64,000 bases of DNA from an uncultured Bacteroidales bacterium (lineage in GTDB: Bacteria > Bacteroidota > Bacteroidia > Bacteroidales > Paludibacteraceae), in NCBI GenBank assembly GCA_902765485.1, contig CACWZZ010000009.1, positions 1 to 64,000 of the forward strand. Reading direction: 5' to 3'. Under the pieces are notes generated by a model. That model saw nothing but the letters and a program-made list of their open reading frames with translations. It ran no database searches and was not told the DNA's origin. Positions 1 to 64,000 of the stretch are shown here, in pieces (positions within the stretch are counted from its first letter, which is position 1; each line of letters opens with the position of its first letter). The position numbers were made by a program, and so were the translations under genes.

Positions 1-102
1 ACTCAGAATAATGATTTTTGGGTTGTTTCATAAAACTAAAATCTTAAAATTTGACACTTTTTATCAGTTTTATGAGTAAACCTATTTCAGGATAAGACAC
101 AA
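1..102. other. AT-rich 3' flank of the GH3 gene with an inverted repeat
   Basis: No gene is seen. Bases 28-37 and 66-75 are complementary 10-bp arms (TCATAAAACT / AGTTTTATGA) separated by 28 bases. The repeat lies just past the GH3 stop and could be a weak transcript-end structure, but there is no adjacent U-tract that would make it a convincing terminator. Confidence 0.3.
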
Positions 103-2451
103 TTATAGCGGTTTGGAGTACGGGAGGATCGCAAAGCGGAAAGAAGCAGAGTCGGTAGCGAACCAGACGCGGCTGTCAAGACCGTTTTTCTCCTCATGCC
201 AATACCCCAATTGCTCTTCTGAAAGGGTGAAAGAGACCTCCTTTGTTTCTCCGGCGGGAATAAAGATTTTCCGGAATGCCCTCAGTTCGCACAAGGGCCG
301 CACCAGATCACCGGAGAGTTGGCGCGAATAGAGCTGCGCCACCTCATAGGCGTCGTACGAGCCTGTATTCGTGATGTTGCACGAAACAGTGACTTCATTT
401 ACCATTTGGTCATTTTTCATTTGGACATTGGTCTCGCCGTACTCGAAAGTGGTGTAACTGAGTCCGAAGCCGAAGGGGAAGAGGGGTTCGACGGGCGTCT
501 CCAGCCAATAGGAGGATTGTCCGATCGAGAACTGTGGACAGCCAATGGGTATCGAGTCAATGAGCATAGGCGGCTCGTAAGACGGACGCCCGGTGTTGTG
601 ACGGTTGTAGTAAAGCGGAATCTGCCCCACCATCTTGGGGAAGGTGATCGGGAGCCGTCCGGAAGGCACGGTTGCACCGGTAAGGATATTAAAGAGCGCG
701 GGTCCCGCCATCGTACCTCCATGGAAAGCATAGAGGACAGCGGCGGCTTGGTCCACTTGCTTTCCGATCGTGAGCGGTCTGCCCGCCATGACGATCAGAA
801 CGACCGGTTTGCCGGTAGCGGCAAGCGCGTCCATCATCTCCGCCTGCGCGCCCGGCAGATCGAGGTTCGCGCGGCAACGCGCCTCGCCGGAAAGAATAGC
901 TTCTTCTCCGCAGAAGAAAAGAATGACATCTGCTTTCTTCGCAGCCTCGACGGCTTTGGCGATGCCGGCGGTACTCTTATCGCGGCTGTAGGTCAGACCG
1001 GGGACAAAGGTAATTGAGAATTGAGAATTGAGAATTGAGAATTGCTCGAAAGCCATTTTGGGAGTAATGCTCAAAGAGGTGTCGCCGTCAAAGACCCAGG
1101 TTCCCAACTGCTCTTTCTTCTGATCAGCCAGAGGACCGGTGATTAAGATAGACTGCTTCGCGGACAGACCGCTGGCGCTGACAGAACACAGATCGTCCTG
1201 CGGACTGACAGACAAAGGCAGAACGCCGTTGTTCTTGAGAAGGATGACGGATTCCTCGGCTACCCGGATAGCTGTTTCGGTCTCGCTCAGCACCGGTTCG
1301 TCCTCCGGCACATAGGGGTTATCGAAGAGTCCCAAACGGTATTTGAGACGGAGGATAGAGCGCACACACTCATCAATCTGCGATTCTTTCACTTTGCCTT
1401 CCTCTACCAGTTGCGCCAGATAATCGGTGTATATATTGCCCTGCATGTCCATCTCCATGCGGGCATTGATGCATCGGAGGGCAGCTTCTTTCTTATCCGC
1501 GCAGAGCCCATGGGGCACGAGATCCGAGCCGGATCCCCAGTCGCTGACGAGTAGCGCATCCGAGTGCCATTCGTCACGCAGAATGTCTATATTGAGGTGT
1601 TTGTTCGCCGACGAAGGGAGTCCGTTGAGATCGTTGAACGAACACATGAGACTCATCGCTCCGGCATCCACAGCCGCCTTGAACGGAGGGAGATAGATGT
1701 CCCGCAGCCGGGTCTCAGGAATCCACGTAGTGTTATAGTCGCGTCCTCCTTCGGAAGCAGAATAGCCGGCAAAATGCTTAACGCAAGCAGCAACAGCCGG
1801 TCTCATCAGACCGGCAGACCGTCCTGCGGACTGACAGACCGTTTCACTGACAGACCGTTTCACTGACAGACCGTCCTGCGGACTGATAGATATTTCGTGT
1901 TGGTAGCCCCGGACGGTAGCAGCCCCCATGACGGAAGTGAGATAGGGGTCTTCTCCGTATCCCTCCGCCACACGTCCCCAACGCGGGTCATGCGCCACAT
2001 CGACCATAGGGGAGAACGCCCATCGGATACCGTCTTGGTATGCCTCTTGCGCTGTGAGACGCGCGGCTTGTTCGATCAAGTCGGGATTCCAGGTTGCACC
2101 CTGCCCCAGCGGGATCGGATAGATCGTTTTATAGCCGTGAATCACATCGCGCGCAGCCACCAGCGGAATACCCAGACGGGTCTCCTCCACCGCCATGCGC
2201 TGCAGGCGGTTGACCTCTTTGGCTCCCACTATATTGAAGACGGACCCCACTTTGCCTTCGCGGATCAGCGCTTCTTTTTCTTCGGCAGACCACGAGGGGT
2301 CCAGTTGGTTCATTTGCCCGATCTTCTCCTCCAGCGTCATTCGCGCGAGAAGGGAGTCAATGAAACGTTCTTCTTCAGTCTTGCGGGAGCACGCAGTGAG
2401 CGCCATCAACAGTATAGACAGCGCCATTACGGAAAATGTAGATCTCGCCAT
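103..2451 (-). CDS. GH3 family beta-glucosidase, lipoprotein
   Basis: A 782-residue glycoside hydrolase family 3 exo-acting beta-glucosidase. It would release glucose from gluco-oligosaccharides made by the endo-glucanases encoded upstream. The chosen start (2451) gives a lipoprotein signal ending LTAC. An upstream in-frame ATG at 2634 lies deep inside the GH81 gene and adds a non-signal stretch. The N-terminal GH3 barrel is clear, with VAACVKHF and the nucleophile motif LLVSDWGS near residue 303. The second domain follows (LLKNNGVLPL, LITGPLAD), and a C-terminal fibronectin-III-like domain ends the protein. It is the last gene of the glucan locus and overlaps the GH81 3' end by 77 bases. Three regions look foreign to the family and are repeat-coded: about residues 187-215, 412-432 and 470-480. 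Confidence 0.93.
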   Translation of the reverse strand: MARSTFSVMALSILLMALTACSRKTEEERFIDSLLARMTLEEKIGQMNQLDPSWSAEEKEALIREGKVGSVFNIVGAKEVNRLQRMAVEETRLGIPLVAARDVIHGYKTIYPIPLGQGATWNPDLIEQAARLTAQEAYQDGIRWAFSPMVDVAHDPRWGRVAEGYGEDPYLTSVMGAATVRGYQHEISISPQDGLSVKRSVSETVCQSAGRSAGLMRPAVAACVKHFAGYSASEGGRDYNTTWIPETRLRDIYLPPFKAAVDAGAMSLMCSFNDLNGLPSSANKHLNIDILRDEWHSDALLVSDWGSGSDLVPHGLCADKKEAALRCINARMEMDMQGNIYTDYLAQLVEEGKVKESQIDECVRSILRLKYRLGLFDNPYVPEDEPVLSETETAIRVAEESVILLKNNGVLPLSVSPQDDLCSVSASGLSAKQSILITGPLADQKKEQLGTWVFDGDTSLSITPKMAFEQFSILNSQFSITFVPGLTYSRDKSTAGIAKAVEAAKKADVILFFCGEEAILSGEARCRANLDLPGAQAEMMDALAATGKPVVLIVMAGRPLTIGKQVDQAAAVLYAFHGGTMAGPALFNILTGATVPSGRLPITFPKMVGQIPLYYNRHNTGRPSYEPPMLIDSIPIGCPQFSIGQSSYWLETPVEPLFPFGFGLSYTTFEYGETNVQMKNDQMVNEVTVSCNITNTGSYDAYEVAQLYSRQLSGDLVRPLCELRAFRKIFIPAGETKEVSFTLSEEQLGYWHEEKNGLDSRVWFATDSASFRFAILPYSKPL
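394..430. repeat. Short array in GH3 (CATTTxx type)
   Basis: Imperfect CATTTAC/CATTTGGT units in frame encode QMKNDQMVNEV in the C-terminal domain. Confidence 0.5.
1012..1044. repeat. Heptamer array in GH3 (AATTGAG)
   Basis: 4.7 perfect copies of AATTGAG, in frame. They encode QFSILNSQFSI on the minus strand, an insert unlike GH3 relatives. Confidence 0.95.
1157..1217. repeat. Family-B repeat in GH3, copy 1
   Basis: CGGACAGACCG and CCTGCGGACTGACAGAC blocks encode SVSPQDDLCSVSASGLSAKQ. The peptide SVSPQDxL recurs at two other sites. Confidence 0.8.
1807..1890. repeat. Family-B repeat in GH3, copy 2, with 16-bp tandem
   Basis: CAGACCGTCCTGCGGACTGA occurs twice, flanking two CAGACCGTTTCACTGA units. 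Encodes an insert with SISPQDGLSVKRSVSE between the GH3 segments RGYQ and VAACVKHF. Confidence 0.85.
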
Positions 2452-5400
2452 TGCTAATGAATTTGAAGATTTGAAGATTTGAAGATTTGATATTGGTGAC
2501 CGATGATGGTGCATCGGCATCGCATCGCGCTGTGCCGTAGAGTTCCAATTCCCAGAGGGAAGAGCCGTAGCCGGTATTACGGGTCTTGCAGAGCAGACGG
2601 ACAAACCGTGTTTCGACTGGTTCGCCATTCTCACGGAGGTTTATCGCCTGCTTGCCGGCTTTGTTGTTCGTGAGCGATTGGAGGAGGCGGTATGTCTCTC
2701 CGTCGTCACTCAGTTCGATGTCAAACGAAGTAGCAAAAGCATTCTCCCAATAGAGCACCATGGTTGTGAGCCGGTAACAATCCAGCAGATCCACAGCGAT
2801 CCACTCGCCGTCCATAAACCGGCTGGACCAGCGGGTCTCCATATCGCCGTCCACCGCTTTGGGAGCCGATGTACCGTCCCCTTCCGCGCCGGAAGCCGTA
2901 GCCGGTTTGCCGAGCGCCAGATTGACGTCGCTATAGGGTTTGACATGCACGAGGGCGGTAGCCGGCAAGGCATAACAATCGAAGGTAAGCAGTGTGTCTC
3001 CTGTCCGGGTAGCGCGGAAATCAAAGAAACAGGTATCCACGGCAAAGCCGAACTGGTTCACAGGGCACACGGCAAAACGACAGGTATCCCCGAGCGGCAG
3101 GGTCAGCTCCGAAGGGAAGACCACCACGGAGTCTGTTTGCTCTGTCTCCAGCACCACAAGCGTCAGGGAAGCGGAGCAGCCGTCCACGGTCCGCGATACG
3201 GGGAAGAGTCCGTAATCGGGGAAAGAGAGGCTCTCGGAGGTGGAGGAGACGATCTCTCCGGCGCAGTTATATGCGGTAGTGGTCAGGGTCGTCGTCTGCC
3301 CCTGACAGAGCACCGTGTCCGTCGCCGAAAGAGCGATAGCGAACACATCCGAAGAGGCGCAGTTCAGAGGTCTGCCATAGGCTTCCAGTTCATAGAGCGA
3401 AGTGCCGTAGGTGGTAGCGCGCTGAAGCCCCGTAAGGCGGATATAGCGGGCTCGAGTGGGGCCTACCCCCATCCCCTCCCTAAAGGGAAGGGAGATTCTT
3501 TCTACACCGCCGGCAGAAGCGTATATAGCGCTATGCCATGTCGTGCCGTCCGACGAGAGTGCGAGTTCGTACTCGGAGGCAAAAGCGGTCTCCCAGCGGA
3601 GGATGATATGGTCGATATAGCATTGTTCGCCCAGATCCACCTGCGCCCACTCATCATCACGGTGCGCCGAACCCCAGCGGGTGTTGGTCTGTCCGTCCGT
3701 CAGGTTCGCCGCCAGACATCCGGCATTCTCCTCGGAAGAGACTGTGACCGGTTTATGGAGCGCCAAGTTCGGATAGGGCAGAGACCATGCCATCGGATCG
3801 GGAGTAACCGTCTCGTTCTCATCGGCTATCGTGGTGACCGTCTGCTGCTGCGATCCTGAGACCAGAGTCAAACCCTGCGGCACAGTCACCGTCGTGTCCG
3901 CCGCACCAAAGAAATGCACGGAGAGCGGCGAGGAAGAGACATTATACACCGCGTAGGTCATACGTCCGCTGAGCGTGTCCGTATAGGCGCACGCCATCGG
4001 ATGGGAAGCGAAGATATCATACCGTTTCTCCCCCAGCGATTTATGGGAATGCGCCAGCCAATAGGTGATACCGCCGGTATCGGGATTCTTCGCCAACGCC
4101 TTGCCCGTCGCGTCCATCCGGTCCCATACATGAATCGCCGAATCGGCATCAAAGAGGGAGAGATACGACAGACACACATTGCCCAGCCCGGACTCATCGC
4201 CCAGACCGCCATGCGGTGCTTCATAATCGCCCACCTCTTTTTTCGCATACATCTCTGTATAGTCCCAACGGGCGAAAGGCAGGTCTTCGCTGAAACAATT
4301 GGTCAGTATCGGCGAGATAGGCAGCCACTGGATCGAGTGCATCCAGACGGGATCGCCGGAGAACCAGGTCCACCACCCTACTCCCTGCATCGTCAGATTG
4401 CAGCAATAAGGATGTGTGTATTTGGTGTAATCGATATTGCGCCGCTTCTTGTCAAACCAGTACTCCGCCGTAGCGCGCGTCTCGACGGTATAGCCCATGA
4501 TACCGGCTTCGAGCATCTCTTGGTCTTGCAGCGCAGCGCCCAAGAGCCATACGCCGCCCCAGCCCTGAAGCGCCTCCGAGGTCGATTCCTGGCCGTTGCC
4601 GTTTCCGCCATTACCCATTCCTCCGGCGAACGAATGGCCGCAGTAAGGATTGAAGGTCCGGAACCAGGGTTCGTCTGCCGACCGCTGCCAGTTGGCATAA
4701 TCGCGCGCCACCTCACGCGCCATGGCGCCATACTGCGCCCGGAAATCCTCGTCCAGCATACAGAGCACCGCCGACGCATAGATGAAATATCCGTAGTGGA
4801 AATGGTGGTCATTGAATGTGTCGGAGTCATACGAAGTGTCGAATCCGATGAGTGCGCCCCACCGCGGATAGCGGGCAAAATAGAAACGCTCTTCGCCCGG
4901 CGTATAGGTGTACCAGTTGATGAGCACTTCTTTGAGGCGGGATTTCGCCATGCGGAACGTAGCGGTATCGCCCATCTGGAGGGCAAACGTCATATAATGC
5001 ATCATCTGGGTCAATCCCTTGCCGCCCCAATACGTGTCTCCGCCGAACGAACCGCGCTTGGCATAATCGGCATTGAGCGCCGCCATACGCTCCGCAGAGA
5101 ACGACTCGTCCCACTCCGCAGGAGCAGGGAAGAAAGGCAGGAACGAATGAACCGGATAGGTAAACGTAAAATCATTGCCCTCATACAAACGCATCTCGCC
5201 GCGAGGAGACATGAAGCCCCCCTCAATTCCCCCATGAAGGGGGGAAGATTGGTCGTAGTAATGGTGTGGCAAGAATCCCATGAGCACATTGACCTTGCCC
5301 TCTTGCGTCCGGACGCTGAAAGTAGTGGTGAGCGAAGAGGCAGCCGCGTCATAGGCATAGCTGAATGTTGTCTTCCGCGGGACACGGGACGCATAAGGCG

Positions 5401-6094
5401 CCATCGCCGCGGCATCCATTCCGTCCGTCAGCAGCGCTACCGCCGTCAGGTTCTCCGAAGCGAACACGGCATAGCGGGACGCATCGGGATTAGCTACTTG
5501 CACCGCAATCCCATGGGTCTCTATCCAGACAAGCGGCGAGCCTTGCATACAGGTCACGCGCACCCATTCCGCGCCGTCCTGCATGATAAACGACATCGAG
5601 AAATCGGACCAACTGTCCACCAGCGCCTCTTGGAAAACAGCTTTTTTGCCCGTGACCGTATTCGTAAACACAGCAGAAAGCGGCGTGTTCCATTTGACCT
5701 CGCAGCCCGTGGGCTCCCAATACGAAGGAAAACCGATTTGCAGTTCGCCGTCTTTCGCTTCCGCCCATCCGGGGTAGAACCACAGTTTGCCGGTCCATGT
5801 GTTGACCAGAGCATAGGTCCACCAATCGTTGGTCGGAAGAGCCAAAGAGCCCTGCCTTGAGCCGTCCGGTGCACCGAGACGCGCCAGCAACGAGTCCGGC
5901 AGATACAGCCTCCGGTGCTCCATCTGGTAAGCTTGGCAGCCACCATGAGACGAAGTGCGGCTGGCAGACAAAGGAGCGTACGAAGCGTACGAGCCGGAGC
6001 CTACGGACACCGGAGTCTGGGCAGAAAGAAAGCCTACCCCAACCCTCCCTAAAAGGAGGGAGAGAAAGATGAGAAGGATGTGACGCTTCATCAT
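2375..6094 (-). CDS. GH81 endo-beta-1,3-glucanase with two discoidin (F5/8C) domains
   Basis: A 1239-residue secreted enzyme predicted to hydrolyse internal beta-1,3-glucosidic bonds of laminarin-type glucans. GH81 hallmarks are NDHHFHYGYF near residue 428 and GQESTSEA near residue 501; the latter carries the family's conserved glutamates. After the catalytic module come two F5/8 type C/CBM32-like domains (NLALHKPVTVSS and NLALGKPATASG starts), probably for glycan binding. The last ~25 residues (GEIYIFRNGAVYTVDG) match a C-terminal tail shared by other secreted proteins in this window. The start codon overlaps the GH30 stop by 4 bases, so translation is probably coupled. Three CT-rich palindromes lie in frame: in the signal peptide, near residue 285 and in the first discoidin domain. 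Confidence 0.93.
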   Translation of the reverse strand: MMKRHILLIFLSLLLGRVGVGFLSAQTPVSVGSGSYASYAPLSASRTSSHGGCQAYQMEHRRLYLPDSLLARLGAPDGSRQGSLALPTNDWWTYALVNTWTGKLWFYPGWAEAKDGELQIGFPSYWEPTGCEVKWNTPLSAVFTNTVTGKKAVFQEALVDSWSDFSMSFIMQDGAEWVRVTCMQGSPLVWIETHGIAVQVANPDASRYAVFASENLTAVALLTDGMDAAAMAPYASRVPRKTTFSYAYDAAASSLTTTFSVRTQEGKVNVLMGFLPHHYYDQSSPLHGGIEGGFMSPRGEMRLYEGNDFTFTYPVHSFLPFFPAPAEWDESFSAERMAALNADYAKRGSFGGDTYWGGKGLTQMMHYMTFALQMGDTATFRMAKSRLKEVLINWYTYTPGEERFYFARYPRWGALIGFDTSYDSDTFNDHHFHYGYFIYASAVLCMLDEDFRAQYGAMAREVARDYANWQRSADEPWFRTFNPYCGHSFAGGMGNGGNGNGQESTSEALQGWGGVWLLGAALQDQEMLEAGIMGYTVETRATAEYWFDKKRRNIDYTKYTHPYCCNLTMQGVGWWTWFSGDPVWMHSIQWLPISPILTNCFSEDLPFARWDYTEMYAKKEVGDYEAPHGGLGDESGLGNVCLSYLSLFDADSAIHVWDRMDATGKALAKNPDTGGITYWLAHSHKSLGEKRYDIFASHPMACAYTDTLSGRMTYAVYNVSSSPLSVHFFGAADTTVTVPQGLTLVSGSQQQTVTTIADENETVTPDPMAWSLPYPNLALHKPVTVSSEENAGCLAANLTDGQTNTRWGSAHRDDEWAQVDLGEQCYIDHIILRWETAFASEYELALSSDGTTWHSAIYASAGGVERISLPFREGMGVGPTRARYIRLTGLQRATTYGTSLYELEAYGRPLNCASSDVFAIALSATDTVLCQGQTTTLTTTAYNCAGEIVSSTSESLSFPDYGLFPVSRTVDGCSASLTLVVLETEQTDSVVVFPSELTLPLGDTCRFAVCPVNQFGFAVDTCFFDFRATRTGDTLLTFDCYALPATALVHVKPYSDVNLALGKPATASGAEGDGTSAPKAVDGDMETRWSSRFMDGEWIAVDLLDCYRLTTMVLYWENAFATSFDIELSDDGETYRLLQSLTNNKAGKQAINLRENGEPVETRFVRLLCKTRNTGYGSSLWELELYGTARCDADAPSSVTNIKSSNLQIFKFISNGEIYIFRNGAVYTVDGAHCVLPQD
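2459..2490. repeat. 8-bp array (GATTTGAA) at the GH81 tail
   Basis: Four units encode KSSNLQIFK before the GH81 C-terminal tail and end 8 bases upstream of the GH3 start. Confidence 0.85.
3464..3495. repeat. CT-rich palindromic element in GH81, copy 1
   Basis: ACCCCCATCCCCTCCCTAAA followed by GGGAAGGGAG; in frame, encodes SLPFREGMGVGP inside the first discoidin domain. Confidence 0.85.
5216..5248. repeat. CT-rich palindromic element in GH81, copy 2
   Basis: CCCCCCTCAATTCCCCC and GGGGGGAAG arms; in frame, encodes SSPLHGGIEGGF. Confidence 0.75.
6033..6064. repeat. CT-rich palindromic element in the GH81 signal peptide
   Basis: CCTACCCCAACCCTCCCT and AAGGAGGGAGAG arms; encodes LSLLLGRVGVGF, i.e. 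the hydrophobic core of the signal peptide. Confidence 0.85.
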
Positions 6095-7728
6095 AGTTTC
6101 ACAATGATCGTTTGGACGCTATTCGCCGGCATCTCTACATCCGCCATATACTCGCCAATCTGCAACGGGAAAGAAGCCGCTTCGCCGGTATTGAGGATAT
6201 TAACGGCGATTTGTCCATCTTTGTTCCTCGTCGCGCAGACGAAAATCTGATTACTGATAGCGGACGGCTGACAGCTGACCACCTCGTTCCCGGGGCGCAT
6301 AGAGCGGCTGAACTGCTTGAGGACGTAGTAATACGGGGTGTAATAGATAATATCGTTCCGATAATCAATCATCACCGGTGCTGCCGCAAAATTATTGACA
6401 TGGTTCGGTCCGCCGATGGAGTCCAGCACCATATTCCAGTCGATAAAACCGGTAAGCCAATGGTTCATTCCTTTTATGATATAGCGCGCGTACCGGTGCA
6501 CGGGCGCATAAGCGGGGTGCGTGTCTCCTGCCCAGCGCGTGGAATAAGCCCAGTCGGTAGCAACCGGAGACCACCAGAACGCGTCGTTGTTGAACCATCC
6601 GGACTCTTTGAAGCCCGCCGGATCGGTCACGCCGTCCCAGGGTTCGCAGCCCAGATTGTCTATACATCCCTCGGTATGCAGGATCGTCTTGTCGGGATAG
6701 AGGGCATGCACGGAATCCAGCACCGCGGGGAAACAGTCGATCGTCGAGCCGTACCAGTGCACCGCCATACCGGAGGTATAAGCATTGGCGGCGCTGTCGC
6801 CATAGATAGCTGCGGTATAAGGACCCATCTCGAATATGTTCTGGTCAAAACCATAGATATTTACTATTTTCGCATTTTCGCATTTACCTATTTTCTCATT
6901 TAGTCGCGGTCCCAGGTATTTTCCGATAAACTCAGCCTCAACTGCCGGCGGGAAATCCATACTCTCCCATCCGCCGTCGTTGCCCATGGGTTCGTTCACC
7001 GGCGAGATAGCCCATATATCCACACCTTCCGCCTGCCATGCCTCCACATAGCGCGCCAGATAGTCGGCATAAACGCCGTAGTATTCGGGCAGCAACGCTC
7101 CGCCGCGGTGGAAACCGTTCTCGCGCTCGTAGTATTTCTTGTTCTCCTTCATCCATGCGGGCGCAGTCCAGGTGTTGGCAAAGATACGATATGTCTTGTC
7201 CGCCTGAGCCTGTTTGATCGCCCATACATCTTTCATCAGATGATAGAGGTCGTATTGCTCATCTTTGATCTGCGGGTACTGCGCTTTGGCAAATCCCTCT
7301 TTGTCGCGGTCAAGCGAGAACGAAGCCAACTCTACATCTCCGTCCTGCTCCGCCAGCGAGTATTTGCCTTCCACCGAGAAATCCGACGCTCCGATCTGGG
7401 TGCGGGACATGGAGAAGTTCGCTCCCTGCTCGCCGTATAACTCTTCCAGCACACGCTGCCGCTCTTCGGGCGTCAGGCATGCCAGGACGAACGCCGAACT
7501 CTCCGTGAGCGAGGCGCCGAAACCGTCTATCGTCTGGCGGGTGGCAGCCGGATCAATCACCACCGCATCGGCGGCTTCGCCTCTGTGGAATACGACCGGC
7601 GCAGCCTCTGCACATTTATCGCCGGCTTCGGAAGTCAGCCACACATGGGATGATCGGATCTGCGGCGTGCAGGACGCCAATAGGATCAAAAGGAATAATG
7701 AATAATGAATAATGAATATTTTTCTCAT
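6091..7728 (-). CDS. GH30 family beta-glucanase, lipoprotein
   Basis: A 545-residue GH30 enzyme. In glucan loci this family commonly provides endo-beta-1,6-glucanase activity, which would remove the 1,6-linked branches of laminarin; the exact linkage is inferred. It has a lipoprotein signal ending LLASC, the barrel opening TIDGFGASLTES, the acid/base motif SPVNEP near residue 244 and the nucleophile motif ILHTEGC near residue 352. It sits between the phosphorylase-like gene (4-base ATGA overlap) and GH81 (4-base overlap). Part of the signal peptide (FIIHYSLF) is coded by an AATAATG heptamer array. Two more repeat-coded inserts are visible (NEKIGKCENAK; SCQPSAISNQ). Confidence 0.92.
   Translation of the reverse strand: MRKIFIIHYSLFLLILLASCTPQIRSSHVWLTSEAGDKCAEAAPVVFHRGEAADAVVIDPAATRQTIDGFGASLTESSAFVLACLTPEERQRVLEELYGEQGANFSMSRTQIGASDFSVEGKYSLAEQDGDVELASFSLDRDKEGFAKAQYPQIKDEQYDLYHLMKDVWAIKQAQADKTYRIFANTWTAPAWMKENKKYYERENGFHRGGALLPEYYGVYADYLARYVEAWQAEGVDIWAISPVNEPMGNDGGWESMDFPPAVEAEFIGKYLGPRLNEKIGKCENAKIVNIYGFDQNIFEMGPYTAAIYGDSAANAYTSGMAVHWYGSTIDCFPAVLDSVHALYPDKTILHTEGCIDNLGCEPWDGVTDPAGFKESGWFNNDAFWWSPVATDWAYSTRWAGDTHPAYAPVHRYARYIIKGMNHWLTGFIDWNMVLDSIGGPNHVNNFAAAPVMIDYRNDIIYYTPYYYVLKQFSRSMRPGNEVVSCQPSAISNQIFVCATRNKDGQIAVNILNTGEAASFPLQIGEYMADVEMPANSVQTIIVKL
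6246..6281. repeat. Heptamer array in GH30 (CTGATAG/CTGACAG)
   Basis: Five imperfect units; encode SCQPSAISNQ near the C-terminus. Confidence 0.75.
6866..6902. repeat. 8-bp array in GH30 (TTCGCATT)
   Basis: Four units; encode NEKIGKCENAKIV between conserved GH30 motifs. Confidence 0.7.
7692..7717. repeat. Heptamer array in the GH30 signal peptide (AATAATG)
   Basis: 3.5 perfect units directly after the start codon; encode FIIHYSLF. Confidence 0.92.
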
Positions 7729-10700
7729 AACTCAATAATTAGCTGTTTGATTTCGCCGTCGCGGGCGAAGATATGGGCAGATTGTTCTTTGGAAAGTCGG
7801 ACTTCCGACGGCTGACGGCTGACGGCTGACTTCCTGTAAATAATCTCCGTGCCGCAATAGGTAAAATGCAGTTCGCCGTCTTTGAAATCCACCTCCGTCA
7901 GCATGGTCGGACAGAACGAGATCTGACCGTCATGAACCGACACGCCGAGTTCGAAGAAACGGGAGATAATATCTTCCTTCACCTGTCCGGTCATACCCGG
8001 TTGCTGCACGCCTGCCATGGTCGGCGTATGGGAATACGGATCGAAGGGGAACGCGCCGTATTCGTCCGGGCGTTTATGCGAGCCGATGCCTTCGCGGATG
8101 GCTCTGTAATGAGCGCGAAGACGCTCGACGGCTGACGGCTGACCGCTGATGGCTGACTGCTGAATATTCTCGCCCACTGCCAGAAGCAGTTTGGACACCA
8201 TATGCCAGTAGATACAGCCGAGACCTTCGTATTTATAGAATGTACCGGAGCGGCCGGTGAAAGCATGGTGGTGGAAAATCTGCTCGTACAGACCCTTCAG
8301 CTCGTCCGGCAGCGCATTGGCATTGCGGTATTGCGCATCGAAATGGATGCCTCCGTCGCAGTCCTGTTTCAATACCGTGCCAAGATATTTCTGCACAACC
8401 GGCAGCTCTTTCGCCTCGTCCGGCAGGTTGTTCATCTCCAGGAAAGACGGTCTCTTGCGGTTCGGATAAAGCATATAACTGCGCTGGTCTTCACGGTACA
8501 GATCCGACGCACGCATGGCGTCCAGCAGATCTGCTGCTGCTTCTCCGGACAACAGGCCCGAAGAGAGCACTGCCACCTGTCCTTCCAACATCGGATAGAG
8601 GTGCTCTACCTCTATATCGGATTCGGCGAAACGGACCAGATTGTATGCTTCGTACAGTCCGTCGGCTCGTTTGTTCGCGCGAATGGAATCGTCTATCTTT
8701 CGCAGCGTGGCGGAGAGGAACTCCTGCACCTCGTCTCTATCCATCGTCACATGCTTGCCGCTCAGTCCGCCGTAAACGCTGGTGCGGTAGCGTTCACCCG
8801 CGTTGCCGACAATATCGGTAAACTGCCTCCGGTTGCCATTCATATAGGCATGGCGGATAGCGCGAAGGAAACTCATAGTCTCTTCGCCGAGCTCTATATC
8901 TTCCTGCATCAGCCCTTGCAGGAAAGCCACATAACGCCGCATGTAGCAAAGCGTCACCATGGACGCGCCGTAACCCACCAGCGCGTTATTGGCATCGTTC
9001 CATTCCGGACGAAGCGTGTTCATCCATATACCGGCTTCGGGGATGAAATTCGACAGTTTGGTCAGCAGCGTGATCAGCAACTTGTCCGCCATCGTGGTAT
9101 GCTGCACATGCCCGTTCCCGTCCAGCAGCAACTTGCCGTCTGCACCCATCGTAGCCACTAACGCCATAGCGCGCTCATGCGCCGCCTGGTCGAAACGGAT
9201 ACTGTTTTTCGGATCTGCCACAATCTCCGCATAAGACTTGATACGGTATGGCACGTTCGCAAAAGCATAGATCCGCCTGTTCAGCAAAGAGCGCAAAGCC
9301 TCCGGATCATGCGACTCGCTGATTTCCAGCAGTTTGAGCAGATAAATGATCTGGTGGTCACCCCAATAACCGATATTGGACCACGGGTTTTCGGGTTCGA
9401 TCACCTCCCAGTCGATTCCTTCGTTCGTGATACGGTACGGGTTATAACCGTCTGCCGTCGTTGCATTGAGGAACTTGGCGATAATATGGTTGATAAAGAG
9501 CGGATACGACACCGAAAGTGCTTCCCAGTTCTGGAATATATCGCGCCAGTTGCCCTGATAAGCCACAACGGGCTTTCCCTGCTCGTCCTGCACACGGATG
9601 GAGAACAGGTTCCACGGACGCGAAGGATCGCCGTGCCTGCGACCGAATGTCAGAGGCAGATACTCCATCTCATGCCGCTCCTCGTCGGCCTTTGTACTTT
9701 GTACTTTGTCTCTTTGTCCCTTCGGCGGGTACTCCAAATAATACCCTCCGCGCATGGTATTGAACAGCACGTTCGCAAAATGGCGCGCGTCGTTCGCCTC
9801 ATCGCCGGTGGTCTGAATACCGTCGTTCTGCGAAACGATCCGCCGTAGCGCCTCCGTAGAAGCAGCCATAGCTTCTTCGATACGCGCTATCGCGTCCTCA
9901 CGGGCGATGAAATGCATCAGTTCATGTACCGCGGCGGCGTCCTGACTGACGTCCAGCACATTGTACCACGTCTGCGAACTGAAAGCGGACAGCTGAAGGC
10001 TCACTTGTGCGATATAAGCCCCGCGGACACCTTTCGACTCCGTCCGCGAGAAATCAGCATTCGGCAGACCCAGACTATAAACCGTATTGCAGGTCAGACT
10101 CTCGCTCGGTTCCGCACGGTCAACCAATATCGCTTCCATGCGGAAGAGTGCCAGCGTAGTGCCGGACACCAGCTCCGTGCGCTTGTAACCGTCCACCAGA
10201 GTGGAAAACTCATTCTGCGTCTTGCGCTCCACACCTGCCGGCAGAATATTCATCAACGTATCGGTCAGCTCAATCTCCATCGCCCGTCCGCTCAGGTTCT
10301 CCAAAGTCGCCCTGCGAACCCAGCCGTGTTTCCCTGCCGGTGCCCAGATATAGGAAAAACGCAGACCCAGAGTATGGTTCTCTTCGCAGAAAACAATCTT
10401 GTTGCCCACTGTCGATTTGGCTATCTTGCGCGAAATCTCATACACCGGCTGCTGCTTCTCGCTGAATGGCAACCATACATGCGCCGCCTTTTCGCCTTTC
10501 ACGCAAAACTCCGTCCGTGGACCTGTATGCTCATAGCTCTCCGTGATCTTGTCATCCGTATAATACGGAAAGAGCGCCTCGCCCGGACTCCGCCGGCCTG
10601 CCGTCAGACCGCCTGTCGAACTCAGGTACATCCATAGATCCGTATCCGACGCCAGAGAAATGAAGAACGGCTGCATCGCGTCATAGTTGGCGATCTCATA

Positions 10701-10742
10701 GTATCGCTCGCCGTTGATCGAAATAAATTGTCCTTCTACCAT
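7725..10742 (-). CDS. GH94-like glycoside phosphorylase candidate, cytoplasmic
   Basis: A 1005-residue protein without a signal peptide. It resembles the (alpha/alpha)6-barrel glycoside phosphorylases: GNWRDIFQNWEAL, a GYWGDHQIIYLLKLLE segment and RPEWNDANNAL near residue 580, which matches the GH94 WND region carrying the general acid aspartate. It is longer than typical GH94 and may belong to a relative such as GH149 or GH161, which phosphorolyse beta-1,3-gluco-oligosaccharides. That assignment is inference from length and neighbours. Placed directly after a sugar symporter gene and before GH30, it could convert imported laminari-oligosaccharides to glucose-1-phosphate. At least four repeat-coded inserts sit in frame, including QQSAISGQPSAVE and KSAVSRQPSEV. 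Confidence 0.72.
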   Translation of the reverse strand: MVEGQFISINGERYYEIANYDAMQPFFISLASDTDLWMYLSSTGGLTAGRRSPGEALFPYYTDDKITESYEHTGPRTEFCVKGEKAAHVWLPFSEKQQPVYEISRKIAKSTVGNKIVFCEENHTLGLRFSYIWAPAGKHGWVRRATLENLSGRAMEIELTDTLMNILPAGVERKTQNEFSTLVDGYKRTELVSGTTLALFRMEAILVDRAEPSESLTCNTVYSLGLPNADFSRTESKGVRGAYIAQVSLQLSAFSSQTWYNVLDVSQDAAAVHELMHFIAREDAIARIEEAMAASTEALRRIVSQNDGIQTTGDEANDARHFANVLFNTMRGGYYLEYPPKGQRDKVQSTKADEERHEMEYLPLTFGRRHGDPSRPWNLFSIRVQDEQGKPVVAYQGNWRDIFQNWEALSVSYPLFINHIIAKFLNATTADGYNPYRITNEGIDWEVIEPENPWSNIGYWGDHQIIYLLKLLEISESHDPEALRSLLNRRIYAFANVPYRIKSYAEIVADPKNSIRFDQAAHERAMALVATMGADGKLLLDGNGHVQHTTMADKLLITLLTKLSNFIPEAGIWMNTLRPEWNDANNALVGYGASMVTLCYMRRYVAFLQGLMQEDIELGEETMSFLRAIRHAYMNGNRRQFTDIVGNAGERYRTSVYGGLSGKHVTMDRDEVQEFLSATLRKIDDSIRANKRADGLYEAYNLVRFAESDIEVEHLYPMLEGQVAVLSSGLLSGEAAADLLDAMRASDLYREDQRSYMLYPNRKRPSFLEMNNLPDEAKELPVVQKYLGTVLKQDCDGGIHFDAQYRNANALPDELKGLYEQIFHHHAFTGRSGTFYKYEGLGCIYWHMVSKLLLAVGENIQQSAISGQPSAVERLRAHYRAIREGIGSHKRPDEYGAFPFDPYSHTPTMAGVQQPGMTGQVKEDIISRFFELGVSVHDGQISFCPTMLTEVDFKDGELHFTYCGTEIIYRKSAVSRQPSEVRLSKEQSAHIFARDGEIKQLIIEL
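7807..7830. repeat. Heptamer array in the phosphorylase-like gene (CTGACGG)
   Basis: 3.4 perfect units near the 3' end; encode SAVSRQPSE. Confidence 0.92.
8127..8165. repeat. Heptamer array in the phosphorylase-like gene, second
   Basis: CTGACGG/CTGACCG/CTGATGG units; encode QQSAISGQPSAVE. Confidence 0.88.
9691..9717. repeat. Heptamer array in the phosphorylase-like gene, third (TTTGTAC)
   Basis: About four units; encode QRDKVQSTKA. Confidence 0.85.
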
Positions 10743-10764
10743 ATTACTTTTTGAGATTTTTCAG

Positions 10765-10789
10765 GTATTATATACTATGTATATAATAC
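10765..10789. promoter_or_regulatory. Perfect 25-bp palindrome upstream of the phosphorylase-like gene
   Basis: 11-bp arms GTATTATATAC (10765-10775) and GTATATAATAC (10779-10789) with a 3-base centre, 22 bases before the start codon. The symmetry suits either a protein-binding operator or an RNA hairpin in the leader. Confidence 0.6.
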
Positions 10790-10811
10790 TAACATGTTGC
10801 TCGCTAAAATT

Positions 10812-10877
10812 AGTGCGTCATAAGTGCGTGATAAGTGCGTCATAAGTGTGTGATAAGTGCGTCATAAGTACGTCACT
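10812..10877. repeat. 11-bp tandem array (AGTGCGTCATA)
   Basis: Six units between the symporter stop and the palindrome. It starts with AGTG like the arrays at 25948 and 56381. Confidence 0.9.
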
Positions 10878-10896
10878 TTCGGGGTGGTGTGCTGGT

Positions 10897-12249
10897 TCAT
10901 TGACCCCTCCGTGCATCCAACTCGCTCTTCATCTGCTCCATCGTAGCAGAGTCCAGATTGTAGAACATCATCACTAAAGCGCAGGACGCATACAGTACGC
11001 CCGGAATCACGCTCACTAACAGACGGATTCCCATCATAGCCGTATCGGACTGCACATCGGCGTTCGCCACAAAATGAGTGGCGGAAAGCAGCCAGCCTGC
11101 AGCCGCAGCTCCGATCGCCCAACCGAGTTTCTGAGCCAGAACGGAAGCGGAGAAACAGAGTCCGGTCGTCCGTCTGTTGAATTTCCATTCGCCATAGTCC
11201 GCTACGTCCGCCAGCATCGTCCATAACAGCGGCACAGCCGGAGCATAAGCCATCTTGGCTAGTATATTGAATGTATATACGAGCGGCAGATTGTCGCCGG
11301 CTACGAAAATGAGCGCAAAGAACACACCCGATACAACGGAGGACAGAATATAAACCATCTTGTTCCCGAACCGTTTGGCAAGCGGCTTGGAAGCCGGCAA
11401 AGCCACAATGAGTGCCACCGTGCCAAGCACATTGAACAGCTGCACATTCTCCGCGTCATGGATATAATATTTGAAATAGTACGCAATCGCGGCGTTCTGC
11501 ATGGCAAACATGATAAACGACACAATACCGACGCAAGTCAGCACGATCCATGCCTTGTTCATAAACAGGTATTTGAAATCCTTCAGCACATTATTATCCT
11601 GCTTCTTCGGTTGCGGCACGCGCTCTTTGGTGGTCGCAAAAGCGATAAGGAAGAAAGCGATACTCAGCACGCCGAACAGACCCACCGTATATTGGTATCC
11701 CTGCGCCTGATTGACTACACCATCATTGCCGATGGCGCCGAGCCATTTGACCAGATAGAGAGCCGCTCCTGTCACCACAAACTGACCGATATAAGCCGCT
11801 ATGAAACGATACGTATTCAGTCCGGCGCGTTCGTTCGAATCATCGGTCATAACCGCCGAAAGCGAACTATAAGGCAGATTCACAAAAGCATACGCCGTGC
11901 GCAGCAACAGACAGGTAATCAGCGCATAAGCGAATTTGCCGTTCAACCCGAACTCCGGCGTCGTGAATGCCAGCACAGCCAATATCGCGTATGGCACCGA
12001 ACCGAACAGCAGATACGGACGGAACTTGCCCCAACGGCTCTCCGTACGGTCGGAGATAATTCCTACAATCGGATCCATCACAGCATCCCATATACTGCCG
12101 ACAAACATGATCACACCCGCCAGAGCCGGACTCAGACCATAGATGTCGGTATAGAAGATGAGCAACCAGAAACCCACCAAGTCCCACACAAAATGGGACG
12201 CGGTATCGCCTAAACTGTAACCTAATTTTTCCTTAACACTCAGTTTCAT
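10897..12249 (-). CDS. GPH-family sugar:cation symporter
   Basis: A 450-residue inner-membrane transporter of the glycoside-pentoside-hexuronide:cation symporter group (major facilitator superfamily). About twelve hydrophobic segments are visible. The N-terminal signature KEKLGYSLGDTASHFVWDL and the loop DPIVGIISDRTESRWGKFRPY are typical of the family. In this locus it would carry periplasmic gluco-oligosaccharides or glucose into the cytoplasm for the phosphorylase-like enzyme encoded next. It follows a GH16 gene by 39 bases. The 154-base gap after it holds an 11-bp repeat array and a palindrome. Confidence 0.9.
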   Translation of the reverse strand: MKLSVKEKLGYSLGDTASHFVWDLVGFWLLIFYTDIYGLSPALAGVIMFVGSIWDAVMDPIVGIISDRTESRWGKFRPYLLFGSVPYAILAVLAFTTPEFGLNGKFAYALITCLLLRTAYAFVNLPYSSLSAVMTDDSNERAGLNTYRFIAAYIGQFVVTGAALYLVKWLGAIGNDGVVNQAQGYQYTVGLFGVLSIAFFLIAFATTKERVPQPKKQDNNVLKDFKYLFMNKAWIVLTCVGIVSFIMFAMQNAAIAYYFKYYIHDAENVQLFNVLGTVALIVALPASKPLAKRFGNKMVYILSSVVSGVFFALIFVAGDNLPLVYTFNILAKMAYAPAVPLLWTMLADVADYGEWKFNRRTTGLCFSASVLAQKLGWAIGAAAAGWLLSATHFVANADVQSDTAMMGIRLLVSVIPGVLYASCALVMMFYNLDSATMEQMKSELDARRGQ

Positions 12250-12288
12250 AACTATCTGTTAACAATTTAACGGTTTTACAATTTCAGT

Positions 12289-13272
12289 TTAACGGTTTTT
12301 CTTGAAAACCCTGATATAATCCACATACATCTTCACCGGAGTACCGTCTTCCGGCAGAGCCGTCACTTTCCGGAACGACTCGTCCTCCGCCGTAATCAGC
12401 TCCGGATATTTCTCCGCCGCAGGCATATCGGGGAAGAAACCGCCTACCGAGAGATTCAGCACCAGATAGAACGGATGGTTGAAATAGTGTCCCGGTTGGT
12501 TCACCTCCTTGCCGCGCAGAGAGAGTTGGAAATAAGGCTCTGCCTCCGGATACCGGTCCTGATCCAGATACATAGCGATCGAGTCTTCGCTCCATATCAA
12601 TGTAAAGAGATGGAAATCGCCCTGCACAGGATAATCGGCGGTACAGAACTGACCGTAATTGGGGTACGCACCATTGTTGAAACTCTCGCCCCAATGACAC
12701 GCGCCGTTGAAATAGCGGTCCTGCGTACCGGCTTTTATACCATTCACATGCCCCATCTCGCATATATCTATCTCGCCGCATTTGGGCCATACCACCAATC
12801 CCTGCTCCGCCAAATGGTCTGCGTGAGTGTCCACATCGTCATTATTGCCCAAATCGTGCGCGAGGTTGTTTCCTAACATCCAGAACGCAGGCCAGAGACC
12901 ATCGGCTGTATGAGGAAAAGCGATTCGCGCTTCCACCTTGCCGTACTCTACTGTCACTTTGTCCTGCGTATTGAGCCGCGCCGAAGTGCAAGGCCGGTTC
13001 CCGTAGTCCTCGCGGATGGCATTGAGCACCAGGCAACTCTCGCCGGAAACGGGGTGTTTCTCTATCGTCACGTTCTTCGGCGCATAGTACTGCAACTCGG
13101 CGTTACCTCCTCCACGGGCGTTGTTCTCCACGTTCCAATAGGCGCTGTTCAGCTCCTCTGCCTCAAACTCATCGGACCATACGAGTTGCCATTCCGGCTT
13201 AGAGCAAGAAGTGAGAACAAAAACGATGGCAATAATTGTAAATTGTAAATTGTGAATTGTAGATTTCATCAC
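12289..13272 (-). CDS. GH16 endo-beta-glucanase, lipoprotein
   Basis: A 327-residue GH16 enzyme with a lipoprotein signal (FVLTSC). It carries the catalytic signature GEIDICEMGH near residue 169, in which the two glutamates are nucleophile and acid/base. WNVENNARGGGNAELQYY and LWPAFWMLGNN are typical of laminarinases and mixed-linkage glucanases. It is the third GH16 of the locus and starts with a 4-base overlap (ATGA) with the preceding GH16 gene. An AATTGTA heptamer array begins a few codons after the start and encodes part of the signal peptide (HNLQFTI). An insert near residue 145-160 (NNDDVDTHADHLAEQGLVV) is longer than in its neighbour. Confidence 0.93.
   Translation of the reverse strand: MMKSTIHNLQFTIIAIVFVLTSCSKPEWQLVWSDEFEAEELNSAYWNVENNARGGGNAELQYYAPKNVTIEKHPVSGESCLVLNAIREDYGNRPCTSARLNTQDKVTVEYGKVEARIAFPHTADGLWPAFWMLGNNLAHDLGNNDDVDTHADHLAEQGLVVWPKCGEIDICEMGHVNGIKAGTQDRYFNGACHWGESFNNGAYPNYGQFCTADYPVQGDFHLFTLIWSEDSIAMYLDQDRYPEAEPYFQLSLRGKEVNQPGHYFNHPFYLVLNLSVGGFFPDMPAAEKYPELITAEDESFRKVTALPEDGTPVKMYVDYIRVFKKNR
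13234..13266. repeat. Heptamer array in a GH16 signal peptide (AATTGTA)
   Basis: Four units; encode HNLQFTI right after the start of the second GH16 gene. Confidence 0.88.
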
Positions 13273-14300
13273 TTCAAGATTTGTCCGGTTATTGTATATA
13301 CTTTTTCGCCGCGGATTATAAGCAGCTGCCCGTTACGAAGAACCTTGGTACTTGGTACTTGGTCACTTGGTACTTCTTCTATTCCTTGCGCTCTCTCCGG
13401 CTCTATCGCGTCCGATGCGGAAGGACTGACAAAGGACTGATTGGCATCCCCTTTCTGGTAGATTCGGATCCAGTCAATATACATCGACTGCGCGCCGTTG
13501 GAGAGTGCCGTTATTCCGTCTATGCTGTATATGCCGGGGAAATTGCCGCCCACAGCAAGATTTGCAATAATGAAGTTCGGTTTGCCGAACACCAGCTGAC
13601 GGTTATAGTCCGCATCGTCGTTCGGCTCCAAGTCTGCATGGAAATAAGCGCCGTTCTCCGGATGAGCCTCTTTGTCCATATACATATCTATGGAGGTCGG
13701 AGTCCAGATCATCGTCACGATATGGAACGTGTCTTGCAGCGAATAGGACCATGTAGCATCCTGTGCGTCCGACCAGACAGCGTCCCATGCTCTGCCTACG
13801 TGCATCGCGCCGTTGAAGAAACGGCCCTGCGTTCCTTTGGAGAAAGCGTTCTGGTGCCCCATCTCGATTATATCCGTCTCGCCGCATTTGGGCCAGCCCA
13901 CCTGGTCGAAATTATTACCCATCTGCCAGAATGCGGGCCAGAGACCGTTCGCCGTCTTCGGAAACTTGATACGCGCGTCTATACGTCCGAAAGTATAATA
14001 GAGTTTGCCCTTGCTGTTCACACGCCCGGAGGTACATTTCTTACCCAGATACTCCTCCTTGGTAGCAGTCAGAATGAGGCATTGTTTGCCGGTAGTAGGT
14101 TCCGCACCGAGCGACACACCTTTCTCGCAGTAGTACTGCAACTCATTATTTCCGCCGCCATCGCCGTTCACCTCTATATTCCATACCTTGGTATCCAGCG
14201 CACCGTCCGTAAAATCCTCATTCCATACAAGCGTGTAATCCTGCGCTTGACTTACCATAGCCATCGCCAAAACCAATGCCAATACAATTCTTCGTTTCAT
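13269..14300 (-). CDS. GH16 endo-beta-glucanase with C-terminal tail
   Basis: A 343-residue secreted GH16 enzyme with a type I signal (MVSQAQ). It carries WNIEVNGDGGGNNELQYY, LWPAFWQMGNN and the catalytic GETDIIEMGH near residue 143. Unlike the two lipoprotein GH16 enzymes of the locus, it ends in the shared tail (KVLRNGQLLIIRGEKVY...). The linker VPSDQVPSTK before the tail is coded by a CTTGGTA heptamer array. The tail suggests a different export or anchoring route, but that is inferred. It follows GH128 by 2 bases and overlaps the next GH16 by 4 bases. Confidence 0.93.
   Translation of the reverse strand: MKRRIVLALVLAMAMVSQAQDYTLVWNEDFTDGALDTKVWNIEVNGDGGGNNELQYYCEKGVSLGAEPTTGKQCLILTATKEEYLGKKCTSGRVNSKGKLYYTFGRIDARIKFPKTANGLWPAFWQMGNNFDQVGWPKCGETDIIEMGHQNAFSKGTQGRFFNGAMHVGRAWDAVWSDAQDATWSYSLQDTFHIVTMIWTPTSIDMYMDKEAHPENGAYFHADLEPNDDADYNRQLVFGKPNFIIANLAVGGNFPGIYSIDGITALSNGAQSMYIDWIRIYQKGDANQSFVSPSASDAIEPERAQGIEEVPSDQVPSTKVLRNGQLLIIRGEKVYTITGQILK
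13343..13376. repeat. Heptamer array before a C-terminal tail (CTTGGTA)
   Basis: Four to five units; encode VPSDQVPSTKV, the linker to the GH16 tail. Confidence 0.9.
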
Positions 14301-14302
14301 TT

Positions 14303-15553
14303 TTAATTGAGTTTAAACCAGTTGATATTAATCACACCTTCTTGCATTTCTAATCGCAACGTGTGGTAGCCTGCTTTCAGAGACGCGGCAATTTCAGCAA
14401 TAGTCCATTCGTCCATGCCCCCTGTTGCGGCAAGGGAAGTTATGGCTGTCGGTTCGTCGTCTATCCATATAGCCACTATAGCTTTTCCCAATGCGGCATA
14501 TCGAAGAGCAAGAGTCTGCACATCGCTCGGAATGTATATCTGGTAATCTGCATATTGCGATTCTGCAAACCGGGATAGCATCAGTCCTTCTCCATCCGAT
14601 GAAGGACGGACCTGAACTGCGAAATCCGACACTCCTATATAATTGGAGGCTTGCACTTGTTTCTCGCCGCGGAACCATACAGAGCGGTCAAAAGAAGAGA
14701 ATCCGCAATATACTTTTCCGGCGGATGTCAGTTCATAAGGAGCGTAATAGGTGAGAAGTGGCATATATGGGAATCCCGGCTTATAGCGGGGAATGAACCA
14801 CGCATAGCGCTCCACATTGTCGTCTTGCTCTAAATAATTAAGTACGCTGCACATATAGGTCATCTGATCCTCTTCCGAATGGATGGCATACTCCTCCCAT
14901 GCGCAGAACTCCGTCAGCCAGATGGGTTTATTGTACTTATAGAACATCGCCACATAGTTTCGCAGTGCTTGCGGATTAGCCATATAGCAATGAATGGAAA
15001 TCGCATCTATATCATCAATTGACACACCGGGTTGGGCGAAGAACTCATCAAGCCATTTGATAGGATCGCTGTAGCCGGCTAACGTGCCATAGTTCATTGC
15101 CGGCGAAACGAGCTTGAGTTTCAGCTCTTTGGCTAAGGCTACCACCGGAGCCCACATAGCCGCTGCCTCTGCCGGAGTCATGCGTGCCTGATCTTTCAGG
15201 TTCGGTTCATTGAAGGCCAACAGATACTTGGTATTCGGATGAGCCGCCACGTAGGCACGGATCCGGTCGGCGCTATAATTGCCACTCCAGCACATCGGGC
15301 AGAAATCAATCCCCTCCATATCCATCCAGGAGGCAGCGGTAGGATTCTGATCATTCCCCCAGTTATAATCCCACGAGATAGCATCGCTCAACAGCGGCAG
15401 ATCTTCTGCCACAGCGAAATTGAATGCTACTCCGCGCTTGGCAGACTTGGACATTGTGCTCGCCACCCGTCTTTCGTCCGGCGTGTTGGTGGGCGTGCAT
15501 GCAGCCCATAGGACTGCCAGGGCGAAAATGATTATTGTTCTTGCCTTTGCCAT
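14303..15553 (-). CDS. GH128 beta-1,3-glucanase with C-terminal CBM6-like domain, lipoprotein
   Basis: A 416-residue lipoprotein (signal VLWAAC). The N-terminal catalytic domain matches GH128 (ASL1/glycosyl hydrolase catalytic core): KRGVAFNF, YLLAFNEPN near residue 115 (acid/base) and WLTEFCAW near residue 215 (nucleophile). Residues ~290-416 form a CBM6-like beta-sandwich (ASNYIGVSD..., LRLEMQEGVININWFKLN), which typically binds beta-glucan. An alternative start 12 bases upstream is possible; the chosen one gives the cleaner signal. The start overlaps the Big2-GH16 gene by 22 bases. GH128 members act on beta-1,3-glucans, in line with the locus. Confidence 0.88.
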   Translation of the reverse strand: MAKARTIIIFALAVLWAACTPTNTPDERRVASTMSKSAKRGVAFNFAVAEDLPLLSDAISWDYNWGNDQNPTAASWMDMEGIDFCPMCWSGNYSADRIRAYVAAHPNTKYLLAFNEPNLKDQARMTPAEAAAMWAPVVALAKELKLKLVSPAMNYGTLAGYSDPIKWLDEFFAQPGVSIDDIDAISIHCYMANPQALRNYVAMFYKYNKPIWLTEFCAWEEYAIHSEEDQMTYMCSVLNYLEQDDNVERYAWFIPRYKPGFPYMPLLTYYAPYELTSAGKVYCGFSSFDRSVWFRGEKQVQASNYIGVSDFAVQVRPSSDGEGLMLSRFAESQYADYQIYIPSDVQTLALRYAALGKAIVAIWIDDEPTAITSLAATGGMDEWTIAEIAASLKAGYHTLRLEMQEGVININWFKLN

Positions 15554-16809
15554 ACACGTACCCAATCCACTTTCATCAGTACAGGAGAAGCGAATATTGC
15601 ATCATCCACATTGCCTCCCATTGAACCTCCGAGAGCGAGATTAAAGATTATAAAATGATCCTTGTTGAACGGCCAATAATAGTTTTCATCCACATGTCCG
15701 GCATTTTCCTGTGCCATTGCCAGACGCTCTCCGTCGATTGTAAAATAGATACGGTCCATACCATTGAAATCATCTTCGAGCCACTCAATACCATACACAT
15801 GATAGTTTTCCTCCAATCCGTCCATGTAAGAACGCATTGACCAGTTGTTTCCTCTTGAGCCGTTCTTCTCAGGAGTGTGGATCGCGAAGGACGCCATGCG
15901 GGGCTGGTTGCCCACATGCTCAATAATATCAATCTCACCGCATTTCGGCCAGTTGCTTTTCGGATAATCATTACCCATCATCCAGAATGCAGGCCATGTA
16001 CCACCGCCCTTAGGAAACATTATACGCGCCTCTATCTTGCCGTACTTGAAATATTTTTTGTTACGGGAATTAATACGGGCAGAGGTGTATTCACGATTGT
16101 TATATTCTTCCTTGCGCGCCTCTATCACCAGATTGCCGTCTTCAACACGCAGGTTCTCCGGACGGTCGGTATAATACTGTTTCTCTTGATTTCCTCCGCC
16201 GTTTCCATTCACCTCTATATTCCACACATCGGTATTCAGCGCAGAGCCGTCAAACTCGTCAGACCATACCAGTTGGTATTCGCCCCACGTGTGCTCTACC
16301 GCCACGCGCGATGTCACTTCCTCCAATCCGTTGCTGAGTGTGATGAACGTGTTACCGGCGCTAAGGGCTGTTACCAGACCTGCTTCAGAGACAGTAGCCA
16401 CATCCGGATTAGAAGAGGTCCACGTCAGCGGCACATCGTACGTTGAAGTATAGGTATATTGATGTGTCTCGCCTTTTTTGAGCGATACGATAGACGGCGT
16501 GATAGACAGCGTTTCCCCTTTTGCGCCGATCACATACACCTGACACTCGGCATAATCTTTTCCCGCTGTGGCGCGGATAGACGAATATCCCACACCTACA
16601 GCAGCAACCACTCCGTCTTTTACGGTCGCCACATTGGGGTCAGAAGAGGTCCACACCACACTCACACCACTCGGATTGACATCTATAATCTCCATGTCTC
16701 CCACCTTCATCTGCAGGGAGTTGGAGGAGAGCGAGATGCGGTTCACCTCCTGTGTATTGCATGCCATCAATACGGCGGCTGCAATTATCAACATCGTTAA
16801 TTTTCTCAT
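15532..16809 (-). CDS. Big2-GH16 beta-glucanase, lipoprotein
   Basis: A 425-residue lipoprotein (signal VLMAC) with two Big2-type immunoglobulin-like domains at ~25-100 and ~110-185 (VVWTSSDPNVATV, LTWTSSNPDVATV). They probably act as a stalk on the cell surface. A GH16 catalytic module follows: WNIEVNGNGGGNQEKQYY and GEIDIIEHVGN near residue 295. The histidine and VGN after the last glutamate match the classical bacterial laminarinase form better than the other two GH16 enzymes here. Start 16809 was chosen over an earlier in-frame ATG because it begins directly with the signal peptide. A hairpin separates it from the preceding lipoprotein gene. Confidence 0.92.
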   Translation of the reverse strand: MRKLTMLIIAAAVLMACNTQEVNRISLSSNSLQMKVGDMEIIDVNPSGVSVVWTSSDPNVATVKDGVVAAVGVGYSSIRATAGKDYAECQVYVIGAKGETLSITPSIVSLKKGETHQYTYTSTYDVPLTWTSSNPDVATVSEAGLVTALSAGNTFITLSNGLEEVTSRVAVEHTWGEYQLVWSDEFDGSALNTDVWNIEVNGNGGGNQEKQYYTDRPENLRVEDGNLVIEARKEEYNNREYTSARINSRNKKYFKYGKIEARIMFPKGGGTWPAFWMMGNDYPKSNWPKCGEIDIIEHVGNQPRMASFAIHTPEKNGSRGNNWSMRSYMDGLEENYHVYGIEWLEDDFNGMDRIYFTIDGERLAMAQENAGHVDENYYWPFNKDHFIIFNLALGGSMGGNVDDAIFASPVLMKVDWVRVWQRQEQ

Positions 16810-16834
16810 TGCTGGAATTCTTTGTTTGAGCAAA

Positions 16835-16856
16835 GCAGGGGCGGTCAAACCCCTGC
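16835..16856 (-). promoter_or_regulatory. Hairpin between the surface lipoprotein and Big2-GH16 genes
   Basis: Arms GCAGGGG (16835-16841) and CCCCTGC (16850-16856) pair perfectly over 7 bp with an 8-base loop. On the minus strand the hairpin is followed by TTTG and then a second small inverted repeat (CTTTG/CAAAG). It could be a partial terminator or RNA stabiliser lowering enzyme expression relative to susCD. Confidence 0.5.
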
Positions 16857-16878
16857 CTGCAAATAGGATTAATGCAGA

Positions 16879-17844
16879 TTATTTCTCGTAAATAAGAATA
16901 GCATCTACATCCAGACCATTGCCGATACCGTTGATCAACAGACCGATCGAGTACATAGCCTCTTTGACAGATGCGCTCCAAGGAGTGCTCCAATCCAAGC
17001 CGGCTGCGAAGAGGTCAGACATCTTGTACTCCAGCAGTTTCCACTCGCCGTTGGTGTTGCCCGATACTTCTTTTGCAATCTCCGGACCGTTAGCATTGGT
17101 GCTGTAGAGGGTGAATTTAGCAGTGGTATTCGTGTTGTTTGCCGGCGTCTTATAAACGATAGCCAATACATAATCACCTGTGATAGCACTCAGATCCAGT
17201 GTACGGTGGGTAATACGCAGACCGCCGCAACCGAGTCCCCAGCCTTCACCGGTTTGGGATACAAGGCTGATATAACCGTTTCCTTCGCCCGAATGACCGA
17301 AGCAGTTCAGACCGCCACCGGCACCGCCGCCAAAGGTGTCACCCCAGATCTCCAGCACACAAGTGGTCTCATCCGGAATAGACTCGCCTACATACTCACC
17401 ATTGATACGCAGATCCTCTTTTACATTCGCTTTGATAGCCTCATAAGCGGTCTCACCAAGATTCAGAACATAGTAGTTCTTGCCGGTCAGCAATGCGGCA
17501 AACGGATTGTCCTCTGCTGCCTTGCCTACCTTCACGATGCAACGTGCGCTTTTCTTACCTGCGGTTGCGGTAATGATTGTCTGACCTTCTGCAACGCCGG
17601 TTACTACACCTTTGTCATCTACAGAAGCAACGGCTGCATCTTCGCTGCTCCATGCTACAGTTGCTGCACCCTCCGGTGCTACGGTGGCTACCAAAGTAGC
17701 GGTTGCACCTACCTCGATTTGAAGGGTCTTTTGGTCCAGAGTTACGCTCTCAACCTCAACCTCCGATTGACCCGGTTTGCATGCATTGAAACCAACCAAA
17801 GTCAGCGCTGCCAGCGCTACGGTAAAAATTTTGTTTGTCTTCAT
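16879..17844 (-). CDS. Surface glycan-binding lipoprotein (SusE/F position) with Big2 domain
   Basis: A 321-residue lipoprotein (signal GFNAC). Residues ~30-105 are a Big2-type domain (TVAWSSEDAAVASVDDKG). The C-terminal two-thirds is a glycine- and aromatic-containing beta-rich domain that I cannot assign to a named family. Its place immediately after SusD is where Bacteroidota encode surface glycan-binding proteins, so a role in holding beta-glucan at the cell surface is inferred. No catalytic signature was seen. A hairpin at 16835-16856 lies just after the stop. Confidence 0.7.
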   Translation of the reverse strand: MKTNKIFTVALAALTLVGFNACKPGQSEVEVESVTLDQKTLQIEVGATATLVATVAPEGAATVAWSSEDAAVASVDDKGVVTGVAEGQTIITATAGKKSARCIVKVGKAAEDNPFAALLTGKNYYVLNLGETAYEAIKANVKEDLRINGEYVGESIPDETTCVLEIWGDTFGGGAGGGLNCFGHSGEGNGYISLVSQTGEGWGLGCGGLRITHRTLDLSAITGDYVLAIVYKTPANNTNTTAKFTLYSTNANGPEIAKEVSGNTNGEWKLLEYKMSDLFAAGLDWSTPWSASVKEAMYSIGLLINGIGNGLDVDAILIYEK

Positions 17845-17906
17845 AATGTTTGTTGTTTAAAAGTTAATTAAAAAGATTATTTATCCTAGTTGAACTAGTT
17901 TTGTTA

Positions 17907-19481
17907 TCAATTATATCCGGGGTTCTGCTCCATCGGATTGAGTTCTATCTCCTCAACCGGAATGGGGAATATTTCATGTACTCCTTCGCGGAATGTACCC
18001 ATATGGGAGCGTGCTTCTTCGCTCTCGGTAGCGGCATACGCATCCATATGTGCTTTGGTTCCACCCCAGCGGACGAGATCGAACCATCGGTGCCCCTCCA
18101 TCGCCAACTCGCAGCGGCGCTCATGACGGAGCGTAGCCTCATCCGCAGCAGGCACACCGGCTAACCCTACACGCGCACGAACCTGATCTATATAGGTCTT
18201 TGCCGTCCCGGCATCGCCTGCCATGAGACAAGCCTCCGCATACATCAGCAATACATCGGCATAACGGATCTGCTTGTTATTGAGCGGGCCGCGGCTGTCA
18301 TGGGCTATTTTATTGCCATACCACCCGTATTTATTGTTCAAATAAGGACTGCCTAGATATATCTCTTCGGTCGGGTTATCCATTTTGGCAGGATCCGGAT
18401 TAAGGATAGCTACATCGCGACGCGGGTCGCCTGCCTCAAACTCATCATAGAGGTTCTGCGTCGGGTGGTTGAAGCCCCATCCGGCATCGCCATCCGTCAG
18501 GGTGGCGGAACGGGAGCGGACGAGACGTTGCGTGAAGTTGCCGGCTGTATAACCGAATCCTTCGCCGTAATCACCCCAAGCTACCTCTTTATACTGTATC
18601 TCAAAGACGGACTCCGGTCCGTTCTCTCCTTCCAAGGTGAAATTGTCCGCATAATTCGGACAGAGGATATATTCGCCCGAAGTGATAATGGAGTCACCCC
18701 ATGCTTTGGCTTCTTTGGCATACTCCGCGGCATTTCCGGATATTTTACCGCACCAATACGGCGAAGCCATATAGAGATACGTTTTGAGCAGCATTGCCTG
18801 CGCAGCCCCTTTGGTGGCGCGTCCTTTATTGTCTGCGTCCCATTTGCTGGCAACCGGCAACATCCGTTGCGCTTCTTTCAAATCAGAAATGATCTGGTCA
18901 AAAACAGCTGCCGTGGTGGCGCGAGGTTGCTGCCATTTGTCATTGGTATCCAAAACGACCGTAACCAGCGGCGTTCCGCCAAACACGCGCACCAGACGGA
19001 AATAATAGTAGGCACGCAGGAAATAAGCTTGACCCAACATTATATCCCGCTCTTGGGCTGAGAAAGCAGTGTCCAGCTTCATGGCGGGGATATAGGTCAA
19101 CGCCAGGTTACAACGGCTGATTCCGAGATAGTTCGATTGATAGAAATCGTGGAGCAACTCATTACGCGGCGTCGTTTTCCAGTTCTCCATATCGTACGCC
19201 GCCCCCATATCTGTGGTGTTCTGCCCTCCTTTCAAGGCATCGTCACTCACTACATCGCCGATAAACCATTCGCAGGAGTACGTGCGTTTGAACTCCCACA
19301 TCAACGGTGTATAGCATCCGTTCACGCACTGCTGGGCGGCAGCTTTTGAGGTGAAGAAATCTTCCAGTTTCACCTGTCCCGGTTCCGGTGCCGTCAACCA
19401 CTCCTTGCAGCCGGTCATAGAAAATGACAAAGTGACAAAGGTTACTGCACAAAGGGCTACCTTAACTATATTCTTTTTCAT
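17907..19481 (-). CDS. SusD-family nutrient-binding lipoprotein
   Basis: A 524-residue SusD/RagB lipoprotein (signal SMTGC). It shows typical SusD features: the TPR-rich helical body (AQERDIMLGQAYFLRAYYYFRLVRVFGG), the RYADVLLMYAEA motif and a C-terminal region ending IFPIPVEEIELNPMEQNPGY. It would form the lid over the SusC barrel and bind gluco-oligosaccharides at the cell surface. The gene follows susC by 18 bases. Confidence 0.97.
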   Translation of the reverse strand: MKKNIVKVALCAVTFVTLSFSMTGCKEWLTAPEPGQVKLEDFFTSKAAAQQCVNGCYTPLMWEFKRTYSCEWFIGDVVSDDALKGGQNTTDMGAAYDMENWKTTPRNELLHDFYQSNYLGISRCNLALTYIPAMKLDTAFSAQERDIMLGQAYFLRAYYYFRLVRVFGGTPLVTVVLDTNDKWQQPRATTAAVFDQIISDLKEAQRMLPVASKWDADNKGRATKGAAQAMLLKTYLYMASPYWCGKISGNAAEYAKEAKAWGDSIITSGEYILCPNYADNFTLEGENGPESVFEIQYKEVAWGDYGEGFGYTAGNFTQRLVRSRSATLTDGDAGWGFNHPTQNLYDEFEAGDPRRDVAILNPDPAKMDNPTEEIYLGSPYLNNKYGWYGNKIAHDSRGPLNNKQIRYADVLLMYAEACLMAGDAGTAKTYIDQVRARVGLAGVPAADEATLRHERRCELAMEGHRWFDLVRWGGTKAHMDAYAATESEEARSHMGTFREGVHEIFPIPVEEIELNPMEQNPGYN

Positions 19482-19499
19482 AATTCTTTCTCCTTTCCT

Positions 19500-22400
19500 T
19501 TAGAAACTTGCATTCAATCCAAACGTGAACGTACGGCTTTGCGGATAGTTTCCGTAATCAACTCCGCTACCCACCTCAGGATCGTAACCCGAATATTTGG
19601 TGATGGTAAACAGATTGCTGGCAGTAGCATATATACGCAATCGGTTACAACGGAATTTCTGGGTCCATTTGAGCGGGAAAGTATAACCGATCTGCAGGTT
19701 CTTGAGACGAACGTACGTTCCGTCCTCCAGGAACCGCGTCGAGTTCTCGCGGTTAAGCGTCGAGCCTACCGGATTAGGTATCGTTCCTTCCCTGTTCTCC
19801 AGATCGGCATAATCGATTCCTTTGGCTAGCAGCTGATTGCGGACTGCCGGAGTATAACCCACCCATGCGTCACGCATCGAGGTGGACAATGCACACTCGG
19901 TGCCGGCGCCTTCCGTGCGGAGACGAAGCGCATTGTAGATCTTGTTGCCGAATACGCCTTGGAAGAATAATTGTACATCTACGCCGTAGAACTCGGCGCC
20001 AAAACTCAAACCGGCGGTCAGTTTCGGGAAGTTATTACCAATGTAGTGCATATCTTTTTCCGTCAACTTACCGTCCTTGTCCCAATCGGTATAACGTGCA
20101 TCGCCGGCATGCAGGTTGGCTTCGTCATTATCTGCATAGCCATAGAATTGCTCCAGCACCTCTTCGTCACTTTGATATACACCCTCATAAGTATATCCCC
20201 AGTACGAGTTAAGAGGCAGTCCCAGATCCGTCTTCGTCCGGTCACCCCAGAGAGGAGAACCTCCGTTAAGAGCCGTTAACTCATTATGAATGTAACTGAA
20301 GTTCAAACTGATATTGTAGGAAAAATTCTGATTGACCCGGTTGTCGTGTCCCAAAGTCACCTCGACACCCTCATTGAGGATGTTGCCTACATTGTTCACC
20401 GGCGAATAGAGGTTTCCTACATGAGCCGGAGTGGTCACATACAGCAGCGCATCCAGCGTCGTGCGGCGGAAATAGTCGATCGTACCGGTCAACTTGCCGT
20501 TCCAGAAACCGAAATCAATACCGGCATCCCATTGTTCGTTCGTCTCCCAACCGCCTACTGGGTTCACAAAGGTCAACACGGCCGCGCCTTGTTGAACCGT
20601 CTGCGGATAAAGACCAAAAGGATATCCTACGAACACATTTGGGGAGGAAAAGATACTTTGTACGAATCCGCCGCTGGACAGACCGCCTTCACTACCGACA
20701 CGACCATAACCGGCGCGGACCTTGATATTATCCAGCCAGTCCAGATCCAGATCACGCATGAACGGTTCTTCGCTCAAACGCCATGCCAACGAGAACGAAG
20801 GGAAGAAGCCCCACGGCTGGCGGGTAAAGGAAGAAGAAGCGTCCGCACGGAAATTGACCGTCGCCATATAGCGGTTATCGTAGTTATAGAACGCACGGCC
20901 GAGGAAGGACAGACGACGGCGGCGCCATACACTCTCGCCCGTCGGATTCGTATTGTCCTCCGTGGTGTTACCCAGATACCAATTTTCCGGTATCGGATTT
21001 AAGATAGACGCACCCGAACCGCTTAATCCGTTGGAGTTGATCTCCTGCCATGTCTGACCTACCATGACGCTGAAATTATGCTTGCCTATTTCGCGGGCAT
21101 AAGTGACAGTCACCTCTTCCAGCAGGGACATATAGTTGGTCATTGAGCGTTCCAGGAAATTCTTGTTCATTTTATCGAACGTGGAGTACTCGTACTGGTT
21201 CTTGAAGAGACGATGATTCGTCAGATACGTATCCATGGAAATGGACGGACGGATGGTCAAACCCTCTACCGGCTTGATCTCCATATAAATATCACCCACC
21301 CAACGGTTGGTCTTATCCAGCGGGTAACTCTCGTTCACCATCGAGAAGGGGTTGGTCACATTCTTGAAATTGGACGATGCTGCCGTCCGACCGCTCAAGT
21401 CTTCTCCTTGCGCGTTCACCGAGCCTTCAGGATAATGTGTCGGATCCCATGGAGCCATTGCCAATGCCGCAGAAATCACAGAAGCACCCGGACTCGAACT
21501 GTTATTCATTGCGTTGCGGCCGCTGCTGTGTACAAATGACAAATGCTCACCTATGGTCAGCCATTTGAATAAGTTCACATCGGAGTTCAAACGGAGCGTA
21601 AATCGCTGGTAGTCACTACCGATAATGGTTCCTTCCTGACCGAAATAGGAAGCCGAGAAAGCATAGTGCCCTTTCTCGCCACCACCATCAACCGACAGGT
21701 TGTAATTATGCATAAAAGCATTGGGATGGAACACTTCGTCCTGCCAATCCGTATTGATTGCCGAATAGTCCAGACCGTCCGGATTAGTCATGGTCATGGG
21801 GACAGGGAAATATTTGGAGGTTCCTAAATTATAAACGCTCATCCATTCGTTGAAACCGTTCTGTTTGTAGAACCCGATCTCTGCTGCGCCGTCACGCATC
21901 GTACCGATTCGCAGTTTGGTTTCCGCCATCTCTTTGGTGCCCATCAGATCCAGTTTTTTCCATCGGTTCTGAAATCCCCAATACGCATCGAATGTCACGT
22001 TGGCTTTGCCTTTGCCTCCGCTCTTGGTGGTGATCAGGATGACGCCGTTCGCTCCGCGGCTACCGTAGATTGCGGCAGCAGAAGCGTCCTTCAGAATCTC
22101 CATGGATTTGATGTCGGTAGGCGAGAGCCATTTGATATCGCCGGTGATCACGCCATCGACTACGTACAGCGGGTCATTGCCTCCGAGGGCGGAACCGATA
22201 CCGCGGATACGGATCGTCGCTGCCTCGCCCGGTTGACCGGACCCCGATGTTACCGTCACACCGGCTGCACGACCCTGTAAGGCTTGGTCCAGACCCGACA
22301 CAGGAGCTTTCAGCAACTGGTCGGCGCTCACGGATGCCACCGAACCCGTCAGGTCGCTCTTCTTCATCGTTCCGTAACCGATAGCTACCACTTCTTGCAG

Positions 22401-22700
22401 CTGCACATTGTCCGGCACTAACGTGATACGCAACGGAGCTGAATTCTGAATACTTACTTCTGACGGCTTGTATCCCATGTAGGATACCTGCAATACATCT
22501 CCGGCTTTGGCTTGAAGGCTGAAGTTTCCGTCGAAATCGGTGATTGTACCGGTCGTCGAACCCTTCACCATCACATTCGCGCCAATGACCGGATCCGGCT
22601 CGTCCTGAGCCATCACCACGCCCGTCACGGTCACCGTCTGCGCAAAAGCCGCAAGAGACATCCATGCCAGCATAGCGATTGTAAAGATTCTTTGTTTCAT
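19500..22700 (-). CDS. SusC-family TonB-dependent oligosaccharide transporter
   Basis: A 1066-residue SusC/RagA outer-membrane transporter. It has a signal peptide (AAFAQ), a carboxypeptidase-regulatory-like domain at ~22-105 (GTITDFDGNFSLQAKAGD), a TonB plug at ~115-225 (VAIGYGTMKKSDLTGSVASV; YVVDGVITGDI; AAIYGSRGANGVILITTK) and a long beta-barrel ending in the usual C-terminal phenylalanine (LNASF). With the SusD protein it should import beta-glucan fragments using TonB energy. No own promoter of the TTTG-N20-TAnnTTTG type was found in the 67-base gap upstream; a hairpin is there instead. Confidence 0.97.
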   Translation of the reverse strand: MKQRIFTIAMLAWMSLAAFAQTVTVTGVVMAQDEPDPVIGANVMVKGSTTGTITDFDGNFSLQAKAGDVLQVSYMGYKPSEVSIQNSAPLRITLVPDNVQLQEVVAIGYGTMKKSDLTGSVASVSADQLLKAPVSGLDQALQGRAAGVTVTSGSGQPGEAATIRIRGIGSALGGNDPLYVVDGVITGDIKWLSPTDIKSMEILKDASAAAIYGSRGANGVILITTKSGGKGKANVTFDAYWGFQNRWKKLDLMGTKEMAETKLRIGTMRDGAAEIGFYKQNGFNEWMSVYNLGTSKYFPVPMTMTNPDGLDYSAINTDWQDEVFHPNAFMHNYNLSVDGGGEKGHYAFSASYFGQEGTIIGSDYQRFTLRLNSDVNLFKWLTIGEHLSFVHSSGRNAMNNSSSPGASVISAALAMAPWDPTHYPEGSVNAQGEDLSGRTAASSNFKNVTNPFSMVNESYPLDKTNRWVGDIYMEIKPVEGLTIRPSISMDTYLTNHRLFKNQYEYSTFDKMNKNFLERSMTNYMSLLEEVTVTYAREIGKHNFSVMVGQTWQEINSNGLSGSGASILNPIPENWYLGNTTEDNTNPTGESVWRRRRLSFLGRAFYNYDNRYMATVNFRADASSSFTRQPWGFFPSFSLAWRLSEEPFMRDLDLDWLDNIKVRAGYGRVGSEGGLSSGGFVQSIFSSPNVFVGYPFGLYPQTVQQGAAVLTFVNPVGGWETNEQWDAGIDFGFWNGKLTGTIDYFRRTTLDALLYVTTPAHVGNLYSPVNNVGNILNEGVEVTLGHDNRVNQNFSYNISLNFSYIHNELTALNGGSPLWGDRTKTDLGLPLNSYWGYTYEGVYQSDEEVLEQFYGYADNDEANLHAGDARYTDWDKDGKLTEKDMHYIGNNFPKLTAGLSFGAEFYGVDVQLFFQGVFGNKIYNALRLRTEGAGTECALSTSMRDAWVGYTPAVRNQLLAKGIDYADLENREGTIPNPVGSTLNRENSTRFLEDGTYVRLKNLQIGYTFPLKWTQKFRCNRLRIYATASNLFTITKYSGYDPEVGSGVDYGNYPQSRTFTFGLNASF

Positions 22701-22725
22701 GATATTATTTTTTGTAGTTTAGAGA

Positions 22726-22751
22726 GTATAGGGCGAACCAACGCCCTATAC
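22726..22751 (-). promoter_or_regulatory. Perfect hairpin between the binding-protein gene and susC
   Basis: Arms GTATAGGGCG (22726-22735) and CGCCCTATAC (22742-22751) are perfectly complementary over 10 bp with a 6-base loop. On the minus strand no U-tract follows directly, so it may be a processing or stabilising structure, or an attenuator, rather than a plain terminator. It could set different transcript levels for susC and the gene before it. Confidence 0.6.
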
Positions 22752-22767
22752 CCGATACCTTAATTAT

Positions 22768-25293
22768 TTATTTAACGCGCACGCCTTGTACATTGTACAT
22801 CCGGCCTTCGTACTTCAGATAGAGAACTCCGTTCTCAATAACCTTCGTACATGCTGCCTTGTCGCCTTGCACATTCTCCACGCCTTCGCCGCCTGCAGCA
22901 CTCTTGTAGAAATAGACATTATCTACAAACAAGTCGCCACCTGCAGGAGCTGCGTCGAAGAACTTCATCTGGAAGATGTTGTTCCACTCGATAGCATTGG
23001 CTTCATAAGCGCTCAGAGGTATCTCTACCGAGTTCCATTCGCCGGAGGTCAGTGCGATCGAATAGACACCTTCGTGACCCGGACTGATCGGAGTGATCTT
23101 GACGGAGGTCAGCGAAGTAGTATAGAGATCGACATGCAGGTACTCCATGCCAGTAGCATCCACAGCCGGAGCCAGCTCCCAACCGAGGTAGTTCATGTTG
23201 GTGAAGTACTGCACATGGTCGCCTGCTGCCAGCTGACCATAGGTCACTACCGTGCTCTGACCCCAGCCGCCGATGTTGATACCCGGAGCACCGTCCATCT
23301 CGTCGCAGAAGACAGCCACAGCCGTTTTGCCAAAGAGATTAGGTCTCGGAGCGGCAGCCGGAGCAACGGCTGTCTTGGCTGCTATGGAGATAGACTCTGC
23401 CGCATTGCCTTTTTCGTCGCTCGCTACTACGGTGAAGTTATAATCGGTGTTCGGCAGCAGGTCTGCTACTACCACATTGACGGTCGCACCGGCTGCACCG
23501 GCACCCTTCGCTACTTCCTCGTCGCCGTTCTTCACGCTGAAGTTCACCACGCCCATGTTGTCATCGGCGCTCAGCGCCAGCGTCACGCTGAAATAACCTG
23601 CGCTTGCTACACTTCCCTGTACGTTCGTCGGTGCTTCGTCGTCCTCCAGAGCCGTCTCGCGGTAGAAATATGCATTGCCTACCCAGAAAGTCAGGTTAGA
23701 CGCATTGTCGATCTTCACCTGATAGATATTGCTCCAGTCGGTGATGATATTGTATTGCGCTTTGGTCAGATCGATACTGTTCCACTCCTGACCTTTCAGA
23801 TTAACGGTCACGCCTTGCTCTGTGCCGCCCCAGATAGGTACGATACGAACCGAAGCGTCGTCGGCAATCCAGATGTCATAGTGCAGTTTCTCCATCGTCA
23901 TGGCGTTGATTGCGAAATCAACCATGCCGAAATAACCGGAAGCAGGAACCGTATATTTCTTTCCGAACTCAGTATCTTCAACGGCTGTGCCGCTGCCCCA
24001 TTCGCCGAAACCGCAGTTAGCCTCGTAGGTCGGGCTGTAGATAGCCTTCACCTGTGCTGCCGGCCATGTCGGAGCAGGAGCTGCTGCAGCAGGAGCCGAT
24101 GCGTAAGCATCCGTAGTAACGGATACGGACGTGCTCAGTTCAGACTGATTGTTGGCTGCGTCGATCGCGTAAATCAGGAAGAAATAAGCGGTGTTCGGAT
24201 TCAGACCCGTTACCGTGATCTTGCCCTCTGACGGAGCGAACTTGCCGTCGAAACTCTGCGACAGATCCACCACACGGTATTTCACTACCTCGTCGTTGTC
24301 CGTTGCAGCAACAGCGATTACTGCGCTGTTATGGGTCGTGCTTACCAGCGATGCGCTTGTCATCACAGGCTTCTCCGTATCGCCCGAAGCAACATACTCC
24401 TCACCATAGACGCGGAACTCGAAGATCTTCATACCCCATTCCGTTGCAGCTTTCGAGCTCCAGAAGCGTACGTAGCGCACTTTGGCGTTGTTGTCCAGCT
24501 CCGTGATCTCGTCCGTACGGCCGTTCGCAACTGCGGCGCCCACATAGTTGTAACCCATCTCCCAGTTGGTGTTGTCCGTAGAGAAATCAATATGGTAAGC
24601 CTGCGCGCAAGCGCCTTCGAAATGAACATCTACTTTGTCAATGCTGTACAATCCGCCCAGATCCACCACGAACCATGCGTCGAAGGTACGTGCGGCCTCA
24701 TCGCCACCGGTGATTCCGGTCGGACGACCTTGCCATTCGGTGCCGGCATTGCCATCCAGCACGCGGTTTACATCGTTCTCTCCTTCCGAACTGGCGACAA
24801 TCGTCAGACCCGTGATCTGCGTGTAGGTCTTCGGAGCCTCTGCCAGATTGAACACTTGGAACTCAAAGAAACTCTGCCCCCATTGGGTGGCACGCTCGAT
24901 TCCCTGGTACTTGATGTAACGCGCCGTTACCGCTGTCTCGAAATAGAGACTCTGCCAACCAGCTGCCTCCAGATTGCTCTCGGTGTAAAAATCCGTGAAG
25001 TTCTCGCCGTCAGCGGAAGCCAGCAACTGGAACCGCTTTGCGAAAGCGCCTTCCCAAAGAATCTTGATGTAATTGAAGGTGCGGCTTTGACCTAAATCGA
25101 GCAGAAACCATTCTGCATCGGTTTGGGCACTCTCCCAACGGGTACCGTTGTTGCCGTCAATCGCCAATGCGGCATCGCCACTGCTGGCGCTTGCCGAAGA
25201 TCCTTCAGACGCCAAGGCGAAGTTCACTTCACCGGCTGCAAAACTCATGATACTTGCGCTTAATAAAGCGACTAAGAAGAAAATTTTTCTCAT
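22768..25293 (-). CDS. Secreted multi-domain glycan-binding protein (discoidin, FN3-like, beta-sandwich)
   Basis: An 841-residue secreted protein and the first gene of the glucan locus. After a type I signal (MSFAAG) come two F5/8C discoidin domains at ~22-150 and ~155-300 (TRWESAQTDAEWFLLDLG; TEWQGRPTGI). Two FN3-like domains (~305-395, ~560-650) alternate with two beta-sandwich modules (~410-560, ~660-800; LHYDIWIADD...NAYFYR and LHVDLYTTSL...NVYFYK). The shared C-terminal tail (KVIENGVLYLKYEGRMYNVQG) ends it. No glycosidase catalytic motif was seen, so the role inferred is binding polysaccharide outside the cell. It is a domain-level relative of the 1551-residue protein at 26363-31018. Confidence 0.72.
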   Translation of the reverse strand: MRKIFFLVALLSASIMSFAAGEVNFALASEGSSASASSGDAALAIDGNNGTRWESAQTDAEWFLLDLGQSRTFNYIKILWEGAFAKRFQLLASADGENFTDFYTESNLEAAGWQSLYFETAVTARYIKYQGIERATQWGQSFFEFQVFNLAEAPKTYTQITGLTIVASSEGENDVNRVLDGNAGTEWQGRPTGITGGDEAARTFDAWFVVDLGGLYSIDKVDVHFEGACAQAYHIDFSTDNTNWEMGYNYVGAAVANGRTDEITELDNNAKVRYVRFWSSKAATEWGMKIFEFRVYGEEYVASGDTEKPVMTSASLVSTTHNSAVIAVAATDNDEVVKYRVVDLSQSFDGKFAPSEGKITVTGLNPNTAYFFLIYAIDAANNQSELSTSVSVTTDAYASAPAAAAPAPTWPAAQVKAIYSPTYEANCGFGEWGSGTAVEDTEFGKKYTVPASGYFGMVDFAINAMTMEKLHYDIWIADDASVRIVPIWGGTEQGVTVNLKGQEWNSIDLTKAQYNIITDWSNIYQVKIDNASNLTFWVGNAYFYRETALEDDEAPTNVQGSVASAGYFSVTLALSADDNMGVVNFSVKNGDEEVAKGAGAAGATVNVVVADLLPNTDYNFTVVASDEKGNAAESISIAAKTAVAPAAAPRPNLFGKTAVAVFCDEMDGAPGINIGGWGQSTVVTYGQLAAGDHVQYFTNMNYLGWELAPAVDATGMEYLHVDLYTTSLTSVKITPISPGHEGVYSIALTSGEWNSVEIPLSAYEANAIEWNNIFQMKFFDAAPAGGDLFVDNVYFYKSAAGGEGVENVQGDKAACTKVIENGVLYLKYEGRMYNVQGVRVK

Positions 25294-25344
25294 GATACTT
25301 GATTTTTAAGTTAAACATTTATTTTAATTTTGTCTTTCAACAAT

Positions 25345-25387
25345 TTTTCACCTTTCACTTTTCACCTTTCACTTTTCACCTTTCACA
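25345..25387. repeat. Heptamer tandem array (TTTCACT/TTTCACC)
   Basis: About six alternating copies of a 7-bp unit lie between the glucan-locus promoter and the first gene, so they would be in the 5' leader of the transcript. Confidence 0.85.
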
Positions 25388-25398
25388 ATTTCCGACTG

Positions 25399-25430
25399 CA
25401 AAATTAGTACTTTTTTGCCGAATCTCCAAG
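25399..25430 (-). promoter_or_regulatory. Promoter of the glucan-utilisation locus
   Basis: On the minus strand CTTG (25427-25430), 20 bases, then TAATTTTG (25399-25406). This fits the Bacteroidota -33/-7 consensus and is identical in both boxes and spacing to the promoter at 56242-56273. Transcription would start near 25392, about 100 bases before the first gene. It is the only such promoter recognised for the 13-gene run. Confidence 0.7.
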
Positions 25431-25573
25431 CCTTTAAATATGTTCTACGGCATAAAAGTACGTAAAGTACGAAATCCCATATTGATTTTCAGCACCTTAC
25501 ACCAAAACCCTCCTAAAAAAAAGTACGTCTTTAGTACCTCTTTTTCCCCCGCCTTTGGTTCGTTTTATGTCCT

Positions 25574-25726
25574 GTTTCCGGCTCGTTATATGTCCTGTTT
25601 CCGGCGCTATTCTTATCTCGCTCTGCTCGAACGATTCTTTCCGCCCTTGTTGTCCCGTTTCCGGCTCGTTATATGTCCTGTTTCCGGCGCTATTCTTATC
25701 TCGCTCTGCTCGAACGATTCTTTCCG
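25574..25726. repeat. 70-bp direct duplication
   Basis: Bases 25574-25643 and 25657-25726 are identical by eye over 70 bp, at an 83-bp period. Each contains two copies of a shorter CCTGTTTCCGG-type unit, so the region is a nested repeat. No coding or promoter function is visible. Confidence 0.85.
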
Positions 25727-25892
25727 TCGGTTCGTACTTTGTTCATTGCGCCCAAATCGAATTTGGGCACGGCTTCGCCGTTCTCTCTCCCCCTCTCCGC
25801 CATCCTCTTTGTTCCCTTCGGTGGCATTTTTGCCGCCGTTAGATTCTTTGTATTGCGCCGACTGCCAGTCGGCATTTCCCCTACCTCCCTTT

Positions 25893-25920
25893 CCTCCCCC
25901 TTTAGGGGGCCGGGGGGCTT
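25893..25920. repeat. CT-rich palindromic element (GGGGGCCGGGGGGCTT type)
   Basis: A CCTCCCC/TTTA/GGGG palindrome followed by GGCCGGGGGGCTT. The same sequence recurs at 26089-26116 and inverted at 56545-56572; all three copies are intergenic. Confidence 0.8.
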
Positions 25921-25947
25921 TGACCTGTTTGCATGCTGTCAACTATT

Positions 25948-26002
25948 AGTGATTCTTTAGTGATTCATTAGTGATTCTTTGGTGATTCATTAGTGATTCA
26001 TA
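25948..26002. repeat. 11-bp tandem array (AGTGATTCTTT/AGTGATTCATT)
   Basis: Five units of exactly 11 bp. The same unit makes the inverted array at 56381-56446. No spacers, so it is not CRISPR. Confidence 0.88.
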
Positions 26003-26088
26003 GGTTAGTAAGCGAATCACAAGCATCTCACAGTATAATCTCTCTATGTTTTTACCATGTCTAACCCCTCATCCTCCCCCGCCCTCTT

Positions 26089-26116
26089 CCTCCCCTTTTA
26101 GGGGGCCGGGGGGCTT
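26089..26116. repeat. CT-rich palindromic element, second copy
   Basis: Nearly identical to 25893-25920, including the GGGGGCCGGGGGGCTT end. It lies just downstream (on the minus strand) of the strong terminator at 26149-26190. Confidence 0.8.
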
Positions 26117-26148
26117 GGCTTGGGGGCTTTTCCCACTCACCCTGAGAC

Positions 26149-26190
26149 ACAAAACAAGGAGCCTCCCAACCGGAAGGCTCCTTGTTTTGT
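26149..26190 (-). terminator. Strong intrinsic terminator
   Basis: Perfect 16-bp arms (26149-26164 and 26175-26190) around a 10-base loop, with AAAAC/GTTTT at the base so that either strand can end in a T-rich run. It lies 16 bases past the stop of the 44-residue peptide gene. It would end the transcript carrying the 1551-residue protein and insulate the glucan locus. Confidence 0.9.
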
Positions 26191-26206
26191 AAGGAAGAAC
26201 CGAGGA

Positions 26207-26341
26207 TCAATAAATGATTATTTCTTCTCCGTTTGCATCTTTCGTGCCTTTTAATCCTCCGCCGCTGACATTTCCTGTCATGAGCATAAAGGATGTGAGG
26301 CACTCGGTCACTTGGGTAACAGGACGATTGTATGTTTTCAT
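26207..26341 (-). CDS. Small peptide of 44 residues, unknown function
   Basis: The frame runs from ATG (26341) to TGA (26207) with no signal peptide: it begins MKTYNRPVTQVTECL and ends NGEEIIIY. The middle TGNVSGGGLKG is rich in glycine. I know of similar short MK-Y-P-x-x-x-V peptides with glycine-rich C-terminal halves in other Bacteroidales, but no proven function. It starts 21 bases after the stop of the 1551-residue gene and is followed by the terminator, so it is probably the last gene of that transcript. Placement in a tight slot before a terminator supports it being real. Confidence 0.6.
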   Translation of the reverse strand: MKTYNRPVTQVTECLTSFMLMTGNVSGGGLKGTKDANGEEIIIY

Positions 26342-26362
26342 AATTGTGTCAAATTTAGAGGG

Positions 26363-29300
26363 TTATTTAATCAATTGTCCTTGCGCGTTGTACGTGCGAT
26401 TACCTTTCATAATAAGGAGTTGTCCGTCACGGATCACCTTGGTACATGGTACATTGTCATCTTGTACATTACCTACTCCTGTCGCCACCTCCGTCTCATG
26501 GCTGTTGAATATCACCCTTGCGCGCGGAGCACCGTTTGCGCCACCGCTGGACGGGAATTTCAGCACGAAATAACCTCGGAGCGCGTTCATCTTCTGTGTA
26601 TTCACAAGACTTGAAGTGGTATAGAGATACCGGTCGCCACCAAGCACATAGCCGTTAATAATCCCTTGTAATTGCGAACCATTCATCGGCGCATAGATAC
26701 CATAGTATTTAGCATAGCCGTCAGCGGGCTCCGTCGGATGGAGATCCTTGTGTACGGTCACACCCGTGAAGACAGGATTAGTTACATTTGCGCTTGGCGT
26801 ATAGAGGTAAGGCACGCCTGCCTCGATAGCCTCCACATCCACGAAATTGATTCGCAGATCGTCGTTTTCCTTAACGATTGTATTATTGAGTCTTGTCAGC
26901 TGTCCTGGCAACTTCTCAGCCCTCATCGCTGCATCCACATTAAACGGCAGCACGAGGGTGTATAGGTTTCCCGCTGTGAAGGAACGGTTTACAATCGCAT
27001 TAACCGTTGCTCCATCGTTGGAATTGATAGTTGATGTATTATCTACTGCTTCGTCCAATTCCATAACAGCGGCGTTAGCATAGACTTCAAATTCACAAAG
27101 TCTGAACCCAATATCACTTCTTGTCTTAGAGCGGAAACGTACATATCGTGCTACTCCACTTACTTCCGTCGTTACGGTAGAGTTTGCAGTTGCACCTGTT
27201 ACCTCTTTTATGTCATCCCATGCTGCATCACTTGCTGCTTCTTCAGGAGTTGGTTCAGTTTTTCTTCCCTGTAAAATATAATCGGTAGAGCATGACGCAT
27301 CCCATTTCGTTACAATTCTTGACAGATTATACAAAGCACCGAGGTCAACATAAAGCCATTCGTTTTCTGCGGGTTGACTATTCCATGTAGCCCAATATGT
27401 AGAAGGATCTCCATCTATCGCCTTTTCCTTAGATTCAACTTCTCCTCCTGTCTCATATCCTACTACAACAGTTTTATTCTTAGCGATATTTCCCGCAGTA
27501 GCCGGAAGACGCACAACTAACGGAGTAACAGAAGATAAGTTTGCTGCCTTATCCATTGCTTGAATCTCAAAACTATACGGGGTATTTAGATCAAAACCTG
27601 CAATCGTTATTTTATTTTCTCCGTCGGTAGTATATAAAGCCTTTTCACCTGTAGTCGTATTTACAACACGGAACGTTTTAATAGCGCCATCCTCTGCATC
27701 GGTTGCTTCGAGGGTCAAATAAGCATTACCTTCTCCGTAAGTTACGGATGCAGAAGTTATCTCCGGAGCATTAGTATCTTCCGTTGCATATGCAGAACCA
27801 AATACGCGGAATTCCCAAAGTTTGAGGTAATTACCTTGCATTGTCAATGCTTTCATTCGGACATAACGAGCAGAAGCATTAAGAGCATAGTGATTTACAT
27901 TCTCTTCCGCATTGCCTGTATTCTGCGGTCCTTCCACTTCCAAAACAGTATACCATTGTGAGTCATCCGATTTGTCAGTTGGTTCAGAATGCGCTACTTG
28001 GATCAGATAATGATCTGACTTATCTGCCCAGAATAATTCTACAGCAGAGAGTTGATATACATCACCTAAGTCAACAGACCACCACTGTTCAGACATAGGA
28101 CGTTTTCCTGTTGAACTCCAAGTAGTCCACGGGGTTCCCAAATTATTATCGTTTGCATATTCCGGTTTTTCTCCAGTGTTCTCATAGAATCCAGCTGTTG
28201 CCTCTTTAGAAAATGCCAAGTTTGCAGACGGATTGAATATCTCTACATTTACACTCACACTATTTTCTGAAATATTTGCCGCCCCATCAATAGCTTCAAT
28301 AGTAAACGTATATTTTCCCATTGCTAAATCACTAATCGTTGCATGATGCTCTGCATCAGTATTAACAATGAATGTATTTCCATGACCGTCGTTTACTCGG
28401 AATTTATTAACTGTCCCTTCCTCATCTGTCGCTGTTAATGTAAGTGTTACGCTTGACCAGATAGGATTATCATATACCGTTGCGGTTTCCATTACTGGTG
28501 CATTTGCATCACCTGCAGCAATACCTGAGCCGAATACTCGGAATTCCCACATACTAAATCCCCATTGACCATTAAGCGAGTTTTCCGATGATTTGATGCG
28601 AACATAGCGTCCCACATTACCCGTTACATTGTAAGAGTTTTTATTTGTTTCAGCAGTTGCTGCTACATTACTATGCCCAGGCTCTTCACCGCCTTCTGCC
28701 GTAGTATACACATTTGTCCATTTGCTTTCGTCGCTGGAAGGATCTTCAGTTGCTACTTGCAATACGTATTTTCTTGGATATGCATTATCAAAAGATATTT
28801 CAATACGAGTCAAATCATATTTATCACCTAAGTCAACATACCACCATTGAGTAGAGATATCCGGCCACTCGCCTGTTGCCCACCTTTGGGTAATATCCCC
28901 ATCGTTAGCTCGATAAATCTCAGATCCTCCTACTTCTTTTCCTGCATAAGCAGGTTTGTTTAGAGCCAGATTCCAAGTGGAATAATCAGGGGTACAATCA
29001 GCAGTTTTGTAGAAATACAAATTTGTGAACCACATTTTCTTGCCGCCGGACAATCCATTGAATTTGAACTGCCAAACACGGGCCATACTTAAACCTTTAT
29101 CTTTAAATTCCGATATAGGAATATCTATGCTTTGCCATGTACCTACTGCAGTAATTGTTCTATCTACATGCTGTTCCGGTTCATTCCCAGTTCCTGCTTC
29201 ATTCCAGTTAATTGGATCAAACTGAATAGTTGTCGTTTGCGGAACCCATACATCCACATGCATATAATCATACTCAGAAACATCAATAGTAGTTGCATTA

Positions 29301-31018
29301 CCGCCTTCTTTCTCGAATCCATAGCAACCGGTACTTCCAGAAAGTTTCTTTACCTTTTTGCCTGCAATCATAATGTCTTCTGCTGTTCCTCCGCACCACA
29401 ACGCATTATTTAGTTTAGTTGTCTGTCCCGAATAGTTATAATCACTATATAAACTATAAACCTGACAAGCCTTCTGCAATGTGACTTCCGGAGCCTCATT
29501 CGGTTCGCTTGCACAAATAACTGAATTGGTATAATAATATATATTTGTAATATAGAATTGCGTATTGTTGAGATCTTGGAAATATAACAATACAGATGTT
29601 GCCAAATCAGCACTGCTGTGCTCAAATTCGCTAAGTGGTATGCTGACTGTTTTCCATTCTTCTGCAGTAGTCGTAAAGTTTTTCTTTGCACCATACTGCC
29701 ATCCGCCATTCCAGCAAACTATCTGGAGTCCAAAAGTTTTTGCTTCCGCACACCAAACATCAAATTGCACGTGAGTATAGTCGCGGATATCTTTATCGCC
29801 GATTCCTCCTGCGAAACCTAAACCTGACATGATGTGATCAACAGATTTTCCACTTAACGAAATTACCTCATGAGTACTTCCTCCCCATGTTGGTTCATAT
29901 CGAGTAAAACCGGGGGCAGCATACTTAGTTGTTCCTAATATCCCCTGCACTTGACATTCTTCTCTAGATTCATCGTTTGCAGGTGCGGTCGTAGGAACAG
30001 GAACAGCAGCTTCTTCTACTTCACAGTCGTGCGATTTATAATATACACATAAAGGATCGTCAAGACTCACATTATTTGAGTTTTGCTCATTTCCTGGAAT
30101 TGCTGTGGTACTATACACAAAACGAATAGCAATTTCCGTTCCATTTGCAGGAGCTGTTTGTAACCATGTAGCGACTCCATCGGTGATGCTCAAGGCACCG
30201 GAATTCCCAGATGTTGTGTGTATTTCAAGATAATCCAAAACTTCTGTATTATATCCCCTTACAGTATATTTAATTTTGTCACTCAAAGGAAGATATTCGA
30301 TCGTGTAACTGATACGTTTTGTTTCTGGAGTAGCAACATACCCTAAATCTCCTGAACATTGACTTGAACGTGGCACCGTCACGACAATTGTTTGTAATCC
30401 TGCCTTATAGTGATTTGTTGCATCAATTGCTTGTTTTACGGTAATCGTCGTCGTTCCACCTGCTACTGCCGTAATACGTCCGTCTGAATTAACTGTAGCC
30501 ACATTAGGATTAGACGACGTATATGTAATTGCACCGGAAGAAGATGTTGTTTTTATTATATCAGATGTCTCTCCTGCTGCTAGGGAAATATTTACACTTG
30601 ATGTAATGGTCAAATCTGAGGCGTTAAATCCTCGATCGTCAATTCCATCTTTGTTATAGAGAGTAAAACCCCATCTTACCGTTCCATTATTTTTTACATA
30701 AATATCTGTATACATAGCCTCTAATGGCAGATGTACCCAAATACATGCTCCTTTTACGTGATTGTCCCATTCACAACCTGTTACTTCATTAAAAGCAGCA
30801 TTATCAAATGTGACATAAACAGAAGGAATACCCTCCGATAACTGAATATTATCAACATTGGCTGGCATAGCCACATTTTCAATAGCCATCCATTGTATTT
30901 TTCCAGAATACGCTTCACACCCACCAGCACCAGCAACACCGATATCTGTGTTCTGTTCTGTTGCCCACCCCATCACACTCACGCAGAAGAGCGCAAAAAG
31001 AATTGTTAATTTTCTCAT
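26363..31018 (-). CDS. Very large secreted multi-domain binding protein
   Basis: A 1551-residue secreted protein (signal VMGWATEQ). Domains in order: an N-terminal region with a Big2-like module at ~165-215 (ITYTSSNPNVATVNSDG), two beta-sandwich modules at ~360-500 and ~515-680 (VQFDVWCAEA...NIYYYT; HVDVWVPQTT...NLYFYK), three F5/8C discoidin domains at ~685-835, ~940-1090 and ~1195-1330 with Ig-like linkers, a C-terminal region and the shared tail (KVIRDGQLLIMKGNRTYNAQG). No catalytic motif was seen. It parallels the 841-residue protein that opens the glucan locus and probably binds extracellular polysaccharide. The linker before its tail is coded by a degenerate heptamer array (26438-26470). 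Confidence 0.7.
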   Translation of the reverse strand: MRKLTILFALFCVSVMGWATEQNTDIGVAGAGGCEAYSGKIQWMAIENVAMPANVDNIQLSEGIPSVYVTFDNAAFNEVTGCEWDNHVKGACIWVHLPLEAMYTDIYVKNNGTVRWGFTLYNKDGIDDRGFNASDLTITSSVNISLAAGETSDIIKTTSSSGAITYTSSNPNVATVNSDGRITAVAGGTTTITVKQAIDATNHYKAGLQTIVVTVPRSSQCSGDLGYVATPETKRISYTIEYLPLSDKIKYTVRGYNTEVLDYLEIHTTSGNSGALSITDGVATWLQTAPANGTEIAIRFVYSTTAIPGNEQNSNNVSLDDPLCVYYKSHDCEVEEAAVPVPTTAPANDESREECQVQGILGTTKYAAPGFTRYEPTWGGSTHEVISLSGKSVDHIMSGLGFAGGIGDKDIRDYTHVQFDVWCAEAKTFGLQIVCWNGGWQYGAKKNFTTTAEEWKTVSIPLSEFEHSSADLATSVLLYFQDLNNTQFYITNIYYYTNSVICASEPNEAPEVTLQKACQVYSLYSDYNYSGQTTKLNNALWCGGTAEDIMIAGKKVKKLSGSTGCYGFEKEGGNATTIDVSEYDYMHVDVWVPQTTTIQFDPINWNEAGTGNEPEQHVDRTITAVGTWQSIDIPISEFKDKGLSMARVWQFKFNGLSGGKKMWFTNLYFYKTADCTPDYSTWNLALNKPAYAGKEVGGSEIYRANDGDITQRWATGEWPDISTQWWYVDLGDKYDLTRIEISFDNAYPRKYVLQVATEDPSSDESKWTNVYTTAEGGEEPGHSNVAATAETNKNSYNVTGNVGRYVRIKSSENSLNGQWGFSMWEFRVFGSGIAAGDANAPVMETATVYDNPIWSSVTLTLTATDEEGTVNKFRVNDGHGNTFIVNTDAEHHATISDLAMGKYTFTIEAIDGAANISENSVSVNVEIFNPSANLAFSKEATAGFYENTGEKPEYANDNNLGTPWTTWSSTGKRPMSEQWWSVDLGDVYQLSAVELFWADKSDHYLIQVAHSEPTDKSDDSQWYTVLEVEGPQNTGNAEENVNHYALNASARYVRMKALTMQGNYLKLWEFRVFGSAYATEDTNAPEITSASVTYGEGNAYLTLEATDAEDGAIKTFRVVNTTTGEKALYTTDGENKITIAGFDLNTPYSFEIQAMDKAANLSSVTPLVVRLPATAGNIAKNKTVVVGYETGGEVESKEKAIDGDPSTYWATWNSQPAENEWLYVDLGALYNLSRIVTKWDASCSTDYILQGRKTEPTPEEAASDAAWDDIKEVTGATANSTVTTEVSGVARYVRFRSKTRSDIGFRLCEFEVYANAAVMELDEAVDNTSTINSNDGATVNAIVNRSFTAGNLYTLVLPFNVDAAMRAEKLPGQLTRLNNTIVKENDDLRINFVDVEAIEAGVPYLYTPSANVTNPVFTGVTVHKDLHPTEPADGYAKYYGIYAPMNGSQLQGIINGYVLGGDRYLYTTSSLVNTQKMNALRGYFVLKFPSSGGANGAPRARVIFNSHETEVATGVGNVQDDNVPCTKVIRDGQLLIMKGNRTYNAQGQLIK
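26438..26470. repeat. Degenerate heptamer array before the tail of the 1551-residue protein
   Basis: CTTGGTA/CATGGTA/CATTGTC-type units encode VQDDNVPCTKV. Confidence 0.65.
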
Positions 31019-31304
31019 AATATTAGTATTTAAAGTTTTTTCTATTTATTGCTTTGAGTACTTTTTACTCCTACCAACGCGCTGCATAGATTTTTCTTAT
31101 TTTCCAATCCCGAAGGGATATTTTTGTAAGCAGCCCATCAGTGCCTACTTAGGCAATTGATGGAGACCAAGGGCTTGAATGACGACAGGAAGCTTGCTTA
31201 CTGATCGGCTTACAGGGACTTGGGCGCAAGAGCCATTAGGCTCGGGGGCTGCGCATTTTCGATTTCCTAAAGCACTCAAAGGTTTTATCATTGTTTTTAC
31301 TCTA
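31019..31304. other. 286-base intergenic region with possible structured RNA
   Basis: No gene is supported here. Bases 31130-31252 can fold into a closed multi-branch structure (described as its own entry), and ATCCC/GGGAT at 31108-31120 forms a further small hairpin. A promoter-like AACCTTTG at 31277-31284 on the minus strand is one base off consensus and lacks a -33 box at 20 bases. Confidence 0.45.
31130..31252. ncRNA. Candidate structured RNA or leader element
   Basis: GCAGCC (31130-31135) pairs with GGCTGC (31247-31252), enclosing three nested helices: CATCA/TGATG with inner GCCT-ACTT-AGGC (31136-31162), CCAAG/CTTGG (31167-31171 with 31219-31223) and GAGCC-ATTA-GGCTC (31230-31243). On the minus strand it would lie about 110 bases before the 1551-residue gene. 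It matches no RNA family I recognise, and the strand is unknown. Confidence 0.3.
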
Positions 31305-32210
31305 TTACCGGATCTCGGCGCCGAGCGCGTTGTAACGGATACCGTTCTTGATGATATAGAGCATGCCGTTGCGTAGCACCTTCTGATAACTGATAGCTGA
31401 AGGCTGAATGCTTTCCACTCCTTGCCCCGGATTCTCACCCGGCTCGTCACCCGGCTGCTCGTTGCTCGCGCCTACCGTATAATCCACATCTATACGCGCG
31501 GCATTGCCGGTATAGGCGATGAGGAAGAAAATCACCGGTTTGTCGCCGTCGGTATAGGTCTCTTTCGTCGTAAAACGCGCCATCGTACCCTGCATCGGCA
31601 GCGTGGAATAAGCATCGTTGATACTGACCTGCGGCACGACACCTGCTATCTCGCTTGACCAGCTGATCTCGAACGTCAGCGTAGCGTCCGCATTGCGGGT
31701 GATGGACCAGTTGAACGTCACATCCGTTCCGGCTACATCTTTTACTTCTCTGCCGTAGAAAGTAGCAGGTGTGAGGTCGCCCTCCTGCGGTTCGTCGCCC
31801 GGTTCGTCGCCCGGCTCATCCCCCGGCTCATCGGAGATCTCACCCGTGCCATCGGCATAGAACACCTTGAAATCATACGTCACGCCGCCTGCTTCCACCG
31901 ACACAGCCGTCTCTTTCGCCGTAAAAGCGGAGAGATATAAATAGATACCTGCGCCGTTGATCCGGTACTGGTCTGCGGGCAGCGAACAAGAGGTCACCGC
32001 CGCCAGGAAATACGAATAGATAGCCGGTTTGTCGCCGTCCAACTGGATATTGACCACGTTCTGTCCGAACGCAGCCTCCACTTTGTACTTGTTGGTGTAC
32101 GCACCGCCGCCGGCGCCGTCACCCAAGAAGGCGATACTGCTCCAGTCGGTGGCAAAACTCAATCCACTTGCGCACATAAGCGCCAATACAAAAGAGAAAA
32201 TCTTTTTCAT
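31305..32210 (-). CDS. Secreted protein with GDEP-repeat linkers and C-terminal tail
   Basis: A 301-residue protein with a clear signal (MKKIFSFVLALMCASGLSFA). Two beta-rich domains of unknown family (~22-125 and ~150-255) are joined by acidic linkers, DEPGDEPGDEPGDEP and EQPGDEPGENPG. The shared tail (KVLRNGMLYIIKNGIRYNALG) closes it, and the linker SIQPSAISYQ before the tail is repeat-coded. An upstream in-frame start would overlap the aldo/keto reductase gene; 32210 lies 2 bases past that gene's stop and starts the signal peptide. Function unknown; exported or surface location is likely. Confidence 0.65.
   Translation of the reverse strand: MKKIFSFVLALMCASGLSFATDWSSIAFLGDGAGGGAYTNKYKVEAAFGQNVVNIQLDGDKPAIYSYFLAAVTSCSLPADQYRINGAGIYLYLSAFTAKETAVSVEAGGVTYDFKVFYADGTGEISDEPGDEPGDEPGDEPQEGDLTPATFYGREVKDVAGTDVTFNWSITRNADATLTFEISWSSEIAGVVPQVSINDAYSTLPMQGTMARFTTKETYTDGDKPVIFFLIAYTGNAARIDVDYTVGASNEQPGDEPGENPGQGVESIQPSAISYQKVLRNGMLYIIKNGIRYNALGAEIR
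31383..31412. repeat. Heptamer array before the tail of the GDEP protein
   Basis: CTGATAA/CTGATAG/CTGAAGG units; encode SIQPSAISYQ. Confidence 0.78.
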
Positions 32211-32212
32211 GG

Positions 32213-33154
32213 TTATAGAATTGTTTGTATGTTGTTTGCTAATTGTTCTACGGAGCTGGCACCGACGAGAACGGAGGTCACTCCTTTCTGGTCCAGCACC
32301 CACGAGAGCGCTTCCTGCGCGATGGAGCGGTTGCTCTTCTTCGCCTGTGCCTCCAGTTGCCGCAGGTACTCCAGCAGTTCCGGCGTGCGGCGGTCGGATT
32401 TGAGGAAATGCTCTTTCGCCATGCGCGAGTCCGACGGGATACCGTCGAGATACCGTGATGTCAGCAAGCCTTGCGCCAACGGAGAGAAAGCGATAAAACC
32501 GATCCCTTCCTGCGCGCAGAAATCCAAGATCCCCTGCTCTATCGGTTCGCGATTCAGCATATTCAGCCGTCCCTGGTAGATCAAGAGCGGCACGTCATGC
32601 TCTTTCAGATACTTGGCTCCGGCTTTGAGCGGTTCCAGAGGCCAGTTGGAGATACCGACGTAGAGCGCTTTGCCCATCCGCACGATGTCCACCAGCGCCT
32701 GCAGCGTCTCCTCGATCGGCGTATTCGGGTCATAACGGTGGGAATAGAACAGATCCACATAGTCCAGCCTCATCCGCCTCAGCGACTGGTCCAGACTGGA
32801 GATCAGATACTTGCGGCTGCCCCACTCGCCATAAGGACCGTCCCACATCAGATACCCCGCCTTGGTAGAGATAAAGAGTTCATCTCTGTACGGACGGAAA
32901 TCCTCGTCCATCAGCCGTCCGAAATTGGTCTCCGCGCTACCCGCAGGGACACCGTAGTTGTTTGCAAAATCAAAATGGGTGATGCCGTGGTCGAACGCAT
33001 AACGGGTGATCGCCCTACTGCGCTCTATCGGCGCATCATCGCCGAAATTATGCCAAAAGCCCAGACTGACTTTCGGCAGCAGCACTCCGCTCTTGCCGCA
33101 GCGGGAGAATATCTTCTCCGACAAAGCGTAACGTTCTTGTGAAGCCGTGTACAT
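32213..33154 (-). CDS. Aldo/keto reductase (MgrA/YghZ-like)
   Basis: A 313-residue NADPH-dependent aldo/keto reductase, closest in pattern to the L-glyceraldehyde-3-phosphate reductase group. Catalytic residues are visible: HFDFANNYG (Asp and Tyr), FISTKAGY (Lys) and LFYSHRYD (His). The cofactor-binding end is SVLVGASSVEQLANN. The start at 33154 is preferred because the promoter -7 box is at 33176-33183; a longer frame would begin before the transcript. It is cytoplasmic and appears co-transcribed with the secreted-protein gene 2 bases downstream. Confidence 0.9.
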   Translation of the reverse strand: MYTASQERYALSEKIFSRCGKSGVLLPKVSLGFWHNFGDDAPIERSRAITRYAFDHGITHFDFANNYGVPAGSAETNFGRLMDEDFRPYRDELFISTKAGYLMWDGPYGEWGSRKYLISSLDQSLRRMRLDYVDLFYSHRYDPNTPIEETLQALVDIVRMGKALYVGISNWPLEPLKAGAKYLKEHDVPLLIYQGRLNMLNREPIEQGILDFCAQEGIGFIAFSPLAQGLLTSRYLDGIPSDSRMAKEHFLKSDRRTPELLEYLRQLEAQAKKSNRSIAQEALSWVLDQKGVTSVLVGASSVEQLANNIQTIL

Positions 33155-33175
33155 GGTATTTTTCAATTTGCGACG

Positions 33176-33207
33176 CAAAGATACTACATTTCCCGCACAT
33201 GCACAAA
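33176..33207 (-). promoter_or_regulatory. Promoter of the aldo/keto reductase transcript
   Basis: Minus strand: TTTG (33204-33207), 20 bases, TATCTTTG (33176-33183), a full match to the Bacteroidota consensus. The start of transcription would be near 33170, giving a 16-base leader. Confidence 0.8.
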
Positions 33208-33214
33208 TGTCCAA

Positions 33215-33515
33215 ACATGTTATACGGCATAAAAGTACGTATATTTTACTACGTTATGATTATATATCAACCGGTTACGTTTTTCCGAAGGGCAAAAAAA
33301 GTACATAAAATGTAGCCCTCCTGGGCAAATTCCATGTTGTAAAATTTGGTCAATTCAAAAAAAAGTAGTACTTTTGTCGTCGGAATCGGCGATCAATGAC
33401 TTCGATACATCCGTATCTCGTATAATTGTCACGCTTCCTCCTCCCCCACCGGGCGCATTAACGCCCGTCGGAATCCCAAAAAGAGAAAAGAGAAGAAGAG
33501 AAAAGAGAGCCAATA
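33215..33515. other. Intergenic region between divergent promoters
   Basis: No gene is seen. It contains a TACGGCATAAAAGTACGTA block at 33223-33241 that recurs at 25448-25466, and the plus-strand promoter at 33345-33376. Confidence 0.6.
33345..33376 (+). promoter_or_regulatory. Promoter of the CotH/DUF6377 pair
   Basis: TTTG (33345-33348), 20 bases, TACTTTTG (33369-33376). Transcription would begin near 33383, leaving a leader of about 130 bases before the CotH gene. Confidence 0.78.
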
Positions 33516-35219
33516 ATGAAACGAACGGTATTATTCATAGGTTTGTGCATTCTCGCCTGCGCGTGTCACGCGGACGGACTGCTTCACGGCGATACCATCA
33601 GCGGCGAAGGATGGAGCGGCCTGGATTTGGGAGCGCCGTACGTGATCACTATCGTCGGATGGGACCCAATGAGCAGCACGACGGCGGAGTTGGGGCTCTT
33701 TGAGGGAGCGAACCGTCCGGATTTCATGGACGCCATTCCGCTGTATATGCATGCGGGCACTTCGGCAGCCAACCAGATGAACTACGCCGAGGTGCATTGT
33801 TCGCGGGGATTCCGGTACGTGCGTTACGTCAAATCTGCCATGAAGGGAGAGTATAAGATCCTGGGGTTGGAGTTCTACGGCGATGCCGGGCCGGGCGACG
33901 ACAGCCGTCTGGCACAGCTGACCAATCTGCCGACCGTAGTCATTCACACGAAGGACGGCCAGGCTCCGTACGACAAAGAACATGAGATAGAGTGCTATAT
34001 CTCCATCATCTCCGACGACGGTCGCACGTTGCTGTGCGACAGCGCCACCATCCGCGAGCGCGGGAATGCGTCCCGCGGTTTTCCCAAGAAACCCTACCGT
34101 ATCAAGTTCGCACACAAGCACCGTGTGCTGAATGCTCCGGCGAATGCCAAGAAATGGACTCTGATCAACAATTACGGCGACAAGACGCTGATGCGCAACC
34201 AGCTGGCGTTCGAGTTAAGCCGCCGTTTCGGCATGCCCTATACGCCATTCTGCGCCTATGCGGACGTAGTACTGAACGGCGATTACAAAGGCTGCTACCA
34301 GCTATGCGACCAGATAGAGGTTCGCAAGAACCGCGTGGAGGTCACGGAGATGACGCCGCGCGACAACAGCGGAGAGAACCTGAGCGGAGGCTACCTGATC
34401 GAAGCCGATGCGTATGCCGGAGAAGAGCCGGTGATGTTCTGGTCCGACTATGGTACGCCGGTGACCATCAAATCGCCGGACGAAGATAGTATCACCACCG
34501 AGCAGTACGACTATATCGCGCAGCAATACAACGCCATGGAGGAGGAATGGAAGCAGCATCTCGACCTGAATACCTTCTTGCGGCATTTTCTGGTAGGCGA
34601 AGTGTCCGGCAATACGGATACCTACTGGAGCATGTATTTCTACAAACGCCGGAGCAACGACACGCTGTATGCAGGTCCCTGCTGGGATTTCGACTTGGCG
34701 TTTGACAACGACAACCGCACATATCATGTGTACGACCGGAGCGACTATATCTACCGCTCCGGCGGAAGCACGGTAGGTTATCTGCAGACGATTGTGGATG
34801 ATATTGTGGTCTATAACCCTTCCTCCAGACAGCAACTCCAAGCCCTCTGGGCACAGTTGCGGCGAAGCGGTTTCACCGAAGAGGCGATGCTGGATTATAT
34901 AGACGCGCAAGCGGAGATGCTGGACCACTCGCAGCGGCTGAACTTCATCCGATGGCCTATACTGAGCCAGTACGTCCATCAGAACCCGCGGGCGCGAGGA
35001 AGCTACCAAGCGGAGGTGGACAATATACGGAACTACATCAAGAAACGTATTCCGTGGATGGACAGGAAGCTCGGTTTTGACGCCTCGACGCTGGATACAG
35101 GCCATACCGCGAAGGTTCCGGCTACCGGAGCAGAGAAAATATGGATTAACGGACAAATACTGATCCGCCGCAACGGAGCGGTTTATTCTCCGGACGGGCA
35201 AAAAATAACAGGACAATAA
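33516..35219 (+). CDS. CotH-kinase-domain secreted protein with C-terminal tail
   Basis: A 567-residue exported protein (signal ACACHADG). Residues ~20-115 resemble a degenerate discoidin-like domain (FRYVRYVKSAMKGEYKILGLEF). Residues ~125-520 are a CotH domain, an atypical protein-kinase-like fold first known from spore-coat CotH: RERGNASRGFPKKPYRIKF, SGGYLIEADAYAG and the metal-binding CWDFDLAFDND. The tail KIWINGQILIRRNGAVYSPDG matches the family tail in this window. CotH proteins in Bacteroidota are secreted and some phosphorylate surface proteins, but the target here is unknown. The regulator gene follows by 4 bases. Confidence 0.85.
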   Translation: MKRTVLFIGLCILACACHADGLLHGDTISGEGWSGLDLGAPYVITIVGWDPMSSTTAELGLFEGANRPDFMDAIPLYMHAGTSAANQMNYAEVHCSRGFRYVRYVKSAMKGEYKILGLEFYGDAGPGDDSRLAQLTNLPTVVIHTKDGQAPYDKEHEIECYISIISDDGRTLLCDSATIRERGNASRGFPKKPYRIKFAHKHRVLNAPANAKKWTLINNYGDKTLMRNQLAFELSRRFGMPYTPFCAYADVVLNGDYKGCYQLCDQIEVRKNRVEVTEMTPRDNSGENLSGGYLIEADAYAGEEPVMFWSDYGTPVTIKSPDEDSITTEQYDYIAQQYNAMEEEWKQHLDLNTFLRHFLVGEVSGNTDTYWSMYFYKRRSNDTLYAGPCWDFDLAFDNDNRTYHVYDRSDYIYRSGGSTVGYLQTIVDDIVVYNPSSRQQLQALWAQLRRSGFTEEAMLDYIDAQAEMLDHSQRLNFIRWPILSQYVHQNPRARGSYQAEVDNIRNYIKKRIPWMDRKLGFDASTLDTGHTAKVPATGAEKIWINGQILIRRNGAVYSPDGQKITGQ

Positions 35220-35223
35220 TAAT

Positions 35224-36759
35224 ATGGTTCGCCAAATGTTAATCAGTACCGCCTTGCTGGTACTCTCCTTATCCCTCAACGCGATGTCCACATTGGACTC
35301 GCTGATGCGCGTACTGGATGCGGAAGTGGAGATCTCCGCTTCTTACCGCGCAGCACACCAACAACGAATAGACTCTCTCAAATCCGTCCGTCCCATGACG
35401 AAAGGGGTGCAGATCCGTGTAGCGCGCGAGTACCAGTATTTCCAGAGCGACAGCGCGCGCGAATGGTACCTCAGCCTCATCGACGCCGAGGAACCCTACC
35501 GCACGCAGGCATATATGGGGCTGGTGCAACTGAGTTCGTCTATCGGCAAATACGGCGAGGGATTCACGCTGGTGCCCTATGTGAGCGAGACGCCGGACAG
35601 CCTGCGCGTGGACTGGATAGAAGCCGTGTGGCGGCTGTATAACGAAGCCTATGCGGCATGCCGTATTCCCTCTTACCGGGCGGAACTGAAGGCGAACGTG
35701 GACCTGTACTATGACTCGCTGCTGCACGAGATGGACCTCCGCGCGCCGGACGATGTAGCCATCCGTCTGCGACGGAATATACTGGCAGCCGTTGACTCGC
35801 ATAATTACTCCCGCGCACTGGAGATCAACGATTCGATCCTCTCGCGCACCAGAGAGTGGTCGCACCCCTATGCGATCGAGTCCTACGCCCGCGCGATGCT
35901 GTATGAGCAATCCGGTCAGGACCGCAAACGCATCGAGTGGCTCACCCGCTCCGCTATCGCGGACGTACGCTGCGGCATCACCGACAACGGTTCGTCATGG
36001 CTGGTAGCCAAAGAATGTTATGAATCCGGCGATCTGGAGCGCGCCTTCCATTTCAGCGACTATTCGCTGACCAATGCCTCCATATTCAACGCCCCTACCC
36101 GCTTCATCCAGACCTATGCGCTGGGACACGAGATCAGCGGCAGTTACGAGAACCACATGCACCGATCGTATATCATGCTTATCATCGGTCTTTCCGCGCT
36201 GGCGGTGGCTTTAGTGGTATTGGCGATCGGTATTATCTTCTCGCTGCGCCAGAACCGCCGGCTGCACGCGCTGAACAAAGAGATGGAGGCGATGAACGAG
36301 CAGCAGAGACTCATCAACCACCAGCTCAAGGACGCCAACAAGGTCAAGGAGCAGTATATATGCCGCTATCTGGAGGTCTATAGCGACTATATCCGCCGGC
36401 TGACCACTATGGCGCGCAAGGCGGGGGAGAAAAATCCCACGGAGTTTATGAACCGTGAGATGGAGAATTTCTACCGTTCTTTCGACGACACGTTTCTGTC
36501 GCTGTACGGTACTTTCGTAGAAGATTTCAATGCGTTGCTGAAGCCCGAAGCGCGTATCACTCCCAAACCGGGCGAGCGGATGACCATCGAGCTGCGCATC
36601 TTCGCGCTGATCCTATTGGGTATAACCAGCAGCGCCAAGATAGCGGAGCTGCTGTGTTATAGTCCCAATACGATCAGTAATTACCGCGTGAAGATGAAGA
36701 ATGCCTCTCTGGGCGAGCGCGACAGTTTCGAGCAACGCGTCCAAGAGATCGGCAACTGA
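35224..36759 (+). CDS. DUF6377-type membrane-anchored transcriptional regulator
   Basis: A 511-residue protein with an N-terminal signal, a helical TPR-like sensor region outside the inner membrane (~20-300), one membrane segment at ~318-340 (MLIIGLSALAVALVVLAIGI), a coiled coil (~345-375) and a C-terminal cytoplasmic LuxR-like helix-turn-helix (LGITSSAKIAELLCYSPNTI, YRVKMKN). This matches the Bacteroidota DUF6377 layout often found near polysaccharide loci. It probably senses an envelope or sugar signal and controls transcription directly. Its target could be the CotH gene, or the glucan genes about 10 kb away. Confidence 0.82.
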   Translation: MVRQMLISTALLVLSLSLNAMSTLDSLMRVLDAEVEISASYRAAHQQRIDSLKSVRPMTKGVQIRVAREYQYFQSDSAREWYLSLIDAEEPYRTQAYMGLVQLSSSIGKYGEGFTLVPYVSETPDSLRVDWIEAVWRLYNEAYAACRIPSYRAELKANVDLYYDSLLHEMDLRAPDDVAIRLRRNILAAVDSHNYSRALEINDSILSRTREWSHPYAIESYARAMLYEQSGQDRKRIEWLTRSAIADVRCGITDNGSSWLVAKECYESGDLERAFHFSDYSLTNASIFNAPTRFIQTYALGHEISGSYENHMHRSYIMLIIGLSALAVALVVLAIGIIFSLRQNRRLHALNKEMEAMNEQQRLINHQLKDANKVKEQYICRYLEVYSDYIRRLTTMARKAGEKNPTEFMNREMENFYRSFDDTFLSLYGTFVEDFNALLKPEARITPKPGERMTIELRIFALILLGITSSAKIAELLCYSPNTISNYRVKMKNASLGERDSFEQRVQEIGN

Positions 36760-36799
36760 GGTTATTTCGTCTAAATGCAGTCATTTCCCTGTCGCCTTC

Positions 36800-36843
36800 C
36801 TTACCACTTCGTTACCACTACGTAACGTTCGACCACGGTACGT
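36800..36843. repeat. Degenerate 11-bp array
   Basis: Four 11-bp units (CTTACCACTTC, GTTACCACTAC and two diverged ones) follow the regulator gene. It is the weakest of the five 11-bp arrays. Confidence 0.5.
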
Positions 36844-36973
36844 TCACGGCACAAAAGTACTGCTTTTTTTCAATAAATTATTATCATAATTTGAGAAATA
36901 TTTATCATTTTGTGCATTTTTTGTAAAAAAAATTGAAGGAAGACGATTTTTCTACATAAAAAATGCAAAAAAA

Positions 36974-37005
36974 TTTGGTCATGTCAAAAAAAAGCAGTAC
37001 CTTTG
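36974..37005 (+). promoter_or_regulatory. Promoter of tRNA-Lys
   Basis: TTTG (36974-36977), 20 bases, TACCTTTG (36998-37005), 22 bases before the tRNA. Confidence 0.85.
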
Positions 37006-37027
37006 CAGCCGCTTTTGAAAAGCAATC

Positions 37028-37100
37028 GTCTCCCTAGCTCAGTTGGTAGAGCAACTGACTCTTAATCAGTGGGTCGAGGGTTCGAGTCCCTCGGGGGACA
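37028..37100 (+). tRNA. tRNA-Lys (anticodon CTT)
   Basis: A 73-base cloverleaf. The acceptor GTCTCCC pairs with GGGGGAC (one G-T pair), the D-arm contains AGCTCAGTTGGTAGAGC, the anticodon loop CTCTTAA carries CTT, and the T-arm is GAGGG-TTCGAGT-CCCTC. CCA is not encoded. Confidence 0.97.
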
Positions 37101-37104
37101 CAAG

Positions 37105-37129
37105 AAAGGACATCCGATGGGTGTCCTTT
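37105..37129. terminator. Bidirectional terminator after tRNA-Lys
   Basis: AAAGGACATCC pairs with GGGTGTCCTTT (one G-T pair) around the loop GAT, followed by TTTT on the plus strand and preceded by A's that become T's on the minus strand. It lies 3 bases past the stop of the convergent nucleotidyltransferase gene and can serve both. Confidence 0.85.
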
Positions 37130-37131
37130 TC

Positions 37132-37866
37132 TTATATTAAGCTTTCGGCGAAAGCTTCGGCTTCGGTTATCTGGTCTATTTTCCCGACGTCCATCATGCG
37201 GTAACCGGACGGGACGTAGGCCTGCAAAGGCACTTCTTTCATGATCTCCAGATAAAAAGGTATCAGCGAGAATTTAGTCTCATCTATCTGTTGCAAGCGG
37301 GAGAGCGTGTCATCATTGAGTATCTGCATGCCGGAGAACGCCAAATGCCGTCCGTCGAATCCTTTCTGTTCTCCGGTCGCTATATTGGTCCAGCCGCATA
37401 ATAAATCCTCCCCGTTGAAACAGAGATAGCGCTGCGTTTGCCGTTCGCTGACCACCAGACGGGAGACACCGGTCTCCTCATACTGCGCTATAAGCGCCTT
37501 GATATCTATATTGGACAGGATGTCCACATTGCAGGCGAGGATCGGTTCGTCAGTCCCAAGGAGTCCGTCTTTAAACGCTTTGCGCAGTCCTCCGCCGGTG
37601 TCCAGCAGTTGATCCCGTTCGTCGGAGATACGTATATTGGTGCCCCAACCGTTATTCGCGCGGACGGCGTCAATGATCTGATCCGGGAAATGGTGAACGT
37701 TCACAACGATGTCCGTTATTCCGGCGTCGCGCAGTTTCTCCACTTGCCATTGCAGCAGCGGTTTGCCCGCCAGCGGCACCAGCGCCTTCGGCATTGTATC
37801 GGTGAGCGGTTTGAGGCGCGTGCCCAAGCCCGCGGCAAAAATAAAAGCAATTTTACATTTTCTCAT
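37132..37866 (-). CDS. MurU-like sugar-1-phosphate nucleotidyltransferase
   Basis: A 244-residue nucleotidyltransferase. The signature AAGLGTRLKPLTDTMPKALV is complete, followed by GKPLLQWQVEKLRDAG and the metal-binding NVDILSN. It resembles MurU, which makes UDP-N-acetylmuramic acid from the 1-phosphate in peptidoglycan recycling; a GDP-mannose-type role is the alternative. The MurU reading is favoured because the gene directly before it encodes an AmgK-like sugar kinase, the partner enzyme in that pathway. The two genes are 12 bases apart, separated by a TTCATT-type repeat. Confidence 0.8.
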   Translation of the reverse strand: MRKCKIAFIFAAGLGTRLKPLTDTMPKALVPLAGKPLLQWQVEKLRDAGITDIVVNVHHFPDQIIDAVRANNGWGTNIRISDERDQLLDTGGGLRKAFKDGLLGTDEPILACNVDILSNIDIKALIAQYEETGVSRLVVSERQTQRYLCFNGEDLLCGWTNIATGEQKGFDGRHLAFSGMQILNDDTLSRLQQIDETKFSLIPFYLEIMKEVPLQAYVPSGYRMMDVGKIDQITEAEAFAESLI

Positions 37867-37890
37867 TTGTTCATTTCCTCATTTATTCAG
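37862..37890. repeat. Short tandem array (TTTCCTCA type, 8 bp)
   Basis: About three imperfect units of CTCATTTx/TTCATTTx span the gap between the kinase-RapZ stop and the nucleotidyltransferase start and enter both genes. Confidence 0.6.
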
Positions 37891-39273
37891 CCATTTGTCT
37901 ATTCCTCTTTCTCTATGGATGAGATGGATGCGGACGGGGTATTTGTCCTTGAGGTGCGCAGCCAGATGTTCGGCGCAATAGACAGAGCGGTGCTGCCCGC
38001 CCGTGCAACCGAAAGAAACCTGCAGGTGGTTGAAACCGCGTTCGAGGAACCGCTCTACATGATGGTCCACCAAGGCATAGACGGAGTTCAAGAAAGTTAG
38101 TATCTCGCCGTCTTTCTCCAGAAAATCAATCACCGGTTGGTCGAGACCGGTCTGGGTCTTGTACTCCTCGTATTTGCCGGGGTTATGGGTGGAACGGCAG
38201 TCGAAGACATAGCCTCCGCCGTTGCCGGAGGTGTCCGCAGGAATACCGCGTTTGAAGGAGAAAGAGTAGATGGTGACTGTTAGACCGTCCTTCGGACTGA
38301 CAGAATACAGACCGCTACGCTGACAGAGTACAGACTGATTTACAAGGCGATCAGCAAGTTCGCGGAGATAGGGGTATTCGGGGAGTTGGTTTAGTACCTC
38401 GCGGAGATTCTTGATTGCATTGGGGATGGACTCCAGGAAATGGGGTTTGCGCTCGAAATAGCCTCTGTAGCCATACGCGCCTAAGACTTGGAGCGTGCGG
38501 AAAAGGACGAAATGGGGCAATGCTGCGCGCCATGACTGTTCAGCCAAGCTTGGCTGAAGCTTGTGCAGTTCGTCCAGATAGGCGTCAATCAGTTCTTTGC
38601 GGAGAGCGGCGGGAAAGTTCGCTTTCGCCTGCCACAAGAAGGAAGCCACATCGTACTGGGTGGGTCCTTTGCGTCCGCCCTGGAAATCGATGAAGTACGG
38701 TTGCCCGTCCTTGATCATGACATTACGGCTCTGGAAGTCGCGGTAGAGGAACCAACCCCTCTCCGGCTCTCCCCTCAAGGGAGAGAGTATCTTCGCCGTC
38801 AAAGTATCGAAATCGTCCTCCAGACGGGGTTCGGAGAATTCGAGCCGGGTGCCTTTGAGGAAACAGTACTTGAAATAATTGAGGTCCCATCGGATGGATC
38901 GTTCGTCCATCTCGGGAACGGGGAAACAGACGGACCAGTCGAAGGACTGCGCGCCGATCACTTGTACGTGCGCGAGTGCGCGTATCGTGCGTTCTAATAA
39001 GGTGTGCTCTTCGGCGCTGAACTCCCCTGTCTCGCGTCCGTGACGGATGGCATCGAAAAGGAGCGTGTCACCCAAATCCTCCTGGGTATAGGTCATTTCG
39101 TCTTCGCTGACCCAATAGAGTTCGGGCACGGGGAGCCCCAAGTCATGGAAATGGCGCGCCATATAGATGAATGCGCGGTTCTCATCGCGGTTGGTGCCTT
39201 CTACGCGGATGACCGTCCGTCCGGACGCGTCCTGAATGCGGGTATAAAGTCTATTTGAGCCTTGCTGTTGCAT
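37879..39273 (-). CDS. AmgK-like sugar kinase fused to RapZ C-terminal domain
   Basis: A 464-residue two-domain protein. Residues 1-~310 are an aminoglycoside-phosphotransferase-fold kinase with YRDFQSRNVM (catalytic loop) and YFIDFQGG (metal-binding), like AmgK, which phosphorylates N-acetylmuramate/N-acetylglucosamine at C1. Residues ~330-464 match the C-terminal half of RapZ: YSFSFKRGIP, GYVFDCR, TGLDQPVIDFL and FGCTGGQHRSVYCAE. In E. coli that half binds glucosamine-6-phosphate; the RapZ N-terminal P-loop domain is absent. The fusion suggests amino-sugar sensing tied to cell-wall recycling. A family-A palindrome encodes SPLRGEPE in the kinase, and a family-B repeat encodes the inter-domain linker. 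Confidence 0.85.
   Translation of the reverse strand: MQQQGSNRLYTRIQDASGRTVIRVEGTNRDENRAFIYMARHFHDLGLPVPELYWVSEDEMTYTQEDLGDTLLFDAIRHGRETGEFSAEEHTLLERTIRALAHVQVIGAQSFDWSVCFPVPEMDERSIRWDLNYFKYCFLKGTRLEFSEPRLEDDFDTLTAKILSPLRGEPERGWFLYRDFQSRNVMIKDGQPYFIDFQGGRKGPTQYDVASFLWQAKANFPAALRKELIDAYLDELHKLQPSLAEQSWRAALPHFVLFRTLQVLGAYGYRGYFERKPHFLESIPNAIKNLREVLNQLPEYPYLRELADRLVNQSVLCQRSGLYSVSPKDGLTVTIYSFSFKRGIPADTSGNGGGYVFDCRSTHNPGKYEEYKTQTGLDQPVIDFLEKDGEILTFLNSVYALVDHHVERFLERGFNHLQVSFGCTGGQHRSVYCAEHLAAHLKDKYPVRIHLIHRERGIDKWLNK
38281..38338. repeat. Family-B repeat in the kinase-RapZ fusion
   Basis: AGACCGTCCTTCGGACTGACAG and CTGACAGAGTACAGACTGA blocks; encode NQSVLCQRSGLYSVSPKDGL, the inter-domain linker. 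Confidence 0.8.
38756..38786. repeat. CT-rich palindromic element in the kinase-RapZ fusion
   Basis: CCCCTCTCCGGCTCTCCCCT and CAAGGGAGAGAG; in frame, encodes LSPLRGEPERG. Confidence 0.85.
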
Positions 39274-39282
39274 ATACGATTC

Positions 39283-39316
39283 AACCCCACCCCGTCCCTC
39301 CCCTCAAGGGAGGGAG
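39283..39316. repeat. CT-rich palindromic element, intergenic copy
   Basis: AACCCCACCCC followed by a CCCTCCCCTCAAGGGAGGG palindrome, between the lipid kinase and the kinase-RapZ gene. It is the clearest full copy of family A outside a gene. Confidence 0.85.
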
Positions 39317-39352
39317 ATGAGGCATTATAAATTTTAGTTTGAGAATATCATT

Positions 39353-40276
39353 TCAGCATCTGAATTGGAGGGCGTGGTGGATGCAGGTGACGCGGCAGGG
39401 CCCCATGAAGTTCTCCAGAATACCGTCCGCTTCGATGAGGATATGCTTGCGATAATTGATCTCTATCTCTTTGCCCACGATCGGATAGATAAAAGGCAGT
39501 TCGGTCAGTTTGCCGTTATAGAGTTTCGGCAGGGCTTTGAGCACCTGTTTGAACGTCGGTTTGCGAACGAACATACCATGGAAAATGCCATCTGCGGGAT
39601 CGGCTTCGGGGTTCTGTTTGATTCCTCCGCCGGAGAAAGGTCCGTTGCCGATGTTCATGGTGAAGAGCAGGTCGTTGACTGCTTCCTTGCCGTCCACCGT
39701 CAAGATCTTGTGCTGGCTCTTATGCTGCACGATCGCGGCGATGAGACCGAAGAGGTAGTTGACGTGGTGGGAACCGATATAGTATTTGAGCGTGTCGGCT
39801 TTCTTGCAGCAGAGGGGATCGACACCGAAACCGACGGAGTTGATGAAATAGCGGTGGTGGGCAATGCCGTTTCGCCGGTAGGTGACGCAGCCGATGTCGA
39901 TAGGATGTCCTTCGCCCTCGAAGAAACGCCGCAGGCTCTCTTTATGGTTCTTGGTGAGGAGCCAGAACCTACCCCAGTCGTTTCCCGTTCCGCGCGGCAT
40001 GAGTCCCACTTGGATTTGCGCCCGCTGCTCGGGGTCGAGGGAGGATCGCATGATGCCGTTGATCACCTCGGAGAGGGTGCCATCGCCGCCGAGGACGAGT
40101 ATCTCGTCATACCCTTTCTCCACCAACTCGCGGGCAAGTTCCGTAGCATGACCCGCATACTTCGTCACCCTATATGCGAAAGGCAGGTGGCGCTTGCGCA
40201 GCAATTTCCATAGATAGATGCGTTGCGCGCGGAAGGCGCGCTTGCCCGACTTTGGATTGATTACGATGCCTAACAT
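39353..40276 (-). CDS. Diacylglycerol-kinase-family lipid kinase
   Basis: A 307-residue DagK/YegS-type lipid kinase. It shows the N-terminal NPKSGKR, the ATP-binding VLGGDGTLSEVING and the GTGNDWGR motif of the catalytic domain, followed by the C-terminal beta-sandwich. It would phosphorylate diacylglycerol or a similar lipid at the inner membrane. It has its own promoter just past the DUF4295 terminator and probably leads the transcript that continues into the kinase-RapZ and MurU-like genes. Confidence 0.92.
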   Translation of the reverse strand: MLGIVINPKSGKRAFRAQRIYLWKLLRKRHLPFAYRVTKYAGHATELARELVEKGYDEILVLGGDGTLSEVINGIMRSSLDPEQRAQIQVGLMPRGTGNDWGRFWLLTKNHKESLRRFFEGEGHPIDIGCVTYRRNGIAHHRYFINSVGFGVDPLCCKKADTLKYYIGSHHVNYLFGLIAAIVQHKSQHKILTVDGKEAVNDLLFTMNIGNGPFSGGGIKQNPEADPADGIFHGMFVRKPTFKQVLKALPKLYNGKLTELPFIYPIVGKEIEINYRKHILIEADGILENFMGPCRVTCIHHALQFRC

Positions 40277-40283
40277 GATATTA

Positions 40284-40311
40284 TTTTCTCATTTTCACAT
40301 TTTCTCATTTG
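40284..40311. repeat. 8-bp array (TTCTCATT/TTCACATT)
   Basis: Three units lie in the leader between the lipid-kinase promoter and its start codon. Confidence 0.75.
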
Positions 40312-40322
40312 AAAAGCGAGTG

Positions 40323-40354
40323 CAAAGGTACACAAAAAAAATGACATACGCAAA
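40323..40354 (-). promoter_or_regulatory. Promoter of the lipid kinase transcript
   Basis: Minus strand: TTTG (40351-40354), 20 bases, TACCTTTG (40323-40330). The -33 box sits in the loop of the upstream operon's terminator. Confidence 0.85.
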
Positions 40355-40370
40355 TTTGTATGTCATTTTT
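40336..40370 (-). terminator. Terminator of rpmB-rpmG-DUF4295
   Basis: ATGACATAC (40341-40349) pairs with GTATGTCAT (40358-40366), extended by A's and T's to ~14 bp, with T-runs on both strands. It lies 30 bases past the DUF4295 stop and overlaps the next promoter. Confidence 0.9.
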
Positions 40371-40399
40371 CTTTGAGTTTTCAATTTTCGTCCAGTGAC

Positions 40400-40552
40400 T
40401 TACTTGAAGTACTCCTGTACTTTCTCGTTGAGAACGATTTCCTCCTGGAAGATGTAAGCCCCTGTTTTCGGCGACTTAACCATCTTGATGCACTTAGAGT
40501 GCGCACGTCCGGAGTTACCTGTTTGAAGGGTTGCGACCGCTTTCTTTGCCAT
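40400..40552 (-). CDS. DUF4295 small protein
   Basis: A 50-residue basic protein beginning MAKKAVATLQTGNSGRAHSK and ending NEKVQEYFK. It matches the Bacteroidota DUF4295 family, always small and usually encoded after L33. A ribosome-associated role is inferred from the conserved rpmB-rpmG-DUF4295 order. Many lysines and a KxxKMVKSPKTG segment suggest RNA contact. The gene starts 30 bases after the L33 stop and is followed by the terminator. Confidence 0.92.
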   Translation of the reverse strand: MAKKAVATLQTGNSGRAHSKCIKMVKSPKTGAYIFQEEIVLNEKVQEYFK

Positions 40553-40581
40553 AGTTCTAAGCCTTTCTAATTAGGGGTTAA

Positions 40582-40770
40582 TTACTTAATCTCTTTATGG
40601 AGCGTGTAGCGCTTCAGATAGGGATTGTACTTCATCAGTTCCAAACGATCCGGAGTGTTCTTACGGTTTTTGGTGGTAATGTAACGAGACATTCCGGGAA
40701 CACCGCTGGCTTTCTGCTCTGTGCACTCAAGGATCACTTGAACGCGGGCTTCTTTAGTTTTCTTTGCCAT
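40582..40770 (-). CDS. rpmG: 50S ribosomal protein L33
   Basis: A 62-residue protein with typical L33 sequence: [31 protein letters not shown] and a C-terminal YTLHKEIK. The zinc-binding cysteines of C+ forms are missing (one cysteine only), so it is a C-minus form. It lies between L28 and DUF4295 in the standard Bacteroidota order. Confidence 0.97.
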
Positions 40771-40786
40771 AGTTTAGCTCCTTTCG

Positions 40787-41023
40787 TTAATAGAGATAGC
40801 CCTTCTCGGCAGCCTGTTTGAGGGCAGCGTCGAGGCCGATCTTGTTAATAGTTCTCAGACCAGCTGCACTCACGTTCAGCTCGATCCATACATCGCGTTC
40901 TACCCAGTAGAACTTACGGCGGAACAGGTTCACATCGAAGGTGCGCTTAGTGTGGCGCTTCGAGTGCGAGACGTTACATCCGCCCATGGCTTTCTTGCCT
41001 GTAATTTGACAAATCTTTGACAT
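40787..41023 (-). CDS. rpmB: 50S ribosomal protein L28
   Basis: A 78-residue L28: [20 protein letters not shown], followed by [21 protein letters not shown] longer in-frame start at 41092 overlaps the promoter -7 box (41090-41097), so 41023 is the real start. It is the first gene of the L28-L33-DUF4295 transcript. Confidence 0.97.
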
Positions 41024-41089
41024 TGTAGTATATATTTTATATTTTCTTCGATTTTGGGGATTCTTCGCATATTTACACGAAAAATCGCG

Positions 41090-41121
41090 CAAAGGTACTG
41101 CTTTTTTTTGAGATGGACAAA
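41090..41121 (-). promoter_or_regulatory. Promoter of rpmB operon
   Basis: Minus strand: TTTG (41118-41121), 20 bases, TACCTTTG (41090-41097). The transcript would begin near 41084, about 60 bases before the L28 start. Confidence 0.85.
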
Positions 41122-41234
41122 TTTTTTGAGGAAAAAATGCTTTTTTTTTTCATTTTGTATAGAAAAGAGGGTTATGGGGGGGAGGATGAAGGAGGAAGGG
41201 TTAGCGTAGTAAAACGGGGTACACTAGATACTCA

Positions 41235-41333
41235 GATTATACTGAAGTTATACGGTGGTTATACGACTAACCCAATAATAACCCAATAATAACCCAATAA
41301 TGACCCAATAATATCCCAATAAAAGAACAATAA
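41235..41333. repeat. 11-bp tandem array (TAACCCAATAA)
   Basis: Nine consecutive 11-bp units. The middle ones are TAACCCAATAA with few changes; the first three (GATTATACTGA, AGTTATACGGT, GGTTATACGAC) and the last are diverged. The phase of 11 bp is kept throughout. It lies between divergent promoters. Confidence 0.9.
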
Positions 41334-41453
41334 TATAACAATGGGAACAGCAGGAAAGGAGGAAAATGAAAGGAGGAAGGGAAGGAGAGGGGGAGAAAGA
41401 GAGGGGCTAAAAAGGAGGCAAACGAAGAAAAAAGAGGGAAAGGGACGATTTTA

Positions 41454-41485
41454 TTTGCATATCTCAAAAAAAAGTACTACCTTTG
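41454..41485 (+). promoter_or_regulatory. Promoter of the SulP permease gene
   Basis: TTTG (41454-41457), 20 bases, TACCTTTG (41478-41485). The ATG at 41483 lies inside the -7 box, which rules it out as start. Confidence 0.85.
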
Positions 41486-41503
41486 CACCCGATTTACGAA
41501 TGT

Positions 41504-43231
41504 ATGCAATATTCAATTAAAGAAGTATTTTCTCCTAAGTTATTTCAGACGCTACGCGGGTACACACGTAGCCAATTGGGTCAGGATACCTTGGCAGGTA
41601 TCATCGTGGGAATTGTGGCTATTCCGTTGGCAATCGCCTTTGGTATTTCGTCGGGTGTTGGTCCGACGGAAGGATTAGTGACCGCCATCATAGCGGGACT
41701 GATCATATCGGTTTTTGGCGGCAGCAAAGTGCAGATCGGAGGTCCGACAGGCGCTTTCATTGTGATCATCTATGGGATTATCCAGGAATTCGGATTAGGC
41801 GGGCTGATGCTCGCCACAGTAATGGCAGGTATCATATTGGTTATCATGGGTTTGACGCGGTTAGGAAACGTGATTAAGTTTGTGCCTTATCCTGTGATCG
41901 TCGGTTTCACGGCAGGTATCGCCGTGACGATCTTCAGCACGCAGATGAACGATTTCTTCGGGTTGGGATTAACGGACGTGCCAGCCAATTTCATCGAGAA
42001 ATGGCTCTATTACGGGTCGCATTTCCATGTAGAATGGTGGAGTTTCGGAGTGGGTGTATTCTCCCTGCTGGTCTGCATCGGGATGCCGTATATCACCAAG
42101 AAAATTCCGGGCAGTCTGGCGGCAATCATACTGGCGACGGCAGCGGTTTGGGCGCTAAAGCGTTTTGCTCCGGAGAGCTGGGGCGTAGCGGGAATACAGA
42201 CGATCAGCGACCTATACACTTTGCCTCACGGCATACCTGCTCCACATGTACCCAGCATTGAGGTAGCGGAAGGCGAAACAATCATCAGCACGATAGAGAA
42301 ACTCTTCCCCGCCGCTTTCACAATCGCTATGTTAGGCGCGATAGAGAGCCTGCTGTCAGCGATGGTGGCGGACGGCGTGATCGGCGACAAGCATAACTCG
42401 AACACGGAATTGATTGCCCAAGGCATGGCGAATATCGTGGTGCCATTCTTCGGCGGTATTCCTGCGACGGGAGCTATCGCACGCACGATGACGAACATCA
42501 ACAACGGCGGTCGCAGCCCGATTGCGGGCGTGGTACATGCCGCGGTACTGCTGATGGTGCTGCTTTTCATGGGCAGTCTGGTAGGCATGATCCCGATGTC
42601 CTGTCTGGCGGCAGTACTGATTATGGTCGCTTATTCGATGAGCGGCTGGAAGACAATCGTAGGACTGATCAAGCACCCGAACCGCGACCTTTGGGTACTG
42701 CTGATCACCTTCTTCCTGACGGTGATCTTCGACCTGACGGTAGCCATCGAAGTAGGTATATTGCTGGCGATGGTACTATTCCTTATGCGTACGAACGAGG
42801 AAACGCATATCCGCACTTTCCACGACGAGATCGACCCGAACGAAGACACGGAGAGCGGACAGAATCTGGAGCACCTGACGATCCCTGCGGGCGTAGAGGT
42901 ATATGAGATCGACGGACCGTATTTCTTCGGTATAGCGAACCGGTTTGATGACGTGATGAGCCATGTGAGCAGCGAGAAATATCCGATTCGCATCATCCGA
43001 ATGAGAAAAGTGCCGTTCGTGGATTCGACGGCGATGCACAACCTGTCTATGCTGATCCAACGGTCGCACAAAGAAGGCATGACGATTATCCTGTCGGGCG
43101 TGAACGACCACGTTCACAAACAACTGCTGCAAGGCGGTATCGAGCAGCAGATGGACCCGCACAATATATGCGCAAATATCCATTTTGCGCTGCGCAGAGC
43201 GGAGGATATTATTGAGAAAATTGAGAATTGA
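41504..43231 (+). CDS. SulP-family anion permease with STAS domain
   Basis: A 575-residue inner-membrane transporter. The N-terminal part has the SulP signature and about 10-12 membrane segments (AGIIVGIVAIPLAIAFGISS, GGPTGAFIVIIYGII). A C-terminal STAS domain begins at ~435 (AGVEVYEIDGPYFFGIANRF, PFVDSTAMHNL). It would import sulfate, bicarbonate or a related anion. The last codons (EKIEN) run into a TTGAGAA heptamer array. Start 41504 follows the promoter by 18 bases. Confidence 0.93.
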   Translation: MQYSIKEVFSPKLFQTLRGYTRSQLGQDTLAGIIVGIVAIPLAIAFGISSGVGPTEGLVTAIIAGLIISVFGGSKVQIGGPTGAFIVIIYGIIQEFGLGGLMLATVMAGIILVIMGLTRLGNVIKFVPYPVIVGFTAGIAVTIFSTQMNDFFGLGLTDVPANFIEKWLYYGSHFHVEWWSFGVGVFSLLVCIGMPYITKKIPGSLAAIILATAAVWALKRFAPESWGVAGIQTISDLYTLPHGIPAPHVPSIEVAEGETIISTIEKLFPAAFTIAMLGAIESLLSAMVADGVIGDKHNSNTELIAQGMANIVVPFFGGIPATGAIARTMTNINNGGRSPIAGVVHAAVLLMVLLFMGSLVGMIPMSCLAAVLIMVAYSMSGWKTIVGLIKHPNRDLWVLLITFFLTVIFDLTVAIEVGILLAMVLFLMRTNEETHIRTFHDEIDPNEDTESGQNLEHLTIPAGVEVYEIDGPYFFGIANRFDDVMSHVSSEKYPIRIIRMRKVPFVDSTAMHNLSMLIQRSHKEGMTIILSGVNDHVHKQLLQGGIEQQMDPHNICANIHFALRRAEDIIEKIEN

Positions 43232-43238
43232 GAATTAT
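43211..43238. repeat. Heptamer array at the end of the SulP gene
   Basis: ATTGAGA/AATTGAG units span the last five codons and the stop codon. Confidence 0.75.
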
Positions 43239-43297
43239 TTAAGAAAAAAACATTGCCAATTTTTAATTAATTATATTAACCCTAAAAAATTAACACT

Positions 43298-43849
43298 ATG
43301 GTAAAGAAATTCATTTGCCCGATCTGTGGTTATGTACACGAGGGCACAGAGGCACCGGAACGCTGTCCGCAATGCAAACAAGTAGTAGAATGGAAAGTAG
43401 CAGACGAGAGCAAAGGTCTGCAGTTCGCATGTGAGCACGTAGTTGGCGTGGGCCGCGAGGTAGAAGATCCTATTATTCACGATGGATTGCGTGCGCATTT
43501 CATGGGCGAATGTACGGAAGTGGGTCAGTACCTGGCTATGGCTCGTCAAGCCGACCGCGAGGGTTATCCCGAGATCGCTGCTGCATTCCGCAAATATGCG
43601 TACGAAGAGGCAGACCACGCATCGCTGTTCGCAGAGATGTTAGGCGAAGTTGTATGGGACACCAAGACGAACCTGGAGAAACGAATGATGGCTGAGGCAG
43701 GTGCATGCGAAGACAAACTGAACATCGCTAAGCGCGCGAAAGAGTTAGGTCTCGATCCTATCCACGACGCCGTACACGAGATGGCTCGCGACGAAGCACG
43801 TCACGGCAAAGGTTTCGAAGGATTGTTTAAGCGTTATTTCGGAAAGTAA
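43298..43849 (+). CDS. Rubrerythrin-type peroxidase with N-terminal rubredoxin
   Basis: A 183-residue cytoplasmic protein. Residues 1-35 form a rubredoxin-like iron centre (FICPICGYVHEG, RCPQCK). The rest is a ferritin-like di-iron domain with E/ExxH motifs (EEADHASLFAEM, MARDEARHGKGFEGLF). The rubredoxin-first order is the reverse-rubrerythrin layout. It would reduce hydrogen peroxide using NADH-linked donors and so protect an anaerobe from oxygen. Its TAA stop abuts the stop of the convergent mnmA gene with no intervening base. Confidence 0.92.
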   Translation: MVKKFICPICGYVHEGTEAPERCPQCKQVVEWKVADESKGLQFACEHVVGVGREVEDPIIHDGLRAHFMGECTEVGQYLAMARQADREGYPEIAAAFRKYAYEEADHASLFAEMLGEVVWDTKTNLEKRMMAEAGACEDKLNIAKRAKELGLDPIHDAVHEMARDEARHGKGFEGLFKRYFGK

Positions 43850-44980
43850 TCAGTTGATTATTATACCGCCGCCGATGAGTAGGTCGTTTTGGTAAAAGAC
43901 GACCGACTGACCGGGGGTGACGCCCCAGACAGGAGAGGTGAATTGCAGACAAACCTCTCCCCCATCCCCTCCCTCCAAGGGAGGGGTGTTTTTTTGTATG
44001 ACTACTTCGACGGGCGAAGTACGATAGCGAATCTTCGCCAGCAGCGGTTGGTCGGGACGGTAAGGCCGCAGCGGCGTGACGAGGCGGAAACGGAGCGAAG
44101 AAGCGTACATATCTTCATTCGAGCCGAGCGTGACACGATTAGACGCGGCGTCAATATGGGTGACGTACGCCGGATGTCCGAGCGCAATACCAAGCCCTTT
44201 GCGCTGGCCGATGGTATAGTTGACGAAACCGGAATGAGTGCCCAAGACATGCCCCTCCGCGTCCACGTACTCGCCCGCGTGCACGCGTTCATTAAAATCA
44301 GGCACGCTCGCGCGCAGGAAAGAACGGTAGTCGTCATCGGGGATAAAGCATATCTCTTGGCTCTCGCGCTTCTTCGCCAGAGACTCATAGCCGTGCGAAC
44401 GGGCAATCTCCCGCACTTGGTCCTTGGTGAGATCTCCGAGGGGGAAGAGGGTGCGACGCAGCTGCTCCTCGGTCAGCATCCAGAGGAAATAAGTCTGGTC
44501 CTTATGGGTGTCGGCAGCCGCCGTGAGATAGACATGTCCGTCGCGTTCGGCGATCCGCGCATAATGGCCGGTAGCGATATAGTCGCAGCCCATCTCGTCC
44601 GCCACACGAAGGAGTTCCCCCCATTTGATGGCATGATTGCACAGAACGCAGGGGTTCGGCGTGCGACCGGACATATACTCATCGATGAAATTAGAGATGA
44701 CGCACCGGCGGAACGGGTCGCGGAAATCAACGATATGATGCTCAAACCCCATTCGCTCGGCATTGTGCTTGGCTTCCATAATGGACTCGATCGTGCAGCA
44801 ACCTTTCTCCTTGGCGAGGCACGATTCCTTGATGCTATCATACGTGCGGAACGTGACACCCACGATTTCATATCCCTGCTCCATCAGAAGCATGGCAGAG
44901 ACGGTGGAGTCTATACCGCCGGACATGCCGAGCAAAACCTTGGGTTTTGCATTTAATATTTGAGATTTGAGATTTGACAT
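43850..44980 (-). CDS. mnmA: tRNA-specific 2-thiouridylase MnmA
   Basis: A 376-residue enzyme that thiolates U34 of tRNA-Lys, Glu and Gln. It has the ATP-binding LLGMSGGIDSTVSAMLL, the catalytic cysteines in TPNPCVLCN and near FxxxxC of GYESLAKKRESQEICFIPDDDY, and the C-terminal TPGQSVVFY. The start (44980) is inside a TTTGAGA heptamer array, and the first eight residues SNLKSQIL are array-coded. Another ATG one repeat block earlier is out of frame. A family-A palindrome encodes the insert NTPPLEGGDGG before the C-terminal motif, a region that is shorter in typical MnmA. Confidence 0.95.
   Translation of the reverse strand: MSNLKSQILNAKPKVLLGMSGGIDSTVSAMLLMEQGYEIVGVTFRTYDSIKESCLAKEKGCCTIESIMEAKHNAERMGFEHHIVDFRDPFRRCVISNFIDEYMSGRTPNPCVLCNHAIKWGELLRVADEMGCDYIATGHYARIAERDGHVYLTAAADTHKDQTYFLWMLTEEQLRRTLFPLGDLTKDQVREIARSHGYESLAKKRESQEICFIPDDDYRSFLRASVPDFNERVHAGEYVDAEGHVLGTHSGFVNYTIGQRKGLGIALGHPAYVTHIDAASNRVTLGSNEDMYASSLRFRLVTPLRPYRPDQPLLAKIRYRTSPVEVVIQKNTPPLEGGDGGEVCLQFTSPVWGVTPGQSVVFYQNDLLIGGGIIIN
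43951..43990. repeat. CT-rich palindromic element inside mnmA
   Basis: A CCCCTCCCTCCAAGGGAGGGG palindrome preceded by AAACCTCTCCCCC, as in the copy at 53021. It is in frame and encodes NTPPLEGGDGGEV. Confidence 0.88.
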
Positions 44981-44997
44981 TTGAGATTTGACATTTA
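44956..44997. repeat. Heptamer array at the mnmA start
   Basis: About five TTTGAGA/TTTGACA units. Two contain ATG on the minus strand; only the second is in frame with mnmA. Confidence 0.85.
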
Positions 44998-46857
44998 TTG
45001 CTGCATTTCTACAAGTTTGGTATAATAGCCGCCGAGGGCGTATAGTTCATCGTGGGTGCCGCGCTCCACGATCCGTCCCTCATGCAAGACGCAGATGAGG
45101 TCGGCATGGCGGATAGTAGAGAGGCGATGGGCTACGACGAGCGTTGTGCGGTCTTTCATCAGGTGCTCCAACGCCTCCTGCACAAGCCGTTCGGATTCGG
45201 AGTCAAGCGCCGAAGTAGCTTCATCGAGGATGAGGATCGGCGGATTCTTGAGGATCGCCCGCGCTATACTGAGTCGCTGGCGCTGCCCGCCGGAGAGACG
45301 CGAACCGCGGTCGCCAATAACCGTATTATACCCATCGGGCATGTCGGCGATGAACTCATGTGCATTGGCGATGCGCGCAGCCTGTTCCACAGCCTGCTGC
45401 CACGTCATGCCGGACGGCGCAGGAAGCGAAGTATCCACACCGAAAGTGATGTTATTATAGACCGTGTCGTTGAAAAGGACAGGCTCTTGGCAAACGATGC
45501 CCATGAGGGAGCGCAGGTCGCGGGTCGCAAAACGGCGGATGTCAACTCCGTCGATACATACCGCGCCGGTAGTAGGGTCATAGAAGCGCGGAACAAGATC
45601 CGTGAGGGTCGTCTTGCCACTGCCGGACTGCCCGACAAGAGCGACCATCTTGCCTTTAGGCACTTCCAGACAGATATCCGAGAGCACCTCGCGCTCCGGG
45701 ATATACGAGAAAGAGACATGATCAAAAGTTATCGCGCGCTCAAAGGCGACCGGCAGCGGTGACTCGGGTTCGGCGATATTCGATTCCGCCGCAAGGAGCG
45801 CGTCAATACGCTCGATAGACGCCATGCCGCGGCGGATACCATAGGCAGCCTTCGAGAGGTCTTTGGACGGATTGATGATCGAATAGAAGATCACCAGATA
45901 ATAGATGAACGTGGAGGCGTCTATCGTAGCATGGTCGGAGAGGATGAGCAGTCCGCCGAACCACAGAATGACTGCGATGAGGGCTGTTCCGAGGAACTCA
46001 GAGAGAGGGTGCGCCAAGTAATAACGGCGGTTGATGCGGTTGAACGTAGCGCGGGTAGCATTGATCAGCGTCTCGAACCGCGCACGCAGTTTATTTTGGG
46101 CATTGAATCCCAAGATGACACGCAGCCCCAGAAGGGTCTCGTCGATGGACGAAAGTATCTCTGCATTCTGCTCCTGTCCGCGCGTAGAAGCACGCTTGAG
46201 GCTGCGCCCGAGGCGACCGATAAGGAAGACCGAAAGGGGCATGAGAAGGAGCACAAAAAGGGTCAACTGCCAAGAGATGACAAAGAGGGTGATGAGATAG
46301 ACGAAGATCATAATCGGATCCTTGAAGAGGATATCCAAAGCAGACATGATCGACGCCTCGACCTCGGAGACATCATTCGTCATGCGGGAGATCACATCTC
46401 CGCGCCTTGCCTCCGTGAAATAGCCCATCGGCAGGGAGAGAATCTTATCATACAGTTGTTGCCTCAGATCGCGCAAGACACCCGTTCGGATGGGCACCAT
46501 GAAATAGTTCGCCAGCCATGCCGCTCCGCATTTGAGTCCGGTCATAAGAACCAAGAAAGCACCCAAGAGAAGCAAGACATAACTCGCTCCATGCAGCGCA
46601 ATCTGGTCATTCAGCAGGCAATAGAGGTTAGTTCGCACCGCCGCAATCGTCTCCTGCAAGCCATGGACGGAAGAGAGGTCAGTCCATTGCACTTCGACAG
46701 AGGTCAGACCGAACAGAATACGCAGCACAGGGATGATCGCTGCAAAAGAGAAGAGCGAGAGCACCGTGGAGAGCATATTGAACAAGATGTTCAATGCCAT
46801 CAAGCCTCGGTATGGCGAGACAAAGCGACGGAGGATATTATTGGCGGAGAGATTCAT
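44995..46857 (-). CDS. MsbA-like ABC exporter (permease-ATPase)
   Basis: A 620-residue half-transporter: six membrane segments in residues ~15-310, then an ATPase domain with Walker A ALVGQSGSGKTT, signature RLSGGQRQRLS and Walker B PPILILDEATSALD. The neighbour lpxK and the fold point to lipid A flipping across the inner membrane (MsbA), though other lipids are possible. Start 46857 overlaps the lpxK end by 20 bases; two earlier ATG codons would lengthen the overlap. It is followed by mnmA after 14 bases. Confidence 0.88.
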   Translation of the reverse strand: MNLSANNILRRFVSPYRGLMALNILFNMLSTVLSLFSFAAIIPVLRILFGLTSVEVQWTDLSSVHGLQETIAAVRTNLYCLLNDQIALHGASYVLLLLGAFLVLMTGLKCGAAWLANYFMVPIRTGVLRDLRQQLYDKILSLPMGYFTEARRGDVISRMTNDVSEVEASIMSALDILFKDPIMIFVYLITLFVISWQLTLFVLLLMPLSVFLIGRLGRSLKRASTRGQEQNAEILSSIDETLLGLRVILGFNAQNKLRARFETLINATRATFNRINRRYYLAHPLSEFLGTALIAVILWFGGLLILSDHATIDASTFIYYLVIFYSIINPSKDLSKAAYGIRRGMASIERIDALLAAESNIAEPESPLPVAFERAITFDHVSFSYIPEREVLSDICLEVPKGKMVALVGQSGSGKTTLTDLVPRFYDPTTGAVCIDGVDIRRFATRDLRSLMGIVCQEPVLFNDTVYNNITFGVDTSLPAPSGMTWQQAVEQAARIANAHEFIADMPDGYNTVIGDRGSRLSGGQRQRLSIARAILKNPPILILDEATSALDSESERLVQEALEHLMKDRTTLVVAHRLSTIRHADLICVLHEGRIVERGTHDELYALGGYYTKLVEMQQ

Positions 46858-47851
46858 GGACATATCTGAGTATCTGACGATCAAAAGTCTCTTGGGGCGT
46901 GTAGAACCGTATTGCTATGGGGAGCGCGACGAGGCGTATATGTTGCTGCTCCAACCGTTCAAGAAGGTCAGTAGCCTGCAAACGGGGGAGATCTTTCTCG
47001 GTAGTAAGCACCCAGTCGCACCGACTCGCGCGGTCGAGTATAGTCTCTACATCCGCGGGGCTATAGTTATGGTGGTCAGGGAAAGCGAGGAGTTGCGCAT
47101 TGGGGTATTGCGCGCGCACATGGTCAAAGAGGTAATGAGGTTGCGCAATGCCGCATAGAACAAGCGGCGTGCCTTTTTCCTCCATAGGGGGATACTGAAT
47201 ACCGGCGAAATGGAGCAGCTGGTATGTCGGCAGATGGAGCCTATTATCCACCACGCGCATGTCTATCGGACGGATCGTGTCCGGACATTTGGTCACAACG
47301 ACCGCGTTTGCGGTCAGCGCTCTGGAGGGGAGGTCGCGCAGCCTGCCCCAAGGGAGCATGTGGTCGTCTATATAAAGCCGATCATAGGCGGTCAGTAGGA
47401 CGGTGAAACCGGACCGCAGGGCGCGGTGCTGCATGGCATCGTCCAAGACGACCACGTCGAGATGCGAAAGCTGGCGGCGGAGCTGTTTGACTCCGCGTAC
47501 GCGGTTCTCACACACCGCAATCGGCACTTCGGGAAAAGCGCGATGGAGCTGCATCGCTTCGTCGCCGATCGTTTCGACCGAAGCGTTCTGATCCGCCATG
47601 ACGAAGCCGCGCGACGAACGCTTATACCCGCGCGAGAGGATCGCAGGGTGGTAACCGCGGTCCAAGAGGAGACGGACTATATACGCCGTCATAGGCGTCT
47701 TACCTGTCCCCCCCACCGCCAAGTTACCCACGCAGATCGTGGGCACCGGGACGGTGAAGGAGGGCAAGAGATGCCTGTCATACAGGACATGGCGGATCAC
47801 CACACCTGCGGCGTAGAGCCAAGAGAGCGGGATGTGAAGAGCATTCAGCAT
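46838..47851 (-). CDS. lpxK: Tetraacyldisaccharide 4'-kinase LpxK
   Basis: A 337-residue inner-membrane enzyme that phosphorylates the lipid A precursor. The N-terminal membrane stretch and P-loop VGNLAVGGTGKTP are present, followed by LSRGYKR and VVVLDDAMQHR, all typical of LpxK. It sits between sppA and the exporter gene in an envelope-related operon. An ATTCAGC heptamer array lies just upstream and touches its first codons (MLNAL). Confidence 0.95.
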   Translation of the reverse strand: MLNALHIPLSWLYAAGVVIRHVLYDRHLLPSFTVPVPTICVGNLAVGGTGKTPMTAYIVRLLLDRGYHPAILSRGYKRSSRGFVMADQNASVETIGDEAMQLHRAFPEVPIAVCENRVRGVKQLRRQLSHLDVVVLDDAMQHRALRSGFTVLLTAYDRLYIDDHMLPWGRLRDLPSRALTANAVVVTKCPDTIRPIDMRVVDNRLHLPTYQLLHFAGIQYPPMEEKGTPLVLCGIAQPHYLFDHVRAQYPNAQLLAFPDHHNYSPADVETILDRASRCDWVLTTEKDLPRLQATDLLERLEQQHIRLVALPIAIRFYTPQETFDRQILRYVHESLRQ

Positions 47852-47864
47852 TCAGAATTCAGCT
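47841..47864. repeat. Heptamer array (ATTCAGC) before lpxK
   Basis: Three units span the 13-base gap between sppA and lpxK and the first codons of lpxK. Confidence 0.8.
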
Positions 47865-49640
47865 TTATTTAATAGTGACTTCGGGCATGAGCGCCATGAC
47901 ACGAGGTTTGGAGCAGAACTCGCGCACTTTCATCACCAGACGCTCCTCCTCGGTGGTATTATCCAGCATCTTGAGCAGTTCCTCATACGGGTCTGCTTTC
48001 TCCGGATAATAGCTCAGGCGGTAGTTCTCCAGTCCGGCAAGGGCAACGGCTTTGGCGATCGCGTCGTCTATATTACCCATCTCGTCCACGATACCTATTT
48101 CCTTACCTTTGGTTCCGAGCCATACACGCCCTTCGCCGATCGACTTGATATAGTCTTGCTCCACATGGCGTCCAGCAGCGCAGCGGGAGGTGAAGAGGTC
48201 ATAGCCGCGCTCCACCATGGTTTGCATCAGGGCACGTTCCTCCGGGTTCATACCTTTCAGAACCATGTTACCCTGAAGGTCCGAATGTTTATTGGTAGCA
48301 ATACCGTCGATGTCCAGACCCACTTTTTCGCGCAGTTTGGACACATTAGGCACAGTACCGAAAATACCGATTGAGCCGGTGAGAGTAGTCGGTTCGGCGT
48401 AGATATAGTCTGCGCCGCAAGAGATATAATAACCTCCGGAAGCCGCGTAGTCACCCATCGAAACAACGACAGGAATACTGTCCGCTTTGATATTCTGGAT
48501 GGCATGCCAGATCTGTTCGCTGGCGTCGGCTGATCCACCCGGGCTGTTGACGCGCAGAACGAGGGCTTTGACCTCATCGTCCTTGCGGATCTTCTTGAGA
48601 GTTTTCACCACGTCTTTTCCCACAATTCCGTCTCCCGTCTCGTCGGTGATCTCACCTTCGAGATAGAGGACTGCCACTTTATTCTTCGCCTTGGACTCCG
48701 GGCGTTTCACCTGTGCCAGTTTGGAGGTAGTGATCATATTATAGTCCTTCGTGCCGGTATAGACACGCAGCAGGCTGTCCATATCCTGGGTATAAACGAT
48801 GGTATCCACGAGCCCTGCTGCGATCTGGTCTTGAGCAGGTTGAAGTCCCATATAACGGTCTGCCAGCGCGTCCAGTTGGTTCACCGGAAGATGGCGGGCA
48901 GCGGCGACAGCCGATTTATACTCTTCCCAGATGCCGCTCATATACTCCATGGTCTGTTTGCGATCCGCCTCTGACATAGAGGTAAGGAAGAAGGGTTCTA
49001 CAGCCGATTTGAACGTACCGACCTTGAGGATTTGCATCTCCACACCGATCTTCTCCATGACGCGGGTGTAGTACATCTTCTGCGCCGCAAGACCATTCCA
49101 TTCTACTGCGCCGGTGGGGTCGAGACAAATGCGGTCGGCTACCGAAGCAACATAATAGTTGGTCTGACCATAGCTTTTAGCCGAAGCGATCACCCATTTG
49201 CCGGAAGACTTGAAGTCCAAGAGTGCGTCGCGGATAGCCTTCGCCGAAGCCGGCGCCATGGCCAACTCTGCGCCATCGAGCCATATACCGAGGATCTTGT
49301 CGTCATTTTTAGCCAGACGGATGTTGCTGAGGATCTCATCCAGACCAACCGTCTCTTCCTGAGCGTACGAGCCGTAGGGCACGGAGCCCATGAGCGAAGC
49401 GAAGGGGTTGGCTTCTTGGGCTTGCTCAACGAGCGTTCCTTTCAGTTGAAGCCGATAGACCGATTTGTCCTGCAGCGTGACGGTAGAGGACGAGAAAATG
49501 TCGCCCATGATCCATCCGAGGATGGCACTACAAATGAAATAGACAGCAAAGAAGATGAGGCAGCCCCCGAGGCAGCCTACTCTGCGCCGCGGACGAGCCT
49601 CGCCGCCCTGCGCTTGGGTGTTTTGATTGAATAAAGCCAT
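47865..49640 (-). CDS. sppA: Signal peptide peptidase SppA, 67-kDa type
   Basis: A 591-residue membrane protease that degrades cleaved signal peptides. It has one membrane segment at ~27-46 (GCLIFFAVYFICSAILGWIM) and two S49 domains. The general-base lysine lies in VIASAKSYGQ (~196) and the nucleophile serine in DYAASGGYYIS, followed by TTLTGSIGIFG. It starts 4 bases past the RNase HII stop. Confidence 0.95.
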   Translation of the reverse strand: MALFNQNTQAQGGEARPRRRVGCLGGCLIFFAVYFICSAILGWIMGDIFSSSTVTLQDKSVYRLQLKGTLVEQAQEANPFASLMGSVPYGSYAQEETVGLDEILSNIRLAKNDDKILGIWLDGAELAMAPASAKAIRDALLDFKSSGKWVIASAKSYGQTNYYVASVADRICLDPTGAVEWNGLAAQKMYYTRVMEKIGVEMQILKVGTFKSAVEPFFLTSMSEADRKQTMEYMSGIWEEYKSAVAAARHLPVNQLDALADRYMGLQPAQDQIAAGLVDTIVYTQDMDSLLRVYTGTKDYNMITTSKLAQVKRPESKAKNKVAVLYLEGEITDETGDGIVGKDVVKTLKKIRKDDEVKALVLRVNSPGGSADASEQIWHAIQNIKADSIPVVVSMGDYAASGGYYISCGADYIYAEPTTLTGSIGIFGTVPNVSKLREKVGLDIDGIATNKHSDLQGNMVLKGMNPEERALMQTMVERGYDLFTSRCAAGRHVEQDYIKSIGEGRVWLGTKGKEIGIVDEMGNIDDAIAKAVALAGLENYRLSYYPEKADPYEELLKMLDNTTEEERLVMKVREFCSKPRVMALMPEVTIK

Positions 49641-49644
49641 ATTA

Positions 49645-50256
49645 TTAAATTTTTAAATTAAACGTCATTCGGTGGTACGGTGTGGGTCCGTATTGGCGGA
49701 GAGCAGCATAGTGTTCCGCCGTAGGGTAGCCTTTGTTGGACGCCCATCCGTATTGGGGGTATTCGTTGTGCAGCCGCAGCATATAGTCATCCCGATAGGT
49801 TTTGGCGAGGACCGAAGCCGCGGCGATGGACATATAGGTAGCGTCGCCGTGGACGACTGTGTGCGCCGGAATCTCCAGCAGTTTCCCATCCGGCACATAG
49901 GGTTTCCATTTATTGCCGTCCACGAGTATGTGTTGCGGCCGGATGGTCAGTTTGTCCAACGCCCGCTGCATACCGAGGATGGAGCATTGGAGTATGTTTC
50001 GTTCGTCTATCTCTTGCGCGCTCACTTCGACCACCGCCCAAGCGAGTGCTTCCCGCTCGATGACAGGGCGCAAGGCATAGCGCTGTTTGTCGGTCAGTTG
50101 CTTTGAGTCATTGAGTTCCGCGAACTCAGGCACCTGCATGGCATGGTCGGGATCCAAGATCACCGCCGCGCAGAAGACGCTGCCAGCCAGCGGTCCTCGT
50201 CCCGCTTCGTCGCAACCGGCTTCCAAGACATTATGTATCATGCAGGGTTTCAGCAT
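49645..50256 (-). CDS. rnhB: Ribonuclease HII
   Basis: A 203-residue RNase HII that removes RNA from RNA/DNA hybrids and misincorporated ribonucleotides. EAGCDEAGRGPLAGSV holds the first catalytic Asp and Glu; LVDGNKW and AAASVLAKTYRDD complete the site. Start 50256 gives the usual distance of 16 residues to the DEAGRG motif; a start at 50241 is also possible. A CAGTATT heptamer array lies immediately upstream. Confidence 0.95.
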   Translation of the reverse strand: MLKPCMIHNVLEAGCDEAGRGPLAGSVFCAAVILDPDHAMQVPEFAELNDSKQLTDKQRYALRPVIEREALAWAVVEVSAQEIDERNILQCSILGMQRALDKLTIRPQHILVDGNKWKPYVPDGKLLEIPAHTVVHGDATYMSIAAASVLAKTYRDDYMLRLHNEYPQYGWASNKGYPTAEHYAALRQYGPTPYHRMTFNLKI

Positions 50257-50280
50257 TCAGTATTCAGTATTCAGCTATCA
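50250..50280. repeat. Heptamer array (CAGTATT) at the rnhB start
   Basis: Four units between the TamL-like stop and the rnhB start, running into the first rnhB codons. Confidence 0.82.
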
Positions 50281-52527
50281 GAATGGGTGTCCGATAGCAA
50301 AATGGAACGTCATGTCGTCTTTCCAGCCCAAGCCGTTCGGAGCGGTACGCCACTGTTTGCCTTCGGCTATACGGCTCGGGTCGTGCAGTTTGACACCGAA
50401 ATCGACACGGAAGACAAAGATCGAGAGGTCAAAACGGATACCCACTCCGTAACTCCAAGCTATCTGTTTATAAAACTGGTCGAAGAGGAACACGCCACCG
50501 GGTTGGGATTCGTAATCCCGGATGGTCCATATATTTCCCGCATCAAGGAATGCCGCCAGTTCCAAGAAGGTCAGCACTTTGAAGCGGTATTCGAGGTTGA
50601 GGTCCAGTTTGATATCGCCCACCTGCAGGTCATAAACCATGGTGTTGCCTGTTCCTCGGAACGTACCGGGTCCGAGCGTACGCGCTTGCCATCCGCGGAT
50701 GCTGTTAGCACCGCCACCGAAATAGCGTTTCTCGAAAGGCAGGACGGAGGCATTGAGATATGGAACCGCCACACCCAAACCGATGTGTCCCACCAAATGG
50801 TGCTCCGGTGTGATGATGCCATGATAAGTGAAGTTAATATCTCCCTTGGCATATTGGGCGAAGGGGATCTTCCATAACATGTGCTGGCCCGACTCATTCT
50901 GCGGTAAAGATGCAGCCTTTGCCAGACCATACAGCAGGTTTCCCGCTGTCTCGGCGCGCACGGCAAACTGCAAGTACGAGCGGTTCGGGAAACGCGGATT
51001 GAGGGTAGTGAACGTACCGGTATAGCTCCAGTCGAGGATGAAATGGTCCTCGTAACTGGCTTTGAGGACAGAGGCTTTCGACATAAACTGGTCCCGGAAG
51101 CGGTCGGACATCCAGGGTACGTATATATAGTTGATGTCCACGAGGTTGAACTGGTGAGTCCACCGGCTACCGGGCGTGCGAGGGATGATATAACTCAGAC
51201 CGGCATTGGCTATCGTCCGGGTATATTCCTCCGGCCGTTGCTGGTAGTTATAAGCAATATTAATCTTGACGTTGGATGGAAATAGGAGCCCTGCTTCCGC
51301 TTTGGCTTCGATGGCCCGTCCACCGTTGGCGCGCCATTCATAGGACGCACGACCACCGAGAGTCAGCACTTCGGCGCCCTTGAAGATGTTCTTGTTGGTG
51401 TAATTAACTCCTGCCGCCACGCCCCAGTCACCGGCACTATAGGTTCCTTCTACCTCCACGGCAAACTGGTTCAGCCTGCCGCGCGAGATTGTAATATAGC
51501 AGTCGAGCAGGCTGTCTCCTGCGGGATTAAAGGCTATATCCACGTATTTGACAGGAGCGAGTGCGTTCATTCGGGCGTACGTGCGCTCGACGCGCCATTC
51601 GGCGTACCGTTTATTGGGTTCCATGCGGCTGGCTTGACGGAGCGCGTTCTTGCGCAAGAAACGTCTTCCCGTCCAGCTGTACTCGTTGCCGTATTTATCG
51701 CTATCGCGCTTGAGCACCACCGAATCCGGTAGGTGGCTCGGGTCGTAATCAATCTGGTAATAGACCTTGCGCAGGGAATATTGGGTGCGCAGTTTCTTGA
51801 GCGAAGCGGAATCGAGTTGCGACACGTATGGCGCAAAATGAATCCGGATGTCCACTTGGTGGGTGTTCAGCGAACTATCGGCTGTGAACTCCAGCATGGA
51901 TTTCTCGAAATAGAAATAACCTCTGTTGCGCAGGGTAGTCGCAATACGTTCACGTTCTTCGTCCAAGGCAGCGGTAGAAAACTGTTCCCCTTCGTGCACT
52001 TTGCATCGCTCGTCCGTAGCTATCGCCGCCACCGCCGGTTCCGGAATGTCCACCGTATAATGGCGGATCATATAGGGCTGGTGGGCGGTGATGAGATAAG
52101 TGAGGTTGATCTTACGGTCCTTGATCACTTTCTGGGTGTCCACTTCGGCGTGAAAATAACCCATGTTATTCATCTGCTGCCGCAGTTGCTGCATGCTGAT
52201 GCGGGTCAATTCTTCGTCGTAGATGACAGGCGCTTCGCCCATCTTATGGGCATTGCGCGCAAGTCGTTTGTTGGTTTTGGAGGTAGTATCCGAAGGAGCG
52301 GTGTTATAGACATGCAGTTGCAGTTTCCAAAAACCGAAGATCTCTGTGTTCTGCTTCTGGCGCAGATAGCCGCGTAGTTCGGCGGCGGAGACGTTCTTGT
52401 CGTCCACGCATCTGACTTTGGCTTTATTGAGCAGGTATTGCCCTTCCGGCACGAATTTCGTCGTGTTGCAGGAAGCCAACGCCATGACCATCGCCAGCAT
52501 CGGTAATATGTACCGCCGGATTTTCAA
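50278..52527 (-). CDS. TamL/BamA-family outer-membrane assembly protein, lipoprotein
   Basis: A 749-residue Omp85 protein. It has a lipoprotein signal (MALASC), POTRA-type domains in ~30-330 and a 16-strand-type barrel to the C-terminus, with RGWQARTLGPG (the conserved RGW/RGY-like motif of the family lid loop) and a final HFAIGHPF. The lipidated N-terminus fits TamL, the Bacteroidota form of TamA; a BamA-type role in outer-membrane insertion is the alternative. It overlaps the methyltransferase gene by 4 bases (ATGA). Confidence 0.87.
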   Translation of the reverse strand: MKIRRYILPMLAMVMALASCNTTKFVPEGQYLLNKAKVRCVDDKNVSAAELRGYLRQKQNTEIFGFWKLQLHVYNTAPSDTTSKTNKRLARNAHKMGEAPVIYDEELTRISMQQLRQQMNNMGYFHAEVDTQKVIKDRKINLTYLITAHQPYMIRHYTVDIPEPAVAAIATDERCKVHEGEQFSTAALDEERERIATTLRNRGYFYFEKSMLEFTADSSLNTHQVDIRIHFAPYVSQLDSASLKKLRTQYSLRKVYYQIDYDPSHLPDSVVLKRDSDKYGNEYSWTGRRFLRKNALRQASRMEPNKRYAEWRVERTYARMNALAPVKYVDIAFNPAGDSLLDCYITISRGRLNQFAVEVEGTYSAGDWGVAAGVNYTNKNIFKGAEVLTLGGRASYEWRANGGRAIEAKAEAGLLFPSNVKINIAYNYQQRPEEYTRTIANAGLSYIIPRTPGSRWTHQFNLVDINYIYVPWMSDRFRDQFMSKASVLKASYEDHFILDWSYTGTFTTLNPRFPNRSYLQFAVRAETAGNLLYGLAKAASLPQNESGQHMLWKIPFAQYAKGDINFTYHGIITPEHHLVGHIGLGVAVPYLNASVLPFEKRYFGGGANSIRGWQARTLGPGTFRGTGNTMVYDLQVGDIKLDLNLEYRFKVLTFLELAAFLDAGNIWTIRDYESQPGGVFLFDQFYKQIAWSYGVGIRFDLSIFVFRVDFGVKLHDPSRIAEGKQWRTAPNGLGWKDDMTFHFAIGHPF

Positions 52528-53300
52528 CTCTCCATTCTTCTGAATTCAGCCAAAACGATTGCGGTTGCGATTGCTACGTTGAGGCTCTCGGATGTCTCTG
52601 CGCCCTTGGGGTACGAAGGGATCCGGATGGGGTGCGTCACCAAACGACGCACCTCTTCCGAGATACCATTTCCTTCGTTGCCCATGATAATAATAGAACT
52701 TTCAGCCTTCAGCTTTGAGCCTTCAGCTGACAACTGATTTCTGATGGCAGACGACTCCTCGTACATGTCCTTGCCGTCTAATAATGTGCCGTATATTCCG
52801 ACATCTGAATGCTGAGAGCTGACGGCTTTCAGCCACTTGGCTACATCCGTGTAATGAACGCGTACGCGGGTGAGTGCTCCCATCGTAGCTTGCACCACTT
52901 TGGGATTGAAGCAGTCCGCCGTGTCGCGCGAACAGACGATGTCGTGCACTCCGAACCAGTCGCAGGTGCGAATGATCGTCCCGAGGTTTCCGGGGTTCTG
53001 CACGCCGTCGAGAGCAAGCAAAACCTCTCCCCCTGCCCTCTCCTCAAGAGAGGGAGCTAAAGGAAGGAGAGGTTTGCGGAAGACGGCGATGGTGCCTTGA
53101 GGCGTTTGGAGACCGCTCATCTGCTCGATCTCCACACGCGTAGCGTTCTCTCCCTCGCGGTAGAGAGCGACTAACTCAAAGCCTTTCTGCAACTCTTCCA
53201 CGCACTTATCGCCTTCGGCGACAAAGAGCCCGAACTCATCGCGGAATTTCTTCTGCTGCAGCGACCGAACCTGCTTTATTTCCGCCTTACTAATTCTCAA
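52524..53300 (-). CDS. SpoU/TrmH-family RNA methyltransferase, TTG start
   Basis: A 258-residue SPOUT 2'-O-methyltransferase. It shows LALDGVQNPGNLGTIIRT, IIIMGNEGNGIS and the knot motif PSYPKGAETSESLNVAIA, which binds S-adenosylmethionine. The substrate nucleotide (rRNA or tRNA) is not clear. The start must be TTG at 53300: the thrS stop is at 53308-53310 and no ATG intervenes. That TTG is part of an ATTGAGA array and occurs once per repeat. Inserts include a long palindrome (LLPLAPSLEERAGG) and two heptamer-coded stretches (VSSQHSD; LSAEGSKLKAES). Confidence 0.92.
   Translation of the reverse strand: MRISKAEIKQVRSLQQKKFRDEFGLFVAEGDKCVEELQKGFELVALYREGENATRVEIEQMSGLQTPQGTIAVFRKPLLPLAPSLEERAGGEVLLALDGVQNPGNLGTIIRTCDWFGVHDIVCSRDTADCFNPKVVQATMGALTRVRVHYTDVAKWLKAVSSQHSDVGIYGTLLDGKDMYEESSAIRNQLSAEGSKLKAESSIIIMGNEGNGISEEVRRLVTHPIRIPSYPKGAETSESLNVAIATAIVLAEFRRMES
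52701..52832. repeat. Two heptamer arrays inside the SpoU gene
   Basis: CAGCCTT/CAGCTTT-type units at 52701-52735 and CTGAATG/CTGAGAG-type units at 52800-52832. Both are in frame and encode serine-rich inserts not expected in the family. Confidence 0.7.
53021..53075. repeat. Long palindromic element inside the SpoU gene
   Basis: Outer arms AAACCTCTCC (53021-53030) and GGAGAGGTTT (53066-53075) are perfectly complementary. Inside is the family-A palindrome CCCTCTCCTCAAGAGAGGG. It is in frame and encodes PLLPLAPSLEERAGGEVL. Confidence 0.9.
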
Positions 53301-53309
53301 TTCTCAATT
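53293..53309. repeat. Heptamer array forming the SpoU start codon
   Basis: Two ATTGAGA units lie between the thrS stop and the SpoU frame. Each has a TTG; only the second leads into the gene. Confidence 0.8.
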
Positions 53310-55251
53310 AGTACGCGCTCATCTGCGCTTTTACCGTCTCGTTGATGAAGTCTGCGAACTCTTGGATCGTCATAGAGCCCTTCTCTTCGGCACCTTGCTG
53401 GCGAACGGAAACAAGTCCTTGCTCCGCTTCTTTCTCACCCACGATGAGCATGTACGGAATACGCTTCAACTCGTTGTCGCGGATCTTACGTCCCAGTTTC
53501 TCGTTGCGGTCATCTACGATGACGCGGACGTCCTGTGCCTCCAGCATCTCTTTCACTTTCCATGCGTACTCGTTCGATTTCTCGGAGATCGGCAGAACGA
53601 CAGCCTGATCCGGCGTGAGCCACAGCGGGAACTTACCTGCGGTATGTTCGATCAGCACGGCTACGAAACGCTCCATAGAACCGAACGGCGCACGGTGGAT
53701 CATTACCGGACGGTGTTTCTGGTTGTCCTCACCGGTGTACTCCAGTTCGAAACGCTCCGGCAGGTTGTAGTCCACTTGGATCGTACCGAGTTGCCAACGG
53801 CGACCGAGTGCGTCCTTGACCATGAAGTCGAGTTTCGGGCCGTAGAAGGCTGCTTCGCCGGTCACTTCGCGTGCGGGCAGGTTCATCTCCTTGCAAGCCT
53901 CGCGGATCGCGTTCTCTGCGTGCTCCCAGATCTCATCCGAGCCCACATATTTCTCGCGGTTGTTGGGGTCACGAAGAGAGATCTGCGCTTCGTAGTTCTC
54001 GAAGTTCAGCGCCTTGAAGATGATATTGATGATCTCCATGACGCGGATGAACTCTTGTTTCACCTGGTCGGGACGGCAGAAGATATGTGCGTCATCCTGC
54101 GTGAACGAACGCACGCGGGTCAGACCGTGCAACTCACCGGATTGCTCATAGCGATAGACGGTACCGAACTCGGCGCAGCGGAAAGGCAGGTCCTTGTAGC
54201 TCTTCGGGCTGTTCTTGTAGATCGCACAGTGGTGAGGGCAGTTCATCGGTTTGAGCATATATACCTCGCCTTCCTCCGGCGTCGTGATCGGCTGGAACGA
54301 GTCTTTGCCGTAGTGATCCCAGTGACCCGAGGTCATGTACAGCTGCTTGGAACCAATATGCGGCGTGATGACCTGCTGGTAACCGTAACGTTTCTGGATC
54401 TTCTTCAGGAAATCCTCCAGACGCAGACGGAGCGCTGTTCCTTTCGGCAGCCAGATCGGCAGACCTTTTCCGACCATGTCGGAGAACATAAACAACTCCA
54501 ACTCCTTACCGATTTTACGGTGGTCGCGTTTCTTTGCCTCTTCGAGGAGCGCAAGATACTCGTCTAACATCGCTTTCTTCGGGAACGAGATTCCGTAAAT
54601 ACGGGTCATCATCGGACGTTTCTCATCGCCACGCCAGTAAGCCGCGGAGCAGGAAAGTACTTTGACCGCTTTGATCGGTTCCGTACTCAGCAAGTGCGGA
54701 CCTTTGCAGAGGTCGGTAAACGCGCCCTGCGTATAAGTGCTTATATGTCCGTCCTCCAACTCGGAGATTAACTCGCACTTGTAGGTCTGACCTTTGTCTC
54801 CAAACGCCTTCAGCGCATCGGCTTTGGAGATCGAACGCTTGACGAGCTGCTCTTTCTTCGCGCGAAGCTCCATCATCTTGTTCTCGATGGCTGCGAAGCA
54901 GGTGTCGTTGATGACTACACCCTCAGGCGGCATGACGTCGTAGTAGAATCCGCTCTCGATCGCCGGACCGATACCAAACTGGATACCCGGATAGAGTTCC
55001 TGCAGGGCTTCCGCCATCAGGTGGCTGGACGTGTGCCAGAAAGCGTGTTTCGCTTCCTCGTCCTCCCACTTGTGCAGTTTGATTGCTGCATCTTCCTCAA
55101 TCGGGAAATTCAACTCTACAATTTTATCATTCACACTGGCGCACAAGATATCTTGCGCGAGGCGGGAGCTGATGCTCTCCGCAATCTGCAGCGGCGTTAC
55201 GCCGCTTTCGTACTCACGGACGCTTCCGTCCGGAAAAGTAATTTTAATCAT
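53308..55251 (-). CDS. thrS: Threonyl-tRNA synthetase
   Basis: A 647-residue class II synthetase that charges tRNA-Thr. N-terminal TGS domain (1-62), editing domain with HxxxH (FWHTSSHLM), catalytic core with MNCPHHC and SGHWDHYG, and the anticodon-binding C-terminus ([10 protein letters not shown]). Zinc-binding Cys and His are in MNCPHH and the later [10 protein letters not shown]. Full length for the family. It follows the TonB-like gene by 21 bases. Confidence 0.98.
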
Positions 55252-55272
55252 AATATATTGATGTTGTGATAT

Positions 55273-56208
55273 TTATTGCAATCTAAAATTCACCGGCACG
55301 GTGTATTTGACGCGAACCGGTTTGCCTCTCTGTCTGCCGGGTTGCCATCTCGGCATGGACTTGATCACGCGTACTGCCTCTCTGTCGAGCGAAGGATCGC
55401 CGCCTGTGCGAACGACCTCCACGTTCTCTATCTTGCCGTCCTTGGCAACCACGAACTGCACGATCACGCGTCCTTCGATCGAATTCTCCTGCGCGATCTT
55501 CGGGTATTTGACGTTCGCAGAGAGGAACTCCACCAGCGCATCTTGTCCACCCGGGAACTCCGGCATCTGCATATAGGGCTCAAACTTCTGCTTCGGACGT
55601 TTTACTACTTTGCCTTTTTCGTTGTAATAAACGGTCGTCAGGTTGGTGGTCGTCTCGTCCATTGTTTCCTCGTATTGCAGCGCGCCGTCCGGGTAATAGC
55701 ACTTGCGGGTATAGAAAATGCCCTCTGCGCCGTATTTGGAGGCTTTGTAACTCAGGATCACTTCCTCTTTGGTCTTGCCGTTCGGATAGAGGTAGGTCTC
55801 TTGCGCCAGCCGGCTGCGCGCTTTGGTCGGAGGCGTGCCGGGCACCACGCTCTTGCGCTCCTCGATCACGAGGGTGTATATCTCCATGGCTTCCACTTTG
55901 CCCTCTGCGTCAAAATAGAGTTGTTTGCCTTTCTGCAAACCCTGCCCTTCTCCTGTCGCCACGCGTTTCTGGACGGAGCGCAAGCGATCCTCCGCTTTCG
56001 TATAATACTGCATGGTCACGGTATTGGACGCGGTGTCCACTTTCTTGACCAGCCCGTACATCGTCGCTGCCTCCGGTGCAACGGCTTCGTAGCTGTCATT
56101 CACCCATATCTTGGCACCCACCGCATAAGGCGGAGTTGCTTGATCTTCTGCTTGCGCGAACGCCCACGCAGGCATGCACAAAACAATAAAAATTAACAGT
56201 CTTTTCAT
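55273..56208 (-). CDS. TonB C-terminal-domain protein, periplasmic
   Basis: A 311-residue exported protein with a cleavable signal (MPAWAFAQAE). Its last ~90 residues are a TonB C-terminal domain: PGGQDALVEFLSANVKYP, EGRVIVQFVVAKDGK, DREAVRVIKSMPRWQPG and VPVNFRL. The central part looks like a toxin-antitoxin-type YwqK repeat region (YYPDGALQYEETMD). A classical membrane anchor is lacking, so energy coupling like true TonB is doubtful. The start at 56208 fits the promoter; earlier ATG codons (56220, 56244) lie at or before the transcript start. Confidence 0.82.
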   Translation of the reverse strand: MKRLLIFIVLCMPAWAFAQAEDQATPPYAVGAKIWVNDSYEAVAPEAATMYGLVKKVDTASNTVTMQYYTKAEDRLRSVQKRVATGEGQGLQKGKQLYFDAEGKVEAMEIYTLVIEERKSVVPGTPPTKARSRLAQETYLYPNGKTKEEVILSYKASKYGAEGIFYTRKCYYPDGALQYEETMDETTTNLTTVYYNEKGKVVKRPKQKFEPYMQMPEFPGGQDALVEFLSANVKYPKIAQENSIEGRVIVQFVVAKDGKIENVEVVRTGGDPSLDREAVRVIKSMPRWQPGRQRGKPVRVKYTVPVNFRLQ

Positions 56209-56241
56209 GTTCCTTTTCATACACACGTACATTTGAGCCTG

Positions 56242-56273
56242 CAAAATTACTACTTTTTTTTGAGATATGCAAG
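56242..56273 (-). promoter_or_regulatory. Promoter of the tonB-like/thrS operon
   Basis: Minus strand: CTTG (56270-56273), 20 bases, TAATTTTG (56242-56249). The boxes are the same as in the glucan-locus promoter. It is the only promoter recognised for the nine-gene run down to mnmA. Confidence 0.75.
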
Positions 56274-56359
56274 AGTTTTGTGCATTTTTGCGCTCAGGAG
56301 GGCGAAAAAAGGGAGTAAAAAAGCGGCTGGAAAAGATACGATGGGGACGCTGTGGTTAT

Positions 56360-56735
56360 AGTGTGAGGCGCTTACTAACCTATGAATCACCTAAGAATCA
56401 CTAAAGAATCACTAAAGAATCACTAAAGAATCACTAAAGAATCACTAATAGATGACAGCATACTAACCCCACCCCGGGTTGTTCTACGGACGGCCACCGG
56501 CAGTCCGATCGAGCAGAGCTCTTCACCCCCTCAAGGGGAGGAGGAAGCCCCCCGGCCCCCTGAAGGGTGAGGAAAGGGAAATGCCGACTGGCAGTCGGCG
56601 CAATACAAAGAATCTAACGGCGGCAAAAATGCCACCGAAGGGAACAAAGAGGACGGCGGAGCCGTGCCCGATTCAAGAAGAAAGGGGAGGACGAAGCCGT
56701 GTCCAAATCAGATTTGGACGCAATAAACAAAGTCA
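56360..56735. repeat. Composite intergenic repeat, copy 2 (inverted)
   Basis: On the minus strand it has the same order as copy 1: hairpin (56701-56719), 78-bp core identical to copy 1 (56576-56653), palindrome at 56583-56599, GC-rich palindrome (56545-56572), GCATGCTGTCA link and 11-bp array (56381-56446). The hairpins of the two copies differ by a compensated base pair (C-G in copy 1, T-A in copy 2). Confidence 0.85.
56381..56446. repeat. 11-bp tandem array, inverted copy
   Basis: Six units of AGTGATTCTTT (minus strand), the last two slightly changed. Copy 1 at 25948-26002 has five. Confidence 0.88.
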
Positions 56736-56803
56736 ATAGACGCAATAAACAAAGTCAATAACGGATTTTTATAAGTCAAAAATTACCAAAAATTATTCAA
56801 AAA

Positions 56804-56835
56804 TTTGCATATGTGCAATTTTTGTTGTACCTTTG
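56804..56835 (+). promoter_or_regulatory. Promoter of the MgtC-family gene
   Basis: TTTG (56804-56807), 20 bases, TACCTTTG (56828-56835). Transcription would start near 56842, 25 bases before the ATG. Confidence 0.85.
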
Positions 56836-56866
56836 CAGGCGATTTCAATCTCTGGGGGAAAATTCT

Positions 56867-57310
56867 ATGATTGAGACTTTTATTCAAACGGACTGGATCG
56901 GGTTGCTGACAAAGGTTCTGTTGGCAACGGCGCTGGGCTATTTGATGGGCATGGAGCGCGAGCTGCACGGCAAAGCGGTCGGACGCAGAACGATCTCCCT
57001 CATCGTCATCGGAAGTATGCTATATGTCTTAATGTCGCCATCCATTTTGGGTGGCGATAATTCGCGTGTGATTGCCCAAGTGGTGTCCGGCATCGGTTTT
57101 CTGGGCGCAGGTATCATTTTCAAGCACGGCGACACAGTGCGCGGACTGACGACCGCAGCTACCGTCTGGTGCGCCGCAGCGATCGGATGTCTCTGCGGAG
57201 TCGGTATGTTCGCCGAAGCCATCATCGGAACAGCAGCGGTCATGGTGGTGAATCTGTTGTTCAAGCACGGCAAGACGGCAAAAAAAGACCCCGCCGACGA
57301 AGAAAACTAG
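56867..57310 (+). CDS. MgtC/SapB-family inner-membrane protein
   Basis: A 147-residue membrane protein with about four hydrophobic segments and the MgtC/SapB signature GYLMGMERELHGKAVGRRT followed by GIGFLGAGIIFKHGDTVRGLTTAA. It lacks the soluble C-terminal domain of Salmonella MgtC. Family members are linked to magnesium stress and intracellular ion balance; the role here is not visible. The start at 56867 fits the promoter; a longer frame begins before the transcript start. Confidence 0.92.
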   Translation: MIETFIQTDWIGLLTKVLLATALGYLMGMERELHGKAVGRRTISLIVIGSMLYVLMSPSILGGDNSRVIAQVVSGIGFLGAGIIFKHGDTVRGLTTAATVWCAAAIGCLCGVGMFAEAIIGTAAVMVVNLLFKHGKTAKKDPADEEN

Positions 57311-57366
57311 ATGAACTAGACCAACTAGTTTAACTAGATGAACTAGATTAACTAGATTAACTAGAA
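57308..57366. repeat. 9-bp array (AACTAGATT)
   Basis: About six 9-bp units fill the gap between the MgtC-family gene and the nuclease gene. The start overlaps the MgtC stop codon. Confidence 0.9.
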
Positions 57367-57380
57367 AAAACACAAATACT

Positions 57381-58187
57381 ATGATAAAAAGACAAATTCT
57401 CTATGTGCTGGTATGCTTCATTGGTATGAGCATGCACAGCGTTCCGGCGTTCTCTTGGGGACAAGAGGGACATCGGATTATTGCGAAAATCGCTTACGAC
57501 AACCTCAAATGCAGTACCAAAAAGAAAGTGGACAAGATCGTGGGCAAACGCGGCATGATTTATTATGCCAACTGGGCGGACGAGATCAAGAGCGATAACA
57601 TCTACCCGCAGAGCATCAAAGACGGCTGGCATTTCCAGGATCTGGATGCCGGCATGAGCGACAGTCTGGTGGCTGATGCGCTGACCCATTACCGCGCCGT
57701 GGGAGGAAACCTCTTCCGTGCGCTCGATTCATTGGAGATAGAGATGGCAGGCGAGAAAGTGGACCCGATCAACGAGGAACACATTCTGCGGTTTATCATT
57801 CACCTCAACGGAGACCGTTATTGCCCGCTGCACATTGCACACATGGACGACAAAGGCGGTAACATGGTGAAGATGAAATGGTTCGGGCGTGAGACGAACC
57901 TGCATGCCGTCTGGGACTCCAAAATCATTGAAAGTCAAGGATATAGCTATACCGAATATGCCCAGATGATCCAAGACGAATACGGAGACATGAAGCGCGA
58001 GATCGAGAAGAAAAGCGACGAGCAGCTGCTCATCGACAGTTACCACATGACCGAATCCATCTACCAATACCAACAGATCTGGGACGGCAACACCTACCAT
58101 TATATTTATACCTGGCGGCAGCCGATGGAGCGACAACTCTACATCGCCGGAATACGGCTGGCGATGTGGCTAAATAAAAATCTTTGA
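57381..58187 (+). CDS. Secreted S1/P1-type nuclease
   Basis: A 268-residue exported zinc-dependent nuclease of the S1/P1 family, which cuts single-stranded DNA and RNA to 5'-mononucleotides. The mature N-terminus WGQEGHRIIAKIA begins with the zinc-binding Trp; further metal ligands are in YYANWADEI, CPLHIAHMDDKGGN and NLHAVWDSKII. The signal ends SVPAFS. It is followed within 125 bases by a TonB-dependent receptor and two OB-fold exported proteins, suggesting uptake of nucleic-acid products. Confidence 0.93.
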   Translation: MIKRQILYVLVCFIGMSMHSVPAFSWGQEGHRIIAKIAYDNLKCSTKKKVDKIVGKRGMIYYANWADEIKSDNIYPQSIKDGWHFQDLDAGMSDSLVADALTHYRAVGGNLFRALDSLEIEMAGEKVDPINEEHILRFIIHLNGDRYCPLHIAHMDDKGGNMVKMKWFGRETNLHAVWDSKIIESQGYSYTEYAQMIQDEYGDMKREIEKKSDEQLLIDSYHMTESIYQYQQIWDGNTYHYIYTWRQPMERQLYIAGIRLAMWLNKNL

Positions 58188-58311
58188 AAATTGGACGATT
58201 GACGATTTGAAAGTAAATAAACAAAAATAAAATTATTTATTAGTCCAAAATTACCCAAAATTAAAGAAAATTTTTGACTATCGGAAAACTTAAATAATTA
58301 ATAATAACTCT
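58188..58311. other. AT-rich gap before the TonB-dependent receptor
   Basis: No clear promoter or terminator. AAAATTACC-type runs resemble those before the mgtC promoter. Confidence 0.5.
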
Positions 58312-61026
58312 ATGAGAAAATTTATTCCCTTAGTGCTGTGCCTATTCGGGGCGTGTAGTCTGTTCGCCCAAGCACAGAAAGTGACAGGAAGCGTCCGGGA
58401 CGCGAAGACCGGTGAAGAACTCATCGGCGTGTCGGTTCTGGAGGTTGGAACCACCAACGGAAACACCACCGATCTGGATGGTAATTTCACGCTGAACGTA
58501 GAGCCCGGAGCGACCCTGCAGTTGTCGTATGTGGGTTACAAGACCCTTGAGATCAGCGCGAAGAAAGGCGACCTCGGTGTCATCCGTCTGGAGCCGGAAG
58601 CGATTGCGTTGGAAGACGTGACGATCACGGGTCAGATGGCGCGCACGCAGCAGACGCCGGTGGCGGTGAGCCAAGTGACAGCGCTGGAGATCGAGGAGCG
58701 TCTGGCGGGTCAGGAGTTTCCGGAAGTGCTGAAGAACACACCGGGTGTGCACGCCAACGGTCAAGGCGGCGGTTGGGGCGACTCGGAGATCTGGATGCGC
58801 GGATTCGACAACACCAATGTAGCGACCATGATCAACGGTGTGCCGATGAACGACATGGAGGGCGGAACGGTCTATTGGAGCAACTGGCAAGGTCTGAGCG
58901 ACGTCACATCCGTCATGCAGACCCAGCGCGGTATGGGTGCATCCAAACTGTCGGCGCCTTCCGTCGGAGGTACAATCAACATCGTCACCCGCGGCATTGA
59001 CGCCAAGAAAGGCGGTTCGCTGAGTTACGCTATGGGAAACGACGGATATAACAAAGTGATGTTCAGCGTGAGCACGGGTCTGATGAAAAACGGCTGGGCG
59101 ATCACCGTCATGGGAAGTCGCACGTGGGGCAACGGATATATTCAGGGAACAAGTTTCCAAGGATACAGCTATTTCGCCAACATCTCCAAACGCATCAACG
59201 AGAACCACCAGCTCTCGCTCACGGGTTTCGGTGCGCCGCAGTGGCACTGGACCCGTCCGGCAGGACGTTACGGCGCGCTGACGCTGGCGGAATGGAACCG
59301 CGTGGCGCAATACATGCCGTCCGGCATGGATCGCCGCAGATACAACCCTTCCTACGGTCTGGGACGCGACGGCAAACAAGCCGGAACGAACTACAACCAA
59401 TACCACAAGCCGCAGATCAGTCTCAACCATATCTGGCAGATCGACGACCTCAGCAGTCTCTCCACCACCGCTTATGTCTCCATCGGCCGCGGTTTCGGAC
59501 GCACGGCGGAGAACGGCTACGGTTCGGCTTATTCGTACAGCGACCTCACCAACGGAGCAGCGAACGGTCAGATCACAACTACCTTCCGCGACCCCGTCAC
59601 AGGTATGTTTGACTACGCGATGGTGCAAGAGATCAACGCTGCTTCCGAGTCCGGATCGGAACTCGTCATCTGCGAAAACCGTAACTACCATAACTGGGTG
59701 GGACTCGTCTCGACGTACGACAAGAAATTCCTTGACTGCCTCGAACTGACAGCCGGTGTCGATGTGCGCTACTACCAAGGTATTCACCAAGCGGTCGTAA
59801 GCGACCTCTTCGGCGGCAGCTATTATATCGACGCTACGCGTAGCAAAGTCAATCCCGCCAACAACCCCAATGCGGCGGACATCAACTGGGTAACCGAGAA
59901 ATTAGGAGTTGGCGACATCGCCTACCGCGACTACACAGGTACGATCGTGCAGGAAGGTATTTTCGGAAGCCTGGAGTACAGCAAAAACAATCTCTCCGCC
60001 TTCATCAACGGTTCGCTCTCTTTCAACCATAACTGGCGTACCGACCGCTACTATTATAATAATGTTACCGCGCGCGACTCCGTTGTACGCGTGAGCGGAA
60101 CGATCAAAGGCGGTCTGAACTACAAGTTCGCCAAATGGCACAACGTCTTCGTCAACGCCGGTTACATCAGCCGTGCGCCGAAATACCAGAACATATACAT
60201 GTCGGTCAGCACGTCCAACGCCATCAACAACCAAGCCCGCAACGAGCAGATCGCGTCCGTCGAGATCGGTTACGGCTTTGAGAACCAATACGCTTCGATC
60301 CACGTGAACGGCTATTTCACCGAATGGATGGACAAAGCCATGACCAAATACGGAACGCTGAACGACCAAGTGACCAATTACTACCTTAATATGACGGGCG
60401 TGGGCGCGCGACACATGGGACTGGAGTTCGAGGGTAAGGTTCGTCCGACCAAATGGCTGGAGATCAGCGCAATGGTCTCCCTCGGCGACTGGAAATGGGA
60501 CCGCGACAGCGTAGTGGGTTACGCCTACGACGAACACGGCATGCCTATGACCGCAGACGGACAAGTGACCCAGATCGGCGCACCTGACCATTTCTGGGCA
60601 AAAGTGAACATGAAGGGCATCCACGTCGGAGGTCAGGCACAGACCACGGCTAACTTCGGTATTCTCTTCAAGCCGTTCAAAGGCTTCCGCATCGGCGGCG
60701 AATACACGCTGTACGACCGCAACTACAGCTACTATGCTTTCTCCGGAAGCGACCTCACCCCGGGCAAAGTGATGAACATCGTGGAGCCGTACCGCTGTCC
60801 GCTGGGCGGCAGTCTGGACCTCCGCGCCAGCTACGCCTTCGACATGGGACCGATTCGCGCTACCATCCGAGGCAACGTGACCAATGTGCTGAACCAATAC
60901 TACATCGAGAAAGCATGGTCCGCCACCACGACCACCACGACCGTTTCGGAGAACACAAAGGATAACATCTATTTCTTCTACAACAAAGGAAGGCAATGGA
61001 ACATCAGCCTGAAACTGCAGTTCTAA
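58312..61026 (+). CDS. TonB-dependent outer-membrane receptor
   Basis: A 904-residue receptor with signal (SLFAQAQK), carboxypeptidase-regulatory-like domain at ~22-100 (TTDLDGNFTLNVEPGATL), plug at ~110-235 (ALEIEERLAGQEFPEVLKNT, GVPMNDMEGG) and a beta-barrel ending ISLKLQF. It is not followed by a SusD gene, so it belongs to the non-Sus receptor group. The substrate is unknown. Next to an S1/P1 nuclease and OB-fold lipoproteins it could import nucleic-acid fragments or nucleotides. Confidence 0.92.
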   Translation: MRKFIPLVLCLFGACSLFAQAQKVTGSVRDAKTGEELIGVSVLEVGTTNGNTTDLDGNFTLNVEPGATLQLSYVGYKTLEISAKKGDLGVIRLEPEAIALEDVTITGQMARTQQTPVAVSQVTALEIEERLAGQEFPEVLKNTPGVHANGQGGGWGDSEIWMRGFDNTNVATMINGVPMNDMEGGTVYWSNWQGLSDVTSVMQTQRGMGASKLSAPSVGGTINIVTRGIDAKKGGSLSYAMGNDGYNKVMFSVSTGLMKNGWAITVMGSRTWGNGYIQGTSFQGYSYFANISKRINENHQLSLTGFGAPQWHWTRPAGRYGALTLAEWNRVAQYMPSGMDRRRYNPSYGLGRDGKQAGTNYNQYHKPQISLNHIWQIDDLSSLSTTAYVSIGRGFGRTAENGYGSAYSYSDLTNGAANGQITTTFRDPVTGMFDYAMVQEINAASESGSELVICENRNYHNWVGLVSTYDKKFLDCLELTAGVDVRYYQGIHQAVVSDLFGGSYYIDATRSKVNPANNPNAADINWVTEKLGVGDIAYRDYTGTIVQEGIFGSLEYSKNNLSAFINGSLSFNHNWRTDRYYYNNVTARDSVVRVSGTIKGGLNYKFAKWHNVFVNAGYISRAPKYQNIYMSVSTSNAINNQARNEQIASVEIGYGFENQYASIHVNGYFTEWMDKAMTKYGTLNDQVTNYYLNMTGVGARHMGLEFEGKVRPTKWLEISAMVSLGDWKWDRDSVVGYAYDEHGMPMTADGQVTQIGAPDHFWAKVNMKGIHVGGQAQTTANFGILFKPFKGFRIGGEYTLYDRNYSYYAFSGSDLTPGKVMNIVEPYRCPLGGSLDLRASYAFDMGPIRATIRGNVTNVLNQYYIEKAWSATTTTTTVSENTKDNIYFFYNKGRQWNISLKLQF

Positions 61027-61027
61027 A

Positions 61028-61073
61028 AAGATTTGAAGATTTGAAGATTTGATAATTTGAAAATTTGAAGATT
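61028..61073. repeat. 8-bp array (ATTTGAAG) before the OB-fold lipoprotein
   Basis: Five imperfect units between the receptor stop and the next ATG. The same unit occurs at 2459-2490. Confidence 0.85.
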
Positions 61074-62876
61074 ATGAAAGCAAACTATATTTTAGGCGCA
61101 GCCTTGGTACTTGGTACTTTGTCTCTCGGTACTTCGTGCGAGAACTATTTCGATGAGAAATACATGGGCAACGGCGATCCGCAGATCACCGATGTACGTA
61201 CCGGCATGACGTACGAACTGACCGACGATGACTACAAACTCCTCACTACCTTTGAGGAGAACAAAGCGAAAGCCCTTGCACTCGATCCTACGGACTCCAC
61301 CGGACTGAAAGAGTTGATGGCTATCGCTACCGAGAAATCGTTCACCGAAACCGCCTCAGCGGATATGTACGTACCGGCATTGATGCAAAGCAAGTTCCCG
61401 TACTTGGACAATGGTACAACCTGCGATGTGCTCTATACGATGCGCGAAGGCAAGTCCAGCCGTGTCAAGGAGTTCGCCGGTGCACAGGGTTTTGCCCTTA
61501 CCACAAACGACTACGAGACCATCTGGCAGAAACGCGGAGCGGACTACCTCACTCCGGCTACAGTAACCGGCATTCCGGCATTCCTGAGCGGCAAGATAGC
61601 CAATGCGAAAGAGGGACAGATCGCGTTGATCTCTTATGTATATAGCGAAGACGAGCCCGATCCGTCGGAGTTGTCGGATTTCCTGCCCTACGAACTGACA
61701 CTCAGCGAGTTACTCGCCTTTCCGGACGAGAAGAAACACCAGATAAGCGGCATTGTGGGCGAAGTGAAGTCCACGATTTCCGGACGTTTCTATATGGTGG
61801 ACGGCGAAGCAAGTATCTACGTCTATGGTTTGACAGACGAAAACGGCAACAAAGTCTGGAAAGACAAAGGTATTCAGACCGGCGACGCCATTACCCTTAT
61901 CGGACGCTATTCCGAGGAGAACGGCGAACCGCAGATCCTGGATGCAGTCTATGTGAGCCACACACCGGCTAATCCTTCTCCTGCTCCGAGGAGAGCCAAA
62001 CAAGCACGTCATTTCGAGACCGTCAATGCGATCTACCAACTGACCGCTGACGGATGGGCTCCTTACGCCAACGAGCAACTGAAAGCTGCGATCGCGCTGC
62101 CACAACGGATATATGAATCCGCGGGAGTGAGCCAGATTACAGACCCGGGCATCATTCTCAAATACCTGCAAGCGACTTATCCTTATGCCGCCGACAAAGA
62201 GATCTATCTCGTGGCGTACATGGGCAAGAACGGCGCTACGGCAGACGAATGGGTAGTCAACGGCACCGAGTTCGTTCTGACAACAGGTTATATCACCGAA
62301 ACGATGTCCTTCGAACGCAAGAACAACGCGTGGATGGCGAATATATCTACCTACCTGCAGGCGAAGTTCGTGGGCGAAGGACCGGGTAAGTTCACGATCC
62401 AACATGTCTCGCTCGACGGACTGAACTATATCTGGCGTTACCAAGCGGCGTACGGTATGACCGCTTCGGCGTACGTCAGCGGCACGAACCACCGCGTTGA
62501 GGACTGGCTCGTCTCGCCCAATATCCGGCTCAAGAAGAGCGTCAAACCGCAACTGACCTTCGACCAAGCTGTCCGTTACGGCGACGTCACCAACAACCCC
62601 AAATGGCTCAACGTCATGGTGACCGACAACTACACCGACGATGTGACTTCCACCGAATGGAAACAACTGGCGTGGCCTGCCGACCTGCCGGACGGCAGCA
62701 ACTGGGTATTCCAGAGTTCAGGTATCTTTGACCTCTCCGAATACAACGGCAAGACCATCGTCATCGCCTTCCGCTACGACACGGACATCGACGGCGTGGA
62801 CGTCGCTTCCGCTCCGACATGGGAAATCCAAAATCTTCTGCTGGCTGAACCCGCAGAGGAAGAGAACAATGAATAA
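61074..62876 (+). CDS. OB-fold and choice-of-anchor-type surface lipoprotein
   Basis: A 600-residue lipoprotein (signal GTSCEN). Residues ~215-300 look like an OB-fold (ISGIVGEVKSTISGRFYMVDG, GDAITLIGRY). The C-terminal ~170 residues look like a choice-of-anchor J/galactose-binding-like jelly roll (VEDWLVSPNIRL, VVIAFRYDTDIDGVD). A TTG 9 bases upstream is also in frame, but ATG 61074 is preferred. The signal peptide core ALVLGTLSLGTS is coded by a CTTGGTA-type heptamer run. It is likely a surface partner of the receptor before it. Confidence 0.75.
   Translation: MKANYILGAALVLGTLSLGTSCENYFDEKYMGNGDPQITDVRTGMTYELTDDDYKLLTTFEENKAKALALDPTDSTGLKELMAIATEKSFTETASADMYVPALMQSKFPYLDNGTTCDVLYTMREGKSSRVKEFAGAQGFALTTNDYETIWQKRGADYLTPATVTGIPAFLSGKIANAKEGQIALISYVYSEDEPDPSELSDFLPYELTLSELLAFPDEKKHQISGIVGEVKSTISGRFYMVDGEASIYVYGLTDENGNKVWKDKGIQTGDAITLIGRYSEENGEPQILDAVYVSHTPANPSPAPRRAKQARHFETVNAIYQLTADGWAPYANEQLKAAIALPQRIYESAGVSQITDPGIILKYLQATYPYAADKEIYLVAYMGKNGATADEWVVNGTEFVLTTGYITETMSFERKNNAWMANISTYLQAKFVGEGPGKFTIQHVSLDGLNYIWRYQAAYGMTASAYVSGTNHRVEDWLVSPNIRLKKSVKPQLTFDQAVRYGDVTNNPKWLNVMVTDNYTDDVTSTEWKQLAWPADLPDGSNWVFQSSGIFDLSEYNGKTIVIAFRYDTDIDGVDVASAPTWEIQNLLLAEPAEEENNE
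61098..61135. repeat. Heptamer array inside a signal peptide
   Basis: CTTGGTA, CTTGGTA, CTTTGTC, TCTCGGTACTT-type units in frame encode ALVLGTLSLGTS. The same unit is the linker array at 13343-13376. Confidence 0.75.
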
Positions 62877-62910
62877 ATCACCCTATTAATTAATCAAAAT
62901 TATTAGTCAA

Positions 62911-64000
62911 ATGAAAAAGATTTTCTCTTTCGCAGCAATCCTGTTTGCTGCAATGAGCCTCAACGCTCAAGAATCAATCACTTGTGCAGAAGCTGTAGCC
63001 AAAATGCCAGCACAATCCGGTAGCGAAACTGAAACCGTGTACACCGTAACCGGCTATGTGACCAACACCAACGGCGCTATCAGCCCTTCCCGTACCGACG
63101 CTTCGATCGACCAACAGACTTTCTGGATGGACGACAGCAAAGGATCTCAGAAAACGGTACAGGGCTACTGGTGCAACCTGCCCGGACACGAGGCGCTGAA
63201 CGTCGGCGACAAGATCTCCGTTACCGGCAAAATCATGAACTACAACAATGCTCCCGAGATCAAGAACGGCGATGTAGTTATTCTGGAGCGCGCAGAGGTT
63301 AAGATTGATACTATTAACGCTACCGTTTGCGAAGCGTTGGAAGAAGGTGCTTCTCTCAATGACAAAGACTACTCGGCTGAGGTATTCCGCGTTTACGGTC
63401 GTGTAAAAGGAACGGATGCCGTGAATAACTACGGTCAGCACACCTTTGAGATGGCTTGCGGCGACCAAGTATTCAAACCCTACAACTGTACTTCTGACGA
63501 AGCAGAGTTCGGCAAAGGCGACTCCGTTGTTGTAATCGGCAAACTGTACAACTATGGTGGTGTAATTGAGATTTCCAACGGTCGTATTGAGTTGATTGAG
63601 AAGAGCAAAGAGGAAATCGTAATCAACGAAGTGAATGTAGCCGGAGCGGTAGCAGCAGCTATGGAGTTGGCACAAGGTGCTACTTCAGACGATCTCTATG
63701 CTGTTACCGGCTATGTGGATTCCATCGCTATCGCTTATAGCGAGCAGTACAACAACATCTCCTTCTTCATGACCGACAACATGGAGAACCCGACCTACAA
63801 TTTCGAGGCTTACCGCGTGAAAGTAACGGCAGAACATGCTGCGCTGCTTACTATCGGCCGCAAGGTTACCGTTACTGCTGCATTGAAGCGTTTCTACAAA
63901 GCGGCTACGGAAACTGCCGAAGAGATTGACCTTGCTGAGACTGCTGAGGGAGGCTCTATTGAGATCTTCTATGGCGAAGGTATCGAGAACACCGCTGACG
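62911..64000 (+). CDS. Secreted OB-fold repeat protein (partial, cut by window end)
   Basis: 363 codons are visible, open at the right edge. The signal (MKKIFSFAAILFAAMSLNAQ) is followed by three similar OB-fold-like units at ~25-130, ~135-230 and ~245-345, each with a VxGYV/VYGRV strand opening and a GDKISVTGKI-type strand (YTVTGYVTNTN; VFRVYGRVKGT; YAVTGYVDSI). Such DUF5689/OB-fold proteins in Bacteroidota sit beside TonB-dependent receptors and secreted nucleases. Nucleic-acid binding is inferred from the fold and neighbours, not shown. Confidence 0.75.
   Translation, partial: MKKIFSFAAILFAAMSLNAQESITCAEAVAKMPAQSGSETETVYTVTGYVTNTNGAISPSRTDASIDQQTFWMDDSKGSQKTVQGYWCNLPGHEALNVGDKISVTGKIMNYNNAPEIKNGDVVILERAEVKIDTINATVCEALEEGASLNDKDYSAEVFRVYGRVKGTDAVNNYGQHTFEMACGDQVFKPYNCTSDEAEFGKGDSVVVIGKLYNYGGVIEISNGRIELIEKSKEEIVINEVNVAGAVAAAMELAQGATSDDLYAVTGYVDSIAIAYSEQYNNISFFMTDNMENPTYNFEAYRVKVTAEHAALLTIGRKVTVTAALKRFYKAATETAEEIDLAETAEGGSIEIFYGEGIENTAD

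Follow-up and report, generated by a model that had tools for sequence, protein, structure and literature searches.

The window analysed here, a 64-kb stretch of bacterial DNA, holds an inverted pair of repeats, copy 1 on the + strand (about 25735-26010) and copy 2 on the - strand (about 56735-56375), which raises the question of what kind of element has been copied. The first-pass annotation had described a composite repeat of about 300 bp, selected for a folded form as RNA or single-stranded DNA, and had proposed a MITE-like element or one unknown structured RNA. Our analysis points to another answer: the copies are very probably clusters of REP-type elements that the RAYT-like HUH/Tyr transposases of the genus recognise and spread, or once did, the genus being a group of herbivore-gut bacteria.

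The two copies and their parts

The longest identical run between the copies is a core of 78 bp, as first described (25803-25880 versus 56653-56576). Since this core is the only place in the window where 30-mers are shared between the two strands in inverted orientation, the likeness of the copies is not due to chance. Each copy is a mosaic of short hairpin elements, the main part being a unit of about 33 bp, and the 300-bp composite therefore stands as a description but not as a single element.

In copy 1 (+ strand), the REP-like unit lies at 25737-25769 (54.0 bits with the unit model R1, E 1.6e-13; the unit is among the seven training rows of R1). It consists of the tag TTTGTTCATTGC (25738-25749) and the hairpin GCCCAAAT-CGA-ATTTGGGC (25750-25768), followed by a closing A. 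Directly 3' of it, the sequence contains a second small hairpin, ACGGC-TTC-GCCGT (25769-25781). The core comprises the hairpin GGTGGCA-tttt-TGCCGCC (25820-25837) and a further tagged unit, TTTGTATTGC followed by GCCGACTG-C-CAGTCGGC (25847-25873). A G+C-rich palindromic module (25891-25920; second copy at 26087-26116) and a tandem array of the 11-bp unit ATTAGTGATTC (25945-26001) complete the copy. In copy 2 (- strand), the REP-like unit at 56700-56732 (55.3 bits, E 6.6e-14; also a training row) has the tag TTTGTTTATTGC, the hairpin GTCCAAAT-CTG-ATTTGGAC (56719-56701) and a closing A. An extra exact copy of the tag, 22 bp upstream (56741-56754, - strand), has no 8-bp hairpin and matches R1 weakly (14.6 bits). 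The core (56576-56653), with its tagged unit at 56609-56583, the G+C-rich module (56545-56572, identified in the sequence) and the 11-bp array (56384-56448) follow on the same strand. The order of palindrome and array is thus common to both copies, and the first hairpins show the compensation reported at pair two, C-G in one copy and T-A in the other, with different loops.

The order of array, core and first unit recurs in three further copies in the same genome (L002, L003 and L006), each with some parts missing or doubled, and a fourth locus (L007) has the array alone. The G+C-rich module has short matches in other parts of the genus and in a genome (G034) that belongs to a different family. 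At the site of copy 1 in a sister species (G075, L343), both flanks, an 83-bp repeat and the 11-bp array are kept, and a different block of about 120 bp replaces the unit, the core and the G+C-rich module; with this other block in it, the site is not a clean empty one. The orthologous locus of G250 (L344) carries other tagged units on the opposite strand, and the remaining three of the five orthologous loci inspected (L346, L347 and L348) were too diverged for comparison by eye.

These features bear on both identities first proposed. A MITE, i.e., a DNA transposon that is non-autonomous, ends in terminal inverted repeats and depends on a DDE transposase to move, would also be short, repeated, intergenic and without a gene. 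However, the region 25400-26160 contains no inverted pair of at least 12 bp, the tag is one-sided, and the ends of the unit are set by the tag and a single hairpin, which leaves this identity hardly credible. The notion of one structured RNA fails on the exchange of parts as modules and on the Rfam searches, which returned only a tRNA in the window and, for five loci, three matches all far below the gathering score.

Folding of the unit

The consensus unit consists of the tag TTTGTNNATTGC, a 19-nt hairpin and an A. Among 79 units of G066, the genome with the most units, and 86 units of other genomes, conservation starts one base 5' of the tag and stops one base 3' of the hairpin; beyond these ends there is little, apart from a faint trace of the second hairpin. 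Twelve units of the window's own clade share more downstream sequence than the others, and a perfect hairpin of at least 5 bp directly follows 64 of 161 units, compared with 3.7% of random windows.

Covariation was analysed in windows picked by the tag alone (107 tag places, 103 distinct windows). All four middle pairs were Watson-Crick in 62 of the 103, versus a mean of 5.1 after shuffling (maximum 15 in 500 shuffles), and sliding the same windows by 1-3 left 0-1 with all four pairs. The compensated pair of copies 1 and 2 is one case of this family-wide pattern, and the claim of the first-pass annotation that it points to a folded form is upheld.

Of the two forms it named, DNA is favoured over RNA, because mismatches are strand-symmetric and because palindromes within RAYT genes, described below, are kept while the reading frame through them changes. 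In the strict set of 161 units, stems are almost perfectly Watson-Crick, with 18 G.T and 14 A.C wobbles (P 0.60). A looser set (tag with up to 2 mismatches, loose stems; 464 distinct units) gave an excess of G.U (286 versus 214, P 0.0015); it was discarded, since most of its arms occurred only once, as is typical of chance matches.

Near-perfect stems might also arise in functionless palindromes, if template switching during replication perfected the stems and compensated pairs in one step and ordinary duplication spread the products. Inserts in hairpin arms and tandem copies do attest to an active mutational history. Nevertheless, this process leaves unexplained the conserved unpaired tag and the sharp ends of the unit, as well as the tag-matched hairpins in or beside RAYT genes and the link between these genes and copy number (see below), and we consider it quite improbable as an account of the family.

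Where the units lie and which way they point

Units were found by R1 at E<=0.001 in 44 of the 61 genomes of the genus, with up to 97 matches in one genome at E<=0.5. In other genera of the family, 1 of 58 genomes has units; elsewhere in the order, 2 of 118 have one weak match each. Nearly all lie outside predicted genes (157/161), whereas 53% of random positions fall inside. A phage origin was dropped, as viral contigs held neither a match to the exact unit pattern nor a relative of the RAYT protein; a search with one query protein likewise gave no such relative in plasmids and phages.

Gaps between co-directional genes contain 62 units, of which 54 are on the strand of the genes and 8 on the other (32 to 7 per locus, with 1 tie). 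The bias is complete in G066 (29 to 0), where the common strand of units within contigs had hinted at replication bias. That cause was rejected: over 400 kb on two contigs, units track the changes of gene strand, and GC skew is inconsistent. Where units have genes on both sides, the upstream gene is nearer (median, 288 nt versus 475). These observations would fit units acting mainly as RNA, i.e., 3' untranslated hairpins that stop transcription or protect messages and are selected in folded RNA. Such selection should favour G.U mismatches, yet the G.U type is about as frequent as the A.C type; the palindrome is kept within coding sequence in three reading frames; the units of the window's own clade in co-directional gaps oppose the genes (0/3 along their strand); and no Rfam family matched at its gathering score. 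A mainly RNA function is thus unlikely, but, given their tendency to point the way genes are transcribed, the units may have an added role at the RNA level. Co-orientation with transcription is not predicted by the RAYT-REP mechanism.

RAYT-like genes and their hairpins

Profile searches identified a gene for a RAYT-like HUH/Tyr transposase in 42 of the 61 genomes of the genus. These genes came to light through R1 matches at the ends of weak matches to Pfam Y1_Tnp, having been passed over by the standard profile cut-off. An initial verdict of 'no RAYT', reached with Y1_Tnp on 25 and 10 genomes, was wrong because two key members are under the cut-off. Two members reach 19.7 and 20.3 bits for Y1_Tnp (cut-off 23), and 32.7 and 30.0 bits for NCBIfam REP_Tyr_transpos (cut-off 80). 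At E<=0.01 the latter profile matches 31 of 32 aligned proteins, chosen for length and intact frame. The proteins have about 330 aa, including a conserved C-terminal region of about 130 aa; Pfam and PDB profiles gave no support for a DprA-like identity of this region (E 0.005 for the best of the scattered Pfam matches, in 2/32). Residues M81, P82, H84 and H86 (M, P and both H of MPDHxH), Y159, N163 and R166 are invariant in the alignment, and most of the aligned members have the Tyr motif Y[VI]xMNPQR. Among solved structures, the closest relative of the protein profile is 2xo6, listed as a transposase (E 0.006), which we take to be that of ISDra2. Judging from its motifs, the family has the HUH motif and the single catalytic tyrosine of the Y1 fold and is a putative RAYT (TnpAREP).

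In 30 of 46 RAYT genes, the segment that separates HUH from Tyr contains a hairpin. The 35 hairpins in this position use all three reading frames (19/13/3); in 6 of the 16 genes lacking a strict one, the Tyr motif was missed by our script. Strict hairpins anywhere in the gene occur in 33/46, at 0.98 per kb, and in the 600-bp flanks at 0.91 per kb, a density inflated by the array of L378, with only 16/46 loci having one within 600 bp outside the gene. As a control, 33 ThrRS loci had 0.074 per kb, and none was found in 59.4 kb of ThrRS sequence. By this density, together with the tag concordance and the core palindrome 3' of the C31 gene described below, RAYT genes are flanked by REPs that have dispersed copies.

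The tags at RAYT loci vary (TTTGTC, TTCGTC, TATGTC, CAACGTC, TTTCTTC, TCTCCGT and others), and those of in-gene and partner hairpins tend to agree. At 25 of 49 loci, concordance was 0.87 versus 0.676 permuted; in 7 of the 25, the sole partner hairpin sits at the 3' end of the gene itself. When partners were restricted to hairpins outside the gene (18 loci), concordance was 0.842 versus 0.661, and none of 2000 permutations reached the observed value. Units are also more numerous in genomes with the RAYT family (median 8, n=42) than in those without (2, n=19; P 0.002). Genomes with a TTTGT in-gene tag have a median of 18.5 units (n=8), compared with 5 in all others (n=53; P 0.0007) and 8 in other genomes whose RAYT locus was read (n=25; P 0.011). 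The link is weaker when the tag is counted on either side (P 0.002 and 0.041, respectively). An earlier choice of six genomes by eye had given 23.5 versus 5 (P 0.0005) and was replaced by this rule-based recount. Two facts run counter to the RAYT-REP reading: G066 has a single, divergent RAYT member (110 bits), with no strict in-gene hairpin, and of the 19 genomes that gave no RAYT match, 11 still have units at E<=0.001.

In IS608 and ISDra2 (IS200/IS605 family), a guide tetranucleotide lies at the foot of the subterminal end hairpins. The single-foot hairpin studied here (tag, stem-loop, A; about 33 bp) would fold in single-stranded DNA and be bound in that form, tag and hairpin together, by the RAYT-like protein. 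The tag would serve as guide beside the hairpin foot, as in IS608 and canonical REPs, and the mosaics may have been built by insertion beside older units. By way of the hairpin within the gene, each transposase probably stays tied to the signal that it recognises. IS608 and ISDra2 share the HUH/Tyr transposase and the hairpins with guide (PMC6006769, PMC8266576), but here the hairpins are single and dispersed, and no two-ended element was seen.

The units have the format of canonical REPs, i.e., 20-40 bp intergenic palindromes in many copies, but their consensus tag is not the foot tetranucleotide GT[AG]G (GTAG/GTGG). We read them as REP-type elements whose likely partner is a RAYT lineage with tags other than GTAG. 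TnpAREP subclass 2.4 (Bertels group 4) is reported from Cyanobacteria, Bacteroidetes and other phyla, with the tag GT[AG]G and the motif YIxNNP (PMC6006769). The present family differs from that description in its TTTGTNNATTGC-like tag, which varies between gene copies, its Tyr motif, its length with the C-terminal region, and the NCBIfam scores given above. Subclass 2.6 (Bertels group 5) is similar in being mostly from Bacteroidetes, with 'atypical secondary structures' that flank the gene and have copies elsewhere; it has the motif YIH[QN]NP and, by the table, a shorter protein, and its description mentions no in-gene REP (PMC6006769). CGTC-tagged REPs, described from five phyla including Bacteroidetes, are likewise intergenic palindromes of 20-40 bp that bear a tag at one end, but their CGTC is unpaired, A-T pairs almost always open the stem, the tail fits CCA in most cases, and no association with a transposase is reported (PMC3733652). 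In the units here, GTC pairs with GAC in the stem, the tail consists of A, and there is an association with RAYT-like genes, which places the units outside that group.

We lean towards the view that the genus harbours many parallel, possibly orthogonal RAYT-REP pairs, in which many genes store their own REP in the ORF, with a tag that covaries with the surrounding REPs, and share the conserved C-terminal region. The choice of REPs by RAYTs has been studied in vitro with three pairs (PMC8266576). The genus supplies dozens of gene copies bearing different tags, on which a tag-protein code becomes testable by swaps. If the view is right, they form a natural series that would let one read, from sequence, the code by which a single-strand transposase recognises its signal. 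The RAYT-REP reading also accounts for the repeats of this family, which fill the DNA between genes in herbivore-gut Bacteroidales.

A further point against this reading is that the window's own genome (assembly 83% complete) yielded no RAYT gene tagged TTTGT; its three RAYT genes have TTTCTTC and TCTCCGT tags. The TTTCTTC tag, which the C31 and C18 genes carry, recurs in units at the own-genome loci L003, L006 and L339, and one of these units has the stem of copy 2. Immediately 3' of the C31 gene, TTCTTCCATTGC-CCCGACTGCCAGTCGGG is the palindrome of the core with its closing pair exchanged.

The inverted pair and its mosaic make-up

The first-pass annotation had described two inverted copies of a composite repeat with an identical core, and this was borne out: copy 1 (plus strand, about 25735-26010) and copy 2 (minus strand, about 56735-56375) share a 78-bp run (25803-25880 and 56653-56576), about 30 kb apart, which holds the only 30-mers common to both orientations in an inverted 30-mer comparison of the 64-kb window. 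Pair two of the first hairpins is compensated, as had been stated, with C-G in one copy and T-A in the other, and the loops differ; the remaining modules, a G+C-rich palindrome and an 11-bp array, also agree with that description. Copy 1 is flanked on both sides by minus-strand genes; copy 2 has a TonB-domain gene on one side and a divergent gene on the other. By ThrRS comparison the lineage is Paludibacteraceae from ruminants and other herbivores: among the 80 best of 592 confirmed loci, RUG and RGIG genomes are the nearest.

Further copies in the same genome keep the module order, with some parts absent or duplicated. The orthologous site of copy 2 in RUG13776 (L171) has the tag, the hairpin, the array and a core with small differences. 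In the sister species G075 (L161), flanks, first hairpin and array are kept and the core is replaced by another tagged hairpin; the core at this site (56576-56653 in the window) varies between species. The replacing module or a close variant occurs at three of the four other G075 loci read (L162, L163 and L165; not L164), and because the window's own genome holds one related module as well (L339), homogenisation within a genome is incomplete.

At the copy-1 site in G075, both sides are common to the two species (to the left CGAACGATTCTTTCCG, to the right TGTTTGCATGCTGT together with the array), and about 120 bp with other hairpins replaces the unit, the core and the G+C module. This case of presence versus absence at one site therefore reflects a block that one species acquired, or the other lost, after their divergence. 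Directly 5' of copy 1 lies an 83-bp sequence in 1.9 repeats (25568-25726) containing TGTCCTGTTTCCGGC repeats; most of the 83-bp sequence is repeated at the G075 site too. Short inserts inside one hairpin arm, identical in different units, were also seen, of 21 nt (L284, L292) and about 47 nt (L281, L286, L288); most of the 21-nt sequence is also present by itself at the site in a distant ortholog (L346).

Anatomy, covariation and strand of the unit

The REP-like unit consists of a tag, a 19-nt hairpin and a closing A, conservation over ~33 bp starting one base before the tag and ending one base past the hairpin. Outside it little is conserved save a weak trace of a second hairpin, and 12 own-clade units have more downstream sequence in common than the others. 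Of the 61 genus genomes, 59 gave a match at E<=0.5 to a profile model made from seven units (R1), and 44 did so at E<=0.001; at E<=0.5, where weak matches include chance ones, counts reached 97 in G066 and 71 in G056. Other genera of the family gave matches in one of 58 genomes (G085, 4 matches), and other genomes of the order in two of 118, one weak match apiece. Across the 61 genomes there are 107 exact occurrences of the tag TTTGTNNATTGCGT and 11 of the reversed pattern. With genes predicted by a custom script, 157 of 161 units lie outside genes, 53% of random positions falling inside them.

The stem covaries. Among 103 distinct windows picked by the exact tag alone (all 107 tag places included), 62 have Watson-Crick pairing at every one of the four middle pairs, so that the compensation noticed in two copies extends to many. 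Across 500 rounds of a shuffled-partner control the mean was 5.1 and the maximum 15, sliding the partners by 1-3 left 0-1, and each of the four pairs shows all four Watson-Crick types.

Within co-directional gaps, 54 of 62 units are oriented with transcription and 8 against; in the own clade the figures are 0 and 3. In G066, the genome with most units, 29 follow the genes' strand and none opposes it, even though that strand changes along the contigs (L131-L150, L281-L294, L312-L331). This bias counts against the transposase reading and points to an RNA-level role or to a preference in insertion. Wobble-type mismatches are near equal between strands (18 versus 14, P 0.60; 161 stricter units, 126 distinct hairpins) and thus mark no RNA strand. 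An excess in a looser unit set (286 versus 214) was not used, as that set was judged to be mostly chance matches.

A divergent RAYT-like family

With Pfam Y1_Tnp, neither the own genome nor G066 yielded a RAYT. Two below-cut-off matches, in G010 and G007, have units at their 3' ends, and a family profile was built from these two proteins (62% identical). With this profile, 42 of 61 genus genomes proved to have the family, and the own genome has three such genes (C16, C31 and C18). In 32 aligned proteins selected by length and intact frame, invariant positions include the HUH histidines, the tyrosine and, in the C-terminal region, several residues. REP_Tyr_transpos matched 31 of the 32 at E<=0.01, the two proteins with scores shown falling under the cut-off, and Y1_Tnp matched 14 at E<=0.01. 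The closest solved structure is 2xo6, annotated as a transposase (E 0.006), which we take to be ISDra2. For the ~130-aa C-terminal region, Pfam and PDB profile searches gave no convincing match.

The precedents are IS608 and E. coli TnpAREP (PMC6006769, PMC8266576). If the present protein works as they do, it would bind the single-stranded form of the hairpin, and the tag at the hairpin foot would set the cleavage site. For TnpAREP subclass 2.4, PMC6006769 describes double-foot REPs as well as REPs inside the gene, between HUH and Tyr, the position of the in-gene hairpin in the present family. Three features are new: the non-GTAG tag, which varies from one gene copy to another; the C-terminal region; and a series that spans the genus. 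Searches of open PMC papers turned up no publication on the family.

Hairpins, tags and copy number at RAYT-like loci

A perfect hairpin with 6-bp arms lies between HUH and Tyr in 30 of 46 genes. The 35 such hairpins are read in all three frames (frame 0 in 19, 1 in 13, 2 in 3), which argues that a DNA palindrome is kept and not one peptide. The density of strict hairpins is 0.98 per kb within RAYT genes. In the 600-bp flanks it is 0.91, with one or more hairpins at 16 of 46 loci and an array contributed by L378. By comparison, 33 ThrRS loci give 0.074, and 59.4 kb of ThrRS sequence contains no such hairpin. At L378 (G074:C41), about 20 tandem TTTGTC-tagged hairpins surround two neighbouring RAYT-like genes or fragments, one of which has three hairpins between HUH and Tyr.

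Tags vary between RAYT loci and are concordant within them. Agreement between in-gene and end or flank hairpins averaged 0.87 versus 0.676 permuted (the 25 of 49 loci with both). For hairpins outside the gene only, it was 0.842 versus 0.661 (maximum 0.742 of 2000; 18 loci), and 0.837 versus 0.661 without near-duplicate loci (16 loci). In the own genome, TTCTTCCATTGC-CCCGACTGCCAGTCGGG directly 3' of the C31 gene is the core palindrome of the window with the closing pair exchanged. Dispersed units at three other own loci carry TTTCTTC, the tag found with C31 and C18, and the unit so tagged at L339 has the copy-2 stem.

Units are associated with the family in number as well, with a median of 8 in the 42 genomes that have it versus 2 in the 19 without (P 0.002). 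Genomes with an in-gene TTTGT tag have a median of 18.5 (8 genomes) versus 5 in the other 53 (P 0.0007) and 8 in 25 other genomes with a read RAYT locus (P 0.011), a link that weakens when the tag on either side counts. Counter to the association, 11 of the 19 genomes lacking a RAYT match still carry units at E<=0.001, G066 has only one divergent RAYT-like gene, and the own genome, whose assembly is incomplete, has no TTTGT-type RAYT for the window's TTTGT-type units.

Arrays with a period of 11 bp (or 22, 33) stand at 10812-10875, 25945-26001, 41268-41322 and 56384-56448 in the window and at L312-L331, mostly 5' of genes; their unit sequences are unrelated, the period being in common. They account for 4 of the window's 10 intergenic arrays, and in two stretches of G066 contigs for 14 of 51 and 12 of 25. 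Tandem repeats of period 7 and 14 form the other frequent class, at many intergenic sites in the window and the G066 contigs.
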